Part shown: in pieces, positions 1 to 64,000 of the stretch | How positions within the stretch are numbered: the first letter of the stretch is position 1 | How the letters are laid out: the number at the start of each line of letters is the position of its first letter | Origin: Streptomyces cyaneus | Lineage (GTDB): Bacteria; Actinomycetota; Actinomycetes; Streptomycetales; Streptomycetaceae | Reading direction: 5' to 3' | Length of the DNA stretch: 64,000 bases | Assembly (NCBI RefSeq): GCF_004028635.1 | Contig: NZ_RQJW01000006.1 | Span: forward strand, 186,001-250,000 | The notes under the pieces: generated by a model | Databases searched by the model: none | What the model saw: the letters and a program-made list of their open reading frames with translations, nothing else | What the model was told of the DNA's origin: nothing | Position numbers and translations under genes: made by a program

Positions 1-16
1 AGAAGGGCGTCCTGGC

Positions 17-664
17 ATGGACGTGACGCCAGACACCGATGGGCAGCAGCCGGTTCTGCTGCCGGAGCCCAAGCGGCTGGGCGCGCTGGCCCGCCTCGCG
101 CCCGAGCCGATGAAGGTGATCCTCAACTGGGGCCGCCGCTACTCCCTCTGGGTCTTCAACTTCGGCCTCGCCTGCTGCGCGATCGAGTTCATCGCCGCGT
201 CGATGGCCCGCCACGACTTCATCCGCCTCGGCGTGATCCCGTTCGCGCCCGGCCCGCGCCAGGCCGACCTGATGGTCGTCTCCGGCACGGTCACGGACAA
301 GATGGCCCCGGCCGTGAAGCGCCTGTACGAACAGATGCCCGAGCCCAAGTACGTCATCTCCTTCGGGGCCTGCTCCAACTGCGGCGGCCCGTACTGGGAC
401 TCCTACTCCGTCACCAAGGGCGTCGACCAGATCATCCCGGTGGACGTGTACGTTCCCGGCTGCCCGCCGCGCCCCGAGGCGCTGCTCCAGGGGATCCTGA
501 AGCTCCAGGAGAAGATCGCGCGGGAGTCGCTGGGGGAGCGGTACGGCGAGACGGCCCGTCCGTCCACGGCGGCGCTGCAGAGCGGGCTGGTCAAGGCTCC
601 GGGTGCGCCGGATGCCGGTGGTAGCGGCACCAGTGGCGCCGGCGCGGGGGAGGCCCACCGATGA
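17..664 (+). CDS. nuoB: NADH-quinone oxidoreductase subunit B (second-copy type)
   Basis: NuoB-type (20 kDa/PSST) subunit of complex I; the family carries the terminal N2 iron-sulfur cluster beside the quinone site in the cytoplasmic arm. All four expected cluster cysteines are visible: the CC pair at residues 53-54, C119 in GACSNCGG and C149 in VPGCPPRP. At 215 aa it is longer than most NuoB proteins, with about 30 extra N-terminal residues and a Gly/Ala/Ser-rich tail after about residue 180. The ATG is preceded by AGAAGGG at 1-7. The stop overlaps the nuoC start as ATGA, so the two are translationally coupled. The sequence differs from the usual main-operon NuoB ([20 protein letters not shown]), which suggests the second, partial nuo locus known in streptomycetes; a nuoA gene would lie just before the window. 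Confidence 0.96.
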
Positions 665-2367
665 CGACGATCGGCTGGCTGCCCGCCCCCGTCGTGGACC
701 TCTTCGGCCCCGAGGCCACGGCCGAGGAGTCGTACGAGGTCCTGACGGTCGACGTGCCCCCGACGTCCTGGATCGCGGCGCTGGAGACGGCCCGCGACGC
801 GCTGGGCTGCACCTACTTCGACTGGCTGAGCGCGGTCGACGAACCGGGCACGGGCTTCCGCGTCGCGGCCCACGTCGCTGCCCTGTCTCCGGTACGGCGC
901 CTGCTCGTCCGTACGACGGTCCCGCACGAGGCGCCTGCGCTGCCCTCGGCGGTCGGCGTGTACGCGGGCGCGGCCTGGCACGAACGCGAGACGCACGAAA
1001 TGTTCGGCGTGGCGTTCACCGACCACCCTGCCCTGGACCACCTGCTTCTCCCGGACAACTTCGAGGGCCACCCCCTCCGCAAGGACTTCGTCCTGGCGGC
1101 CCGCGTCGCCAAGGCCTGGCCCGGCGCCAAGGAACCCGGCGAGTCCGAACACGGCGGCCCGAAGCGCCGCCAGATGCTGCCCCCCGGCGTCCCCGACCCG
1201 AACGAATGGGGCCCTCTGAAGGGCCAGCTCCCCCCTGCCCCGGCCCGCCCGGCCAGGGGCGCGGGGCGCGCCGCGGGGGAACGTCCGGCACGGGCGGCCG
1301 GCGACCGGCCGGTACGGCGCACCCGCACGGCGGCGGAGGGTTCGGCGAGCCAGGGCGAGGCGCCGACGGCAACGGTTGGTGGGGCTCCGGCGGCGGGGGC
1401 AACGGCTGGTGGAGCTCCGGCGGCGGGTGCGGTGCGTCGTGCGCGTACGGCGGCTGAGGGGTCGGCGAGTCAGCAGGGGCCGGATTCGGCGGCTGGAGCG
1501 CCTTCAGCCGGTGCGGCGCGGCGTGCTCGTACAGCGGCAGAGGGTTCGGCCGGCCAGACGGCTGCTCCTGGAGCCGAGCCCTCGGCGGAGACGGGCGCGT
1601 CTACGGCGGCAGCCGACACCTCGCCGGCCACGCCGGCCGCCGGAGCGGGTGACGGGCAGGAGGCGACGGCCGCGAGCAGCACCCCACCGGCGCGGCGTGC
1701 GCGCAGCGCGAACGAAGGCTCGGCATCGCAGAGCCCGGAAACGGGTGCCACTCCCGTCGGCCCCCGCCGATCCCGCAGCGCCTCGCAGGGCTCCGCGAGC
1801 CAGCGGGCGGCGTCCGATGCGGCAGCGCCCGATGTGGCGGCCAGCGCGGCGGCTACCGACGCGGTGGGGTCTGATGCGGCGGGTTCCGATGCAGCGTCGA
1901 CGACTGCGGCCGACGAAGCCGCTACGCCCTCGTCAACCTCCTCGACCAGTCCCTCGACAACCCTCTCGTCCACCGCGAAACCCCCCGCCGCCCCGCGCAG
2001 CCCGGACGCCCCGTGGCACCACGCCCGCCCGGCCTTCGACGAGCCGGACCCCAGGCAACGAGCCGAGCCTGAGCCGCAGACTGAGTCCGAGTCCGCGTCG
2101 AAGACCGCAGCCAAGGCAGAGCCCGCCACGTCCGCCGAGGGAGATGCATCGGAGGCACCGGAAGCGGCATCCGGCGAAGAGGCCCCCGGAACTCAGCAAG
2201 CCACGGCTGCCGCTCCCACCCCCGAGCCCGGCGCACCCGACTCCGCAGCCACCCCCGAAGCCTCCGAAGCCTCCGAAGCCTCCGAAGCCTCCGAAGCCGA
2301 CGAAGGCTCCGACGACGCCGAAGCCCCTACCCACGACCGCACAGACCCCGCAGGAGGCCCGCAGTGA
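661..2367 (+). CDS. nuoC: NADH-quinone oxidoreductase subunit C with long repetitive C-terminal tail
   Basis: The N-terminal ~170 residues are the complex I 30-kDa subunit, a cytoplasmic-arm scaffold protein. The family signature is clear: [14 protein letters not shown] at 106-119, followed by the HPAL and GHPLRKDF segments. Typical NuoC is 150-240 aa, but this frame runs to 568 aa. From about residue 200 on it is Ala/Ser/Pro/Thr/Glu-rich and probably disordered. It contains five copies of the motif RR-x-R-[TS]-A-x-[EQ]-GSA-[SG]-Q, starting at residues 219, 259, 287, 345 and 369, and an acidic EAS repeat near the end. The tail contains nothing resembling NuoD, so this is not a NuoCD fusion despite the similar length. 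Its start overlaps nuoB (ATGA) and its stop overlaps nuoH (GTGA). The tail's role is unknown. Confidence 0.93.
1315..1803 (+). repeat. Five degenerate 39-bp repeats coding a 13-residue motif in the NuoC tail
   Basis: Copies begin at 1315, 1435, 1519, 1693 and 1765 and encode [52 protein letters not shown] and [13 protein letters not shown]. Spacing between copies is irregular. The amino acids are conserved while codons vary (CGG/CGT/CGC, GGT/GGG/GGC), which points to selection on the protein rather than a recent DNA duplication. Confidence 0.85.
2257..2298 (+). repeat. 9-bp tandem repeat (GAAGCCTCC)4 in nuoC
   Basis: Four perfect copies of GAAGCCTCC followed by GAAGCC encode Glu-Ala-Ser repeats at the acidic end of the NuoC tail. 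Perfect short tandem copies are prone to slippage, and a change in copy number stays in frame. Confidence 0.85.
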
Positions 2368-3332
2368 ACGACGTGCTCGACGTCACCCTGCGACTCCTGA
2401 TCGTCTTCGTCGTCTTCCTCACCTTCCCCCTGATCATCGGCCAGACCGAGCACAAGGTGATGGCTCACATGCAGGGCCGCCTCGGCCCGATGTACGCCGG
2501 CGGCTTCCACGGCTGGGCCCAGCTCGTCGCCGACGGCGTGAAGTTCGCGCAGAAGGAGGACGTCGTCCCGGCGGGCGCGGACCGCCGCATCTTCCAGCTC
2601 GCCCCCGCAGTGGCCCTCCTCCCTTACCTGCTCGTCCTCCTCGCCATCCCCATCGGCCCGGGCGAGGGCGCGGTCGGCGAGGTCATCGACGCGGGCATCT
2701 TCTTCGTCCTGGCGGTCATGGGCGTAGGCGTCCTCGGCTCACTCATGGCCGGCTGGGCCTCCGCCAACAAGTTCTCCCTTCTCGGCGGCCTGCGCACCGC
2801 TGCCCAGCTCCTCGCCTACGAACTCCCGATGCTGCTCACCGCCGCATCCGTGGCGATGGCGGCCGGTACGGTCTCTCTCCCTGGCATCCTCGACGCCTTC
2901 GAGTGGTGGTGGCTGCCCTGGCAGATCGTCGGCGCGATCGTCTTCTTCGTCGCCGGACTGGCCGAGCTGCAGCGCCCGCCGTTCGACATGCCCGTCGCCG
3001 ACTCGGAGATCATCTTCGGCGCCTACACCGAGTACACCGGACTCCGATTCGCTCTTTTCCTCCTCGCCGAGTACGCCGGAATCGTGGTTCTGTGCGGCCT
3101 GACGACCGTCCTCTTCCTGGGCGGCTGGCACGGCCCCTGGGGTGCCGACGGCCTCGGCTGGGTCTGGACCCTTCTCAAAGCGGCAGTCCTCGCCTTCATC
3201 GTGATCTGGCTCCGCGTCACCTATCCCCGCCTGCGCGAGGACCAGCTCCAGAAGCTCTCCTGGACTCTCCTCGTCCCCCTCTCCCTCGCCCAGATCGCCC
3301 TCACCGGCATCGTCAAGGTGGTGATCCAGTAA
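2364..3332 (+). CDS. nuoH: NADH-quinone oxidoreductase subunit H
   Basis: Membrane subunit that forms the quinone-access chamber of complex I at the junction of membrane and peripheral arms. The 322-aa protein has about eight hydrophobic segments. Family landmarks are a [21 protein letters not shown] segment near residues 28-48 and the region around [21 protein letters not shown]. In the latter the common family form is PFDLPEAEAEL-type, so the acidic residue after Pro is replaced by Val here, a small deviation typical of divergent second-copy subunits. It starts with GTG overlapping the nuoC stop (GTGA) and has AGGAGG 8 nt upstream. NuoI follows after 2 nt. Confidence 0.96.
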
Positions 3333-3334
3333 CC

Positions 3335-3946
3335 ATGGCTGCGCCTCCCCCGCCTTCCCGGCCCCGCATTCCTGGCAGTGGCCTGGCCAAGGGCCTGGCC
3401 GTCACCCTCCGCACGATGACGAAGAAGTCCGTCACCGCGCAGTACCCGGACACCCAGCCCGACCTCGCGCCCCGCACCCGCGGCGTGATCGGCCTGTTCG
3501 AGGAGAACTGCACGGTCTGCATGCTGTGCGCCCGCGAGTGCCCGGACTGGTGCATCTACATCGACTCCCACAAGGAGACTGTCCCGGCGGCGACCCCCGG
3601 CGGCCGCGAACGCAGCCGGAACGTCCTCGACCGCTTCGCCATCGACTTCTCCCTGTGCATGTACTGCGGTATCTGCATCGAGGTCTGTCCTTTCGACGCC
3701 CTGTTCTGGTCGCCGGAGTTCGAGTACGCCGAGACCGACATCCGCGAGCTCACCCACGAGCGCGACAAGCTCCGCGAGTGGATGTGGACCGTCCCGGCCC
3801 CACCCGCCCTCGACCCCGGCGCCGAGGAACCCAAGGAGATCGCCGCCGCCCGCAAGACCGCCGAGAAGCTGGCGGCCGCGCAGGCCGCGCAGGCCGAGCC
3901 CGAAGAGTCGACCGAGCCGACCGAGCCGCAGGAGGGCGAGTCGTGA
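3335..3946 (+). CDS. nuoI: NADH-quinone oxidoreductase subunit I (2x[4Fe-4S] ferredoxin)
   Basis: Cytoplasmic-arm subunit that holds clusters N6a and N6b and passes electrons towards NuoB. Two CxxCxxCxxxCP motifs are present: C59-C62-C65-C69 and C108-C111-C114-C118. The ATG at 3335 lies 2 nt after the nuoH stop and gives 203 aa; the open frame extends far upstream through the nuoC tail, but that part is only an overlapping GC-rich frame. The C-terminal 45 residues are Ala/Glu/Pro-rich ([16 protein letters not shown], then [12 protein letters not shown]), an extension shared in style with NuoC, NuoJ and NuoK here. The stop overlaps the nuoJ GTG. Confidence 0.96.
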
Positions 3947-4728
3947 GCCCCACCTCCGCCGCGCTGACCACGGCCGCCGACACGCACGGCTTTCTCTCCC
4001 CGACCGGCGTCGAGATCGCCTTCCTGCTCGTCGGCCTGGTCACCTTCGGCGCCGCGCTGGTCACCGTCACCACCCGTCAGCTGGTGCACGCCGCCCTGTG
4101 GCTGGTGGCCACACTCGGCGGCCTCGCCGTGGAGTACCTCCTGCTCACCGCCGAGTTCATCGCCTGGGTGCAGGTCCTCATCTACGTCGGTTCCGTCGTC
4201 GTCCTCCTCCTGTTCGGGCTGATGCTCACCAAGGCCCCCATCGGCCGCTCCCCGGACGCCGACTCCGGCAACCGCTGGGCAGCCCTCACCGTGGCCCTCG
4301 CCGCCGCGGCCACCCTGATCTGGGTCGTCGTCGACGCCTTCCGCACGACCTGGATCGACCTCGACGGCCCCGCCGCCGGCTCCACCAGGGCCACCGGCGA
4401 AAGCCTCTTCCAGAACTGGGTCCTCCCCTTCGAAGGCCTCTCCGTCCTCCTCCTCGCCGCCCTGGTCGGCGCGATCGTCCTGTCCCGCCAGGCAAAGGCG
4501 ACCGCCACCGAGCAGCCCGGCGCCGGTGCCGGAACCTCGACGGGCCGCCGCACCACCCCGAGCGCGCCCTCGGCGAACACTCCGTCCGACCGCTCCACCA
4601 CCGCGCCCGCCCCGTCCGTCCGCGAGCCGTCGGCGACCGACGCCCCCGCTCCCGACGCCCCCGCTCCCGACGCCCCCGCTCCCGCCCCCACCGAGCCCGG
4701 CGCCCCGAGCGAGAAGGAGCCGCGCTGA
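3943..4728 (+). CDS. nuoJ: NADH-quinone oxidoreductase subunit J
   Basis: Membrane-arm subunit J. The core is about 190 residues with five hydrophobic segments. The segment [20 protein letters not shown] corresponds to the conserved TM3 that forms a pi-bulge in complex I. A Thr/Ser/Pro/Ala-rich tail of about 70 residues follows and ends in three DAPAP repeats. The GTG at 3943 overlaps the nuoI stop (GTGA) with GGAGGGCGA upstream. The stop overlaps the nuoK ATG (TGATG). Total 261 aa; the tail makes it longer than the usual 165-200 aa. Confidence 0.95.
4642..4686 (+). repeat. 15-bp tandem repeat x3 in the nuoJ tail
   Basis: Three adjacent units of GCCCCCGCTCCCGAC (the last ends in GCC) encode APAPD repeats in the hydrophilic tail of NuoJ. 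Confidence 0.85.
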
Positions 4729-5117
4729 TGCATCTCGCCTATCCCGCCGTACTCTCCGCCCTCCTCTTCTGCACCGGCCTGTACGGCGTCCTCGCCCGCC
4801 GCAACGCGATCCTGGTCCTGATGTCGGTCGAGCTGATGCTCAACGCCGTCAACCTCAACCTGGTCGCCTTCGACGTCTGGCTCAGCAAGGCCGCCGAGGA
4901 GACCCTGCACTCCGGCCAGGCCCTGACCCTGTTCACCATCACCATCGCCGCCGCCGAGATCGGCATCGGCCTGGCGATCGTCCTCGCCGTCTACCGCAAC
5001 CGCGGCACCTCGGACATCGACAAACTCCGCGACACCGCCGAGAGCCACGACACCGGCGGCCCCGACCACGACGCCTCCACGGCCCCGCAGGCCGAGAAGG
5101 CTGAGGCCACCGCGTGA
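4728..5117 (+). CDS. nuoK: NADH-quinone oxidoreductase subunit K
   Basis: Small antiporter-like membrane subunit K (129 aa) with three TM helices. The conserved Glu residues of the proton path are visible in [18 protein letters not shown] (TM2) and [15 protein letters not shown] (TM3). A hydrophilic tail of about 35 residues is additional to the usual ~100 aa. The ATG at 4728 shares its A with the nuoJ stop and the stop overlaps nuoL (GTGA), so it sits in a fully coupled translation series. Confidence 0.96.
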
Positions 5118-7108
5118 CCACGACCACCCTCGCCGTACTCGTCCCCCTTCTGCCGTTCCTCGGCGCCGCAGCCGGCCTGCTCCTGGGCCGCACGGCGCCC
5201 GGCTTCGTTCGCCCACTCGCCGTCCTGCCGACGCTCGCGTCCCTCGTGCTCGCCGCGGTGGTCGCCGTGCGCCAGGGTGGCGACCAGGCGATCAACGCCG
5301 CCACCGAACTCACGCCCACCGGCTCGGTCCCGATCGAACTCGCCCTGCACATCGACGGCTTCGCCGCCCTCGTCGCCGTACTCGTCGGCGTCGTCGCGAC
5401 CTGCGTGCAGATCTACTCGACGGGCTACCTCCGCGAGGACCCGCGCTACCCCTCGTACGCCGCGCTCGTCTCCTTGTTCACCTCCGCGATGCTGCTCGTC
5501 GTCTACTCCGGCGACCTGATGGTGCTGCTGGTCGGCTGGGAGATCATGGGCATCTGCTCGTACTTCCTGGTCGGCCACTACTGGGAGACCCCGGAGGCCC
5601 GCGCCGCCTCCATCAAGGCCTTCCTGGTGACCAAGCTCGGTGACGTCCCCTTCCTCATCGGCCTGTTCGCGCTGGCCACCGACGCCGGGTCCTTCCGCAT
5701 CACGAAGGTCCTCGGCACCGTCGCGAGCGGCGGACTCGACCACCCGACCCTGATCGCCCTGCTGCTCCTCGCGGGCGTGGCGGGCAAGTCGGCGCAGTTC
5801 CCGCTGCACACCTGGCTCCCCGACGCGATGGCGGGCCCGACGCCCGTCTCCGCGCTGATCCACGCCGCGACGATGGTCGCCGCCGGTGTCTACTTCATCG
5901 CCCGTCTCCTCCCGGTCTTCGAGGCCTCCCAGGCCGCGATGATCGTCCTCGCGGTGATGGCCGCCGTCACGATGATCGGCTCCGGCCTCGCCGCGTTCGC
6001 CCAGGACGACATCAAGCGCGTCCTCGCCTACTCGACGATCGGCCAGCTCGGCTACATGACCGGCGCCCTCGCCGTCGCCGACCGCGGTGCCGCCGTCTTC
6101 CACCTCCTCTCCCACGGCGCCTTCAAGGCGCTGCTGTTCCTCGCGGCCGGCGTGATCATCCACGCCGCCGGCACCAACTCGCTGGCCGCCATGTCCCGCA
6201 TGACCCACCTGCGCAACCGCGTCCCCGACGCCTACTGGACGATGACCGTGGCGCTCCTCGCGCTCGCCGCGATCCCGCCGTTCAGCGGCTTCTTCTCCAA
6301 GGAGTCCGTCCTCGGCGCCGCCGAACACGTCGCCACCGGCCACGCCGAGCGCGTCCCCGGCTCCGTGGGCTGGATCGTCCTCGTCGCCGGCCTGCTCACG
6401 GCCCTGCTCACCGCGGCCTATGCGATGCGCCTGTGGCTGCTGGCCTTCCGCGGCCGGGGCGCCGAGGCCCCCGACCACGGCAGGCAGCCGCTGACGATGA
6501 CCGTGGTGCTGTGGGTGCTCGCCGTCCCGTCCCTCGCCGTCGGCGCGCTCGCCTACCGCGTGCTCCCCGACTGGTTCGACGGCCGCGACCTCGCCCCGAC
6601 CCTCACCACCTCCGTCCTCGGCACGGGTGTGGCCCTGGTCGGCGGCATCGTCACTTACGCTGCCTGGCGCCACACCACCTCCGTGGCGGCGCGCGTCCCG
6701 CTGGGCGCGGTCGCGGCCCACCCGGAGGGCGACGCCGCCCAGGTCGAGGCCGAGGCCATCGCCAGCCACGCGCCCGTGTACGGAGGAGTGGCCTACGCAC
6801 CCGACCCGGCGGACCCGGGCCGACTGCTGCTCGGCCCGCTGCACCGCCATGCCGCCGTCGGCTTCCACCTCGACGCCGTGTACCGGGCGCTGTTCGTCCG
6901 CCCGGTCCAGGCCGGCGCGAGTCTCGTCCGGTTCCTCGACCGCGAGGTCGTCGACACGTACGTACGCGGTGCGGGCGCCCTACCCCGCTGGCTCGGCATC
7001 GCCGTGCGGCGCGCCCAGACCGGCAATGTGCAGACCTATGTGAGCGCGCTGCTCGCCGGCACCGTCGTCCTCGCGGTCGCCGCCGTCCTCGTCGCCACGG
7101 GAGCGTGA
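5114..7108 (+). CDS. nuoL: NADH-quinone oxidoreductase subunit L
   Basis: Largest antiporter-like proton-pumping subunit of complex I, at the distal end of the membrane arm (664 aa, about 16 TM helices). Conserved features are the TM5 glutamate segment [20 protein letters not shown], the TM7 lysine in [20 protein letters not shown], and [20 protein letters not shown] start at 5114 overlaps the nuoK stop. nuoM follows after 6 nt. Confidence 0.97.
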
Positions 7109-7114
7109 GCAGGC

Positions 7115-8689
7115 GTGATCGATATCAACGAGTCCGTGATGCAGTTCCTTCTGGCGTTCGTCGTCGTCGGCCCGCTTCTCGGCGCCGCCGCCGCTCTCCT
7201 GCCCGCCCCGCCCGGGCTGAAGGGAAAGTCGCCCGGCCAGGCGGTGCTCCGGCACGGCGTCACCGTCACTGGCGTGGTCCTCATCGCCGCGATCGTCCTC
7301 GCGCTCGGCTTCGACCACGACCAGCCGTCGAAGATGCAGGCCAGCACGGACATCAGCTGGATCCCCGCACTCGACGTGCGCGTCCACCTCGGCATCGACG
7401 GCATCTCCCTCCCCCTTCTGGTCCTGACCGCGCTGCTGACCTTCCTCTGCGCGCTCTACTCGTACTTCAAAATGCCGTCGGGCCCGACCCCGAAGGCCTT
7501 CGTCGCTCTGCTGCTCGTCCTGGAGTCCGGCACCCTCGCCACCTTCGCCGTCCTCGACCTGCTCCTCTTCTTCCTCGCCTTCGAGATGGTCCTCATCCCG
7601 ATGTACTTCCTCATCGCCCGCTGGGGCGGCGAGGGCCGGGCCGAGGCCGCCTGGAAGTTCATCCTCTTCACGCTGCTCGGCTCCGTGGTCATGCTGCTCG
7701 GCCTGCTCCTGATCGGAATCAAGGCGGGCACATTCGACATGGTGGCACTCGCCACTGACAACGGCCGGTCACTGACCGCATCCGTGCAGGTCATCGCCGT
7801 TTTGGCGATCGGTATCGGGCTCGCGGTCAAGACCCCGATGTGGCCGCTGCACAGCTGGCTGCCCGACGCTCACACCGCCGCCCCGACCGTCGGCTCGGTC
7901 CTGCTGGCCGGCGTCCTGCTGAAGATGGGTACGTACGGGTTCGTCCGGATCCTCCTGCCGATCACGCCCGACGGCTTCGCCGACTTCGCGCCGTACCTCG
8001 CCGCGTTCGCCGTCGTCGGAATCATCTACGGATCCCTGGCCTGCCTGGCCCTCGCCAAGCAGGGCGCGAAGGGCGACCTCAAGCGCCTCATCGCCTACTC
8101 CTCCGTCGGCCACATGGGCTTCGTCCTGCTCGGCATCGCGACGATGACCCCGACCGGCGTGAACGGCGCCCTGTTCGCCAACATCGCCCACGGCCTCATC
8201 ACAGGCCTGCTCTTCTTCCTGGTCGGCGCGCTGAAGGACCGTACCGGCACGACCGACCTCGACGCCCTCGCCGAGCAGACCGGCGCCGCGCTCTACGGCA
8301 AGGCACCGCGCCTGGGCGGCCTGCTCGCGTTCGCCGCGGTCGCCTCGCTCGGACTTCCGGGCCTCGCCGGGTTCTGGGGCGAGATGCTCGCGCTGTTCGG
8401 CGCGTTCGACCCCGCCGCCGGTCTCAGCCGCCCGGCCTTCCTCACCTTCATGGCGATCGGCGCCTTCGGCACGCTGCTCACTGCCGCGTACCTGCTTGTC
8501 GTGGTCCGCCGCGTCTGCATGGGCGCCGCACCGCAGGAAGGCCCGAAGCTCGCCGACGTCCAGAGTTACGAGTTCGCGGCCTGGACCCCGCTCGTCGCCC
8601 TCACCGTCGTCGCCGGGCTGTGGCCCAAGACCCTCCTCGGCCTCACCGACCCGGCCGTGCAGCAGCTCCTCGCAGGAGGCACCCGATGA
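7115..8689 (+). CDS. nuoM: NADH-quinone oxidoreductase subunit M
   Basis: Antiporter-like membrane subunit M (524 aa). The TM5 acidic segment FLAFEMVLIPMYFLIARWGG and the TM7 lysine segment AVKTPMWPLHSWLPDAHTAA are intact, followed by LLKMGTYGFVRILLP and the KRLIAYSSVGHMGFVLLG helix. The GTG start at 7115 is chosen because it is the first start after the nuoL stop and the N-terminal hydrophobic segment follows directly. The stop overlaps the nuoN ATG (ATGA). Confidence 0.97.
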   Translation: MIDINESVMQFLLAFVVVGPLLGAAAALLPAPPGLKGKSPGQAVLRHGVTVTGVVLIAAIVLALGFDHDQPSKMQASTDISWIPALDVRVHLGIDGISLPLLVLTALLTFLCALYSYFKMPSGPTPKAFVALLLVLESGTLATFAVLDLLLFFLAFEMVLIPMYFLIARWGGEGRAEAAWKFILFTLLGSVVMLLGLLLIGIKAGTFDMVALATDNGRSLTASVQVIAVLAIGIGLAVKTPMWPLHSWLPDAHTAAPTVGSVLLAGVLLKMGTYGFVRILLPITPDGFADFAPYLAAFAVVGIIYGSLACLALAKQGAKGDLKRLIAYSSVGHMGFVLLGIATMTPTGVNGALFANIAHGLITGLLFFLVGALKDRTGTTDLDALAEQTGAALYGKAPRLGGLLAFAAVASLGLPGLAGFWGEMLALFGAFDPAAGLSRPAFLTFMAIGAFGTLLTAAYLLVVVRRVCMGAAPQEGPKLADVQSYEFAAWTPLVALTVVAGLWPKTLLGLTDPAVQQLLAGGTR

Positions 8690-10209
8690 GCTCCCTGGCC
8701 CAGTCGCCGGCCGTGAATCTCGTCCAGTCCGTCGACTGGCTGGCCATCGCGCCGCCCACCATCGCGGCGGTCGTCGGACTCGCGGTCCTCGTCGCCGACC
8801 TGTTCGTCGCAGAGAACAAGAAGACCCTCCTCGGCTGGACGGCCGTGGTCGGCCTGGCAGCCTCCGCGCTCCTGCTGCTGCCCCTCCTCGACGGCGACCG
8901 CTCCACCTTCTGCCTCACCGGCGACCCGGGCATCTGCAGCTACACGGCCGACCGCTTCACCCTCGTCATCCAGTTCCTGGTCCTCGGCGGCGCCCTCCTC
9001 GCGGCTCTCTTGTCGGTCACTGCCCTCAAGGACGCCGACAAGGGACTCCCTGAAGGGGAGTTCTGGTTCCTGCTGCTCTCCTCCGCCGCCGGAGCCGCCC
9101 TGCTGCCGGCCTCACGGGACCTGGCGACCCTCATCGTCGCCCTCGAAGTCGCCTCTCTCCCAGCCTTCGCGCTGGTCGGCCTCCGCTTCGGCGACCGCAA
9201 GTCCTCCGAAGCGGCCCTGAAGTTCTTCCTGTCCTCGGTCACCGCGACCGCGGTCAGCCTCATGGGCATCAGCTTCGTTTACGCCGCCACCGGCACCCTT
9301 TACCTCACTCAGATCGCCGACCGGATCCAAAACGTCGACGGACAGTTCCAGACCCTCACCCAGACCGGAGTCGTCCTCACGCTGGTCGGCTTCGCCTTCA
9401 AGACGGCCGCCGTGCCCTTCCACTTCTGGGTGCCGGACACCTACGTCGGAGCGCCCCTGCCGGTCGCCGCCTACCTGTCGGTCGTCGGCAAGGCGGTCGG
9501 CTTCACCGGCCTGATCCTCGTCACGGTCGTCGCCCTCCCGTCGTACGCCGACGTATGGGGCCCGGCCCTCGCGGCGCTCGCCGCACTCACCATGACCGTC
9601 GGCAACGTCGGCGCCCTGCGCCAGCAAGCCACGCGCGCGTACAGCGCGGTACGCCTGCTCGCCTGGTCCTCCGTCGGCCAGGCCGGCTATCTCCTGGTGC
9701 CGATCGCGGCCGCCGCCTACTCCGACGACGCCGAGCGCTCCATCGGCTCCACCGTCGCCTACGCCCTGATGTACGCCGCCGTGAACCTCGGCGCCTTCGC
9801 GGTGGCCGCACTCGTCGGCCGCACAAAGACCCTCAACCGCCTCAGCGACTACCGCGGCCTGTACGCCCGAAACCCCCTGTCCGCCCTGATCCTGGCCTTC
9901 TTCCTGCTCTGCCTCGCCGGACTCCCGCCAGGCATCATCGGCCTGTTCGCCAAGGTCACCGTCTTCTCCGCCGCCGTCGACGCGGGCCTCGGCTGGCTCG
10001 CAGTCATCATGGCCGTCAACGTCGTGATCGCGCTGTTCTACTACCTCCAGTGGACGGCCCTGCTGTTCCGCGCCCCCGAGGGCGAGCCCGTCAAGCACCT
10101 CGTCCCCGTGCCAGTGACGGCCACGATGGCCCTGACCGGCGTCGTCGGCATCGCCCTGTCCGGAGCCCCCCAGCTGATCCTGCGTTTCGCCGACACCGGG
10201 CTCTTCTGA
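8686..10209 (+). CDS. nuoN: NADH-quinone oxidoreductase subunit N
   Basis: Antiporter-like membrane subunit N (507 aa, about 14 TM helices) and the last gene of the nuo run. The acidic TM5 segment VALEVASLPAFALVGLRF and the lysine segment FKTAAVPFHFWVPDTYVGAP are present. ATG at 8686 overlaps the nuoM stop and has GGAGG 9 nt upstream. The 237 nt that follow before htpX hold an alternating GCGCGCG/CGCGCGTGG-rich stretch but no convincing T-rich terminator. Confidence 0.97.
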   Translation: MSSLAQSPAVNLVQSVDWLAIAPPTIAAVVGLAVLVADLFVAENKKTLLGWTAVVGLAASALLLLPLLDGDRSTFCLTGDPGICSYTADRFTLVIQFLVLGGALLAALLSVTALKDADKGLPEGEFWFLLLSSAAGAALLPASRDLATLIVALEVASLPAFALVGLRFGDRKSSEAALKFFLSSVTATAVSLMGISFVYAATGTLYLTQIADRIQNVDGQFQTLTQTGVVLTLVGFAFKTAAVPFHFWVPDTYVGAPLPVAAYLSVVGKAVGFTGLILVTVVALPSYADVWGPALAALAALTMTVGNVGALRQQATRAYSAVRLLAWSSVGQAGYLLVPIAAAAYSDDAERSIGSTVAYALMYAAVNLGAFAVAALVGRTKTLNRLSDYRGLYARNPLSALILAFFLLCLAGLPPGIIGLFAKVTVFSAAVDAGLGWLAVIMAVNVVIALFYYLQWTALLFRAPEGEPVKHLVPVPVTATMALTGVVGIALSGAPQLILRFADTGLF

Positions 10210-10446
10210 ACCCTGGCGCACTCCGTGCGCGCGCGTGGAGCACCCGATCCCCACGCGCGCGTGGCCGTGTGCGGGCGTCCTCACCCGGACGGCCCACGCC
10301 CGCCGCCCCACGCACCAGGGAACCCGTGGCCCTCGCCTGGCGTTGACCAGTACGGAAGGGTCCACTGGACGTGACACCACGGCACCAGTGGCATCGGAGA
10401 TCGAGCAGCAAAGGGTTCCCCTGCCGCACGACTTGGAGGGCGTACC

Positions 10447-11307
10447 GTGCACCGCCGGCACAACGGGCTCAGGACAGCAGTACTCCTCGGGGGACTGTCC
10501 GCACTCATCATCGTCATCGGCAGCTTCTTCGGCCGCATGGGGCTCGTCGTCGCGGTCCTGATCGCCCTGGGCACGAACGCGTACGCGTACTGGAACAGCG
10601 ACAAGCTGGCGCTACGCGCGATGCGTGCCCGCCCGGTCAGCGAGTTCGAGGCCCCGGGGCTGTACCGCATGGTCCGGGAACTCTCCACCCAGGCCCGCCA
10701 GCCCATGCCCCGCCTCTACATCTCCCCGACGGAGGCGCCGAACGCGTTCGCGACGGGCCGCAATCCGCGCAATGCCGCCGTGTGCTGCACCGAAGGCATC
10801 CTGCGCATCCTCGACGAGCGCGAACTGCGCGGCGTCATCGGCCACGAGTTGAGCCACGTCTACAACCGCGACATCCTGATCTCGTCGGTCGCCGGTGCCC
10901 TCGCCTCGGTGATCATGTTCCTGGTCAACTTCGCCTGGCTGATCCCGATCGGCCGTTCCGATGACGACGACGGCCCCGGTCTCCTCGGCATGTTGATGAT
11001 CATGATCCTGGGCCCGCTCGCCGCCTCGCTCATCCAGCTGGCCATCAGCCGCTCCAGGGAGTACGAGGCCGATGCGTCCGGTGCCCAGCTCACCGGCGAC
11101 CCGCTCGCCCTGGCGAGCGCACTGCGCAAGCTCGAGCACGGCACGAAGCAGCTTCCGCTGCCCCCCGAGCCTCGCATCGAGACCGCCAGTCACATGATGA
11201 TCGCCAACCCGTTCCGTCCGGGCCAGGGATTCTCCAAGATGTTCTCCACACACCCGCCGATGGCGGAGCGTATCGCCCGGCTCGAGAAGATGGCAGGCCA
11301 CCAGTGA
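10447..11307 (+). CDS. htpX: M48 family zinc metalloprotease HtpX
   Basis: Membrane-anchored zinc endopeptidase of peptidase family M48B, used in quality control of membrane proteins under stress. Two N-terminal TM segments cover residues 10-50. The zinc site HELSH is at 133-137 and the downstream acidic ligand lies in SREYEAD (203-209), flanked by two more hydrophobic segments. At 286 aa it has the family length. The GTG start has GGAGGG 7 nt upstream (10434-10439). The stop overlaps the next gene (GTGA), so the YccF-like protein is probably co-translated. Confidence 0.95.
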
Positions 11308-11699
11308 AAACCATCCTGAACGTCATCTGGCTCGTCCTGAGCGGCTTCTGGCTGTTCCTCGGCTACTTGGCCGCAGGCCTATTGCTGTGCATCACCATCA
11401 TCGGCATCCCGTTCGGTATCGCGGCCTTCCGTATCGGCATCTACGCCCTGTGGCCCTTCGGGTACACCACGGTCGAGCGCCGCGACGCCGGAGCCCCCTC
11501 CTGCGTCGGTAACGTCCTGTGGCTGGTCCTCGCGGGCTGGTGGCTGGCCATCGGTCACATCGTCACCGGCCTTGCCCTGTGCGTCACGATCATCGGCATC
11601 CCGTTCGGCATCGCCAACTTCAAGCTGATCCCGGTGTCGCTGTTCCCGCTGGGCCGCGAAATCGTGTCGACGGACAAGCCGTTCGCGTCGAGCTGGTAA
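11304..11699 (+). CDS. YccF domain-containing inner membrane protein
   Basis: Small membrane protein (131 aa) made of two tandem copies of the YccF unit: [26 protein letters not shown] and [26 protein letters not shown]. Biochemical function of the family is not established. GTG start overlaps the htpX stop, which suggests a link to membrane stress. It ends 98 nt before the next gene. Confidence 0.9.
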
Positions 11700-11729
11700 G
11701 GCAGTGAGTGGGGTGTGGTGACGGCCGGT

Positions 11730-11756
11730 TTATCCACAACCCGGCGGTTGTCCACA
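11730..11756 (+). promoter_or_regulatory. Two tandem DnaA-box-like sequences
   Basis: TTATCCACA at 11730-11738 and TTGTCCACA at 11748-11756 lie in the same orientation, 18 bp apart start to start, in the short gap between the YccF gene and the SUKH gene. Both match the Streptomyces DnaA box (TTGTCCACA preferred). Whether DnaA binds here is an inference from the match and the pairing. Confidence 0.5.
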
Positions 11757-11796
11757 GGCCCGACCGATTGTCAGTGGCGGCTTGCATCATGAACGC

Positions 11797-12363
11797 ATGA
11801 CCGAGATCGAGCAGTTGCTGACGAGGGTGGCGGACAAGGCCCGCAACACCCGCCCGTGGGGCTGGCCTTCACTCCCCGAGCCCGTGGACTCGACGACGCT
11901 GGCCCAAGCCGAGTCCGCCCTCGGCTTCCGGCTGCCCCCGCTGCTCGCCGATCTCTACCTGCGTATAGGAGACGGCGGATTCGGCCCCGAGTACGGCCTG
12001 TTGCCCCTGCTCGACAGCCCTCCGGCCGGCGAGCCCGCCGCCGTCACGCAGTACCTCGCCAACCGCGAGAGCGCCCGCAAGGACCCCGACTGGCCCTGGC
12101 CCGAAGGCGTCCTGCCGATATCCCACTGGGGCTGCGCGATGTACGCGTGCGTGGACTGCCACAGCCCTCAGGCCGCCGTCCTGCTCTTCGAACCGAACGC
12201 CGACGACGCCGACCGGGCGTGGTACGTGGACGCCCCGAGCCTCACGGACTGGCTGCGCGCCTGGGTCGACGGCACGGGCTGGTACGAGGAGATGAACGAG
12301 GAGCTGGAGATGGCTCCTTGGGCTGACTTCCACATACGCACGGCGGCGGCACAGGCGTCCTGA
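11797..12363 (+). CDS. SMI1/KNR4 (SUKH) family protein
   Basis: 188-aa soluble protein with the SUKH fold pattern: AESALGFRLPPLLADLYLRIGDGGFGPEYGLL near residues 29-60, then a Trp-rich second half (PDWPWPEGVLPISHWGCAMYACVD). SUKH proteins include immunity proteins of contact toxins, but many are stand-alone housekeeping or unknown; no toxin gene is adjacent. The ATG at 11797 (MTEIEQLL) is preferred over an in-frame TTG at 11782, although neither has a strong ribosome-binding site. Confidence 0.8.
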   Translation: MTEIEQLLTRVADKARNTRPWGWPSLPEPVDSTTLAQAESALGFRLPPLLADLYLRIGDGGFGPEYGLLPLLDSPPAGEPAAVTQYLANRESARKDPDWPWPEGVLPISHWGCAMYACVDCHSPQAAVLLFEPNADDADRAWYVDAPSLTDWLRAWVDGTGWYEEMNEELEMAPWADFHIRTAAAQAS

Positions 12364-12660
12364 CGGTGCGTGGGCCGGCGGTCGGCGAGTGGACCGACGG
12401 CCGGTTGAGTGGTCGGCAGTCATCGTGTGCGTCGTCTGCGCTGGGGGCCGCGTGCGTCGTGCGCGCTGAGGGACCGTGTGCGTCAAGCGCCTGATCGGTA
12501 CCGAGTGGATCGACGGCCTTCGAACGGTCCGCGACAGCCGGCTGAGCGGACCGGTCATGCCGTGCGGTTCGGCACCGCCCCGCCCGCCCGGCCCGCAAGC
12601 TCCCGGCACACCAGCTGGACCGACCTGGCTTCACCCAGCGACACGCACGCGTACCTCGGC
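12364..12660. other. Gap with no recognised gene
   Basis: About 300 bp between the convergent SUKH and permease genes. It is GC-rich with several open but uncharacteristic frames. I see no RNA gene, clean terminator or repeat in it. Confidence 0.5.
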
Positions 12661-13935
12661 CTACCGTCCCCGGGCACCCGACCGCTGCCCCGCCACCCAC
12701 CGCCGTACGCCGTACGCAGCCACCCCCACCACCAGCACACCCGCACCGACAACAACCGAAACCCCCGGCAGCGAGAACGCCAGCACCGCGCACCCGAGAA
12801 GTCCCACCACCGGCACGACCCGAGCAGTCGGCGCAGAGTCGAGGGTCCAGGCCGAAGCGTTGGCCACCGCGTAGTACGCCAGCACACCGAAGGAGGAGAA
12901 CCCGATCGCGCCCCGCACGTCCACCGTGGCGGCCAGGACCGCGACCACCGCCCCCACGGCGAGTTCGGCCCGGTGCGGCACCTGGAAGCGCGGATGCACG
13001 GCTGCCAGGGCGCCAGGAAGATGCCGGTCGCGGGCCATGGCCAGTGTCGTCCGCGAGACGCCCAGGATCAGAGCGAGCAGCGAGCCCAACGCGGCGACGG
13101 CCGCGCCCACCCGCACCACGGGCACGAGCCCCGGTACCCCGGCCGCCCGCACCGCGTCGGCCAGCGGCGCGCCCGCCTGCCCCAGACCACCCGACCCCAG
13201 TACGGAAAGGACTGCCACCGCCACACACGCGTACACCGCCAGCGCGATGCCCAGGGCCAGCGGAATCGCACGGGGGATGGTGCGGGCCGGGTCCCGCACC
13301 TCTTCGCCGAGGGTCGCGATCCGCGCGTATCCGGCGAACGCGAAGAACAACAGCCCCGCCGCCTGCAGCACCCCGCCCACGCCGCCCGAGGCCCCGACGT
13401 CCAGGCGACCGGCATCGGACTCCCCGGACCCCAGACACACGACGACCACACAAGCGAGGACAGCCAGCACCACCGCCACGATCGCCCGCGTCAACCAGGC
13501 GGACTTCTGGACGCCGCCGTAGTTCACCGCGGTCAGCGCCACCACGGCCGCGACAGCCACCGCGTGCGCCTGCCCCGGCCAGACGTACGCGCCCACAGTG
13601 AGCGCCATCGCCGCACAGGAGGCCGTCTTACCGACCACGAACGACCAGCCCGCGAGATACCCCCAGAACTCCCCGAGCCGTTCGCGCCCGTAGACGTATG
13701 TGCCGCCCGAGGCCGGATACAGCGCGGCCAGGCGTGCCGACGAGGTGGCGTTGCAGTAGGCGACCACGGCCGCGATCGCGAGTCCGAGCAGCAGCCCGGA
13801 CCCGGCCGCGTCCGCTGCGGGCCCGAGCGCGGCGAAGATTCCGGCCCCGACCATCGAGCCGAGCCCGATGACCACGGCGTCCCCGACTCCCAGGGTGCGC
13901 CGCAGTTCGGAGGAGTCAGAGCTTGACCGTGTCAT
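12661..13935 (-). CDS. APC family amino acid permease
   Basis: Predicted amino acid/polyamine/organocation permease of 424 aa with 12 hydrophobic segments. The APC TM1 signature is clear: VGDAVVIGLGSMVGAGIFAALGPAADAAG, and a SARLAALYPASGGTYVYGRERLGEFWGYLAGW segment for TM2-3 follows. The EEVRDPARTIPRAI loop before TM6 is also typical. The start is the ATG at 13935 (MTRSSSDSSELRRTLG); the frame is open further upstream, but that stretch lacks permease character. Substrate cannot be read from sequence. It is divergent from the YeaQ-like gene. Confidence 0.9.
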   Translation of the reverse strand: MTRSSSDSSELRRTLGVGDAVVIGLGSMVGAGIFAALGPAADAAGSGLLLGLAIAAVVAYCNATSSARLAALYPASGGTYVYGRERLGEFWGYLAGWSFVVGKTASCAAMALTVGAYVWPGQAHAVAVAAVVALTAVNYGGVQKSAWLTRAIVAVVLAVLACVVVVCLGSGESDAGRLDVGASGGVGGVLQAAGLLFFAFAGYARIATLGEEVRDPARTIPRAIPLALGIALAVYACVAVAVLSVLGSGGLGQAGAPLADAVRAAGVPGLVPVVRVGAAVAALGSLLALILGVSRTTLAMARDRHLPGALAAVHPRFQVPHRAELAVGAVVAVLAATVDVRGAIGFSSFGVLAYYAVANASAWTLDSAPTARVVPVVGLLGCAVLAFSLPGVSVVVGAGVLVVGVAAYGVRRWVAGQRSGARGR

Positions 13936-14071
13936 GGCCGGAACCCTACTGATCGCTGCAACCGAGGGGTGTCCTCGTGACGTCTTCTTCATCGACAGAG
14001 CACGAACAAGCGCGCCCGAAATCACAGTGCCGGGAAAGTGCAGGCACAGCGCGGAGGGGCAGGTTCACGGC

Positions 14072-14338
14072 ATGACGATCATCAGCTGGATCATTCTGGG
14101 GCTGTTGGCCGGGGCCATCGCCAAGTTCCTGCTGCCGGGCCGCGACCCCGGCGGTTTCATCGGCACCACCGTCATCGGCATCGCGGGCGCGTTCATCGGT
14201 GGCTGGATATCGTCCCGCTGGCTGGACCATCCGATCACCAAGGACTTCTACGACGGCACCACCTGGGCCGCCGCGATCGGTGGCTCCCTCGTGCTTCTGA
14301 TCGCCTACCGCATCCTGTTCGGCCACTCGCGCAACTGA
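14072..14338 (+). CDS. GlsB/YeaQ/YmgE family stress-response membrane protein
   Basis: 88-aa protein with three hydrophobic segments and the family pattern WIILGLLAGAIAKFLLPGRDPGGFIGTTVIGIAGAFIGGW, formerly called transglycosylase-associated protein. Function is uncertain; many members are stress-induced. The ATG at 14072 follows GGAGGGG at 14053-14059. The gene ends 39 nt before a strong bidirectional hairpin shared with yajQ. Confidence 0.88.
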   Translation: MTIISWIILGLLAGAIAKFLLPGRDPGGFIGTTVIGIAGAFIGGWISSRWLDHPITKDFYDGTTWAAAIGGSLVLLIAYRILFGHSRN

Positions 14339-14377
14339 GCGAGACGAGCACAACCCCGGACCGCAGCCAGCAGGCGA

Positions 14378-14409
14378 GAAGGGTGGGCACCGCGGGGTGC
14401 CCACCCTTC
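14378..14409. terminator. Bidirectional terminator hairpin between yeaQ-like gene and yajQ
   Basis: Perfect 14-bp stem GAAGGGTGGGCACC / GGTGCCCACCCTTC with a CGCG loop, located between two convergent genes. There is no long T-run, as is common for Streptomyces terminators. Confidence 0.75.
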
Positions 14410-14462
14410 CTCGTACGACGTCGCAGCCGGCGCCGTAGCGGGAGCCGGCTCGGATCAGCAGC

Positions 14463-14951
14463 TCACCGATAGTTCACGAACTGCAGCGCGAAGTCGAAGT
14501 CCTTGCCCTTCAGCAGGGCGATCACGGCCTGCAGGTCGTCACGGCTCTTCGAGCTGACGCGCAGCTCGTCGCCCTGCACCTGAGCCTTGACGCCCTTCGG
14601 GCCCTCATCGCGAATGATCTTCGCCACCTTCTTCGCGTTCTCCTGGGAGATGCCCTCCTCGATCGACGCGAAGATCTTGTACTCCTTGCCCGAGAGCTGG
14701 GGCTCGCCCGCGTCCAGGGCCTTCAGCGAGATCCCGCGCTTGATCAGCTTGGACTGGAAGACGTCGAGGACAGCGTTCACCCGGTCCTCGGAGTTCGCCT
14801 CCATAAGGATCTTTTCACCGGACCACGAGATCGAGGCACCCACGCCCTTGAAGTCGTAGCGCTGCGAGATCTCCTTGGCGGCCTGGTTGAGGGCGTTGTC
14901 GACCTCCTGCCGCTCGACCTTCGAGACGATGTCGAAACTGGAGTCGGCCAT
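14463..14951 (-). CDS. YajQ family (UPF0234) nucleotide-binding protein
   Basis: 162-aa protein matching the YajQ family along its full length: [20 protein letters not shown] at the N-terminus, then RYDFKG and [20 protein letters not shown], ending in [10 protein letters not shown]. Some proteobacterial members bind cyclic di-GMP; that activity is not shown for streptomycete members. The ATG at 14951 has AAGGAG 10 nt upstream on the minus strand. It is a single-gene unit ended by the 14378-14409 hairpin. Confidence 0.93.
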
Positions 14952-15175
14952 GTCCTGTGGCTCCTTGTATCGGGGTGCGTATGGGGTGCGTATCGGCGGG
15001 TGTGGGGGTGGCCGCCGAGCCGGGGCAAGCCCCGGACCGCATCCGGACAAGCCTAGCCACCCCTGGTCCCCCGGGCGGCGATCAATCGGGTGGCGAAGCA
15101 CCCCTCCCCATCGGGTATTGTTTACGTCGTTGCCAGGGAGCACCGCCGAAAAGCGGTTCGAACGGCAGCAAACCC

Positions 15176-15257
15176 GGCGGTGTGCCCGAGCGGCCAAAGG
15201 GAGCAGACTGTAAATCTGCCGGCTCAGCCTTCCCAGGTTCGAATCCTGGCGCCGCCA
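15176..15257 (+). tRNA. tRNA-Tyr (GTA)
   Basis: 82-nt tRNA with a long variable arm (class II). Acceptor GGCGGTG pairs with CGCCGCC (one G-T pair) and the discriminator is A. The anticodon loop CTGTAAA gives anticodon GTA. The T arm holds GGTTCGAATCC. CCA is not encoded. Confidence 0.96.
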
Positions 15258-15264
15258 CGCTGAG

Positions 15265-15305
15265 AAACCCCTCCGATCTGCGGAAACGTAGAGCGGAGGG
15301 GTTTT
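15265..15305 (+). terminator. Terminator after tRNA-Tyr
   Basis: Stem AAACCCCTCCG (15265-15275) / CGGAGGGGTTT (15294-15304), 11 bp, continuing into TTTT; it starts 7 nt after the tRNA. Confidence 0.85.
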
Positions 15306-15341
15306 CGCGTTCCAGGGCCACGCCCAGGGCACACTGGCTGC

Positions 15342-15554
15342 ATGGCCATGCGTCGCAGAAGCTGCCCCGAGTGCCGTCGTGAGATCGCCGTCGTCGCCGG
15401 TCGGTTCGCACGGCATGATCCGCCCGGCGCGCGGGAGAACGGGGAACTCGTGTCGTGTCCCGGATCGCGTCGGCAGGCGCAACTGGGGGCCGCCCAGCCC
15501 GCATTGGACGGGTACGTCGTACCGGAGTTCCCCGGGCAGCTGCCGCTGTTCTGA
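15342..15554 (+). CDS. Small CxxC protein, function unknown
   Basis: 70-aa frame. The N-terminus [29 protein letters not shown] contains CPEC, a conserved-looking His and a later Cys (VSCPGS), which resembles a small zinc-ribbon-like fold. The C-terminus is [17 protein letters not shown] recognise this as a type of short protein common in actinomycetes and their phages, without known function. ATG at 15342; a second in-frame ATG lies 6 nt later. No strong ribosome-binding site is visible. Confidence 0.6.
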
Positions 15555-15679
15555 GAGCTCCAGCGAGCCACGCCGGGCTCTCCACGGAGCCCAAGAGATC
15601 GACCGGGCTCCACCGGACCCTCGCCGAACCCCACCGTCCCCTCGCCGACCCCCACCAGGCCCACCCCGACGCAGGCCCC

Positions 15680-16060
15680 CTAGACGCCCGCCCGCACATC
15701 CATCCGCGCCACCAGCCCGTCCGCGTCGAACCGGTACACGTGCTCGACCGTCTCCTCCGCCCACCGGTCGCCCGACGCGTCGCGCATGCCGGGCCGCACG
15801 GTCGCCACCACGGCCGCGCCGTCCTCGTCGGGGCGCAGGCCCTCCAGTCGTACGAGGGGATGCCCGGCGGCGAACTGCCGGGCCCAGTACGCGCGTACCG
15901 CCTCGCGGCCGTGCAGCCGGACTCCGTCCAGGACGTTCGGCCAGTCCACGTCGGGCGCGAGGCACAGTTGCATGAAGGCTTCTCGCTCGTCCGTCGAGAA
16001 GGCCTCGTACATGCGCCGCAACAGCGCCTCCTGCGCGGCCGAAACCCCCTCCGAGCCCAA
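15680..16060 (-). CDS. SnoaL/NTF2-like domain protein
   Basis: 126-aa protein with a nuclear-transport-factor-2 fold pattern: [28 protein letters not shown] at the start, [13 protein letters not shown] in the middle and [22 protein letters not shown] at the end. Such proteins can be small-molecule isomerases, hydrolases or non-catalytic binders; the substrate is not predictable. A TTG at 16060 is the likely start (GGGGAA lies 8 nt upstream) and lies 2 nt after the stop of the reductase gene, so the two form a transcription unit. Confidence 0.75.
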
Positions 16061-16062
16061 CT

Positions 16063-16719
16063 TCAGTTCCCCGCCACCGACTTCACCGCGACCGACACGG
16101 GGGCCGAACCGCTGATCAGTTCCAGCGTCAGGCCGGCCGTCGCCGGGGTGTCGAGCAACTCCGCGAGCGCGGCGGCCACGTCGTCGCGCGGGATCGGGCC
16201 GCGGCCGGTGTGGGCCTCCAGGCGTACCTGGCCGGTTCCGGCGTCGTTCGTCAGCATGCCGGGGCGCAGGATCGTCCAGTCCAGGGCGTCCTGGCCGCGG
16301 ACGTACTCGTCGGCCTCGCCCTTGGCGCGCAGGTAGACGTCGAAGACCTCGTCGCCCTCGTGCTTCGGGTCGGCTCCCATCGACGACACGACCACGAAGC
16401 GCCGTACGCCCGCCCGGACCGCCGCGTCGGCGAACAGGACCGCCGCGCCCTTGTCCACCGTGTCCTTGCGGGCGGCCCCGCTGCCTGAGCCCGCGCCGGC
16501 CGCGAAGACCGCCGCGTCCGCGCCTTGCAGATGTTCCGCGACCTCCTCGACCGAGGCCGACTCCAGGTCCAGCAGGAGGGGTTCGGCGCCGGCCTCCCGC
16601 AGGTCGTCGCTCTGTTCGGCCTTGCGGATGATCCCCGCGACCTCGTCCCCACGCGCGGCGAGCAGCTGCTCCAGCCGCAGCGCGATCTGACCATGACCAC
16701 CAGCGATGACAATGCGCAT
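16063..16719 (-). CDS. NAD(P)-binding (atypical SDR) protein
   Basis: 218-aa Rossmann protein of the NmrA/atypical SDR type. The nucleotide-binding motif is [20 protein letters not shown] at residues 1-20. [10 protein letters not shown] gives the strand with a conserved Ser and [13 protein letters not shown] the Tyr-x3-Lys-like segment; [13 protein letters not shown] is typical of the family. The start at 16719 is chosen because the Rossmann strand begins there. Reaction unknown. It is followed after 2 nt by the NTF2-like gene. Confidence 0.85.
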
Positions 16720-16896
16720 GTTTCCGACCGTACGCCCGGACGGCCGCATCCGCCGCACGACTTCAGCCACGCCTCATGCCCCTACAGGCGCACACCTCAG
16801 GCACAGTCGCCGGGCGCACGAGCCCTCAGTGCGCCCCTGTGCGCGCCAACCCGCTCCCTGCGCTCCCCACCGCTCAAGCACACGCGCCCACGTGCC

Positions 16897-18162
16897 TCAA
16901 GACACCTCCCCCCGCCCCTGTCGCGGCAGCCCCAACTCCGCCGCCACGGCCGAGTTGCAGTACTCCCGCACCGCGCTCGTCCGCGCCACCACACGCCCCC
17001 GGTGCACCACGATGCGGCTGTACGCCAGCGACAGCGCCCCCGCCAGCCGGTCCCCGCGCACCGCCAGCAACTCGGCCGGGAAGCCCGCCTCCACCCGCAC
17101 CTCGGGCAGGCCCAGCACCGCACGCGCCGACGCGCTCACGGCGTCGTACGCGTCCTCGGGGCGCAGCCCGTGGCGGGAGGACAGCAGGTAGGCGGCCTCC
17201 AGCGGGTCGCCGCGGCCCACCGGGTTCGACACGTCCCGCAGGGCGCCGCTTCCGGCGGCGAGCCGTACGCCGGCGGCGCGCAGCAGTCGTACGGGCGCCG
17301 TGGCCCGCCGCTCCACGCCCCCGCAGCCACCCTGTGGCAGGCAGACCACCGTCACTCCGGCCGCCGCGAGCTGGTCGGCGGTGCGGGAGGCCAGCTGGGC
17401 CGGCAGGCGCCCCAGGCCGCCGCACGGGCCGAGCGTCACGCCGGGGCGCAGTCCGCCGGCCATCGCGGCGAGGCGGGCCAGGCGGGCCGGGTCGGTGGCG
17501 TCGGTGTGCAGGTCGACGGGGCAGCCCTGCTCGGAGGCGACCTCCAGGACCGCCTCCACGTAACCCGTCGGATCCGGATCCAGATCGGGGCAGCCGCCGA
17601 CCACGGACGCGCCCATCTTCACCGCGTCCCGCAGCATCGCGAGCCCTTCGGCGCCGGCCACCCCGGTCAGCAGCCGTGGCATCGCCACCGTCGTCAACTC
17701 GGCGAGCCCGCGCAGCGAACGCCGTGCCTGCAGTACGGCTTCCAGCGCGCCCAGCCCCTGGACGTCGCCCACGCGCACGTGTGCCCGCAGCGCGGTCGCC
17801 CCGTGCCCGAGCTGGAGCAGGGCGGCCTCGGTGGCCCGGCGCTGGACGTCATGGGGGTCGTACGAGACCGGTCCGCCCTCGTCGGCGGAGAGCGCGGTGT
17901 CGCCGTGGGCGTGCGGTTCGGCCGGGGCCGGCAGCAGCAGATAGCCGCTGAGGTCCACGCGAGCGCCGCACGCGCGCGTGTCGCCCGCCGCCAGGCTCCC
18001 GGCCGTGCCGACCGCCTCGATGCGTCCGCCACCCAGCCGTACGTCCACGGTCCGGCCGTCGGTGAGCCGCGCCCCGCACAGCAGCAGAGCACCCGGGTCG
18101 GTCGGGCCGGACGAACCCGACGAGGACGACGAGTGGGGCGGCTGGGGCTGACTGTCGGGCAT
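16897..18162 (-). CDS. Amidohydrolase-family protein, apparently without catalytic residues
   Basis: 421-aa protein with the amidohydrolase TIM-barrel layout of cytosine deaminase-like enzymes: an N-terminal beta domain (GALLLCGARLTDGRTVDVRLGGG), metal motif PHAHGD, then DLHTDATDP and GSGALRDVSNPVGRGDP. By alignment from memory with E. coli cytosine deaminase, the HCDE Glu is replaced (HTDA), the ASHTTAMH histidine region reads GPCGGLG, and the GSDN aspartate reads GSGA. Metal binding and hydrolysis would therefore be impaired. The ATG at 18162 (MPDSQPQ) starts a Ser-rich lead; upstream in-frame codons look like leader sequence. Function unknown; it may be a binding protein. Confidence 0.8.
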   Translation of the reverse strand: MPDSQPQPPHSSSSSGSSGPTDPGALLLCGARLTDGRTVDVRLGGGRIEAVGTAGSLAAGDTRACGARVDLSGYLLLPAPAEPHAHGDTALSADEGGPVSYDPHDVQRRATEAALLQLGHGATALRAHVRVGDVQGLGALEAVLQARRSLRGLAELTTVAMPRLLTGVAGAEGLAMLRDAVKMGASVVGGCPDLDPDPTGYVEAVLEVASEQGCPVDLHTDATDPARLARLAAMAGGLRPGVTLGPCGGLGRLPAQLASRTADQLAAAGVTVVCLPQGGCGGVERRATAPVRLLRAAGVRLAAGSGALRDVSNPVGRGDPLEAAYLLSSRHGLRPEDAYDAVSASARAVLGLPEVRVEAGFPAELLAVRGDRLAGALSLAYSRIVVHRGRVVARTSAVREYCNSAVAAELGLPRQGRGEVS

Positions 18163-18406
18163 CGCGTTCCAGGGGCTCGGGGCTGCGCATCGGGGCTGCG
18201 GGAACGGTGCTGGAGAACTGCACCGGGCACGCAAGATCACGCAGAGTGAGTCGAGCCTAGGGTGGCGATCCGGCCCTGGCGTGCAGGAGCGCAATAGTCG
18301 TACCGGTGTGGTCCGTCGAACGGAGCCGTCTCCGCGGTACCGCGGTGGCCTGCGAGGCGTCTGTGCGCTCCGCCGATCGGCCGCAGACCGGGGCCGGGAA
18401 ACGGAT

Positions 18407-18436
18407 TTGGGTGAACGGCAGCCGAGCGTGTAATGT
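18407..18436 (+). promoter_or_regulatory. Promoter of the tRNA-Thr/tRNA-Met/rpmG unit
   Basis: TTGGGT (18407-18412) and TAATGT (18431-18436) are separated by 18 bp, placing initiation about 5 nt before tRNA-Thr. Consensus-like for the main vegetative sigma factor. Confidence 0.55.
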
Positions 18437-18447
18437 CTTCATCGCTC

Positions 18448-18520
18448 GCCCCAATAGCTCAGTCGGCAGAGCGTCTCCATGGTAAGGAGAAGGTCAACGG
18501 TTCGATTCCGTTTTGGGGCT
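18448..18520 (+). tRNA. tRNA-Thr (GGT)
   Basis: 73 nt. Acceptor GCCCCAA pairs with TTGGGGC, discriminator T. Anticodon stem TCTCC/GGAGA encloses loop ATGGTAA, giving GGT. T arm AACGG-TTCGATT-CCGTT. Confidence 0.96.
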
Positions 18521-18566
18521 CTGGTGTGAGAGGTTCCCGCCGCAAGGCGGGGTCCGATCTCATCAA

Positions 18567-18639
18567 AGCGGTGTAGCTCAGTCGGTAGAGCAAGCGGCTC
18601 ATAATCGCTGTGTCACCGGTTCAAGTCCGGTCACCGCTA
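18567..18639 (+). tRNA. tRNA-Met (CAT), elongator type
   Basis: 73 nt. Acceptor AGCGGTG pairs with CACCGCT, discriminator A. Anticodon stem AGCGG/TCGCT encloses CTCATAA, giving CAT. It lacks the three G-C pairs next to the anticodon loop that mark initiator tRNA. A lysidine-modified Ile tRNA is a less likely alternative. Confidence 0.9.
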
Positions 18640-18729
18640 CTGACAGTAGCCGATTGCGGGGTCGGTCCTTCGATCGGCTACTCTTTCTTGCGTTGAATTA
18701 GTCCATCCGTTCGTCTTAGGAGCACTCAC

Positions 18730-18894
18730 GTGGCTGCCACCGACGTCCGCCCGAAGATCACGCTGGCCTGCGTGGAGTGCAAGGAGCGGAACTACATCAC
18801 CAAGAAGAACCGGCGTAACAACCCGGATCGTCTTGAGATGAAGAAGCACTGCCCGCGTTGCAACGCGCACACCGCGCACCGCGAAACGCGATAA
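18730..18894 (+). CDS. rpmG: 50S ribosomal protein L33
   Basis: 54-aa L33. Two CxxC pairs (C14/C17 and C41/C44) mark the zinc-binding, C+ form. The sequence [35 protein letters not shown] is characteristic, and this copy is the one normally found upstream of secE in actinobacteria. GTG start with TAGGAG 8 nt upstream. It follows tRNA-Met by 90 nt and probably shares its transcript; a 13-bp hairpin terminator follows. Confidence 0.96.
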
Positions 18895-18908
18895 ATCAGG
18901 CTCGTACA

Positions 18909-18938
18909 CGAGGCCGTCCCCGTTGGGGGGCGGCCTCG
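18909..18938 (+). terminator. Terminator after rpmG
   Basis: Stem CGAGGCCGTCCCC / GGGGGCGGCCTCG (one T-G pair) with a GTTG loop, followed by CGTCGTTTCC. Confidence 0.8.
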
Positions 18939-19051
18939 CGTCGTTTCCACCCCGGTTACCGGTCGGTTCCGGCCGACCCGGGCGAATCGGCCAGGCGAAC
19001 CAGCAGATCCACCGCAGGTCAATCGCAGCAGACAGCAGGAGGTACCGAGCC

Positions 19052-19516
19052 ATGGCGCTCGACCAGTCCTTCGTGGGGCGGAGCTACCCGCCCACCGACC
19101 CCTATGAGGTGGGACGGGAGAAGATCCGTGAGTTCGCGGAGGCGGTGGGGGACACCAACCCTGCGTACCTGGACCCGGAGGCCGCCAAGGCGCTCGGCCA
19201 CTCCGATGTGATCGCCCCGCCGACCTTCGTCTTCGCGATCAGCTTCAAGGCCGCGGGACAGGTCATCGCCGACCCCCAGCTGGGCCTGGACTACAGCCGG
19301 GTGGTGCACGGCGACCAGAAGTTCGCCTACACCCGGCCGGTGCGCGCCGGTGACCGGCTGACCGTCACCTCGACCATCGAGGCGATCAAGTCCATGGCGG
19401 GCAACGAGATCGTGGACATCCGCGGCGAGGTCCACGACGAGGCGGGGGAGCACGTCGTGACCGCCTGGACGAAGCTCGTCGCCCGCGGGGCGGACTCCGA
19501 AGAAGGGGAGGCCTGA
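19052..19516 (+). CDS. MaoC/hot-dog dehydratase, HadA-like (UPF0336)
   Basis: 154-aa single hot-dog protein. FAEAVGDTNPAYLDPEAAKALGHSDVIAPPTFVFAI is the MaoC core, but the catalytic His that normally follows Asp-x-Asn-Pro is replaced by Tyr39 (D34-T-N-P-A-Y). This is the pattern of the non-catalytic or substrate-binding partner in HadAB-type (3R)-hydroxyacyl dehydratases. ATG at 19052 with AGGAGG 9 nt upstream. Only 3 nt separate it from the catalytic-type partner. The pair lies between rpmG and secE, the position of hadA-hadB in mycobacteria. Substrate in a mycolate-free Streptomyces is unknown. Confidence 0.88.
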   Translation: MALDQSFVGRSYPPTDPYEVGREKIREFAEAVGDTNPAYLDPEAAKALGHSDVIAPPTFVFAISFKAAGQVIADPQLGLDYSRVVHGDQKFAYTRPVRAGDRLTVTSTIEAIKSMAGNEIVDIRGEVHDEAGEHVVTAWTKLVARGADSEEGEA

Positions 19517-19519
19517 CCG

Positions 19520-19948
19520 ATGACGGCCAAGATTGGGTACGACGAGGTCGAGGTCGGCGTCGAACTGCCCGCCCAGACCTTTCCCGTGACCCGCGCCACG
19601 CTCGTCCAGTACGCGGGCGCCTCCGGTGACTTCAACCCGATCCACTGGAACGAGAAGTTCGCCAAGGAGGTCGGGCTGCCCGACGTCATCGCGCACGGCA
19701 TGTTCACCATGGCCGAGGCGATCCGTGTGGTCACCGACTGGACCGGGGACCCGGCCGCGGTCGTCGAGTACGGCGTCCGCTTCACCAAGCCCGTCGTCGT
19801 GCCGAACGACGACCAGGGCGCCACGATCGAGGTCAGCGGCAAGGTCGCGGCCAAGCTCGACGACAACAAGGTCCGCGTGGACCTGACCGTGAAGAGCGCT
19901 GGGCAGAAGGTGCTCGGGATGTCGCGGGCGGTCGTACAGCTGGGGTGA
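19520..19948 (+). CDS. MaoC/hot-dog dehydratase, HadB-like
   Basis: 142-aa hot-dog protein with an intact hydratase-2 motif: YAGASGDFNPIHWNEKFAKE, catalytic pair D37 and H42, followed by DVIAHGMFTMAEAIRVV. Expected to act with the preceding protein as a heterodimeric (R)-specific enoyl/hydroxyacyl hydratase or dehydratase in the cytoplasm. ATG at 19520 with GGGGAGG 7 nt upstream. The unit ends at a strong hairpin at 19981-20017. Confidence 0.9.
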   Translation: MTAKIGYDEVEVGVELPAQTFPVTRATLVQYAGASGDFNPIHWNEKFAKEVGLPDVIAHGMFTMAEAIRVVTDWTGDPAAVVEYGVRFTKPVVVPNDDQGATIEVSGKVAAKLDDNKVRVDLTVKSAGQKVLGMSRAVVQLG

Positions 19949-19980
19949 ATGTCGAGGTGAACGGCACGCGCGTGCCGTGA

Positions 19981-20017
19981 GGTAAGGGGCGTCCTCCATG
20001 GTGGGGCGCCCCTTACC
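19981..20017 (+). terminator. Terminator after the HadAB-like pair
   Basis: Perfect 11-bp stem GGTAAGGGGCG / CGCCCCTTACC with a 15-nt spacer. It lies 32 nt after the stop. Confidence 0.8.
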
Positions 20018-20062
20018 TGTCGTAGGGCGGCTCCTCTTGCCTGCCGTAGGGGGTACGCCGGG

Positions 20063-20242
20063 CGGACGCTGTCCGCCTGGGAGTCGCCCGCGGCGCTCAA
20101 GGACTTCGCCCGCGCGGGCGCCCGTGCCCCGACGTCGCTGGGCCTGTCGGCGCAGATGCGGGGTGCGAAGTTCGCCACCTGGCAGGCGTCGAGCGACGAC
20201 CTTCCGCTCCGCTGGGAAGAGGCGATCCGGCGGCTGAGCTGA
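20063..20242 (+). pseudogene. Relic: C-terminal part of a DUF3291-like protein
   Basis: This frame has no start codon in context but reads RTLSAWESPAALKDFARAGA, then APTSLGLSAQMRGAKFATW, and ends ASSDDLPLRWEEAIRRLS-stop. The pattern (WES-AL-F-..A-, F--W, W-EA---L) is that of the C-terminal half of small monooxygenase-like proteins such as DUF3291. No N-terminal half is seen; the preceding bases belong to the terminator. I read it as the remains of a deleted gene. The family name is from memory and is the least certain part. Confidence 0.5.
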
Positions 20243-20328
20243 TCGGCACGCGCGCGTGGTGCGGGCCTGCGCCCCGGCACTCCGCATGGGTGCCGGGGCT
20301 GTCAGTGCCGTCTCGTAGTCTTGAGCCC

Positions 20329-21384
20329 GTGCAGGAACTCCACGACGCCCCCCTCGCCCCTCTCACCACCTTCCGGCTGGGCGGCCCCGCCACCCGCCTG
20401 GTCACCGCCACGACCGACGCCGAGGTGATCGACGTCGTGCGCGAGGCCGATGCCAGTGGCACCCCGCTGCTGCTCATCGGCGGCGGATCGAACCTGGTCA
20501 TCGGGGACAAGGGCTTCGCGGGCACCGCGCTGGTCATCGCCACCAAGGGCGTCGAGCTGGACGGCACCACGCTCGAACTGGCCGCCGGCGAGGTGTGGAC
20601 CGACGCCGTCGCCCGCACCGTCGAGGCCGGGCTCGCCGGGATCGAGTGCCTCGCCGGAATCCCCGGCTCCGCGGGCGCCACGCCGATCCAGAACGTCGGC
20701 GCGTACGGCCAGGAGGTCTCCTCGACGATCACCGAAGTGATCGCGTACGACCGCAGGGCGGGCAAGACCATCGTCATCCCGAACGCCGACTGCGCCTTCT
20801 CCTACCGCCACAGCCGTTTCAAGTCCGACCCCGAGCGCTACGTCGTCCTGCGCGTCCGCTTCCAGTTGGAGGACGCCGACGGGCTCTCCGCCCCCCTCAA
20901 GTACGCCGAGACGGCCCGCGCCCTCGGCGTCGAAGCCGGCGACCGCGTGCCGCTCGCCGCCGCGCGCGAGACGGTGCTGAAGCTGCGTACCGGCAAGGGC
21001 ATGGTCCTGGACCCCGAGGACCACGACACCTGGTCGGCCGGCTCCTTCTTCACCAATCCGATCCTCACCGACGAGCAGTTCGCCGCGTTCCACGCGCGCG
21101 TGCGTGAACGCCTCGGCGACGGCGTGGAGCCGCCCGCGTACCCGGCGGGGGAGGGGCACGCCAAGACCTCCGCGGCCTGGCTCATCGACAAGGCGGGCTT
21201 CACCAAGGGGTACGGCACCGGCCCGGCCCGCATCTCCACCAAGCACACCCTCGCCCTCACCAACCGGGGCGGAGCGACCACCGAGGACCTGCTCGCGCTC
21301 GCCCGCGAGGTCGTGGCCGGCGTGCGCGAGGCCTTCGGTATCACGCTGGTCAACGAGCCGGTGACGGTCGGCGTGAGCCTGTAG
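20329..21384 (+). CDS. murB: UDP-N-acetylmuramate dehydrogenase
   Basis: FAD-dependent reductase that makes UDP-MurNAc from UDP-GlcNAc-enolpyruvate using NADPH, early in peptidoglycan synthesis. 351 aa. FAD motif LLIGGGSNLVIGD, then CLAGIPGSAGATPIQNVGAYGQE; YRHSRFK holds active-site Tyr/Arg; SAGSFFTNPI supplies the proton-donor Ser; LVNEPVTVG holds the C-terminal Glu. The GTG at 20329 is chosen because the conserved core starts there; there is no ribosome-binding site, but TAGTCT lies 7 nt upstream, so it may be leaderless. It is one monocistronic unit. Confidence 0.95.
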   Translation: MQELHDAPLAPLTTFRLGGPATRLVTATTDAEVIDVVREADASGTPLLLIGGGSNLVIGDKGFAGTALVIATKGVELDGTTLELAAGEVWTDAVARTVEAGLAGIECLAGIPGSAGATPIQNVGAYGQEVSSTITEVIAYDRRAGKTIVIPNADCAFSYRHSRFKSDPERYVVLRVRFQLEDADGLSAPLKYAETARALGVEAGDRVPLAAARETVLKLRTGKGMVLDPEDHDTWSAGSFFTNPILTDEQFAAFHARVRERLGDGVEPPAYPAGEGHAKTSAAWLIDKAGFTKGYGTGPARISTKHTLALTNRGGATTEDLLALAREVVAGVREAFGITLVNEPVTVGVSL

Positions 21385-21418
21385 GCGGGCTCGCGGCAGG
21401 CAGGCGCCCAGCGCGCCT

Positions 21419-22051
21419 TCAGTAGGCGACGCCCACGCCCTGCTTCACCGTCGCCGGATCCCCGACCATCCCCAGCATCGCGTGCGCCACATCCGCCCGC
21501 CCGATGAAGCGCCCCTTGAGCGGAAACCCGCCCACGACCGTGCGGTACGTGCCGGTGACAGGCTTGTCCTGCAGTCGCGGAGGCCGTACGACCGTCCAGC
21601 CCGTGGTGCTCCGGGCCACGTCGGCCTCCATCTCCCGCAGGTCGGCGTAGATGTCCTTCAGGACCGCCGACACGACGCCCCGCACGGCACGGTCCAGGAA
21701 TCCGTCCCCCTCCGGCTCGGGCCCGACCGGCGCGGCGCTCACCACGAGCAGCCGCCGCACCTCCTCGGCTTCCAGGGCCGCCAGCACCGTACGGGTGAGC
21801 CGTGTCGCGATGCCGGCGTCCCCGCGGTTGCGGGCACCGAGGCCGGACAGGACGGCATCCCGGCCGGCTACGGCGGGCCGTAGCGCACCGGGGTCGGTGA
21901 GATCCGCGCGGAACACCTCCAGACGGTCCCCGGCGAGAGGGAGGCGTGCGGGGTCCCGTACGACTGCCGTGACCTGGTGGCCGGCGTCCAGGGCCTGGCG
22001 GACGATCTCCTTGCCTATGCCTCCGGTGGCGCCGAAAACGGTGAGTTTCAT
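21419..22051 (-). CDS. NAD(P)H-binding reductase-like protein
   Basis: 210-aa Rossmann protein of the NAD(P)H-binding/atypical SDR type. MKLTVFGATGGIGKEIVRQA gives the GxxGxxG motif at residues 7-13; RRLLVVSAAPVG and WTVVRPPRLQDKPVTG follow the family pattern. The start at 22051 is set by that motif and by GGGAG upstream. It is divergent from a TetR regulator with two inverted repeats between them, so it is probably that regulator's target. Substrate is unknown; such pairs often respond to quinones or other small toxic molecules. Confidence 0.88.
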   Translation of the reverse strand: MKLTVFGATGGIGKEIVRQALDAGHQVTAVVRDPARLPLAGDRLEVFRADLTDPGALRPAVAGRDAVLSGLGARNRGDAGIATRLTRTVLAALEAEEVRRLLVVSAAPVGPEPEGDGFLDRAVRGVVSAVLKDIYADLREMEADVARSTTGWTVVRPPRLQDKPVTGTYRTVVGGFPLKGRFIGRADVAHAMLGMVGDPATVKQGVGVAY

Positions 22052-22078
22052 GAGGGCTCCCGTATGCATGAGAAGGGT

Positions 22079-22098
22079 GGGTGAGTATTCACTCACCC
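22079..22098. promoter_or_regulatory. TetR-type operator O1
   Basis: GGGTGAGTATTCACTCACCC has perfect 8-bp arms around a 4-bp centre, immediately upstream of the reductase gene. Confidence 0.75.
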
Positions 22099-22112
22099 TG
22101 ACTGCCTCTAGA

Positions 22113-22132
22113 GTGGGTAAGTACTCACCCAC
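22113..22132. promoter_or_regulatory. TetR-type operator O2
   Basis: GTGGGTAAGTACTCACCCAC is a 20-bp near-perfect palindrome with one mismatched pair. It shares the TGAGTA/TACTCA-like half-sites of O1. The centre-to-centre distance to O1 is 34 bp. It lies 25 nt before the regulator start, so it would block both promoters. Confidence 0.75.
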
Positions 22133-22156
22133 CCGTCAAGGGCGATTGGAAAAGCC

Positions 22157-22753
22157 ATGGAGAACAAGCCGGCCCAGGTTCGACTCCTCGACGCCGCATA
22201 CGAGTTGATGCGTACGGTCGGGCTGGCGCGGGCCACGACCAAGGAGATCGCGCGGGCGGCCGGGTGTTCCGAGGCGGCGCTGTACAAGCACTTCGAGAGC
22301 AAGGAGGAGCTGTTCATCCGGGTGCTCACCGAGCGGCTGCCGCCGCTCCGCCCGCTGCTCAGCAGCCTCGCCGCCGAGCCGGGCCGGCACTCCCTCGAGG
22401 AGAACCTCACCGAGATCGCCCGCCAGGCGGCGCTGTTCTACGAACAGAGCTTCCCGATCGCCGCGTCGCTGTACGCACAGACCCAGCTCAAGCAGCGGCA
22501 CGACGACACCATGCGGCAGATGGGGTCGGGGCCGCACGTGCCGATCCAGGAGCTCGACACATACCTGAGGGCCGAGCAGGAGCTGGGGCGGGTCAGCACG
22601 CAAACGGACACGTTCGCGGCGGCGTCGCTGCTGATGGGAGCCTGCGCACAGCGGGCGTTCGCCTATGACGCGACGAAGGAGGCGGTACGACCGCCGGTGG
22701 ACGAGTTCGCCGCCCGGCTGGCCCGTACGCTGCTCGCCGGTATCGCCAACTGA
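22157..22753 (+). CDS. TetR family transcriptional regulator
   Basis: 198-aa TetR protein. The helix-turn-helix is at residues 10-50: LLDAAYELMRTVGLARATTKEIARAAGCSEAALYKHFESKEELF. The C-terminal ligand domain is variable and gives no inducer. ATG at 22157. Regulation is probably autogenous and shared with the divergent reductase through the two palindromes in the 105-bp gap. The 3-prime end carries a near-duplicated 16-bp GATCCGGTATCGCC motif around the stop. Confidence 0.93.
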   Translation: MENKPAQVRLLDAAYELMRTVGLARATTKEIARAAGCSEAALYKHFESKEELFIRVLTERLPPLRPLLSSLAAEPGRHSLEENLTEIARQAALFYEQSFPIAASLYAQTQLKQRHDDTMRQMGSGPHVPIQELDTYLRAEQELGRVSTQTDTFAAASLLMGACAQRAFAYDATKEAVRPPVDEFAARLARTLLAGIAN

Positions 22754-22792
22754 TCCGGTATCGCCGACTGATCCGGTATCGCCGGGGCGATG

Positions 22793-23833
22793 TCAGGAGG
22801 CGGGCTGGGCGAGCCAGTCGTCCACCCCCGCCAACAGCTTCCCCTTCACCTCCTCCGGTGCCGCGGAAGCCCGTACCGACTGCCGGGCGAGTTCCGCAAG
22901 CTCCTCGTCCGTGAAGGCGTGGTGTTGGCGGGCGATCTCGTACTGGGCGGCGAGGCGGGAGCCGAACAGCAGGGGGTCGTCGGCGCCGAGGGCCATCGGG
23001 ACGCCCGCCTCGTACAGCGTCCGCAGCGGGACGTCCTCGGGCTTCTCGTAGACGCCCAGGGCGACGTTCGACGCGGGGCACACCTCGCAGGTCACGCCCC
23101 GGTCGGCGAGGCGCTTCAGCAGCCGCGGGTCCTCGGCCGCCCGCACCCCGTGGCCGATCCGGTTCGCGTCCAGGTCGTCCAGGCAGTCACGGACCGAGGA
23201 CGGCCCCGTCAGCTCGCCGCCGTGCGGGGCGGACAGCAGGCCGCCCTCGCGGGCGATGTGGAAGGCACGGTCGAAGTCCCGCGCCATACCCCGACGCTCG
23301 TCGTTCGACAGCCCGAAACCGACCACGCCCTGGTCGGCGTAGCGCACCGCGAGCCGCGCCAGCGTGCGGGCGTCCAGGGGGTGCTTCATACGGTTCGCGG
23401 CGACCAGGACGCGCATCCCGACACCCGTGTCCCGCGACGCCGTCTCCACGGCGTCCAGGATGATCTCCAGAGTCGGGATCAGACCGCCCAGCCGGGGCGC
23501 GTACGACGTGGGGTCCACCTGGATCTCCAGCCAGCCGGAACCGTCCTTCAGATCCTCCTCCGCGGCCTCCCTGACCAGGCGCTGGATGTCCTCCGGCTGC
23601 CGTAGGCACGAGCGCGCCGAGTCGTACAGGCGCTGGAAGCGGAACCAGCCCCGTTCGTCCGTCGCCCGCAGCTTCGGCGACTCCCCGCTGGTCAGCGCGT
23701 CGGTCAGCGCCTCGGGCAGGCGCACGCCGTACTTGTCGGCCAGTTCCAGCAGGGTCGCCGGCCGCATCGAGCCGGTGAAGTGCAGGTGCAGATGGGCTTT
23801 CGGCAGCTCAGAGACATCACGTACACGCTCCAT
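22793..23833 (-). CDS. add: Adenosine deaminase
   Basis: 346-aa purine nucleoside deaminase of the metal-dependent ADA/AMP deaminase family. Motifs: HLHLHFTG (zinc ligands H16, H18), SAPHGGE (His and catalytic Glu), NRIGHGVRA, and LGADDPLLF, where the Asp pair binds zinc and substrate. The usual THAGE is PHGGE and STDDP is GADDP, both seen in actinobacterial ADAs. ATG at 23833 (MERVRDVSELPKAH). It converts adenosine to inosine in purine salvage. The aspC terminator lies just upstream, so it is transcribed separately. Confidence 0.93.
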   Translation of the reverse strand: MERVRDVSELPKAHLHLHFTGSMRPATLLELADKYGVRLPEALTDALTSGESPKLRATDERGWFRFQRLYDSARSCLRQPEDIQRLVREAAEEDLKDGSGWLEIQVDPTSYAPRLGGLIPTLEIILDAVETASRDTGVGMRVLVAANRMKHPLDARTLARLAVRYADQGVVGFGLSNDERRGMARDFDRAFHIAREGGLLSAPHGGELTGPSSVRDCLDDLDANRIGHGVRAAEDPRLLKRLADRGVTCEVCPASNVALGVYEKPEDVPLRTLYEAGVPMALGADDPLLFGSRLAAQYEIARQHHAFTDEELAELARQSVRASAAPEEVKGKLLAGVDDWLAQPAS

Positions 23834-23914
23834 TCCAGGATCCTGCCGTACGCCCCGCCCGCCCCGGTAGCGGTTTCCCCGAACGTGGTCTTGCTCGCAC
23901 GCGCAAACGACGAA

Positions 23915-23944
23915 GCGGGCCGCTCCCCGAAGGGAACGGCCCGC
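23915..23944 (-). terminator. Terminator of aspC
   Basis: Stem GCGGGCCG / CGGCCCGC with an inner TCCC/GGGA pairing. On the minus strand it follows the aspC stop by about 24 nt and runs into TTCGTCGTTT. Confidence 0.75.
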
Positions 23945-23967
23945 CACCTGCCCACGTGAGCAGGTCG

Positions 23968-25194
<1,227 letters not shown>

Positions 25195-25478
25195 GGGGCC
25201 CATCGTTTCAGACAGGAAACGCGCCCGGCACGGGGGTTTCACAGACTGAACATCAGCTGAACAACCGTGCGGATCCGGGCCACGGCCAGCGGATCTTGCG
25301 CCCGACCACCGGTGATCTTCGGCCGATCTTTCGCGGACCAAGCCCCCCACGGGCACTTTCTGTTCGACGACGCGCCCGGGACCACGTACACTCTCACCTC
25401 GTTGGCCTTCAGCAGCCCGCGGTCGCACGGTGCACACCGAGCACTCGGTCGGATGCGGTACGTTGGGGGACACCACAA

Positions 25479-25551
25479 AGGGTCGTAGCTCAATTGGTAG
25501 AGCACCGGTCTCCAAAACCGGCGGTTGGGGGTTCAAGTCCCTCCGGCCCTG
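25479..25551 (+). tRNA. tRNA-Trp (CCA)
   Basis: 73 nt. Acceptor AGGGTCG pairs with CGGCCCT, discriminator G. Anticodon stem CCGGT/ACCGG encloses CTCCAAA, giving CCA. It lies 108 nt before secE and may share its transcript. Confidence 0.97.
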
Positions 25552-25659
25552 CTACACACACCTTCGCCAGGATGTGTGCGCATGTACGTACAGCAATGCA
25601 CCGCCGTGCGGCTCAGACCGGGCGCGGCACGGCCACGACCCGGAATCAGGTGAGGACGA

Positions 25660-25947
25660 GTGACGGACGCCGTGGGCTCCATCGACATGCCTGATGCCCA
25701 GGACGAGGCGCCGGAGTCCAAGAAGAAGACCCGAAAGGGTGGCAAGCGCGCCAAGAAGGGCCCGCTGAAGCGACTCGCGCTCTTCTACCGCCAGATCGTC
25801 GCGGAACTCCGCAAGGTCGTCTGGCCGACGCGCAATCAGTTGACGACGTACACCACTGTGGTGATCCTCTTCGTCGTCATCATGATCGGTCTGGTGACCG
25901 TGATTGACTATGGGCTCGACCACGCCGCCAAGTACGTCTTCGGCTGA
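25660..25947 (+). CDS. secE: Preprotein translocase subunit SecE
   Basis: 95-aa SecE, the clamp subunit of the SecYEG channel. A basic hydrophilic N-terminus ([18 protein letters not shown]) is followed by the conserved amphipathic helix [20 protein letters not shown] and one TM segment at about residues 60-86. GTG at 25660. Gene order tRNA-Trp-secE-nusG-rplK is standard. A hairpin lies between it and nusG. Confidence 0.96.
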
Positions 25948-25954
25948 GCCAAGA

Positions 25955-25989
25955 GCGAAGGGCGCCGCGGTTACCGGCGCCCCTTTCGC
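25955..25989 (+). terminator. Hairpin between secE and nusG
   Basis: GCGAAGGGCGCCG pairs with CGGCGCCCCTTTCGC with a small bulge. A partial terminator or processing stem; nusG starts 39 nt later. Confidence 0.55.
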
Positions 25990-26027
25990 ATGTTCCACCC
26001 CTATGTATCCAGGAAGAAGCAGCCACC

Positions 26028-26885
26028 GTGTCTGACCAGAACCTGAACGACGCCATCGAGCCGCACGGGCAGGACGTCGAGTCCGTGGAAGACGAGCTCG
26101 ACATCGTCGAGGGCGCTGACGAGGACCTGGACGAGGTCGAGGCTGCCGACGCCGAGGCGGGCGAGCCTGCCGAGGAATCCGCCCTCCACGTCGAGGACGA
26201 GTCCGGCGGTGACGTCGAGGCCGTCGAGGACGAGGAAGAGGACGTCGAGGAGGAGCCGGCCGAGCCGGTCGACCCCGTCGCCGCCCTGCGCGAGGAACTC
26301 CGCACCCTGCCCGGCGAGTGGTACGTCATCCACACCTACGCCGGTTACGAGAACCGCGTGAAGACCAACCTCGAGCAGCGCGCGGTCTCGCTGAACGTCG
26401 AGGACTACATCTTCCAGGCCGAGGTGCCGCAGGAAGAGGTCGTCCAGATCAAGAACGGCGACCGCAAGACGATCAAGCAGAACAAGCTGCCGGGTTACGT
26501 CCTGGTCCGCATGGACCTGACCAACGAGTCCTGGGGCGTCGTCCGCAACACCCCCGGCGTCACCGGCTTCGTGGGCAACGCCTACGACCCGTACCCGCTG
26601 ACCCTGGACGAGATCGTCAAGATGCTCGCCCCGGAGGCCGAGGAGAAGGCCGCCCGCGAGGCCGCCGAGGCCGAGGGCAAGCCCGCCCCGCAGCGCAAGG
26701 TCGAGGTCCAGGTGCTGGACTTCGAGGTCGGCGACTCGGTCACCGTCACCGACGGCCCGTTCGCCACGCTGCAGGCCACGATCAACGAGATCAACGCCGA
26801 CTCGAAGAAGGTCAAGGGTCTGGTGGAGATCTTCGGTCGCGAGACGCCGGTCGAGCTCTCCTTCGACCAGATTCAGAAGAACTAG
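26028..26885 (+). CDS. nusG: Transcription termination/antitermination protein NusG
   Basis: 285-aa NusG. The first ~90 residues are a highly acidic Glu/Asp extension typical of Streptomyces. The NGN domain follows ([22 protein letters not shown], near residue 100), then [32 protein letters not shown], and a C-terminal KOW domain ([24 protein letters not shown]). It binds RNA polymerase and couples to Rho or ribosomal S10. GTG start at 26028. A strong terminator follows. Confidence 0.96.
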
Positions 26886-26903
26886 CGGTACAGAGCTCTC
26901 GCG

Positions 26904-26944
26904 AAGGGCCTCCGATCAGCGGTTTTCGCTGATCGGAGGCCCTT
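26904..26944 (+). terminator. Terminator after nusG
   Basis: Near-perfect stem AAGGGCCTCCGATCAGCG / CGCTGATCGGAGGCCCTT with a GTTTT-type loop, followed by TCGTCGTTT. It separates secE-nusG from the ribosomal protein genes. Confidence 0.9.
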
Positions 26945-27171
26945 TCGTCGTTTCCGTCGGTCTCTGTGCAGACCGCGCCCCGGAATAAATGTGTGCTGCG
27001 CCACAACCATCCGCCGAGCCCGCCGGTCTGACCTGATGACCGAAACGCGCGGACAGCGTTCTTCATGGCGATCTATGGCTCTTGGTGGCGGTTTGCCCCG
27101 GGGCTGATCGCTGCCCGCGTCGGCATTCGCACCCATCGGGTCAGTCACCAAGAAGTAGGGGGAACTTCCTC

Positions 27172-27711
27172 ATGCGTGCTCGAACCATCCTGGTCGTGGC
27201 GGCGGCGTCCGCCTGCGCCCTGCTGCCGACGACCACCGCGGTCGCCGGCACGGGCCCTGCCCCGTCGCCGAACAAGCAGAACTCCACCGCGAACCCCGCC
27301 GCGCGCTCGACCTCCCCGTCCGAGGCGGGCAACCCGCTCAGCGTCAAGGCGCAGGCGGCCGGCGTCTGTTCGGACGCCTACCAGATCGGCGCCACCGCCT
27401 ATATCAACCGGGCCGGCGCGCACGTCGCCTCGGTGAAGCAGTTCTACTCGCCCAGGTGCAGCGCGAACTACGGCTATGTCTGGGTCTGGCAGAGCTTCCG
27501 CGACAAGATCAAGGACTACGACGTCAGTACCGGCGTCTACAGCTACGCCCGTGACGAGGTCGTGGGCCAGGACTGGTGGAACGCCACCAACAGCCAGGAA
27601 TTCTGGTCCCTGCCCGCCGACACGGTGAAGGAGTGCACCGCGGCGATCGGCACGCTGCGCGCCCCCGGCGACCCGGTGCCGGGCCAGGTCACCACGGCCA
27701 AGCGCTGCTGA
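27172..27711 (+). CDS. Secreted protein, DUF2690-like
   Basis: 179-aa exported protein. Signal peptide MRARTILVVAAASACALLPTTTAVAG with cleavage expected near residue 26, then a Ser/Pro/Asn-rich linker. The globular part holds VCSDAYQIGATAYINRAGAHVASVKQFYSPRCSANYGYVWVW, with paired cysteines and a pattern like DUF2690. Its function is unknown. ATG at 27172 follows GTAGGGGGA. Its own promoter region has an AT-richer stretch (GAATAAATGTG, 26983-26993). It is inserted between nusG and rplK, which are often adjacent. Confidence 0.8.
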   Translation: MRARTILVVAAASACALLPTTTAVAGTGPAPSPNKQNSTANPAARSTSPSEAGNPLSVKAQAAGVCSDAYQIGATAYINRAGAHVASVKQFYSPRCSANYGYVWVWQSFRDKIKDYDVSTGVYSYARDEVVGQDWWNATNSQEFWSLPADTVKECTAAIGTLRAPGDPVPGQVTTAKRC

Positions 27712-27816
27712 CCATCCCTCGCGGACCCCGGCCGGCGCGCGGCGGCCGGGGTTCTCCCTGTCGGCCCCGTCCGCCCTGTCCGGGCCGCGGACGGCCGGTC
27801 GCCTGAGCTGCCGGTT

Positions 27817-27844
27817 TTGGCCCTGACGCGTTACCCGTTATCGT
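27817..27844 (+). promoter_or_regulatory. Candidate rplK-rplA promoter
   Basis: TTGGCC (27817-27822) and TATCGT (27839-27844) with a 16-bp spacer, giving a leader of about 100 nt before rplK. A fair match only. Confidence 0.4.
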
Positions 27845-27947
27845 TGTGCGGTATGCCTCCATCCGGATGATCCGCACGTTCACCGTTCCAGGTGTCCAGC
27901 GGTAAGGATGGCGGCGGAACACCTCTCACTAAGGACCCGGAGAGAGC

Positions 27948-28382
27948 ATGCCTCCCAAGAAGAAGAAGGTCACGGGGCTTATCAAGCTCCAGATCCAGGC
28001 CGGTGCGGCCAACCCGGCTCCGCCGGTCGGCCCGGCCCTGGGTCAGCACGGCGTCAACATCATGGAGTTCTGCAAGGCCTACAACGCCGCGACCGAGTCG
28101 CAGCGCGGTTGGGTCATCCCGGTGGAGATCACGGTCTACGAAGACCGTTCCTTCACCTTCATCACCAAGACGCCGCCGGCCGCCAAGATGATCCTCAAGG
28201 CCGCGGGCGTGGAGAAGGGCTCCGGCGAGCCGCACAAGACCAAGGTCGCCAAGATCACCGAGGCGCAGGTCCGCGAGATCGCCACCACCAAGATGCCCGA
28301 CCTCAACGCCAACGACCTGGACGCCGCCGCGAAGATCATCGCCGGCACCGCCCGTTCCATGGGCATCACGGTCGAGGGCTGA
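27948..28382 (+). CDS. rplK: 50S ribosomal protein L11
   Basis: 144-aa L11 of the GTPase-associated centre. The thiostrepton-site N-terminal segment [18 protein letters not shown] is intact with both prolines, so no resistance change is seen. The C-terminal rRNA-binding domain ends [18 protein letters not shown] with GGAGAG 8 nt upstream; rplA follows after 79 nt. Confidence 0.97.
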
Positions 28383-28461
28383 CCTCCAACCCCCAAGCAG
28401 AAGTGAGTGGCAGGGCCTGCTCGGCCCGGACCACACCTCCTAAGAAGCAACAGGAGCAGTA

Positions 28462-29187
28462 GTGAGCAAGCGCAGCAAGACTCTCCGCGCTGCGGACGCG
28501 AAGATCGACCGGGAGAAGCTCTACGCCCCGCTCGAGGCCGTCCGTCTCGCCAAGGAGACGTCCACGACCAAGTTCGACGGCACCGTCGAGGTCGCCTTCC
28601 GCCTGGGTGTCGACCCGCGTAAGGCCGACCAGATGGTCCGTGGCACCGTGAACCTTCCGCACGGCACCGGTAAGACCGCCCGGGTCCTGGTCTTCGCGAC
28701 CGGTGACCGTGCTGCGGCCGCGGAAGCCGCGGGCGCCGACATCGTCGGCTCCGACGAACTGATCGACGAGGTCTCCAAGGGCCGCCTGGACTTCGACGCC
28801 GTCGTCGCCACCCCGGACCTCATGGGCAAGGTCGGCCGCCTCGGCCGCGTGCTCGGTCCGCGTGGTCTGATGCCGAACCCGAAGACCGGCACCGTCACCC
28901 CCGACGTGGCCAAGGCCGTCACCGAGATCAAGGGCGGCAAGATCGAGTTCCGCGTCGACAAGCACTCGAACCTGCACTTCATCATCGGCAAGGTGTCGTT
29001 CGACGACACCAAGCTGGTGGAGAACTACGGCGCCGCGCTGGAGGAGATCCTCCGTCTGAAGCCGTCCGCCGCCAAGGGTCGCTACATCAAGAAGGCCGCG
29101 ATCAGCACCACGATCGGCCCCGGCATTCCGCTCGACCCGAACCGCACCCGCAACCTCCTCGTCGAGGAGGACCCGGCCGCGGTCTGA
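28462..29187 (+). CDS. rplA: 50S ribosomal protein L1
   Basis: 241-aa L1, the mobile stalk protein next to the E site, and in many bacteria a translational repressor of the L11-L1 operon. Conserved [20 protein letters not shown] and the C-terminal [20 protein letters not shown] are present. GTG start with CAGGAG upstream. A 16-bp terminator follows 23 nt after the stop. Confidence 0.97.
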
Positions 29188-29210
29188 GCCAACGGCTCAG
29201 CAGGCTCTCA

Positions 29211-29247
29211 GACGGGCCCCGCACCCCTCCCGGGTGCGGGGCCCGTC
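29211..29247 (+). terminator. Terminator after rplA
   Basis: Perfect 16-bp stem GACGGGCCCCGCACCC / GGGTGCGGGGCCCGTC with a CTCCC loop. Among the strongest hairpins in the window. Confidence 0.9.
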
Positions 29248-29317
29248 CCCGTTCTCCGGCCCGTTTGTCAGTGCCCTGGGTTAACGTGCATTCACGGGAT
29301 GGGCACAGGGGGGACGA

Positions 29318-30112
29318 ATGACGAGCACGAGGGCGGGCCGGTCGGTCCTCTGGATCGCGCTGCTGACCGCGCTGACGGCCCTGGCCGCCTGCACGTCCTC
29401 CGACCGCCCCGGCGAGAAGCCCGCTCGCGCAGTGACGGCCGCCCTGCGCACCGTGGAACGGTCCACCGACGCCGCCGAGTCCGCCCGCGTCCATTCCACG
29501 ACCACCATGGGCTCGACGCTCTCCATGAAGGCCGACGGCACCCTCGCCTGGGGCGACGGCCTCACCGGCACCCTGACGATCACGTACACCGGCGGCACGA
29601 CGGCCGAGACCATGCGCCGGCTGGGCACCACGTCGATGCAGGCTCGCTATCTCCCCGACGCCTATTACGCGCGCATGGGCGACACGTTCGCCGAGAAGGC
29701 CGACGGCAAGCACTGGATCAAGTACGGCTACGACGACCTGAAGCGCCTCGCCGGCAGCTCCGGAGCGGAGCTCGCGGACCAGATGCGCGCCACCGCGCCG
29801 CACACGTCGGTGAAGCTGCTGCTGTCCTCCACGGACGTAAAGAAGGTCGGCGAGGAGAAGGTGAGAGGCGAGCACACCACGCACTACGCCGGCACGGTGC
29901 AGGGTGAGGGCGCCACCACGCAGACCTTCGACATATGGGTCGACAAGCGGAACCTGCTGGTCAAGAAGGTCGAGAAGGGCCGGACGGCCACCGGGCAGCT
30001 GACCCAGACCGCCTACTACAGCGACTACGGAGTGAAGGCCGCGGTCGAGAAGCCCCCGGCGAAGGACACCGCGGACTTCAAGGAGTTGCTGAAGGCCCCT
30101 GAGCGCCCGTGA
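29318..30112 (+). CDS. Putative lipoprotein (LppX/LprG-like fold suspected)
   Basis: 264-aa protein with a lipoprotein signal peptide: RAGRSVLWIALLTALTALAAC, lipobox LAAC, with the modified Cys near residue 25. The rest is a soluble extracellular domain with GSTLSMKADGTLAWGDGLTGTLTITYTGG, then HWIKYGYDDLKRL and TTHYAGTV. The same layout (YxR..GxxxW, HYAGT, WVD..LL.K) occurs in LppX/LprG-like and DUF6612-type proteins, which bind lipids or sense the envelope; that link is inference. ATG at 29318 with AGGGGGGA upstream. Paralogous in layout to the next gene. Confidence 0.85.
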   Translation: MTSTRAGRSVLWIALLTALTALAACTSSDRPGEKPARAVTAALRTVERSTDAAESARVHSTTTMGSTLSMKADGTLAWGDGLTGTLTITYTGGTTAETMRRLGTTSMQARYLPDAYYARMGDTFAEKADGKHWIKYGYDDLKRLAGSSGAELADQMRATAPHTSVKLLLSSTDVKKVGEEKVRGEHTTHYAGTVQGEGATTQTFDIWVDKRNLLVKKVEKGRTATGQLTQTAYYSDYGVKAAVEKPPAKDTADFKELLKAPERP

Positions 30113-30223
30113 GTGCCGCTGGGGGCATGGAACTCGGAAGAGGGTCTAAGGTCTGCCGGGTTACGCTCCCGATCTTGCTGTGCGCCGACCACGCACCAGC
30201 CGTGTGTTCCTTGGGGGGAATCA

Positions 30224-31081
30224 ATGAGCCTTGCCGTACGTGCCTTCGTGCCGCGTCGGGTGGCGGGCGCCGGCCTCGCCGCGCTGCTGCTCGCCGGTTG
30301 CGGGTCAGGGGGCGGCGCGGAGCAGTCCGCGGACTCACCGGCCGCCGATGCCGTCGCGCAGGCCGTGAAGAAGTCCGAAGACGTCACTTCCCTGCACTAC
30401 CGGGTGACCGGCCGGTTCCCGGAGCGGGGGCGGATAGCGGACGAGGCGAGCGTCCGTACGAAACCGCCGGTGGCCAGACTCAGGACGGCCAACCTGAGCG
30501 GCGATCAGAAGGGCGAGTCCGAGCTGCGCCTGGTCGGCCGGGTGCTGTACGGCAGCGCGACCGACGACATGGTCGAGGAGATGGGCGGCCGGCACTGGAT
30601 CAGCTACGGCCCGAACGCCGAGTTCACCACGCACGGCGGCCTGCGCATGGACGTCGGCGGCCTGCGCGACCAGGTGAGCCGCAACCCGGCCCGTGAAGCC
30701 GCCTTCCTGACCACCGCCGAGGACGTGAAGAGGATCGGCTCCGAGAAGGTGGACGGCGCCGACACCACGCACTACGCGGGGACGGCCACCATGGACGAAC
30801 TCCGCGCCTCCCTCAAGAAGATCGACGACAACGCCACCCGCCAGGGCCGCGAGAACAGCCTCGACCAGTACGAGAAGCTGGGCGTGGACGAGCTCACCCT
30901 GGACGTCTGGATCGACGCCGACGACCAGTTCAAACGGCTGCGCACCCAGGGCTTCGGCCGGCACGGCCGACTCGACCTCACCTTCACCTTCCTCGACTAC
31001 GGCAAGCCGGTGACAGTTCCGGCACCCCGCGCCGACGACACGGCGGACCTGCGCAAGCCGCTGAAGAAGAACAGGAGCTGA
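30224..31081 (+). CDS. Putative lipoprotein, paralogue of the preceding gene
   Basis: 285-aa protein with lipobox LLAGC following [16 protein letters not shown]; the expected lipidated Cys is about residue 26. The mature domain shares landmarks with its neighbour: [13 protein letters not shown] against [27 protein letters not shown] against TTHYAGTVQGEG, and [18 protein letters not shown] against FDIWVDKRNLLVKKVEKG. The ATG at 30224 follows TTGGGGGGAATCA. The pair is inserted between the two ribosomal-protein operons. Role unknown. Confidence 0.85.
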
Positions 31082-31102
31082 GGGCCGTAGGGGCCGATTT
31101 GC

Positions 31103-31128
31103 TTGACGGCGACCGAGTCCCGTACTCT
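31103..31128 (+). promoter_or_regulatory. Candidate promoter of rplJ-rplL
   Basis: TTGACG at 31103 and TACTCT at 31123 flank a short 14-bp spacer. With an upstream TTGCTT at 31099 as the -35 the spacer is 18 bp, which is the better reading. Confidence 0.4.
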
Positions 31129-31133
31129 CCTAC

Positions 31134-31280
31134 AGAAGCCAAAGACCGCTGGTCGTTGCCGTGCACTCATAAGAGGGTGCGGTGGCCGAAGGATCCGCTG
31201 AAAATGCGGGCGACCCGCGCAGGTGACAGTGGAAGAACTCCCGGAGCGCGTACGTCAACGTGTGTGCGACCGGTCGAGTC
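31134..31280 (+). promoter_or_regulatory. L10 ribosomal protein leader
   Basis: The region from AGAAGCCAAAGACCGCTGG onward, with CGTGCACTCATAAGAGGGTGCG and CGCGCAGGT segments, resembles the rplJ (L10) leader RNA that L10(L12)4 binds to repress its own operon. It ends just before a terminator-like hairpin. Boundaries are approximate. Confidence 0.65.
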
Positions 31281-31314
31281 CGCCCCGTGCGCCTGCGCCG
31301 GGGCGTTTCGTTTT
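31281..31314 (+). terminator. Leader attenuator before rplJ
   Basis: Stem CGCCCCG (31281-31287) / CGGGGCG (31299-31305) directly followed by TTTCGTTTT. A proper intrinsic terminator 57 nt before the rplJ start, so read-through must be controlled. Confidence 0.65.
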
Positions 31315-31371
31315 CCCCAGTCCTCCTTCGGGTCCGCGCGGTCAGAATCACCCGGAAGGAGGCCGAGGCTC

Positions 31372-31902
31372 ATGGCGAGGCCCGACAAGGCTGCCGCAGT
31401 GGCCGAGTTGACGGAGCAGTTCCGCAACTCCAACGCTGCCGTGCTGACCGAGTACCGCGGTCTCACCGTGGCGCAGCTCAAGACGCTGCGTCGTTCGCTC
31501 GGTGAGAACGCCCAGTACGCCGTGGTGAAGAACACGCTGACCAAGATTGCGGCCAACGAGGCCGGGATCACGACGCTGGACGACCTGTTCAACGGTCCGA
31601 CGGCTGTCGCCTTCGTCACCGGTGACCCGGTGGAGTCGGCGAAGGGTCTCCGTGACTTCGCCAAGGACAACCCGAATCTCGTCATCAAGGGCGGTGTCCT
31701 TGAGGGTAAGGCGCTGAGCGCCGACGAGATCAAGAAGCTTGCGGACCTCGAGTCCCGCGAGGTTCTGCTCAGCAAGCTGGCCGGTGCCTTCAAGGCGAAG
31801 CAGTCCCAGGCTGCCTCCGTCTTCCAGGCGCTGCCGTCGAAGCTCGTCCGCACCGTGGACGCTCTTCGCGCCAAGCAGGCCGAGCAGGGCGGTGCCGAGT
31901 AA
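31372..31902 (+). CDS. rplJ: 50S ribosomal protein L10
   Basis: 176-aa L10, which anchors L7/L12 dimers to the ribosome. [19 protein letters not shown] at the N-terminus and the C-terminal helix for L7/L12 ([24 protein letters not shown]) are both typical. ATG at 31372 with GGAAGGAGG 8-16 nt upstream. The frame is open upstream through the leader, but the ribosome-binding site and homology fix this start. Confidence 0.96.
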
Positions 31903-32016
31903 TTCGGCTCGCACACTGGCCCCCGCAGCCTGACCGCGGAGGCCACAGCGGGCCGACGTACGCCCGCCTCACCCAGTACACCCGGCACCTGCCGATTTAG
32001 TGGAAGGACCGCCATC

Positions 32017-32406
32017 ATGGCGAAGCTCAGCCAGGAAGACCTGCTCGCGCAGTTCGAGGAGATGACCCTCATCGAGCTCTCCGAGTTCGTGAAGGCCTTC
32101 GAGGAGAAGTTCGACGTCACCGCCGCCGCTGCCGCGCCGGTCGTCGTCGCCGGTGGTGCCGCTGGTGGCGCCGCCGCCGAGGCTGCCGAGGAGAAGGACG
32201 AGTTCGACGTCGTCCTCACCGGCGCCGGCGACAAGAAGATCCAGGTCATCAAGGTCGTGCGTGAGCTGACCTCCCTCGGCCTGAAGGAGGCCAAGGACCT
32301 GGTCGACGGTGCGCCGAAGCCGGTTCTGGAGAAGGTCAACAAGGAGGCCGCGGACAAGGCCAAGGAGTCCCTCGAGGGCGCCGGCGCCTCCGTCGAGGTC
32401 AAGTAA
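32017..32406 (+). CDS. rplL: 50S ribosomal protein L7/L12
   Basis: 129-aa stalk protein. N-terminal dimerisation domain ([29 protein letters not shown]), Ala-rich hinge, and C-terminal factor-binding domain ([37 protein letters not shown]). It recruits the elongation factors encoded further down the window. ATG with GGAAGGA upstream. Followed by a terminator or attenuator before rpoB. Confidence 0.97.
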
Positions 32407-32474
32407 GACCTTTCGGTCGAGTGCGACCGCCGCGCATGCTGAAACCAGCCTCCTGAGGCTGTAACGCAGTCGCA

Positions 32475-32512
32475 CCGAAGAGCGATCATCCATTCGGGTG
32501 GTCGCTCTTCGG
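32475..32512 (+). terminator. Terminator/attenuator after rplL
   Basis: Stem CCGAAGAGCGATCATCC / GGTGGTCGCTCTTCGG with an ATTCG loop. Probably partial, as rplL-rpoB read-through is usual in bacteria. Confidence 0.8.
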
Positions 32513-32772
32513 CGTTCCTGGGGGCGCGGCCACGGTTACCTTGCGCCCGCTTCGGCGGGGGGTATGGTGATCTTCGTCGTGTCTCCGGGAGCCCCTGGGT
32601 TCGGGCATGGGGGCCTTGACGAACCGCACGCAGCGCGCAATTCTCAGGACGCGTCGTCACAAGGATCCGAATCCGAGGCATGGATCGGCGGCGAAGAGGG
32701 CAGTATCAACGTGCATTGAGGGCAAGCATGCCGAGGGCGTTGAGAACAACGAGGGTCGCGAAAAACCCGCAC

Positions 32773-32801
32773 TGGACATCAGTGTGCCAAGTGGCTACAC
32801 T
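32773..32801 (+). promoter_or_regulatory. rpoB promoter
   Basis: TGGACA (32773-32778) and TACACT (32796-32801) with exactly 17 bp between. Vegetative-type promoter; initiation expected near 32808. Confidence 0.75.
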
Positions 32802-32986
32802 GACCCTTTGCGCTGCCTGTTAGCTGTCCCCTGCCCGTCACCAGGGGCATGCCCTCGCTTGAGCACCGATGACCGGACCATCCCTGACCTGGCCATTCTT
32901 TGGTCGGAGAAGGAACACCTGTCTCTGTGCCCCGGTGAGGGGCCGGTACGCGCGTAGTGAGTCCGAGCCCTCGGAAGGACCCCCTC

Positions 32987-35900
32987 TTGGCCGCCTCGCG
33001 CACTGCCTCGACCGCGAATACGAACAACGGCGCCAGCACCGCCCCGCTGCGCATCTCCTTTGCAAAGATCAAGGAGCCCCTCGAGGTTCCCAACCTGCTC
33101 GCGCTGCAGACCGAGAGCTTTGACTGGCTGCTCGGGAACACCGCCTGGCAGAGTCGGGTCGAGGCGGCTCTGGAGTCCGGTCAGGACGTCCCCACCAAGT
33201 CCGGTCTGGAGGAGATCTTCGAGGAGATCTCTCCGATCGAGGACTTCTCCGGGTCGATGTCGCTGACGTTCCGCGACCACCGTTTCGAGCCGCCGAAGAA
33301 CAGCATCGACGAGTGCAAGGAGCGCGACTTCACGTACGCCGCCCCGCTCTTCGTGACGGCTGAGTTCACCAACAACGAGACCGGCGAGATCAAGTCCCAG
33401 ACGGTCTTCATGGGCGACTTCCCGCTCATGACGAACAAGGGCACCTTCGTCATCAACGGCACCGAGCGTGTCGTGGTGTCGCAGCTGGTCCGTTCGCCCG
33501 GTGTCTACTTCGACTCCTCCATCGACAAGACGTCCGACAAGGACATCTTCTCGGCCAAGATCATCCCTTCCCGGGGTGCCTGGCTGGAGATGGAGATCGA
33601 CAAGCGCGACATGGTCGGTGTCCGCATCGACCGCAAGCGCAAGCAGTCCGTGACCGTTCTGCTCAAGGCTCTCGGCTGGACGACCGAGCAGATCCTCGAG
33701 GAGTTCGGCGAGTACGAGTCCATGCGCGCCACCCTGGAGAAGGACCACACCCAGGGCCAGGACGACGCGCTGCTCGACATCTACCGCAAGCTGCGTCCGG
33801 GCGAGCCCCCCACGCGTGAGGCCGCGCAGACGCTGCTCGAGAACCTCTACTTCAACCCCAAGCGCTACGACCTCGCCAAGGTCGGCCGCTACAAGGTCAA
33901 CAAGAAGCTGGGTGCGGAGGCTCCGCTCGACGCGGGCGTCCTGACCGTCGAGGACGTCATCTCGACGATCAAGTACCTGGTCAAGCTGCACGCGGGCGAG
34001 ACCGAGACGGCCGCCGACAACGGCCAGACGATCGTCGTCGAGACCGACGACATCGACCACTTCGGCAACCGTCGTCTGCGCAGCGTCGGCGAGCTCATCC
34101 AGAACCAGGTCCGTACCGGTCTGGCTCGTATGGAGCGCGTCGTCCGTGAGCGCATGACGACCCAGGACGTCGAGGCGATCACGCCGCAGACCCTGATCAA
34201 CATCCGGCCGGTCGTCGCCTCCATCAAGGAGTTCTTCGGCACCAGCCAGCTGTCGCAGTTCATGGACCAGAACAACCCGCTGTCGGGTCTCACCCACAAG
34301 CGCCGCCTGTCGGCTCTTGGCCCGGGTGGTCTCTCCCGTGAGCGGGCCGGCTTCGAGGTCCGTGACGTGCACCCGTCTCACTACGGCCGTATGTGCCCGA
34401 TCGAGACTCCCGAAGGCCCGAACATCGGTCTGATCGGTTCGCTCGCCTCCTACGGCCGCGTCAACGCGTTCGGTTTCGTGGAGACGCCGTACCGCAAGGT
34501 CACCGGCGGTGTCGTCACCGACGAGGTCGACTACCTGACGGCCGACGAAGAGGACCGCTTCGTCATCGCGCAGGCCAACGCCACGCTCAACGACGACATG
34601 CGCTTCGCCGAGAACCGCGTGCTCGTCCGCCGCCGTGGTGGCGAGGTCGACTACGTCGCCGGTGACGACGTGGACTACATGGACGTCTCGCCGCGCCAGA
34701 TGGTGTCGGTCGCGACCGCCATGATCCCGTTCCTCGAGCACGACGACGCCAACCGTGCCCTCATGGGCGCGAACATGATGCGTCAGGCCGTGCCGCTGAT
34801 TAAGTCCGAGGCTCCGCTCGTCGGCACCGGCATGGAGTACCGCTCCGCGGTCGACGCCGGCGACGTGGTCAAGGCCGAGAAGGCGGGTGTGGTCCAGGAG
34901 GTCTCCGCGGACTACATCACCACCGCCAACGACGACGGCACGTACATCACGTACCGCCTGGCCAAGTTCGCCCGCTCCAACCAGGGCACCTCGGTCAACC
35001 AGAAGGTCATCGTCCACGAGGGCGACCGGATCATCGAGGGCCAGGTCCTCGCCGACGGTCCGGCCACCCAGCAGGGTGAGATGGCGCTGGGCAAGAACCT
35101 GCTCGTGGCGTTCATGCCGTGGGAGGGTCACAACTACGAGGACGCGATCATCCTGTCGCAGCGCCTCGTGCAGGACGACGTCCTCTCCTCGATCCACATC
35201 GAGGAGCACGAGGTCGACGCCCGTGACACCAAGCTCGGCCCCGAGGAGATCACCCGGGACATCCCGAACGTCTCCGAGGAGGTCCTCGCCGACCTCGACG
35301 AGCGCGGCATCATCCGCATCGGTGCCGAGGTCATCGCCGGCGACATCCTCGTCGGCAAGGTGACCCCGAAGGGTGAGACCGAGCTGACGCCGGAGGAGCG
35401 CCTGCTGCGCGCGATCTTCGGTGAGAAGGCCCGTGAGGTCCGTGACACCTCGCTGAAGGTGCCGCACGGCGAGACCGGCAAGGTCATCGGCGTCCGCGTC
35501 TTCGACCGCGAGGAGGGCGACGAGCTTCCCCCCGGTGTGAACCAGCTGGTGCGCGTGTACGTGGCGCAGAAGCGCAAGATCACCGACGGTGACAAGCTCG
35601 CCGGCCGGCACGGCAACAAGGGTGTCATCTCGAAGATCCTTCCCATCGAGGACATGCCGTTCCTCGAGGACGGAACTCCGGTCGACATCATCCTGAACCC
35701 GCTGGGTGTGCCGTCCCGAATGAACCCGGGACAGGTCCTGGAGATCCACCTCGGCTGGCTCGCCAGCCGCGGTTGGGACGTCTCCGGCCTCGCGGACGAG
35801 TGGGCGCAGCGCCTCCAGGCGATCGGCGCCGACCAGGTCGACCCGGGCACGAACGTCGCGACCCCCGTCTTCGACGGTGCGCGCGAGGACGAGCTCGCGG

Positions 35901-36472
35901 GTCTGCTGCAGCACACCATCCCGAACCGCGACGGCGAGCGCATGGTGCTCCCGACCGGTAAGGCGCGGCTGTTCGACGGCCGTAGCGGTGAGCCGTTCCC
36001 GGACCCGATCTCGGTCGGCTACATGTACATCCTGAAGCTGCACCACCTGGTCGACGACAAGCTGCACGCCCGTTCGACCGGCCCGTACAGCATGATCACC
36101 CAGCAGCCGCTGGGTGGTAAGGCCCAGTTCGGTGGCCAGCGCTTCGGTGAGATGGAGGTGTGGGCGCTGGAGGCTTACGGCGCCGCGTACGCCCTCCAGG
36201 AGCTGCTGACCATCAAGTCCGACGACGTCACCGGCCGCGTGAAGGTCTACGAGGCCATCGTCAAGGGCGAGAACATCCCCGAGCCCGGCATCCCCGAGTC
36301 CTTCAAGGTGCTCATCAAGGAGATGCAGTCGCTCTGCCTGAACGTGGAGGTGCTGTCCAGCGACGGTATGTCCATCGAGATGCGTGACACCGACGAGGAC
36401 GTCTTCCGCGCTGCGGAGGAGCTCGGCATCGACCTGTCCCGGCGCGAGCCGAGCAGCGTCGAAGAGGTCTGA
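32987..36472 (+). CDS. rpoB: DNA-directed RNA polymerase subunit beta
   Basis: 1161-aa beta subunit. The TTG at 32987 (encoding [14 protein letters not shown]) is chosen: GGAAGGA lies 7 nt upstream and the length equals that of other Streptomyces RpoB proteins; an upstream in-frame GTG at 32957 has no ribosome-binding site. The rifampicin region is residues 418-450: S433, H437, R440 and S442 are the sensitive-type residues, so no resistance change is visible. [14 protein letters not shown] and [17 protein letters not shown] are the typical catalytic-core segments. rpoC follows after 98 nt, with a hairpin between. Confidence 0.97.
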
Positions 36473-36481
36473 CGGGAGTCC

Positions 36482-36510
36482 GGCGGGGCCCTCACCCACA
36501 GGGCCCCGCC
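36482..36510 (+). terminator. Hairpin between rpoB and rpoC
   Basis: Perfect 11-bp GGCGGGGCCCT / AGGGCCCCGCC with a CACCCAC loop and no T-run. It may tune rpoC expression or mRNA stability rather than end transcription. Confidence 0.6.
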
Positions 36511-36570
36511 GACCCCCAGGCCCCCGTTTCAGACCCCAAGACTTACAACCCTGAGAGGGATTGACGCATA

Positions 36571-40494
<3,924 letters not shown>

Positions 40495-40513
40495 GGCGTG
40501 CGTCTGAAGCACT

Positions 40514-40547
40514 GAAGGGCGGTCACCTCTCGGGGTGGCCGCCCTTC
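40514..40547 (+). terminator. Terminator after rpoC
   Basis: Stem GAAGGGCGGTCACC / GGTGGCCGCCCTTC with a TCTCGG loop. Confidence 0.85.
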
Positions 40548-40654
40548 GGCGTTCCCAGGGGCGTCTCCGGGTTTCCTCCGGGGGGACCCCGATGCCGGGA
40601 ATGCCGGTTCGGCGCATGATGGAGGGACTCCGACCAGTACGGGGGAGGTGCTCC

Positions 40655-41257
40655 ATGACCCATCCGTCGTGGCAGCCATGGCAGCCGTGGCAGGGGAGCG
40701 GCGCTCCGCAGCCGTGGCGCGGGAGCCATGCCCCGCTCAGGTGGCAGGGCGGCGCCGCCCCGCAGCCGCCATGGCCAGCCCAGAGCAGTCCGGCGATGCT
40801 CGCCTCGCACGCCGACCGTGAGCGTGCCGTGGATGTGCTCAGGGCGGGATTCGGTGAGGGCCGCCTGGACAAGGGCGAGTTCGACCAGCGGATCGAGCGG
40901 GCCTACGCGGCCCGTACCGTCGGCGAGCTGGCCCTGCTGGTGGCCGACCTGCCCCAGGGCCCCGTACCGCATCCTGCGCCCGTCACGGCCGTGCCACGCA
41001 CCTTCCTGCCGGCACGGCCACAGACCAACGGCAAGGCCGTCGGTTCGGCGCTCTGTGGCGTGCTGTGTCTGATGACCTTCGGGCTGACCGGCGTCCCGGC
41101 GGTGGTCCTGGGGCACGCGGCCCGCTCCGAGATCCGCCGCACCGGGGAGAGCGGTGACGCGCTCGCCCTGACCGGACTCGTGCTCGGCTGGCTGTCGACA
41201 GCGACCTGGGCGCTCCTGCTGACGCTGATGCTCGTGGCCGCCGCGGTGTCCGCATGA
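40655..41257 (+). CDS. DUF1707 and DUF4190 domain membrane protein
   Basis: 200-aa protein. Residues 1-45 are rich in Pro, Trp, Gln and Gly (SWQPWQPWQGSGAPQPW). A DUF1707 (SHOCT-like) domain follows: ASHADRERAVDVLRAGFGEGRLDKGEFDQRIERAYAARTVGELALLVADLP. Two TM segments of a DUF4190 domain end it. Function unknown; such proteins are common in actinomycetes. ATG at 40655 with GGGGGAGG 7 nt upstream. Sits alone between rpoC and the str operon. Confidence 0.88.
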   Translation: MTHPSWQPWQPWQGSGAPQPWRGSHAPLRWQGGAAPQPPWPAQSSPAMLASHADRERAVDVLRAGFGEGRLDKGEFDQRIERAYAARTVGELALLVADLPQGPVPHPAPVTAVPRTFLPARPQTNGKAVGSALCGVLCLMTFGLTGVPAVVLGHAARSEIRRTGESGDALALTGLVLGWLSTATWALLLTLMLVAAAVSA

Positions 41258-41613
41258 GGACGTGCTGGGAGTGGCCGGTTCGGGGGTTGTGCGCTGCGGC
41301 TCCGACGTGCCGGGACCGCCGATTCGAAGATCGAACATGCCTTGCGGTCTTGACATGGGCCGTGCGGCGAGGTGGGCGAGGCCCATTTGTTTTGACCGCA
41401 GCGAATGAGGTAGGTACGCTCAGACCTTGTGCCTGGGGTGTGCCCTGGCTCTCGTGCGTGCCTTCAACCGCATAGCGAGCTGTGAGCGGCCACCGCAATC
41501 TGTGCTCTTTTCGCCTCGCGGCGGGAATCCGCCGGATTCGACACACCCGACCGCGTGGGTCGGCGACGTTCCAGGTTAGCTTCACCATTCGGCACACAGA
41601 AACCGGAGAAGTA
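41258..41613. other. Upstream region of the str operon
   Basis: 356 bp holding the rpsL promoter at 41392-41420 and a leader of about 187 nt. No gene or strong hairpin was recognised. Confidence 0.6.
41392..41420 (+). promoter_or_regulatory. str operon (rpsL) promoter
   Basis: TTGACC (41392-41397) and TACGCT (41415-41420) with a 17-bp spacer. A strong vegetative-type match. Confidence 0.8.
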
Positions 41614-41985
41614 GTGCCTACGATCCAGCAGCTGGTCCGTAAGGGCCGGCAGGACAAGGTCGAGAAGAACAAGACGCCCGCACTCGAGGGTTCCCCTCAG
41701 CGTCGTGGCGTCTGCACGCGTGTGTTCACGACCACCCCGAGGAAGCCGAACTCGGCCCTGCGTAAGGTCGCGCGTGTGCGTCTGACCAGCGGGATCGAGG
41801 TCACCGCTTACATTCCGGGTGAGGGACACAACCTGCAGGAGCACTCCATCGTGCTCGTGCGCGGCGGCCGTGTGAAGGACCTGCCGGGTGTTCGCTACAA
41901 GATCATCCGTGGTTCGCTCGACACCCAGGGTGTCAAGAACCGCAAGCAGGCCCGCAGCCGCTACGGCGCCAAGAAGGAGAAGTAA
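41614..41985 (+). CDS. rpsL: 30S ribosomal protein S12 carrying Arg at position 43
   Basis: 123-aa S12 of the decoding centre. The sequence is full-length and typical ([19 protein letters not shown] at the start, [22 protein letters not shown]), but the conserved loop reads [14 protein letters not shown] instead of [14 protein letters not shown]. Codon 43 (41740-41742) is AGG, Arg; K88 is normal. K43R is the classical streptomycin-resistance substitution. AGG is rare in Streptomyces highly expressed genes and is one base from the usual AAG, so a recent point mutation is likely. GTG start with GGAGAAG 4-10 nt upstream. rpsG follows after 2 nt. Confidence 0.97.
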
Positions 41986-41987
41986 GA

Positions 41988-42458
41988 ATGCCTCGTAAGG
42001 GCCCCGCCCCGAAGCGCCCGGTCATCATCGACCCGGTCTACGGTTCTCCTCTGGTCACGTCGCTCATCAACAAGGTGCTGCTGAACGGCAAGCGCTCCAC
42101 CGCCGAGCGCATCGTCTACGGCGCCATGGAGGGTCTGCGTGAGAAGACGGGCAACGACCCGATCATCACGCTGAAGCGCGCGCTTGAGAACATCAAGCCG
42201 ACCCTCGAGGTCAAGTCCCGCCGTGTCGGTGGTGCGACGTACCAGGTTCCGATCGAGGTCAAGCCCGGTCGTGCCAACACGCTCGCGCTGCGCTGGCTCG
42301 TCGGCTACTCCCGCGCCCGTCGCGAGAAGACCATGACCGAGCGTCTGCTCAACGAGCTCCTCGACGCCTCCAACGGCCTCGGTGCCGCTGTGAAGAAGCG
42401 CGAGGACACGCACAAGATGGCCGAGTCCAACAAGGCCTTCGCGCACTACCGCTGGTAG
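41988..42458 (+). CDS. rpsG: 30S ribosomal protein S7
   Basis: 156-aa S7, the primary assembly protein of the 30S head. [22 protein letters not shown] and the C-terminal [15 protein letters not shown] are typical. ATG 2 nt after the rpsL stop with AAGGAG upstream inside rpsL. fusA starts 39 nt later. Confidence 0.97.
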
Positions 42459-42497
42459 TCGCTACCCACATCGAGACCGAGAGAAGACTGAAGCCTT

Positions 42498-44624
42498 ATG
42501 GCTACCACTTCACTTGACCTGGCCAAGGTCCGCAACATCGGGATCATGGCCCACATCGACGCGGGCAAGACGACCACCACCGAGCGGATCCTCTTCTACA
42601 CCGGCGTCAGCTACAAGATCGGTGAGGTCCACGACGGCGCTGCCACCATGGACTGGATGGAGCAGGAGCAGGAGCGTGGCATCACGATCACCTCTGCTGC
42701 CACCACCTGTCACTGGCCGCTCGAGGACAACGACTACACGATCAACATCATCGACACCCCCGGGCACGTCGACTTCACGGTCGAGGTGGAGCGCTCGCTG
42801 CGCGTCCTCGACGGTGCCGTCACGGTGTTCGACGGTGTCGCCGGTGTCGAGCCGCAGTCCGAGACGGTGTGGCGTCAGGCCGACCGTTACGGCGTGCCGC
42901 GCATCTGCTTCGTGAACAAGCTGGACCGCACCGGCGCCGAGTTCCACCGCTGCGTCGACATGATCTCGGACCGCCTTGGTGCGCAGCCGCTGGTCATGCA
43001 GCTTCCGATCGGTGCCGAGGCCGACTTCAAGGGCGTCGTGGACCTGGTCCGCATGAAGGCGCTCGTGTGGTCCGCCGAGGCCGCCAAGGGCGAGATGTAC
43101 GACGTCGTCGACATCCCGGCCACGCACACCGAGGCTGCCGAGGAGTACCGCGGCAAGCTGATCGAGGGTGTCGCCGAGAACGACGAAGAGATCATGGAGC
43201 TGTACCTGGAGGGCCAGGAGCCCACCGAGGAGCAGCTGTACGCCGCGATCCGTCGCATCACCATCGCGTCCGGCAAGTCCAGCGACACCACGGTCACCCC
43301 GGTGTTCTGTGGCACCGCGTTCAAGAACAAGGGCGTCCAGCCCCTGCTCGACGCGGTCGTGCGCTACCTCCCCACCCCGCTTGACGTCGAGGCCATCGAG
43401 GGCCACGCCGTCAACGACCCGGAGGAGGTCGTCAAGCGCAAGCCGTCCGAGGACGAGCCGCTGTCCGCGCTGGCGTTCAAGATCATGAGCGACCCGCACC
43501 TCGGTAAGCTCACCTTCGTCCGGGTCTACTCGGGCCGCCTGGAGTCCGGCACCTCGGTGCTGAACTCCGTCAAGGGCAAGAAGGAGCGCATCGGCAAGAT
43601 CTACCGCATGCACGCGAACAAGCGTGAGGAGATCGACGCGGTGGGCGCCGGCGACATCATCGCCGTCATGGGTCTGAAGCAGACCACGACCGGTGAGACG
43701 CTGTGTGACGACAAGGCCCCGGTGATCCTGGAGTCCATGGACTTCCCGGCGCCGGTCATCCAGGTCGCCATCGAGCCCAAGTCCAAGGGTGACCAGGAGA
43801 AGCTGGGTGTCGCCATCCAGCGTCTCGCGGAGGAGGACCCCTCCTTCCAGGTCCACTCGGACGAGGAGACCGGCCAGACCATCATCGGTGGTATGGGCGA
43901 GCTGCACCTCGAGGTGCTGGTCGACCGTATGCGCCGTGAGTTCAAGGTCGAGGCCAACGTCGGCAAGCCGCAGGTCGCCTACCGTGAGACGATCCGCAAG
44001 GCCGTCGAGCGCGTGGACTACACCCACAAGAAGCAGACCGGTGGTACCGGTCAGTTCGCGAAGGTGCAGATCGCGATCGAGCCGATCGAGGGCGGCGACG
44101 CCTCGTACGAGTTCGTGAACAAGGTGACCGGTGGTCGTATCCCGAAGGAGTACATCCCTTCGGTCGACGCCGGTGCGCAGGAGGCCATGCAGTTCGGCAT
44201 CCTCGCCGGTTACGAGATGACCGGCGTGCGCGTCACCCTGATCGACGGTGGCTACCACGAGGTCGACTCCTCCGAGCTCGCGTTCAAGATCGCCGGTTCG
44301 CAGGCCTTCAAGGAGGCCGCGCGCAAGGCCAGCCCTGTGCTCCTTGAGCCGATGATGGCCGTCGAGGTCACCACGCCCGAGGACTACATGGGTGAGGTCA
44401 TCGGCGACATCAACTCCCGCCGTGGCCAGATCCAGGCCATGGAGGAGCGGGCGGGTGCTCGCGTCGTGAAGGGCCTCGTGCCCCTCTCGGAGATGTTCGG
44501 TTACGTCGGCGACCTGCGCAGCAAGACGTCCGGCCGTGCCAGCTACTCCATGCAGTTCGACTCCTACGCCGAGGTTCCGCGGAACGTCGCCGAGGAGATC
44601 ATCGCGAAGGCCAAGGGCGAGTAA
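42498..44624 (+). CDS. fusA: Elongation factor G
   Basis: 708-aa translocation GTPase. GTP-binding motifs: [15 protein letters not shown] (G1, residues 18-32), RGITITSA (G2), DTPGHVDF (G3) and NKLDRTGAE (G4). Domains II-V follow in normal order; the domain IV segment [20 protein letters not shown] is intact. ATG at 42498. The 168-nt gap to tuf holds a stem-loop. Confidence 0.98.
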
Positions 44625-44682
44625 CACACCGCGTTCAACGCGCTGCGTTCACACGCTTTAGGCTTGACTCCGGAGCCTGCAG

Positions 44683-44714
44683 GGGCATTCACCCGCATTC
44701 GTGGGGGAATGCCC
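44683..44714 (+). other. Stem-loop in the fusA-tuf gap
   Basis: GGGCATTC / GAATGCCC (8 bp) extended by CCC/GGG inside, without a T-run. A TTGACT at 44664 may belong to a tuf-specific promoter whose -10 would fall in this stem. Role uncertain. Confidence 0.45.
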
Positions 44715-44792
44715 TCGGGCCCGGGCTTTCCAGCAAAGATCACCTGGCGCCGATGAAGCAAGGCGTTCAGAACCACTCCACAGGAGGACCCC

Positions 44793-45986
<1,194 letters not shown>

Positions 45987-46028
45987 GCTTGTTGATTTGA
46001 CCTGGTAGCTCCAGCGCGAGCTCCTGAA

Positions 46029-46070
46029 GGGGCCCGCACGACTTCGGTCGTGCGGGCCCCTTTGCTTTTT
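46029..46070 (+). terminator. Terminator after tuf
   Basis: Perfect 14-bp stem GGGGCCCGCACGAC / GTCGTGCGGGCCCC with a TTCG loop, then TTTGCTTTTT. It marks the boundary between the core block and the accessory region. Confidence 0.95.
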
Positions 46071-46088
46071 CCGGCGCGGGGGGACGCG

Positions 46089-46601
46089 TCAGGTGTTGGA
46101 GCCGTCCGGGACGATGCAGAAGGCGACGTGGCTGAGGTCGGCGAAGCCACCGCTGGGGTTGATCGGGGCGTGCAGCGTTTCGTCGGCCTCGATCTGGCCG
46201 GCCATCGTGGGCCGGTAGTCGTAGATGTTCGCGTTGTTGCTGCCCTTGACGATGACCGCACCGGCGGCGAAGGCGCTGTCGTCGCCGAAGTCGAACGAGA
46301 GAAGCTGCCCTTGCTCGCCCTCCGTGACGCCGAGGGTGATCGTTCCGTTCTGGCCCCCTGAAGAGAAGTTGAGCACTTCCCCGTCTACGGGCGCGTTGTC
46401 CGTGTCGACCTCCAGGGTGAACCCGTTGATGTCCTCGCAGTCCGGGTTCACCTCCGCCGTGTACTCAACGGGCGGTACGGCGGCGTCCAGTTGGTCTCCC
46501 GCCTGTGCCGAAGCGGGGGTGGCGAAGGTCATGGCCAGCGCCGTCGACAGGCCGAGGGCGGCGAAGTGTGCTCCCCATCTCGGGCGTCGTGAGGGGGTCA
46601 T
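46089..46601 (-). CDS. Secreted protein of unknown function
   Basis: 170-aa exported protein. Signal peptide with RRPRWGAHFAALGLSTALAM and a cleavage motif near TPASAQA. The mature part is acidic and Gly/Asp-rich (GEVLNFSSGGQNGTITLGVTEGEQGQLLSFDFGDDSAF) and has two Cys (in NPDCED and FCIVPDGS). No family is recognised. ATG at 46601 is set by the signal peptide. Convergent with tuf. Confidence 0.75.
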   Translation of the reverse strand: MTPSRRPRWGAHFAALGLSTALAMTFATPASAQAGDQLDAAVPPVEYTAEVNPDCEDINGFTLEVDTDNAPVDGEVLNFSSGGQNGTITLGVTEGEQGQLLSFDFGDDSAFAAGAVIVKGSNNANIYDYRPTMAGQIEADETLHAPINPSGGFADLSHVAFCIVPDGSNT

Positions 46602-47039
46602 TGCTCGAGTAGCTACTCGCACGACGAGTACTCCTTCTTGTTCTGGGCGTACCGGCCTTCGCGGACTGTGGCGCCTGTTCCTTCGGCGATTCGAGCGCTG
46701 ATTCGCATCCGCTGCCGGGCATCTGATCATTTACACAATCTGATCAACGCCACTCCCGGCGATTCCTCTGCCTAGGCCGTCCGGGTTGCAGAGCACCGGA
46801 AAGGCCGAGCGTCGGCGTGTCGTCGCGGGCGGTCGACGAGGCCCTCGCGCCCCAGGAGCGGCCGGTTTTCCGGGCCTGGGAGCACGTCGTCCGGGTGCAG
46901 GAAACGCCCGGCAGTAAGTCATGCAAGTAGGACATACATTCAAAAAATGTTGATATAACCCTCACATAGGGCGTGAGCTGCTCCTCCGAGGCAGCCGCGC
47001 CCCACGTGTTCACCGAGGGCCGGGGTCATAGGGAGAACC
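46602..47039. other. AT-richer gap before the exopolysaccharide locus
   Basis: 438 bp with no credible gene. It holds two direct copies of TCTGATCA (46722-46729 and 46739-46746, 17 bp apart) and an AT-rich stretch near 46930-46975 with an ACATT-CAAAA-AATGT inverted repeat (46936-46950). The latter probably belongs to the promoter of the first exopolysaccharide gene. Confidence 0.6.
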
Positions 47040-48512
47040 ATGCGGCAGTCCACCAGCGCGGTGTCAGGGCAGGCGATTCCCCTCACACCGCACCGGTCCA
47101 GCACGCCCAGACGCCCTGCGGAGAGGTGGTACGCACCGGTCGCGGTCGGTGCCGACTCCTTGGGGATGGCCCTGCCGACTGCGGTGACGTTCTTCGCGAT
47201 CGGTGCGGCCCGGCCCGTGCACCAGGCGGTGGTGATCACGGTCATCTGGGTGCTTGTGGGCCTCGCCGCCACGCGCTACGCACCCTGGACATGGGACGAA
47301 GGCGCCCCGGTCGGGCCGGTTGTGCGGGACTGGCTGGTGCTGCTCGGCACCTTGGCCGTGCTGCGGACCGTGTTCGGGCTCGGCGAGCCACCCGCGGCGG
47401 TTCTCGCCGCGCTGTGTCCGGCGTTGGCGGTCACCGTGGTCTGCCGCAAGGCGATCCACCGCCGCATCCTGGCCGTACGCCGGCGCGCCCGAGGGCTTCG
47501 ACGTGTCCTCGTCGTCGGTGAGGCCGGGGCGGTGGACGCCGTGGTCGGACAGCTCGCCGAGCGTACGGACCACGGGTATGTGGTGGTCGGGGCCTGTGTG
47601 CTGGGCGAGGGAGAGCTGTTGTCCGGCGTGCCCGTGTCAGACCGGCTGCAGGTCGGCGAGCGGGCCGCTCCGGACGAGGATGCCGCGCCGGTGGCGGAAG
47701 CGGCTGAGGCGCTCGGCGCCGACCTGGTCTTCGTCAGCACGGGCAGGCACATGTGCGGGGACCGGCTTCGGCGGTTGTCCTGGGCCCTGCACGACCGGGG
47801 CCGCCGGCTGATGGTGCTGCCCGGCATCGTCGAAGTGGCCCGGCGCAGGGTCCGTATCGCCTCGGCGGCCGGGCTCACCCTGCTGGACGTCTCACCGCCG
47901 ACACGCCGTGGCCTGCCGACGCTGCTGAAGGCCGCCACGGACCGGGCCGGCTCGCTCGTCCTGCTCATGGTGCTGGCTCCACTGTTCGCCCTGCTGGCGC
48001 TCGCCGTGCGCTTGAGTTCGCCCGGGCCGGTCATCTACCGCCAGGTCCGCGTCGGCCGGGACGGGACACCTTTCCCCATGTGGAAGTTCCGGACCATGGT
48101 CGTGGACGCGGACCGGATGAAGGGTGACCTCGCGGCGGCGAACGAACACGACGGCCATATGTTCAAGCTGCGGCGGGATCCGCGGGTCACGTCCGCCGGG
48201 CGCTTTCTGCGCCGCTACTCGCTGGACGAGCTGCCCCAGTTGGCCAATGTCCTCCTCGGCCATATGTCGCTGGTGGGGCCCCGCCCGCCGCTGCCCGAGG
48301 AAGTCGCCCGCTACGACCAGGTGGAGATGCGCCGACTGAGTGTCAAACCCGGCCTCACGGGACTGTGGCAGGTGAGCGGCAGATCCGATCTGTCCTGGCA
48401 CGAGACCGTCTCGCTCGATCTGCGGTACGTCGACAACTGGTCGTGGACCTGGGACATGACGGTCATGGCCCGCACGGTCCGCGCTGTGCTGGACGGACGC
48501 GGGGCCTACTGA
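47040..48512 (+). CDS. Polyprenyl glycosylphosphotransferase initiating exopolysaccharide synthesis
   Basis: 490-aa membrane enzyme of the WbaP/WcaJ/CpsE type, which moves a hexose-1-phosphate onto undecaprenyl phosphate as the first step of repeat-unit assembly. N-terminal TM segments (residues 30-135), a Rossmann-like middle (RRVLVVGEAGAVDAVVGQL), a TM near 305-330, then the catalytic domain: VIYRQVRVGRDGTPFPMWKFRTM, SLDELPQLANVLLGHMSLVG, GPRPPLPEE and VKPGLTGLWQVSGRSDLSW. The sugar cannot be read from the sequence. ATG at 47040. It heads the locus. Confidence 0.93.
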   Translation: MRQSTSAVSGQAIPLTPHRSSTPRRPAERWYAPVAVGADSLGMALPTAVTFFAIGAARPVHQAVVITVIWVLVGLAATRYAPWTWDEGAPVGPVVRDWLVLLGTLAVLRTVFGLGEPPAAVLAALCPALAVTVVCRKAIHRRILAVRRRARGLRRVLVVGEAGAVDAVVGQLAERTDHGYVVVGACVLGEGELLSGVPVSDRLQVGERAAPDEDAAPVAEAAEALGADLVFVSTGRHMCGDRLRRLSWALHDRGRRLMVLPGIVEVARRRVRIASAAGLTLLDVSPPTRRGLPTLLKAATDRAGSLVLLMVLAPLFALLALAVRLSSPGPVIYRQVRVGRDGTPFPMWKFRTMVVDADRMKGDLAAANEHDGHMFKLRRDPRVTSAGRFLRRYSLDELPQLANVLLGHMSLVGPRPPLPEEVARYDQVEMRRLSVKPGLTGLWQVSGRSDLSWHETVSLDLRYVDNWSWTWDMTVMARTVRAVLDGRGAY

Positions 48513-48517
48513 ACCAG

Positions 48518-50224
48518 TCAGGAGAGCCGGCACACCGAATCGAGGTTCAGGGAGCGCACATACTGCTCGTCGACCTCGGTGCCGCGGTAGCGAAGCGAGC
48601 GCGTTTCCTCAGGGGTGATCGGTGTGCACTGTGAACCGAGCTTCGAATGGAGGTCGTTTCGCAGGTACATCCACATTCCGCGGACGACGACTGGCGTGTA
48701 GTCGTCCCGGAAATAGGCGATGTCGTACAGCTTCGAGGCCTCCGACCACATGCCGTGTGTCTCCACCAACTCGGGTTTGGTGGCTTTCAGGTACGAGGGC
48801 ATCGCTGCGTATCCGTCGCGAGCGAGTGCAGCATTGGCCAGCAGGGCGAGGTCGAGAATCCTCAACTTCGTACAGCACAGACTCGAGCCGCCGACGTCCG
48901 GGGTCAACACGGTCAGTTCCGGCTGCCCCAGCTTCATCCGCACCTCATCCATCGCCTCGCCGGTCATTCGATACGCAGCCGGAGTGACGGCAACCGCGGC
49001 CTCGGGGTGGAGCCGTGCGGCGATGAACTGCTTCTCGATGCCGCAGGCCGTGAGCAGAAGCATCGCGGCGATCACGGCGAAGAGGCGGGGCGTGGATTTC
49101 AGAAACCGCAAGGCATGAGGCTTTGACAGCGCGACCGCCACCACGCCCAGCGCGATCGCGGACTGCTCCATCCGTCCGATGTAGCCCCAGTTCCGGCCGA
49201 TCCCCACGTTGAATGCCGCGATCGCCACGATGTACCCGAGGCTGAAGCTCGCGACGGGATGGACGCTGCGTGAGCGAATTCGCCTCAACGCCTCGGTTCC
49301 CACCGGCCGCAACCCGCTGCGCATGCCTGCCAACACGGTGATGGCGATGACCGCTGCCGGCAGCAGGACGTAGAGGACCTCCACCGCGGCCACGCACACC
49401 TGCAGGATGTGCTTGAACGCCGAGTTCGCGCTGTACGGGCCGGACTGCTTCGCGATCATCGTGTTCGGCAGCAGCGAGCCGAAAATCGCCAGGCGAAGTG
49501 CTGTGAGTACCGCGAAGGAGAGAACGGACCCCGCGGCCAGGACCCACGCCCAGCGGTACTCCCTCGAACAGAGCGCCAGCACCACAGCGCCGGCGATGAC
49601 GTAGCCTACGGCTTCCGCCCGGATCCACGGGGCTGTGGCAGCCAGCAGCATCAGCCCGATCCATGCATGGCGGTGGCCGCTCCGAAACAGCCACACGATC
49701 GCGAGCGCCACCGCGGACAGTGACGTCATCTCCATTCCATTGATGGTTTCGTTGAGGAACGGCCCATATCCGAAGAGCACCAGGCTGACCATCCAGGCCT
49801 GGACGCGACCGTACGGTCGCAGCATGGTGTGGACGAGTACGGCACCGATGGCTGCGAAGAGCCCGGACCACAGCTGGCCGGCCAGGATCATGCCGCCGAA
49901 GTCCAATGGCAGTACCCGGTAGGTGCCCGCCATCAGCAAGAACCACAGGGGACTCGAAAATCCCTCGACCGTTTCTGATGGCGGTGTCAGCGCGATCTGG
50001 CCGGACTCGGCAAAGGTGCGCGCAAAAGCCAGAGTGATGGATCCGTCGTCCCAGCCGTTCGCCCCGATGAACAGAGCGAGCGCTGAGTGCAGGAGAAGGA
50101 CCGCGCCGAACAGTCCGTAGGAAAGGGACTGGTGTCTCTTTTCGTCGGCCGGCCGGCGCGCTGGTGCGGGGTCTTCCGTCGTGCGGATGATGCCGAGATC
50201 GCCTGCCGTCTGCCCAGCGTGCAT
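48518..50224 (-). CDS. GT-C type membrane glycosyltransferase, AftB-like
   Basis: 568-aa protein with about ten TM segments and a C-terminal soluble domain. Near the first external loop it has WDDGSITLAFARTFAESGQ (Asp pair 59-60) followed by VEGFSSPLW (87-95). These are hallmarks of polyprenyl-phosphate-sugar-dependent GT-C enzymes such as mycobacterial arabinofuranosyltransferase AftB. It would add a sugar outside the membrane. ATG at 50224. It is on the opposite strand, 5 nt from the end of the initiating transferase and divergent from the CDP-alcohol enzyme. Donor and acceptor unknown. Confidence 0.7.
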   Translation of the reverse strand: MHAGQTAGDLGIIRTTEDPAPARRPADEKRHQSLSYGLFGAVLLLHSALALFIGANGWDDGSITLAFARTFAESGQIALTPPSETVEGFSSPLWFLLMAGTYRVLPLDFGGMILAGQLWSGLFAAIGAVLVHTMLRPYGRVQAWMVSLVLFGYGPFLNETINGMEMTSLSAVALAIVWLFRSGHRHAWIGLMLLAATAPWIRAEAVGYVIAGAVVLALCSREYRWAWVLAAGSVLSFAVLTALRLAIFGSLLPNTMIAKQSGPYSANSAFKHILQVCVAAVEVLYVLLPAAVIAITVLAGMRSGLRPVGTEALRRIRSRSVHPVASFSLGYIVAIAAFNVGIGRNWGYIGRMEQSAIALGVVAVALSKPHALRFLKSTPRLFAVIAAMLLLTACGIEKQFIAARLHPEAAVAVTPAAYRMTGEAMDEVRMKLGQPELTVLTPDVGGSSLCCTKLRILDLALLANAALARDGYAAMPSYLKATKPELVETHGMWSEASKLYDIAYFRDDYTPVVVRGMWMYLRNDLHSKLGSQCTPITPEETRSLRYRGTEVDEQYVRSLNLDSVCRLS

Positions 50225-50445
50225 GCCGTCTGCCCTTGCGTCGGAATCCTGCTCTTTTCGCTACAGGAATTCATTTCGGCTCAGCGTTGGCATGGTCCAT
50301 CAATGGTGCGGGCCACGGTCGCGGGCACGCTCAGGGGCGAGGCCGATCGGGTGGATCTCACGATAAGTCCGCTTGTCTCATCGGGTGCGGTAGGCCCGAG
50401 CGTTTACGTTCGTGATCTGACGATCACGGGCATGAGGTTGAGAGA

Positions 50446-51150
50446 GTGGACTTCCCCAGCACACTGAAGCAGCTCTCGAAGGCGCAGAAGCCCGCCCGTG
50501 GGGTTCCCGGCTACTCACGATTCGTCAATCGGCCGGCCGGAAGGCTGCTCGCGGCCGCGGCTCACCGTATGGGGGCTTCACCCAACCATGTGACTGCCGC
50601 AAGCGGCCTGGTCACCTTTCCGGCCATTGTCGCGGTAGCCCTTTGTCCTCCCTCGCACGCGCTCGGACGATGGGTCGCGCTCGGCTTGCTCGTCGGTTTC
50701 GCGCTTGATTCCGCGGACGGTCAACTGGCCCGGCTGCACGGGTCGGCCAGTACCGCCGGGGCGTGGATGGATCACGTGGTGGACTGCGCGAAGATCCTGA
50801 GCGTCCATGCGGCGGTGCTGATTTCGTTCTATCGCTTCTTCGACCTGCCGCGTCCCATCCTGCTGCTCACCCCGATCACCTTCCAGATCGCCGCTGTCCT
50901 GCTGTTCTTCGGAGGGATCCTGACGGAACAGCTGAGCCGGCGAAGGACCGACGGGCACGTCGGCCCGATGCGCCCGGCCTCGGCTGTGCGGGGTATGGCG
51001 CTGCTGCCCGTGGACTTCGGCCTGCTGTGCCTGATCTTCCTGTTCCTGGGAAGCCAGAGGCTTTTCTTCGCGCTGTATGTCGCCCTGTTCTTGGCCCACC
51101 TGGTGCTTGTGCCCGCATTCTTCGCCAAGTGGTTCCGGGAACTCTCCTGA
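50446..51150 (+). CDS. CDP-alcohol phosphatidyltransferase family protein
   Basis: 234-aa membrane enzyme with a complete CDP-alcohol phosphotransferase signature D88-x2-D91-G92-x2-A95-R96-x8-G105-x3-D109-x3-D113. The family moves a phospho-group from a CDP-activated alcohol to another alcohol with two metal ions. Most members make phospholipids, but this one sits in an exopolysaccharide locus that also carries a TagD-like cytidylyltransferase (62326), so a sugar-phosphate or polyol-phosphate product is plausible. GTG at 50446. The acetyltransferase gene follows after 35 nt. Confidence 0.85.
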   Translation: MDFPSTLKQLSKAQKPARGVPGYSRFVNRPAGRLLAAAAHRMGASPNHVTAASGLVTFPAIVAVALCPPSHALGRWVALGLLVGFALDSADGQLARLHGSASTAGAWMDHVVDCAKILSVHAAVLISFYRFFDLPRPILLLTPITFQIAAVLLFFGGILTEQLSRRRTDGHVGPMRPASAVRGMALLPVDFGLLCLIFLFLGSQRLFFALYVALFLAHLVLVPAFFAKWFRELS

Positions 51151-51185
51151 CTCGATTCACTCCGCTCACAAAGAAGGGTCGACCC

Positions 51186-51734
51186 ATGGCACACACCGCC
51201 GCGCCGACCGCCGTGGAACGCTCCCTGCGTGGCTTCACCGGAGCCGGTTACGACAAGGGGCGCCCGCTGCTCGTGCAGGCAGCCTGGTTCGCGGTTCTCA
51301 ACCTCGTCTTCGTCAAGTGGTGGTTCCCGGCCCGCTGGCGGCCCGCTCTGCTGCGGGCCTTCGGCGCGCGGATCGGGCAACGGGTGTTGATCCGTCAGCG
51401 TGTGCGCGTGCACTGGCCGTGGCGGCTGGACGTCGGCGACGACGTATGGATCGGCGAGGACGCCTGGCTGCTGAACCTCGAGCGGATCAGCATCGGCAGC
51501 AATGCCTGTGTCTCCCAGGGGGCGTTGCTGTGCACCGGAAGCCATCAGCGCCTCAGCCCTACCTTCGAGTTCGACAACGGGCCCATCCGGCTGGAGCCGG
51601 GAGCGTGGGTAGCGGCGCGGGCCGTCGTGCTGCGCGGGGTCACGGTCGGTCGTGGCGCTGTGGTGGGTGCCGCGGCGATCGCCCACCGCGACATCGCACC
51701 CGCTGAGGTCGTCACGGCGAGGGGCATGGGATGA
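51186..51734 (+). CDS. Left-handed beta-helix acyltransferase (WcaF-like)
   Basis: 182-aa protein with hexapeptide repeats (VLIRQRVRVH, VGDDVWIGEDAWLLNLERISIGSNACVSQGALLCTGSH, VAARAVVLRGVTVGRGAVVGAAAIAHRDI). The layout matches WcaF/colanic acid acetyltransferases, which O-acetylate a sugar using acetyl-CoA. The catalytic His is probably that in TGSHQ. ATG at 51186. The stop overlaps the next start (ATGA). Confidence 0.85.
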   Translation: MAHTAAPTAVERSLRGFTGAGYDKGRPLLVQAAWFAVLNLVFVKWWFPARWRPALLRAFGARIGQRVLIRQRVRVHWPWRLDVGDDVWIGEDAWLLNLERISIGSNACVSQGALLCTGSHQRLSPTFEFDNGPIRLEPGAWVAARAVVLRGVTVGRGAVVGAAAIAHRDIAPAEVVTARGMG

Positions 51735-52843
51735 GGCTCGTTCATGTGGTGACGCTCGTCAGCGAGGACGGGGCGTACGGCGGTCCCACGAGCGTGGCGA
51801 CGGGGCAGCTCGAGGAGTGCGCCGCGCGCGGCCATGAGGTCACGCTGCTGTCCTTGTGGCGAGGCAGATCCCGGGCACCGGCGCGCATCGGCTCGGTTCC
51901 GCTGCGAACGCGCCCGGCGCGTTCCCTGCTTCCGGGCCGCTTCACCGGGATCATGCACCCGCTCCTCGTCGGGGACATGTGGCGTGCCATGGGCAGGGCC
52001 GATGTGGTGCACATCCACGCGGGGCGCGACCTCGTCTCCCTCACCGCGCTGGCCGTAGCGACGTTGCGGGGAAAGAGGTTCTTCACGCAGACGCATGGAA
52101 TGGTGGAGCCACGCCACAGGCTTGTCGCCAAGCTCTTCGACCGCCTGTATGTACCTCTGCTGCGCCGGGCGCGCGGTTGTCTGGTGCTCACGGAGCGGGA
52201 GCGGCGGGCCGTGTCCGAGGTCATCGGACCGGAGGGGCCGCCGCTGCTGACGCTGCCCAATGGCGTGCGGCCGGAGCGCAACGCGGCGGTGCGGCGTCGG
52301 CTGCAGGCGCCGGAGGTGCTCTTCATGGCGCGGCTGCATCCGCGCAAGCGCCCGGAGGCGTTCGTCGAGATGGCCGCCCTGGTGCACCGGAAGCTGCCCG
52401 ATGTGCGGTTCACCCTGCACGGGCCGGAGGAGGGCTCGCTGGCGACGGTGCGTCAGCTCATCGCCACCCATCGGCTGGGGGATGTCGTCTCCTACGGCGG
52501 GGCGCTGTCGTACGCCGAGGCCCTGCGTGCCTATGCGAAGGCGGCGGTGTACGTGCTGCCGAGCGTGGACGAGCCGTTCCCCATGACCGTGATCGAAGCC
52601 CTGTCCGCAGGAACCCCTGTGGTGTGCACGGAGACCTGCGGCATGGCGGACGAACTCGGGCGTCGCGGAGCGGCGATCGTCACGGACGGAAGCCCGCAGG
52701 CCATGGCCGACGCGGTCGGTGAGCTGCTCGCCGACGAGAACAGGCGACGTGGGCTGGTGGAAGCGGGCAGGCGCGCAGTGGAAGAAGCCTTCTCCATCCA
52801 CGCGGTGACCGACCGACTGGAAGAGCTCTACCGAAATCTCTGA
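51731..52843 (+). CDS. Family 4 glycosyltransferase
   Basis: 370-aa GT-B fold enzyme of family GT4. The N-terminal half has LVSEDGAYGGPTSVATGQLEECAARGHEVTLL; the C-terminal half has LFMARLHPRKRPEAFVEMAALV and the nucleotide-sugar EX7E region PSVDEPFPMTVIEALSAGTP. Cytoplasmic, adding a sugar to the lipid-linked intermediate. ATG at 51731 overlaps the acetyltransferase stop. The next gene is 170 nt away, so this ends the first sub-operon. Confidence 0.9.
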   Translation: MRLVHVVTLVSEDGAYGGPTSVATGQLEECAARGHEVTLLSLWRGRSRAPARIGSVPLRTRPARSLLPGRFTGIMHPLLVGDMWRAMGRADVVHIHAGRDLVSLTALAVATLRGKRFFTQTHGMVEPRHRLVAKLFDRLYVPLLRRARGCLVLTERERRAVSEVIGPEGPPLLTLPNGVRPERNAAVRRRLQAPEVLFMARLHPRKRPEAFVEMAALVHRKLPDVRFTLHGPEEGSLATVRQLIATHRLGDVVSYGGALSYAEALRAYAKAAVYVLPSVDEPFPMTVIEALSAGTPVVCTETCGMADELGRRGAAIVTDGSPQAMADAVGELLADENRRRGLVEAGRRAVEEAFSIHAVTDRLEELYRNL

Positions 52844-53013
52844 AGGCTCATCGATGTGACGCCCGAGGTCTGTTGATGACAGGCCCAGACGGAGGCATCG
52901 GATGACTCGGGGCGCGGAAGGGCGTGGCAGATCGTCCTAATTCCGATAATTAGTGCATAACCTACCAGGCGGGTCTCAGTGATCACCGATTCCGGGTTTC
53001 TGGAGGAGCTGCC
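52844..53013. other. AT-richer gap, probable internal promoter
   Basis: 170 bp. It contains CTAATTCCGATAATTAGTGC (52937-52956), unusually AT-rich here, and probably a promoter for the second half of the locus. Confidence 0.45.
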
Positions 53014-53994
53014 ATGACCAAGCAGGTGGACGTCGTCGTTGCCGGAGGCGGGGGATTCATCGGCGGGCATCTGGCTGCCGACCTCCTGGCGCAGGGGCTG
53101 TCGGTCCGCTGCGTCGACATCAAGCCGCAGCACGAGTGGCACCAACTGCACCGCGACGCCGAGAACGTCGTCGCCGATCTGTCGCTCCTCGAGCACGCCC
53201 GCGACGCCGTCCGGGGCGCCGGTCAGGTGTACATGCTGGCCGCCGACATGGGCGGCATGGGCTTCATCGAGAACCACAAGGCCGCCTGCATGATGTCGGT
53301 GCTGATCAGCACGCACATGCTCAAGGCCGCGCACGAGGCCGATGTGGAGCGCTACTTCTACTCCTCGTCCGCCTGCGTGTACGCCGCCGACAAGCAGACC
53401 GCCTCGAACGTCACCGCGCTGAAGGAGGAGGACGCGTATCCGGCGCAGCCCGAAGACGGCTACGGCTGGGAGAAGCTCTTCTCCGAGCGCATGTGCCGCC
53501 ACTTCGAGGAGGACTACGGGTTCACCTGTCGTGTCGCGCGCTACCACAACGTGTACGGCCCCGCGGGCACTTGGACCGGCGGCCGCGAGAAGGCCCCGGC
53601 GGCCGTGTGTCGCAAGATCGCCGAGGCGGCCGTATCAGGGTCGCACCGGATCGACATCTGGGGCGACGGCCGGCAGACCCGTTCCTTCATGTACATCGAC
53701 GACTGTCTGCACGGCACGCAGATGCTCATGCACGGGAGCAGCAGCGTTCCCGTCAACATCGGCTCTTCCGAGCTGGTCTCCATCAACCAACTGGTCGACA
53801 TCGTCGAGGAGATCGCGGGCATCCGCTGCGAGCGCAAGTACCAGCTGGACGCGCCGCAGGGCGTACGCGGCCGCAACTCCGACAACACCCTGATCCGCGA
53901 ACTCCACGGCTGGGAGCCCTCGATCCCCCTCGCCGAGGGCCTCGAGAAGACGTATGCCTGGGTCTACGACCAGGTCAAGCTCGCCCGCTCGTGA
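53014..53994 (+). CDS. NAD-dependent epimerase, GDP-mannose 3,5-epimerase-like
   Basis: 326-aa extended SDR with NAD motif GGGGFIGGHL (11-20). It matches plant GDP-mannose 3,5-epimerase along its length: AADMGGMGFIENHKA, SSACVY with C121, Y150-G-W-E-K154, RVARYHNVYGP, and TWTGGREKAPAAVCRK with K193. Against the Arabidopsis enzyme (C145, Y174, K178, K217, recalled from the published structure) the offset is a constant 24. The likely product is GDP-L-galactose and/or GDP-L-gulose. ATG at 53014 with GGAGGAG upstream. Opens the second part of the locus. Confidence 0.85.
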   Translation: MTKQVDVVVAGGGGFIGGHLAADLLAQGLSVRCVDIKPQHEWHQLHRDAENVVADLSLLEHARDAVRGAGQVYMLAADMGGMGFIENHKAACMMSVLISTHMLKAAHEADVERYFYSSSACVYAADKQTASNVTALKEEDAYPAQPEDGYGWEKLFSERMCRHFEEDYGFTCRVARYHNVYGPAGTWTGGREKAPAAVCRKIAEAAVSGSHRIDIWGDGRQTRSFMYIDDCLHGTQMLMHGSSSVPVNIGSSELVSINQLVDIVEEIAGIRCERKYQLDAPQGVRGRNSDNTLIRELHGWEPSIPLAEGLEKTYAWVYDQVKLARS

Positions 53995-54010
53995 TCGCTC
54001 GTGATCGCTC
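53991..54010 (+). repeat. 10-bp tandem duplication at the epimerase stop
   Basis: GTGATCGCTC occurs twice in tandem, covering the epimerase stop codon. Confidence 0.7.
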
Positions 54011-54035
54011 GGATCGGCAGGGAGAGCAGCAGCCG

Positions 54036-55238
54036 ATGAGGATCCTCGTCCACGACTACAGCGGGCACCCGTTCCAGGCGCAGCTCAGCCGTGAGCTGGC
54101 GCGCCGCGGTCATGACGTCGTTCACTCGACCTGCCCGGCCTACGTCTCCGGGAAGGGCAACCTCGCCGAGAACGCGGTCGCCGGCCTGCGTTTCGTCACC
54201 ATCGGCGACGGCATCGTGCTGGACAAGGGCGCCTACGTCCGGCGCCTGTTCCAGGAGACCCGCCTCGGCCTGGAACTGGCCCGACAGGTACGGCGCGAGA
54301 AGCCGGACGTGGCGATGCTGGGGAATCTGCCGATCCCGACCCTGGTGGTGGCCGCGGCGGCGCTGAAGATGCTGCGCATCCCCTGGGTGCTGTGGCACCA
54401 GGACATCACCGCCATCGCCCTTCGCAGCTTCGCCGCCGCCGGGGTGTCGAGGCTGATGGGCATCGCCGCCGGTGTCTTCGAGCGGGGCGAGAAGTGGTCG
54501 GCGCGACGCGCCTCGGCGATTGTGGTGATCGCCGACTCCTTCGTGCGGGTCCACCGGGAGTGGGGCACCGCCGACAAGGTCACCGTCATCCCCAACTGGG
54601 CGCCGCTGGACGAGATCCTCCCCGTGGCCCGCGCCAACGCGTGGTCGCAGGAGCACGGCCTCACCGGCGTCAGGACCGTGCTGTACTCGGGCACGATCGG
54701 CCTCAAGCACAACCCCGCCCTGCTGGTGCGGCTGGCCGAGACGCTGCGCGAGCTGGGCGAACGGGTCCGCCTCGTCGTCGTCAACGACGGCCCGGCCGTC
54801 CCGGTCATCAAGGAGGCCGCGGCCGCCCGAGGCGTCGATCTGACCCTGCTGCCCTTCCAGCCGTACGACCGCCTTCCCGAGGTGCTGGGCACGGGCGATG
54901 TGCTGGTCGTGCTGCTGGCGGCGGATGCCGGGGAGTTCTCGGTCCCCTCCAAGACGCTGTCCTATCTGTGCGCCGGACGCCCGGTGCTGGGCCTGATGCC
55001 GGCCGACAATCTGGCGGCGCAGCTGCTGCGGAAGGCCGGCTCGGTGGTGTTCGCCCCGGAGGAGTCCTCGCTGGCCGGTGCGGCCACATGGGTCCGCAAG
55101 GTCCTGAACGACCCGGTGCGCGCGGAGGCGCTGGGCAAGGAGAGCCGGGCGCTGGCCGAGCGGGAGTTCGCCCTGGAGGGCTGCGCCTCGCAATTCGAGG
55201 ACATTCTGCGGACCGTGAGGCGCTCCGACACCGGCTGA
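54036..55238 (+). CDS. Family 4-type glycosyltransferase
   Basis: 400-aa GT-B enzyme. MRILVHDYSGHPFQAQLSRELARRGHDVV starts the N-terminal acceptor domain. KVTVIPNWAPLDEI and TVLYSGTIGLKHNPALLVRLAE begin the donor domain. The usual second EX7E Glu region reads FSVPSKTLSYLCAGRPVLGL, as in WbuB/WcaI-like enzymes. ATG at 54036 with AGGGAGAG upstream; upstream in-frame codons run through the epimerase gene in another frame and are not part of the protein. Confidence 0.88.
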   Translation: MRILVHDYSGHPFQAQLSRELARRGHDVVHSTCPAYVSGKGNLAENAVAGLRFVTIGDGIVLDKGAYVRRLFQETRLGLELARQVRREKPDVAMLGNLPIPTLVVAAAALKMLRIPWVLWHQDITAIALRSFAAAGVSRLMGIAAGVFERGEKWSARRASAIVVIADSFVRVHREWGTADKVTVIPNWAPLDEILPVARANAWSQEHGLTGVRTVLYSGTIGLKHNPALLVRLAETLRELGERVRLVVVNDGPAVPVIKEAAAARGVDLTLLPFQPYDRLPEVLGTGDVLVVLLAADAGEFSVPSKTLSYLCAGRPVLGLMPADNLAAQLLRKAGSVVFAPEESSLAGAATWVRKVLNDPVRAEALGKESRALAEREFALEGCASQFEDILRTVRRSDTG

Positions 55239-55296
55239 ACCTTTTCGCTGAACGTTCATGGCAAGCCTTCTCACAGACCAGCGTCGGGAGCTGTCG

Positions 55297-56028
55297 ATGC
55301 GCGAAATTTCCTACGAAGAACAAACGGTCAGGTCGGGCAATCCGCTGGCGCGTTTCGCTCATCGCACTCGCATGACGATGGCGATCGACCTTGTCACCGG
55401 AGTGTGCGCGAAGCACGGCACCGTCGTCGATTTCGGCGCAGGACCGGGACTTTTCCTGCACGCGCTTGGCGAGGCGCGCCCCGACGTCACGCTCGTCGGA
55501 TACGACGCGTACATGGAGCCGGCGTATCCCGAAGTGAAGTACGCGGAATCGATGGAAAGCATCGCTGAGCAAAGCGTGGATGTGCTGACCGCGTTCGAGG
55601 TCTGCGAGCATCTTTACGCCAACGAGCTCGACACGCTGCTCGAAGACACGTTGCGCATTCTCAAGCCGAACGGCGCGCTCGTGATTTCCGTGCCGATCAT
55701 GTGTGGCCTGGCCATCGTGCCGAAGGTGTCGAACTGGATGATTCGCAGCCGCTCACTCAAGTCGGAGTACACACCCGCGGAAGTGCTGAAAGCAATGGTC
55801 GGAATGCATGTGAGCCGGCCGCAGAACCCGCGCACGACACACAAGGGTTTTGATTTCCGTGAACTGCGGGAGGTCGTGCGGGAGCGGTTCTCCATCGATG
55901 CCGTGCATATGAGCCCGGTGCCGAACCTGCCCTGGTGGTTGAGCTCGCAGTACTTCATGATTTGTCGGCCGAAGCGGCATCCCTCAAGCAAAACGCTCCT
56001 GGATTCACCCGATATGTATCGAATGTGA
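55297..56028 (+). CDS. Class I SAM-dependent methyltransferase
   Basis: 243-aa methyltransferase. Motif I is GTVVDFGAGPGLFLHALGE and the motif-II region is VDVLTAFEVCEHLY (the EHL typical of UbiE/Methyltransf_11 types), then LRILKPNGALVISVP. It would O- or N-methylate a sugar. The ATG at 55297 has GGGAG 7 nt upstream and is preferred over the ATG at 55258, which has none. Codon use differs from neighbours: many GAA, AAA, ATT, CTT and CAA codons in this stretch, suggesting more recent transfer. Confidence 0.85.
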   Translation: MREISYEEQTVRSGNPLARFAHRTRMTMAIDLVTGVCAKHGTVVDFGAGPGLFLHALGEARPDVTLVGYDAYMEPAYPEVKYAESMESIAEQSVDVLTAFEVCEHLYANELDTLLEDTLRILKPNGALVISVPIMCGLAIVPKVSNWMIRSRSLKSEYTPAEVLKAMVGMHVSRPQNPRTTHKGFDFRELREVVRERFSIDAVHMSPVPNLPWWLSSQYFMICRPKRHPSSKTLLDSPDMYRM

Positions 56029-56060
56029 GATACCACTGGGTCGATGTGAGAGGGGTGCAG

Positions 56061-57536
56061 GTGCAGGGCAGTCAAGAACGTTGCATGGCCGCGGTATGCG
56101 CCTGGGCCGCTGTATTCGTCGGCTTGCTGCCGGGGCTGGTCCTGCAGACGCGCGACGCGCACGTCGGCGCCGCACTCGTCGTGCAGTGTGTCGTCGTGGC
56201 GCACACCGGTGGCGCCCTCACATGGGTGCTCACCGCTACGTCGGTACGGCTGGTCGCGTTCGGTTTCTGGCTCTTCTCCTATGTATGGCTCGGGTTGGCG
56301 CCGCTCGCCATGCTCGCCACCGACACCTACCCCCTCGGATACCGGACCGACGAGGCCAACGCCTTCTTCGTCACCGTCCTGATCGAGGTCGGGCTCCTCG
56401 CCTACAGCGTCGGAGCGCTGCTGGCCGCCAGGCGTGCCGGGCATCGCTCGGTCCTTCTCGGACCGGTGCTCGCCCGCAGGCTCACCCCGTTGCCCGTGCT
56501 CGCCCTGAGCGTTCTGTCGCTCGTTCTCGCGGTCGTACTCGTCCCCGAGCTGGGAGGGTGGGGCGCCTTCTTCACCAGCAGGCAGGCGCTGTGGCAGTCG
56601 AAGGCCGCGACGGACTCGGAGCGGACGCTGCGCACCTGGATCCTCGCCGTCCCCGCCTTCTGGGCGTTGGTGGGCCTGATTCACCTGCCCCGCCGGACGA
56701 AGGGCGACCGGTGGTTGCGCGGCGCCCGCCTGCTGCTGCTCCCGCTGCTGCTCGGCCTCAACGTGGTCGTCAACAACCCGATCAGCAGGCCGCGCTTCTG
56801 GGCCGGCACCGTCCTGCTGGTCCTGCTGTTCTCATGGAGCCGGCTCAACCGCCCACGGGCCTTTCGCCTCATCGCCGCGGCGATCACGGCGGTGGTGCTC
56901 CTCGTCTTCCCGTACAGCGACTACTTCCGCTACAGCGAACGTGAAGCCGTCCAAGTGGTGAGCCTGACGGAGCAGCTCACCTCCAACATGGACTACGACT
57001 CCTTCCAGCAGATGCAGACGGGCGTCGACCATGTGAAGGAGAATGGCTTCTCGCCGTCGGACGCGCTCGGCCCTGTGGTGTTCATGGTGCCGCGCTCCGT
57101 GTGGCCGGAAAAGCCGCAGGCCATCGGCATCACGCTCGCCCAGCATGCGGGCTACGACTTCTGGAATCTCTCGGCACCGCTGTGGATCGAGAGCTACATG
57201 TGGGCCGGTTTTCCTTCTGTGATCGCCGTCTTCTGCCTGCTGGGTGCGGCCGGACGCCGTATGGACGACATCCGGGAACGGCTCCGGGACAGCCGCACCA
57301 CGCTGGCGTTTCTCCTGGTCCCGGCCTTCGCCTTCTACCAGATGATCTTCCTGCGCGGCAGCCTCCTGGCCATCGTGGGGCCGATGCTGCTGCTCCTGGT
57401 CGTCCCGCTGTTCATCACCCGCCGCGCCGCCCGGCCATCCCGGTTCCCTTCACCGGCGCTGCCACCCGCGCCCGCCAGCCACGCATCCATCCCCGGAACA
57501 GGAGGCATCCGTGACCAGCTCCACCAGCTTCGATGA
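56061..57536 (+). CDS. Oligosaccharide repeat-unit polymerase (Wzy-like)
   Basis: 491-aa membrane protein with about 12 hydrophobic segments and the O-antigen-polymerase plan: a long loop between TM segments (TEQLTSNMDYDSFQQMQTGVDHVKENGF, FMVPRSVWPEKPQAIGITLAQ, ESYMWAGFPS). In the polymerase family the large external loop carries the active site. GTG at 56061 is chosen because AGAGGGG lies 6 nt upstream; GTG 56046 and ATG 56085 are alternatives. Its end overlaps the chain-length gene by 26 nt. Confidence 0.82.
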   Translation: MQGSQERCMAAVCAWAAVFVGLLPGLVLQTRDAHVGAALVVQCVVVAHTGGALTWVLTATSVRLVAFGFWLFSYVWLGLAPLAMLATDTYPLGYRTDEANAFFVTVLIEVGLLAYSVGALLAARRAGHRSVLLGPVLARRLTPLPVLALSVLSLVLAVVLVPELGGWGAFFTSRQALWQSKAATDSERTLRTWILAVPAFWALVGLIHLPRRTKGDRWLRGARLLLLPLLLGLNVVVNNPISRPRFWAGTVLLVLLFSWSRLNRPRAFRLIAAAITAVVLLVFPYSDYFRYSEREAVQVVSLTEQLTSNMDYDSFQQMQTGVDHVKENGFSPSDALGPVVFMVPRSVWPEKPQAIGITLAQHAGYDFWNLSAPLWIESYMWAGFPSVIAVFCLLGAAGRRMDDIRERLRDSRTTLAFLLVPAFAFYQMIFLRGSLLAIVGPMLLLLVVPLFITRRAARPSRFPSPALPPAPASHASIPGTGGIRDQLHQLR

Positions 57537-59169
57537 CCGGTACGGCGAACCGGACCAGCTCCGCGACCAGCTGCGCCAGCTGCTGAAGTACCGCGTGACC
57601 ATCGCGCTGGGTATCGTCCTCGGGCTGCTCGGGGGACTGCTGCTGGTACTGCTCCGCGCAGGCAGCTACACCTCCACCGGTGAGGTTCTCGTCCGTTCGA
57701 CGGTGGACCCGTTCAGCACCTTCGGCGTGTCCGTCGACAACCAGGTGAGCATGGGCACCGAGCAGCAGATCGCGCTCAGCGCCTCCGTCGCGGCCCGTGC
57801 GGCGAAGGCGTTGCGCGAACCGTCCCGTGCCGAGGCGCTGCTGAAGGAGCTGCGGGTCAGCAATGCGCCGCACACCCAGATTCTCCGGTTCGAGTACACC
57901 GCCGGCACGGCGAAGCGGGCGGCCCGGGTCAACAACGCGTTCATCGACGCCTATCTCGCCGACCGCAAGGAGCGGACCGACGCCACGGTACGGCGGATGG
58001 CGAACGCGCTGAAGCGGCAGGTCGCGCCGCTGATCAGAAAGAGCAACGCCGAAGTCGGCAAGCCCGGGAGCGCGGCTCTGCGGGACCAGATCAACGTGCT
58101 GCAGAAGCGGATCTCCGACTTCGAGTCCCGCGACACCAGCGGAGGCGACGTCGTACGCAAGCCCAAGCCGCCGAAGCACCCCGCGGGGCCGGGGCCGGTG
58201 GCGCTCATCGGTCTTGGCCTGATGGGCGGACTCGTGCTGGCCATCGTGCTCGCCTGGCTGCGGTCCGCCTTCGAACCACGGGTCCGCTCGGTCGCCGAGG
58301 TCCAAGGCGCGCTAGGGGCCCCGGTGCTGGCCATCCTCCCGGGTGCCGGGACGGACAGCGAGCTGCTGGAGGTCGGGCGGGTCGCCAGCAGCCGCGCGGA
58401 GGTGTACCGCACGCTCGCCTTCCACCTGCGCAGCGGCGACGCCCGTACGGCCGGCGGCACGCTGCTGGTCGTGGCCCCGAAGCAGGACCGCGAGGCCGAG
58501 GCGGCCGCCATCAACCTCGCCGCCGTGTTCGCCGAGTCCGGTGAGGACGTACTGCTGGTGGACGCCACCGCGAGCACACCGGGCCTCGCGGCAAGGCTGC
58601 CGCTGCTGACCGAGGATTCGGGCGACGAGACCGAAGGGCCGCGGCCTCTGGACGGCCGGGTCGTCGTCGACGCGGGCACGGCGGGGCGCATCATGCTCTG
58701 CCCGGACAGGCGGGGCGCCTCCACCGGCGACATCCCGATGTCCCCCATGGTGGCGCGTGTGCTGTCGTGCGCCGCCGGAAGGTCCTCGGTGGTCGTCACG
58801 CGGGCTCTGCTCGAACACGCCGACGGTCTCGCGGTCGCCCAACGTGCGGACGGCGTCCTCATCGTGGGCGGCCTGGAGCACACCACACGCGACGACCTCA
58901 GGCAGGTCCGCGAGCTGATCAGTTGCTCGGGTGGGCACATCGTGGGCGCGGTCCTCTGCCCGGGCACCCGGCGGAGCCTGCTCCGAGGTGCCCTGGACAG
59001 TGGCCGCGGGCAGGGGGAGCGGGGCTCGTCCGCGATGCCGGCCGCCCGCGCCGAGGCTCTGTCCGTCGCTGCGCATCAGGTCGACGGCCGCACGCAGGAA
59101 GAGCTGATCTCCCAGCCGCAGCAGAGCTCGTCCGCCCAGGACGACACGCTCACCGCCTCCAAAGGATGA
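57511..59169 (+). CDS. Chain-length determinant (Wzz/YveK) protein with degenerate kinase-like domain
   Basis: 552-aa protein. TM1 at about residues 30-49, an external Wzz domain (TSTGEVLVRSTVDPF to about residue 210), TM2 at about 229-250, then a cytoplasmic BY-kinase-like Rossmann domain. The P-loop position reads VVAPKQDREAEAAAINLAAV (about 319-338) where an active kinase has a GxGKST-type motif. No tyrosine cluster ends the protein; the tail is Gln/Ser-rich. So it probably controls chain length without phosphotransfer. GTG at 57511 lies inside the end of wzy; the stop overlaps the flippase start. Confidence 0.82.
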   Translation: MTSSTSFDDRYGEPDQLRDQLRQLLKYRVTIALGIVLGLLGGLLLVLLRAGSYTSTGEVLVRSTVDPFSTFGVSVDNQVSMGTEQQIALSASVAARAAKALREPSRAEALLKELRVSNAPHTQILRFEYTAGTAKRAARVNNAFIDAYLADRKERTDATVRRMANALKRQVAPLIRKSNAEVGKPGSAALRDQINVLQKRISDFESRDTSGGDVVRKPKPPKHPAGPGPVALIGLGLMGGLVLAIVLAWLRSAFEPRVRSVAEVQGALGAPVLAILPGAGTDSELLEVGRVASSRAEVYRTLAFHLRSGDARTAGGTLLVVAPKQDREAEAAAINLAAVFAESGEDVLLVDATASTPGLAARLPLLTEDSGDETEGPRPLDGRVVVDAGTAGRIMLCPDRRGASTGDIPMSPMVARVLSCAAGRSSVVVTRALLEHADGLAVAQRADGVLIVGGLEHTTRDDLRQVRELISCSGGHIVGAVLCPGTRRSLLRGALDSGRGQGERGSSAMPAARAEALSVAAHQVDGRTQEELISQPQQSSSAQDDTLTASKG

Positions 59170-60710
59170 GCGCCTCCGGAACGGCCCTTCCCACAGCCGA
59201 TGGGAAGGCCGCCCGGAGCGGGGTCGCCGCCACCGCGAGGGGCGGGTGGTGGGGCTTCCTGGGTGCAGCGGTCAGCGCCGTCTTCGGCTACGTCCTCGTC
59301 ACCCTGGTCACTCGTGCCCTCGGGGCGCACGGGTCGGGCGCGGTGTTCACCGGCGTAGCCGTCTTCACCATCCTCAGCAACACCTGCAAGCTCGGTGCCG
59401 ACACCGGGCTGGTGCGCTTCGTCTCCCGTGACGTGGCCACAGGCGGCGGCCGCCAGGTGGGCGCACTTGTGCGCACCGCGGTCGTACCGGGAGCCGCGGT
59501 CAGCACCGGGGCTGCCGCGCTGCTGTTCCTGTCCCCCTCCACGGCCACCTCACTGCTGCCGAACCTGGCACCACAGGACGCAGTCACTCTGGTCCGGCTC
59601 TTCGCCCTGTTTCTCCCGCTGGCCACGGTCACCCTGATCCTGCTCGGCGCGACCCAGGGCTACGGCACCGTGCTTCCGCTGGTCGGGGTCGAGCAGATCG
59701 GCAAACCGGTACTGCGCGTGCTGATCGCCGTGCCGGTCGCGCTGCTGGCCCCCGGTGTGCTGAGCCTGGCCGCCGCCTGGCTCGTTCCCTCCCTGGCCGG
59801 CGTCCTCGTCGCCTGGCACGCGCTGCGCCGGTGCCGCCGTACCGGCGTCAGGCGTCCCCCCGGCCCCGACACGGCCACCACCAGGCACGGATTCTGGGCA
59901 TTCTCCGTACCTCGGGCGATCTCCTCCGTCTTCGACATCAGCGCGGTCTGGGTGGGCGTCGTCCTGCTGTCCTGCCTGGCGACGAGCGAAGAGGCGGGCA
60001 TCTACACCGCCGTCGGCCGGGTAGTCATCGCGGCGACGCTGCTGCAGCTCGCCATCCGGCTGGCCGTCGCTCCGGAGATCAGCCGTCTCCTCGCCGTGGG
60101 CGACATCCCACAGGCCCGCCATCTGTACCGGGTCTCGACGCGCTGGATCGTGCTGTTCTCCTGGCCGCTGCTCGTCCTGCTCACCAGCTTCCCGGGCACC
60201 GTCCTGTCGTTGTTCGGGCCGGAGTTCGAGCAGGGGGCGGCCGCGCTGGTGGTGCTCTGCGTCGCCTCGGCAGTCAACGTGGGGGTGGGAAACGCCCAGA
60301 CGGTGCTCCTCATGGCAGGCAAGAGCTCTTGGCATCTGGCGGTCACCGGCGTCGCGTTCGCGGTGCAGCTGACGGTCGGCTTCCTCGCCGTACCCCGCCT
60401 GGGCGTCCTCGGAGCCGCCCTGTCCTGGGCTGCGGCGACCATCGTCGAGAACCTGGTCTCCGCCGCGTTGGTGCGGCGGCATCCGGGCTTCACGATCATC
60501 GACCACGGATATCTCCTGGCGACCGCCGCCGGCCTGTGTCTCACGGTGCCGCTGGTCCTTCCCGCCCGGCTGCTGGCAGGTGACACGGCCATCGGACTTG
60601 CCGTCGCAATCACCATGGGATTTTGCGTATTCGGTATAAGTTTGTGGCGATTTAGTGCACCCCTGGGAGTGCGTGAACTCGTCGGTGTGCTGCGCGAACG
60701 CACTACTTGA
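59166..60710 (+). CDS. Flippase (Wzx/MVF-MATE type)
   Basis: 514-aa protein with about 14 TM segments. GGWWGFLGAAVSAVFGYVLVTLVTRALGAHGSGAVFTG at the N-terminus and GADTGLVRFVSRDVA are typical polysaccharide flippase segments. It would move the lipid-linked repeat unit outward. ATG at 59166 overlaps the preceding stop (ATGA). The open frame upstream is an out-of-register extension of the chain-length gene and is excluded. Confidence 0.9.
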   Translation: MSASGTALPTADGKAARSGVAATARGGWWGFLGAAVSAVFGYVLVTLVTRALGAHGSGAVFTGVAVFTILSNTCKLGADTGLVRFVSRDVATGGGRQVGALVRTAVVPGAAVSTGAAALLFLSPSTATSLLPNLAPQDAVTLVRLFALFLPLATVTLILLGATQGYGTVLPLVGVEQIGKPVLRVLIAVPVALLAPGVLSLAAAWLVPSLAGVLVAWHALRRCRRTGVRRPPGPDTATTRHGFWAFSVPRAISSVFDISAVWVGVVLLSCLATSEEAGIYTAVGRVVIAATLLQLAIRLAVAPEISRLLAVGDIPQARHLYRVSTRWIVLFSWPLLVLLTSFPGTVLSLFGPEFEQGAAALVVLCVASAVNVGVGNAQTVLLMAGKSSWHLAVTGVAFAVQLTVGFLAVPRLGVLGAALSWAAATIVENLVSAALVRRHPGFTIIDHGYLLATAAGLCLTVPLVLPARLLAGDTAIGLAVAITMGFCVFGISLWRFSAPLGVRELVGVLRERTT

Positions 60711-60784
60711 GGCCGCCTCAGAACCGAGACCGCCACTCCTGCTCCCCTTCTCCCACCCGTACTTGCTGCAACCAGGGATGTTCC

Positions 60785-62326
60785 ATGCGCCTGAGAAAAA
60801 GCACGAAGCGGGGGGCCACAACGGCTTCGCTTGTGGCCCTCCTCGCGGCTGCCTCGCTCATCACCGCTTCGAGCTCGGCAGCCGACGGCGACGAAAAGAC
60901 CCTGACCGCCGACCGTTTGGCGACCTGGCAGACCGACGGCATCGTCTGGTCGATCGAGTACGCAGGCGGTGTCGTGTACGTCGGCGGGACCTTCGACAAG
61001 GTCCGTCCGCCGGGCGCGAAGCCCGGACAGAGGGAGGTCGCACGCAAGAACTTCGCCGCGTTCGACGCCGCCACCGGCAAGCTGCTGCCGTGCGCCCACT
61101 CCTTCTCCGGCGGCGGTGACACCGTACGGGCGCTGAAGGCGTCGTCGGACGGCGAGGTGCTGTACGTCGGTGGCTCGTTCGGCAAGGTCGGCAAGGCCGC
61201 TGCGTCCAGCGCGGTCGCGCTCAACACGGCCGACTGCTCGCTGCGCAAGGACTTCCGCCCGCACATCTCGTCGTTCGTGCGGGCGATCGAGGTGACGGAC
61301 GCCGCGGTCTACCTGGGCGGCGACTTCACGATCGTCAACGGTCAGAAGAGGCAGCGCATCGTGGCGCTCACCCCCAGCGGTTCGCTGCTGCCGTTCAAGG
61401 CGCAGATCGACGCTCCCGTACGGGCCATCCTCGCCGCGCCCGAATTCGGCAAGCTCATCGTCGGCGGCGACTTCCTCGAGGTCAACGACGAGTTCGAGTT
61501 CAAGCTCGTCGCCCTGCGCCCCGCCACGGGCACGACGGTGACCTCGTACCCGAGCTGGCTGCCGGCGAGATCGAAGGTGAAGGCGCTGGTGCGCGACGCG
61601 ACCAACTTCTATGTGGCAGCCGAGGGCAAGGGGACGGGCATCTTCGACGGCCGCATCGCCGGCCGCCTGGGCAACGGCGAGATGATCTGGCGGGACACCT
61701 GCCTGGGCGCCACCCAGGCCCTCGCCGTGCACAACGGTGTGCTCTACAGCGGCTCCCACGCCCACAACTGCAGGGACACACCGGGCGGTTTCCCCGAGTT
61801 CAACAACCGCCAGCACTTCCTGGCCCAGTCGGTCCGTGACCGGCACATCCTGCACTGGTTCCCCGACACGGACGGTGGGACCGGCGAGGGCAACGGCCCC
61901 CGGGCGCTGAAGATGGCCGGTGAAGCCCTCTGGGCGGGCGGCGAGTTCACCGAGGTCAACGGCAGACGGCAGCAGAGTCTGGTCCGCTTCTCGGCCGGGC
62001 GCGACCGCGGAATCCCGGAGGAGCCGCCCCAGCTCGAGGCCTCGACGTCGGCCGCCGGGAAGATCACGCTCAGCTGGCGCGCCGCATGGGACCGGGACGA
62101 CGCGGAGCTGAAGTACCTGGTCTACCGGGACGGCAAGCTCGTGGCCTCACCGACCCAGCGCTCCGCGGAGTGGAACCGCCCCACGATGACGCACACCGAC
62201 TCCGTCACCCCCGGCTCCCGCCATCACTACCGGATCGCCGTCAGCGACGGCGAGAACACCTCGCCCCGGTCGAAAACGCTCGAAGTCACCGCGGCCGCCG
62301 ATGGGCCTCCGAAGGAACAGCGTTGA
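60785..62326 (+). CDS. Secreted beta-propeller protein with C-terminal fibronectin type III domain
   Basis: 513-aa exported protein. Signal peptide MRLRKSTKRGATTASLVALL with cleavage near TASSSAA. The body is repeated Delta-60/propeller-like units: VVYVGGTFDKVR, VLYVGGSFGKVG, AVYLGGDFTIVNGQKR, KLIVGGDFLEVNDE, LWAGGEFTEVNGRRQ. A C-terminal FN3 domain (GKITLSWRAAWDRDDAELKYLVYRDGKLV) follows. Such proteins may bind the polymer. ATG at 60785 with AGGGA upstream. The stop overlaps the cytidylyltransferase ATG. Confidence 0.8.
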   Translation: MRLRKSTKRGATTASLVALLAAASLITASSSAADGDEKTLTADRLATWQTDGIVWSIEYAGGVVYVGGTFDKVRPPGAKPGQREVARKNFAAFDAATGKLLPCAHSFSGGGDTVRALKASSDGEVLYVGGSFGKVGKAAASSAVALNTADCSLRKDFRPHISSFVRAIEVTDAAVYLGGDFTIVNGQKRQRIVALTPSGSLLPFKAQIDAPVRAILAAPEFGKLIVGGDFLEVNDEFEFKLVALRPATGTTVTSYPSWLPARSKVKALVRDATNFYVAAEGKGTGIFDGRIAGRLGNGEMIWRDTCLGATQALAVHNGVLYSGSHAHNCRDTPGGFPEFNNRQHFLAQSVRDRHILHWFPDTDGGTGEGNGPRALKMAGEALWAGGEFTEVNGRRQQSLVRFSAGRDRGIPEEPPQLEASTSAAGKITLSWRAAWDRDDAELKYLVYRDGKLVASPTQRSAEWNRPTMTHTDSVTPGSRHHYRIAVSDGENTSPRSKTLEVTAAADGPPKEQR

Positions 62327-62811
62327 TGGGAGAACGTCTCGGCTACGCGCCAGGGGTCTTCGACCTCTTCCATGTGGGCCATCTGAACATCCTGCGCCGG
62401 GCGCGCGGGCACTGCGACCGGCTCATCGCCGGCGTCTGCTCGGACGACCTCGTGGTGCGCCTCAAAGGCAGGCCGCCCGTGGTCCCGCTCTCCGAGCGAC
62501 TGCAGATCGTTCAGAGCGTGCGCTATGTGGACGAGACGTTCGTCGCGACCGTGGACGACAAGATCGGGATCTGGAAGGAAGTCGGATTCGACGTCATCTT
62601 CAAAGGCGACGACTGGCTGGGCACGGAGGTCTGGACGGCTCTCGAGACCGAATTCGCGCGGGTGGGGGTGAAGGTCGTCTACTTCCCGTACACCGTGCAC
62701 ACCTCGAGCACGCTGCTACGGGACGCACTCCACCTCCTCGCCCAGCGGAGCCCTTCCGAGCCTGCCGCGGGACAGCTCGCGGGACCGGGTCCGAGAGCAA
62801 CGGAGGGCTGA
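62326..62811 (+). CDS. TagD/GCT-like cytidylyltransferase
   Basis: 161-aa nucleotidyltransferase. PGVFDLFHVGHLNILRRAR holds the HxGH motif (H16-V-G-H19); RYVDE and FKGDDW follow, and the C-terminus has VHTSSTLLRDAL, the TagD-type RTxGISST region. This subfamily makes CDP-glycerol or related CDP-alcohols from CTP, though FAD synthetase-like and heptose-1-P enzymes share the fold. The ATG at 62326 shares its A with the preceding stop. It complements the CDP-alcohol transferase at 50446. Confidence 0.82.
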   Translation: MGERLGYAPGVFDLFHVGHLNILRRARGHCDRLIAGVCSDDLVVRLKGRPPVVPLSERLQIVQSVRYVDETFVATVDDKIGIWKEVGFDVIFKGDDWLGTEVWTALETEFARVGVKVVYFPYTVHTSSTLLRDALHLLAQRSPSEPAAGQLAGPGPRATEG

Positions 62812-62830
62812 CAGCAACGGAGTGCTGACA
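62796..62830 (+). repeat. 17-bp near-perfect tandem duplication over the gene end
   Basis: AGCAACGGAGGGCTGAC is followed by AGCAACGGAGTGCTGAC. The first copy contains the stop codon region of the cytidylyltransferase gene; one base differs. Confidence 0.8.
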
Positions 62831-62856
62831 CGGGGCTCCTGGCCTCGCGCGGCTGT

Positions 62857-62890
62857 GGCCGACGGGTCTGCTGAGGCGGACCCGTCGGCC
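62857..62890 (+). terminator. Terminator-like hairpin after the cytidylyltransferase gene
   Basis: Perfect 12-bp stem GGCCGACGGGTC / GACCCGTCGGCC, loop TGCTGAGGCG, no T-run. Confidence 0.7.
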
Positions 62891-62991
62891 TGTCCGGCGT
62901 ATCGCCCCGTCCCGCCACGTGCCGCGAGAACTTCACCCTCGTGGCTCACCACGGGTGGCGGCACGCTCACGCCTCGTAAAGATTGCTGTGC

Positions 62992-64000
62992 ATGGCATAT
63001 TCAGGCTCCTGGGTGCGGTATTCATCCCGGTTCCGCATACCTTCGCTCACTGCCGCGGCCGCCCTGCTGGCGGCCTGTCTGGCGCAGCCGGCATCGGCGG
63101 GCGCCGCACCGTCCGCCACCGCCGCGGCCACGGATCCCGCCCCCCGCGCCGCCGTCGGCGTAGCCACGTTGTCCACGGGCTGGTCCAACCCGTGGGCCAT
63201 CGCATTCCTGCCGGACGGACGCTCGGCACTGGTGACCGAGAACGAGACCTCCCGGGTCTTCCGCCTCCGCGACGACGGCTCCAGAACCCTGGTCGGCAAG
63301 GTGCCGCACATGGTCCTCTTCCAGCCCGGAGACTCGGCCAAGGGCGGGCTGCTAGGGGCCGCGCTGTCTCCGACGTGGGACGGCGCCAAGGACAAGCGTG
63401 TGTTCTTCATGCACACCACCGCGACCGAGACCCGGGTCGTGCGGATGCACTACGACGGCAAGGCGCTCAGCGGCTACACCGTGGTGCTCGGAGGGCTCAG
63501 GCGGGGCTCGAACCACCACGGCGGCAAGATCGCCTTCGGGCCCGACGGCTATCTCTACGTCACGACCGGTGAGGCCACGCAGGCGCAGCTCGCGCAGGAC
63601 AAGAACTCGATCAACGGCAAGATCCTGCGGATCACCAAGTCCGGCGCCCCGGCTCCCGGCAACCCGTTCGGCAACCACATCTACAGCTACGGCCACCGCA
63701 ATCCGCAGGGCCTGGCCTGGGACAGCAAGGGCCGGCTGTGGTCGGTGGAGATCGGCCAGGAAACGACGGACGAACTCAACCTGATCGAGCCGGGCCGCAA
63801 CTACGGCTGGCCGAGCTGCGAGGGCCACTGCACCGACAAGGGCATGACCAACCCGAAGGTCACCTGGGATCACACCACCGCCCCCGCCCAGATCGCGGTC
63901 GTGGGGGACAACCTCTACGTGTCGACCCTGCGCGGCTACCAGCTGTGGCGCATCCCGGCCGACGCGGCAGCCGGGGGCACGGGCGACGCCGTGAAGACCT
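62992..64000 (+). CDS. PQQ-dependent sugar dehydrogenase-like secreted protein (truncated by window end)
   Basis: Partial gene, 336 codons seen and still open. N-terminal signal peptide (IPSLTAAAALLAACLAQPASAGAA) with a possible lipobox LAAC at about residue 29. The body matches the glucose/sorbosone dehydrogenase beta-propeller family: NPWAIAFLPDGRSALVTEN, GGLLGAALSPTW, FGPDGYLYVTTGE, HIYSYGHRNPQGLAWD and ELNLIEPGRNYGWPSCEG. The family oxidises sugar aldehydes or hexoses with PQQ in the periplasm or extracellularly. ATG at 62992 is tentative, with a weak ribosome-binding site; GTG 63013 is an alternative. It is probably a separate transcript after the 62857 hairpin. Confidence 0.85.
   Translation, partial: MAYSGSWVRYSSRFRIPSLTAAAALLAACLAQPASAGAAPSATAAATDPAPRAAVGVATLSTGWSNPWAIAFLPDGRSALVTENETSRVFRLRDDGSRTLVGKVPHMVLFQPGDSAKGGLLGAALSPTWDGAKDKRVFFMHTTATETRVVRMHYDGKALSGYTVVLGGLRRGSNHHGGKIAFGPDGYLYVTTGEATQAQLAQDKNSINGKILRITKSGAPAPGNPFGNHIYSYGHRNPQGLAWDSKGRLWSVEIGQETTDELNLIEPGRNYGWPSCEGHCTDKGMTNPKVTWDHTTAPAQIAVVGDNLYVSTLRGYQLWRIPADAAAGGTGDAVKT

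Follow-up and report, generated by a model that had tools for sequence, protein, structure and literature searches.

The window analysed here, a stretch of 64,000 nucleotides of the Streptomyces cyaneus genome, carries at positions 47040–62811 a probable Wzx/Wzy-type locus that is one allele of a syntenic, widespread family of exopolysaccharide (EPS) loci in the Streptomycetaceae. We consider it probable that this is an extracellular polysaccharide locus in its L-galactose allele, that its sister allele carries gmd, fcl, and a WcaI-type glycosyltransferase for L-fucose, and that the two modules have been swapped at least three times. A bolder reading, to which we give somewhat less than an even chance, is that Streptomyces surface polysaccharides switch in place between L-fucose and L-galactose in the manner of serotypes, through exchange of a module of 2.4–2.6 kb at a conserved locus and perhaps under phage or predator selection, with the L-galactose allele specifying a chemically undescribed actinobacterial polymer. 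The open frames agree with the gene list of a preliminary description of this DNA, and the genes discussed below lie on the forward strand unless stated otherwise.

The family, which we name Streptomycetaceae propeller/TagD EPS, is defined by the joint occurrence of an acetyltransferase (AcT), the glycosyltransferase GT4a, Wzy, Wzz, Wzx, a beta-propeller protein, a TagD-like protein, and a CDP-alcohol phosphotransferase (CDP-OH), all of which are present in the window. The preliminary description had regarded the gene set as an unusual combination and proposed a co-occurrence check; in that check the same set recurs across Streptomycetaceae loci, and its uniqueness was rejected on account of these relatives in other genomes. 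A Wzx search, the sample for which was not picked by module, gave matches in 24 of 295 Streptomyces genomes, namely 15 of the GDP-mannose 3,5-epimerase (GME) type, 8 of the fucose type, and 1 unrelated. Candidates for the tree and counts were loci L021–L032, L037–L068, L171–L178, L181, and L182 together with the window locus, and those with fewer than six of the eight core genes were excluded: L045 (none), L046 (short contig), and L047 from S. mexicanus, which matched PGT, AcT, GT4a, GME, GT4b, and Wzy and gave no Wzz, Wzx, propeller, TagD-like, or CDP-OH match within 21 kb. Removal of 10 duplicates (Wzy and propeller identical) left 42 loci, and addition of the unfiltered L188–L196 brought the curated set to 51; L197 (genome G121; Wzx 36%, no other match) lies outside it, and the tree excludes ten distant loci lacking a Wzx match (L167–L170, L179, L180, and L183–L186). 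Within this set, AcT, Wzy, Wzz, Wzx, the propeller gene, and CDP-OH each occur in 51/51 loci and GT4a and the TagD-like gene in 50/51, counts that are partly circular because most loci were selected for at least six of the eight core genes.

When the 51 loci were typed by tblastn at 1e-60 within the fetched stretches, 36 carried GME and GT4b and no gmd, fcl, or wcaI, and 15 carried gmd, fcl, and wcaI and neither GME nor GT4b, a ratio biased towards the GME type because many loci had been located via GME or GT4b. The two modules are thus mutually exclusive within the loci examined, and each is accompanied by the phosphotransferase, TagD-like, acetyltransferase, and propeller genes; the acetyltransferase, the phospho-alcohol pair, and the propeller are core components of the family.

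The module has been exchanged in place in one pair of loci and has changed repeatedly on the tree. The fucose-type L176 and the GME-type L178, both of which adjoin tuf, align at 91% over 10 kb and at 85–97% over four shorter pieces, and the alignment is interrupted exactly where wcaI and gmd in the former stand in place of GT4b and GME in the latter (2.4 versus 2.6 kb); at a second break, L176 carries fcl and an initiating transferase and L178 neither. The core-protein tree of the 51 loci calls for three or more module changes, a single change being found in 0% of 200 bootstrap trees, and the arrangement of GME-type loci as one clade within the family was rejected (AU p 1.6e-9). In the four fucose-type loci scanned, gmd scores 496–510 bits against a cut-off of 415 and Fcl 440–472 bits, below the curated 500. 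All three fucose-type genomes searched carry gmd, located at the locus, and in 10 of 11 GME-type genomes searched, that of the window included, gmd is absent genome-wide at E≤1e-80; one GME-type genome, G164, carries outside the locus a gmd-like gene scoring 394 bits, below the cut-off. In rapidly built trees of 76 GME and 87 GT4b rows, the GME-type group close to the window locus makes up one side of a branch (support 94 and 91, respectively), as does the other group in the GME tree (90); with GT4b this second group requires two changes. As the GME tree joins long branches, nothing further was inferred from either.

The nature of the sugar is best approached through the two halves of the module. 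The first half (53014–53994) matches plant GME structures (2c59) over its full length at 5.7e-89, some 200 bits ahead of the next family. Of 78 homologues, 76 retain Cys121, Tyr150, Lys154, and Lys193 and two are partial matches, so that the GDP-mannose 3,5-epimerase-like enzyme proposed earlier is borne out as a member of the GME family. The second half, GT4b (54036–55238), a presumed L-galactosyltransferase, is closest to the WcaI family (NF007640, 1.1e-26; 93.7 bits, below the cut-off of 276). Among 80 GT4b-seeded loci, GME is present in 68 and directly adjoins GT4b in 67; the 12 loci with GT4b and no GME suggest that its donor may not be GDP-L-galactose alone. The preliminary description had left the sugar as L-galactose or L-gulose. 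L-Fucose is 6-deoxy-L-galactose and shares its configuration; because the GME module exchanges with a GDP-L-fucose module within an otherwise conserved locus, and because GT4b is closest to the WcaI family, L-galactose is favoured. That the module instead supplies L-gulose, as in bleomycin, appears improbable to us, although GME enzymes give GDP-L-gulose as well, according to the available part of PMC6678494, and a carbamoyltransferase gene stands about 2 kb away from GME and GT4b in Streptomyces sp. A3M-1-3 (L045), where no EPS core gene was matched within 21 kb, an arrangement that recalls the L-gulose/carbamoyl-mannose pair described for bleomycin.

A full Wzy pathway had also been claimed, and profile searches uphold this for the initiating transferase, both GT4 enzymes, and Wzx, the evidence for Wzy and Wzz being weaker. 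The initiating polyprenyl-phosphate hexose-1-phosphate transferase, WcaJ/WbaP-like (47040–48512), matches PF02397 at 2.3e-66 and exceeds the TIGR03025 cut-off of 295.55 with 368 bits; it is found in all 15 fucose-type loci and in 33 of 36 GME-type loci, being absent from three, and the genome harbouring L178 (G352) contains no homologue anywhere at E≤1e-40. A second starter enzyme, encoded on contig 9, is 47% identical over residues 124–490. GT4a (51731–52843) matches PF00534 at 2.5e-28, and the Wzx flippase (59166–60710), with 12 hydrophobic segments, matches PF01943 at 1.7e-13 in its longer frame. The protein encoded at 56085–57536 gives no family match in Pfam or NCBIfam, and its place and about 11 hydrophobic segments suggest a Wzy polymerase; an AlphaFold model of it was discarded for low quality (pLDDT 43). 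The Wzz-like protein (57511–59169), with a kinase-like domain and two hydrophobic segments, has no match in Pfam and weak NCBIfam matches to chain-length/tyrosine-kinase families (best 2.4e-9). The acetylase predicted earlier is a WcaF-like hexapeptide O-acetyltransferase (51186–51734; NF007797, 4.1e-55; 186.3 bits, cut-off 192).

Two further claims that stood were those of a CDP-alcohol phosphotransferase (50446–51150; PF01066, CDP-OH_P_transf, 2.5e-8) and a TagD-like nucleotidyltransferase (62326–62811; PF01467, 9.2e-19 in the longer frame). In the former, the residues D..DG..AR..G...D...D, which we take to be the active-site motif of CDP-alcohol phosphotransferases, are invariant across 13 aligned sequences. 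The latter, presumably a cytidylyltransferase, resembles ethanolamine-phosphate and glycerol-3-phosphate cytidylyltransferases; it falls outside the TagD equivalog family (TIGR01518, 61.3 bits, cut-off 165.4), and among NCBIfam models it scores highest with a heptose-1-phosphate adenylyltransferase domain, at 73.3 bits where the cut-off is 181.5.

Between Wzx and the TagD-like gene lies, at 60785–62326, a beta-propeller gene absent from the preliminary description. Its product is of the DUF5122 type (5.2e-6; 27.1 bits, cut-off 27, longer frame) and is apparently secreted, judging by an N-terminal hydrophobic segment; the AlphaFold model has a pLDDT of 81, and the C-terminal beta domain gave three weak matches in a profile search of the PDB. 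The best 50 matches listed in a fold search with the model were all unrelated propellers, Fbw7 and BamB among them. In G352 (L178) the propeller frame is split. Two accessory genes complete the locus, each occurring in 4/36 GME-type and 0/15 fucose-type loci. The SAM-dependent methyltransferase (55258–56028; PF13489, 1.8e-12) is as predicted, and the membrane protein on the reverse strand (48518–50224), previously called an extracellular-type GT-C, has about seven hydrophobic segments and no match in Pfam, NCBIfam, or the PDB, so that this family assignment is unsupported. Given these low counts, O-methylation and the 'GT-C' were rejected as polymer-defining traits; O-methyl groups and an additional sugar would characterise a sub-lineage and not the polymer class.

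Two other readings concern the product. The nucleotidyltransferase and the phosphotransferase might make a lipid or carrier, leaving the polymer without phospho-alcohol. Choline/ethanolamine phosphotransferases and phosphatidylinositol synthases, which act on lipids, are, with similar enzymes, the solved relatives of the phosphotransferase, and its weak NCBIfam matches are to archaetidylinositol- and phosphatidylinositol-phosphate synthases; the acceptor we assign follows from weak similarity or context. However, the two genes stand beside EPS genes in 51/51 and 50/51 curated loci, and are convergent neighbours of each other in many, company that does not alone separate a lipid anchor from a substituent, and on balance we regard the lipid reading as rather unlikely. 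Still less likely is that the locus builds the saccharide moiety of a wall-bound glycan or small glycoconjugate in place of a free exopolysaccharide: the propeller might anchor the product in the wall, and the locus genes show no sign of release, but Wzx, Wzy-like, and Wzz-like proteins in 51/51 curated loci fit a repeating polymer. A Wzx/Wzy-type polymer bearing an L-galactose-type sugar, O-acetyl groups, and a phospho-alcohol fits the evidence.

The biosynthesis of such a polymer, as we infer it from the genes, would start with the initiating enzyme placing a hexose onto the lipid carrier, after which GT4b would add L-galactose from the GDP-L-galactose made by GME, GT4a would add a further sugar, and the WcaF-like enzyme would O-acetylate the unit. 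The order of the sugars is, like the enzymatic products, a prediction. Wzx would then flip the repeat unit and Wzy polymerise it to a length set by Wzz, while the membrane phosphotransferase would transfer phospho-alcohol from the CDP-alcohol supplied by the TagD-like enzyme, and the propeller protein may hold or bind the polymer outside the cell.

Streptomyces exopolysaccharides are little known, according to the accessible text of PMC4347597, and no description of this locus was found in open-licence PMC full text, in keeping with the earlier statement that no described Streptomyces polysaccharide has this combination. Strains that share their polymer machinery and are distinguished mainly by a single sugar module constitute a natural experiment on L-galactose versus L-fucose, in which the effect of one hydroxyl could be tested on phage adsorption, hyphal adhesion, and matrix properties, and the locus also offers bacterial GME enzymes together with a candidate L-galactosyltransferase.

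Among known systems, colanic acid (wca) of Escherichia coli shares a WcaJ/WbaP-scoring starter, a WcaI-family glycosyltransferase, a WcaF-family acetyltransferase, and the Wzx/Wzy route, and has gmd and fcl as in the fucose allele; the 20-gene list in the available part of PMC9143390 contains no entry for a GME, TagD-like, or CDP-alcohol gene. The window's locus is not of the colanic-acid type, since gmd and fcl are both missing from it (and gmd from the genome at the above threshold), and it differs in that glycosyltransferases are fewer, GME substitutes for gmd/fcl, and a propeller protein is added. In Actinoplanes missouriensis, wps-1 and imp are actinobacterial EPS clusters. The former belongs to the Wzx/Wzy type, has a methyltransferase among its tailoring enzymes, and carries sulfotransferases; the main text of PMC13390465 mentions no epimerase, cytidylyltransferase, or CDP-alcohol. 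The GME of Methylacidiphilum fumariolicum is of the same family and has the catalytic Cys and Lys as well as YxxxK, and the available text of PMC6678494 never mentions exopolysaccharide, whereas the window's GME is half of an exchangeable EPS module. The Ebosin (ste) cluster of Streptomyces sp. 139, compared by description only, has 27 ORFs and likewise a starter enzyme, a fucosyltransferase, and chain-length/export genes; the available portions of PMC4347597 and PMC11078827 mention no GME or propeller, the word 'epimerase' is absent from the latter, and a reference title cited by the former names a glucose-1-phosphate cytidylyltransferase.

Elsewhere in the window's genome, two matches to PEP mutase (PF13714) were rejected as a sign of phosphonates, as 9 of 14 control genomes also match, and a second EPS-like locus (L199) carries an asparagine-synthase gene, like ste10 as named in a reference title.

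The locus is a compact gene set at 47040–62811, supported by open reading frames, their codon bias and profile matches, within a genome of 9.83 Mb (99.98% complete; the window is G000:C5:186001–250000). It is preceded by fusA and tuf (42498–45986), and S10 and L2 lie past the window's end, in stretch L200, which places it between tuf and the S10 operon. A small protein without a Pfam match is encoded on the minus strand between tuf and the locus (46089–46730), and a glucose/sorbosone dehydrogenase gene (PF07995; 62983–64000, continuing into L200) lies downstream; in L200 it is followed, ahead of S10, by a radical SAM/SPASM gene. Among the gene identities of the preliminary description, the initiating transferase, the glycosyltransferase GT4a (51731–52843), the WcaF-like acetyltransferase and the GDP-mannose 3,5-epimerase-like enzyme (GME; 53014–53994) are strongly supported by profile. 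Wzx and the TagD-like enzyme have good support, the WcaI-family glycosyltransferase GT4b (54036–55238), the CDP-alcohol phosphotransferase and the methyltransferase moderate support, and Wzz weak support, and no profile supports Wzy or the "GT-C". That description overlooked a beta-propeller protein (60785–62326; AlphaFold pLDDT 81) that carries a hydrophobic segment at its N-terminus and a beta domain at its C-terminus, for which the laminin-G or CBM96 domains ending three scanned relatives (L167, L170 and L182) suggest glycan binding. The TagD-like enzyme, a candidate cytidylyltransferase, has ethanolamine-phosphate and glycerol-3-phosphate cytidylyltransferases as its nearest solved structures, but it scores far under the cut-off for TagD, and among NCBIfam models it fits an adenylyltransferase domain best.

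On sequence grounds this is a Wzx/Wzy locus with an exchangeable, putative L-fucose/L-galactose module. The 51 curated loci divide into 36 GME-type loci, with GME and GT4b, and 15 fucose-type loci, with gmd, fcl and a WcaI-type glycosyltransferase, and within the fetched stretches none holds both modules. In these loci, mostly picked for at least six of eight core genes, the acetyltransferase, GT4a, phosphotransferase, TagD-like enzyme and propeller occur with either module; the methyltransferase and the "GT-C" are each confined to four GME-type loci (0/15 fucose-type). With the Wzx of this locus as query, 24 of 295 Streptomyces genomes were matched: 15 GME-type, eight fucose-type and one unrelated (G121, 36% identity). 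At E<=1e-80, gmd was not found genome-wide in 10 of the 11 GME-type genomes searched, S. cyaneus included; the other, G164, carries one that scores 394 bits, below the cut-off. In all three fucose-type genomes searched gmd lies at the locus coordinates. Within the Streptomycetaceae, the propeller profile matched 46/150 genomes (E<=1e-40) and the TagD-like profile 53/200 (E<=1e-30), each in 5 of 17 genera. Twenty loci fetched from these matches comprise ten with the core and a Wzx match (L171–L178, L181, L182) and ten of a distant version in which Wzx, and in some also the acetyltransferase, was unmatched; two (L177, L178) carry GME and GT4b, 17 carry gmd, fcl and a WcaI-type glycosyltransferase, and in L180, a stretch cut at its end, the last of these alone is seen. 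When ten proteins from four fucose-type loci were scanned against families, gmd exceeded its cut-off in all four, fcl reached 440–472 against 500, and the L172 glycosyltransferase fell to WcaI at 272.6 bits against 276.

Exchange in place is visible between L176 (fucose-type) and L178 (GME-type), both adjoining tuf, which share 91% identity across 10 kb and 85–97% in four shorter segments. The alignment is interrupted where L176 has wcaI and gmd whereas L178 has GT4b and GME, and again at fcl and the initiating transferase, present in L176 and both missing from L178. A tree of eight core proteins from the 51 loci requires at least three module changes, and a single change suffices for none of 200 bootstrap trees. 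Rooted on L181 and L182, its deep branches are fucose-type, so that the shortest history is two GME gains and one return to fucose (L176); the branch separating L188 from its GME-type sisters is moderately supported (85/84). A single GME clade was considered and is ruled out on this tree at p 1.6e-9. As for the surroundings, EF-Tu is matched in 12/36 GME-type and 1/15 fucose-type stretches, the small protein in 12/36 and 2/15, and the dehydrogenase gene in only 7/36 GME-type loci.

The enzyme combination that had been singled out as unusual recurs in other genomes. GME is matched in 17 of 246 Streptomyces genomes (E<=1e-60), S. cyaneus included, and 12 (L021–L032) of the 16 other neighbourhoods share the core, L025 without the initiating transferase; the methyltransferase and "GT-C" recur only in L021 and L023. 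The remaining four, with GME 42–67% identical, are without this core, although one (L033) includes an initiating transferase. Of 152 GT4b relatives in named genomes, the best 80 were kept: 32 are from Streptomyces (e.g. S. regalis, S. lanatus, S. griseoruber and S. flaveolus), and Nocardioides, Aeromicrobium and other actinobacteria account for 48; within these best 80, GME is present in 68 loci, adjoining GT4b in 67. The pair looks like a portable cassette, since it lies amid other genes in Nocardioides L075 and L077 (in L077 alongside another starter enzyme and a Wzz) and in L045 of Streptomyces sp. A3M-1-3 (5263–11239; GME 86% and GT4b 82% identical), with a carbamoyltransferase gene about 2 kb away and no EPS core gene match around it. 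One exception to the family pattern is L047, in which the GME module accompanies the first half of the core and the remainder is unmatched.

GME is most similar to plant GDP-mannose 3,5-epimerase (5.7e-89), the next family scoring about 200 bits lower. In the alignment, its Cys121, Tyr150, Lys154 and Lys193 fall on the epimerase family's Cys, YxxxK and Lys, whose roles are described in PMC6678494. Of 78 homologues, 76 retain all four residues and two are partial matches. The sugar supplied could be L-galactose or, alternatively, L-gulose. L-fucose is 6-deoxy-L-galactose, and the replacement of a GDP-L-fucose module by the GME module, with a glycosyltransferase nearest WcaI on both sides, favours L-galactose as the predicted sugar; the donor argument for GT4b is weakened by the 12 of the best 80 of 152 GT4b loci that lack GME. 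Some copies may be decaying or using another starter, since the initiating transferase is missing from 3/36 GME-type loci, and one of these genomes, G352, has none anywhere (E<=1e-40) and a propeller gene split into two frames (L178, 3832–5366), possibly making L178 a decaying copy.

Ebosin is a studied Streptomyces EPS; in open-licence full text, covered mostly at listing level, we found neither this locus nor any Streptomyces L-galactose polymer described. In L029 the Wzy-like and Wzz-like genes read as a single 1015 aa frame (4606–7650), possibly a natural fusion or a sequence error. The S. cyaneus genome also holds a second EPS-like locus (L199, G000:C9:162000–181900), with another initiating transferase (47% identical), Wzz, a UDP-glucose/GDP-mannose dehydrogenase, asparagine synthase and heparinase-like genes.
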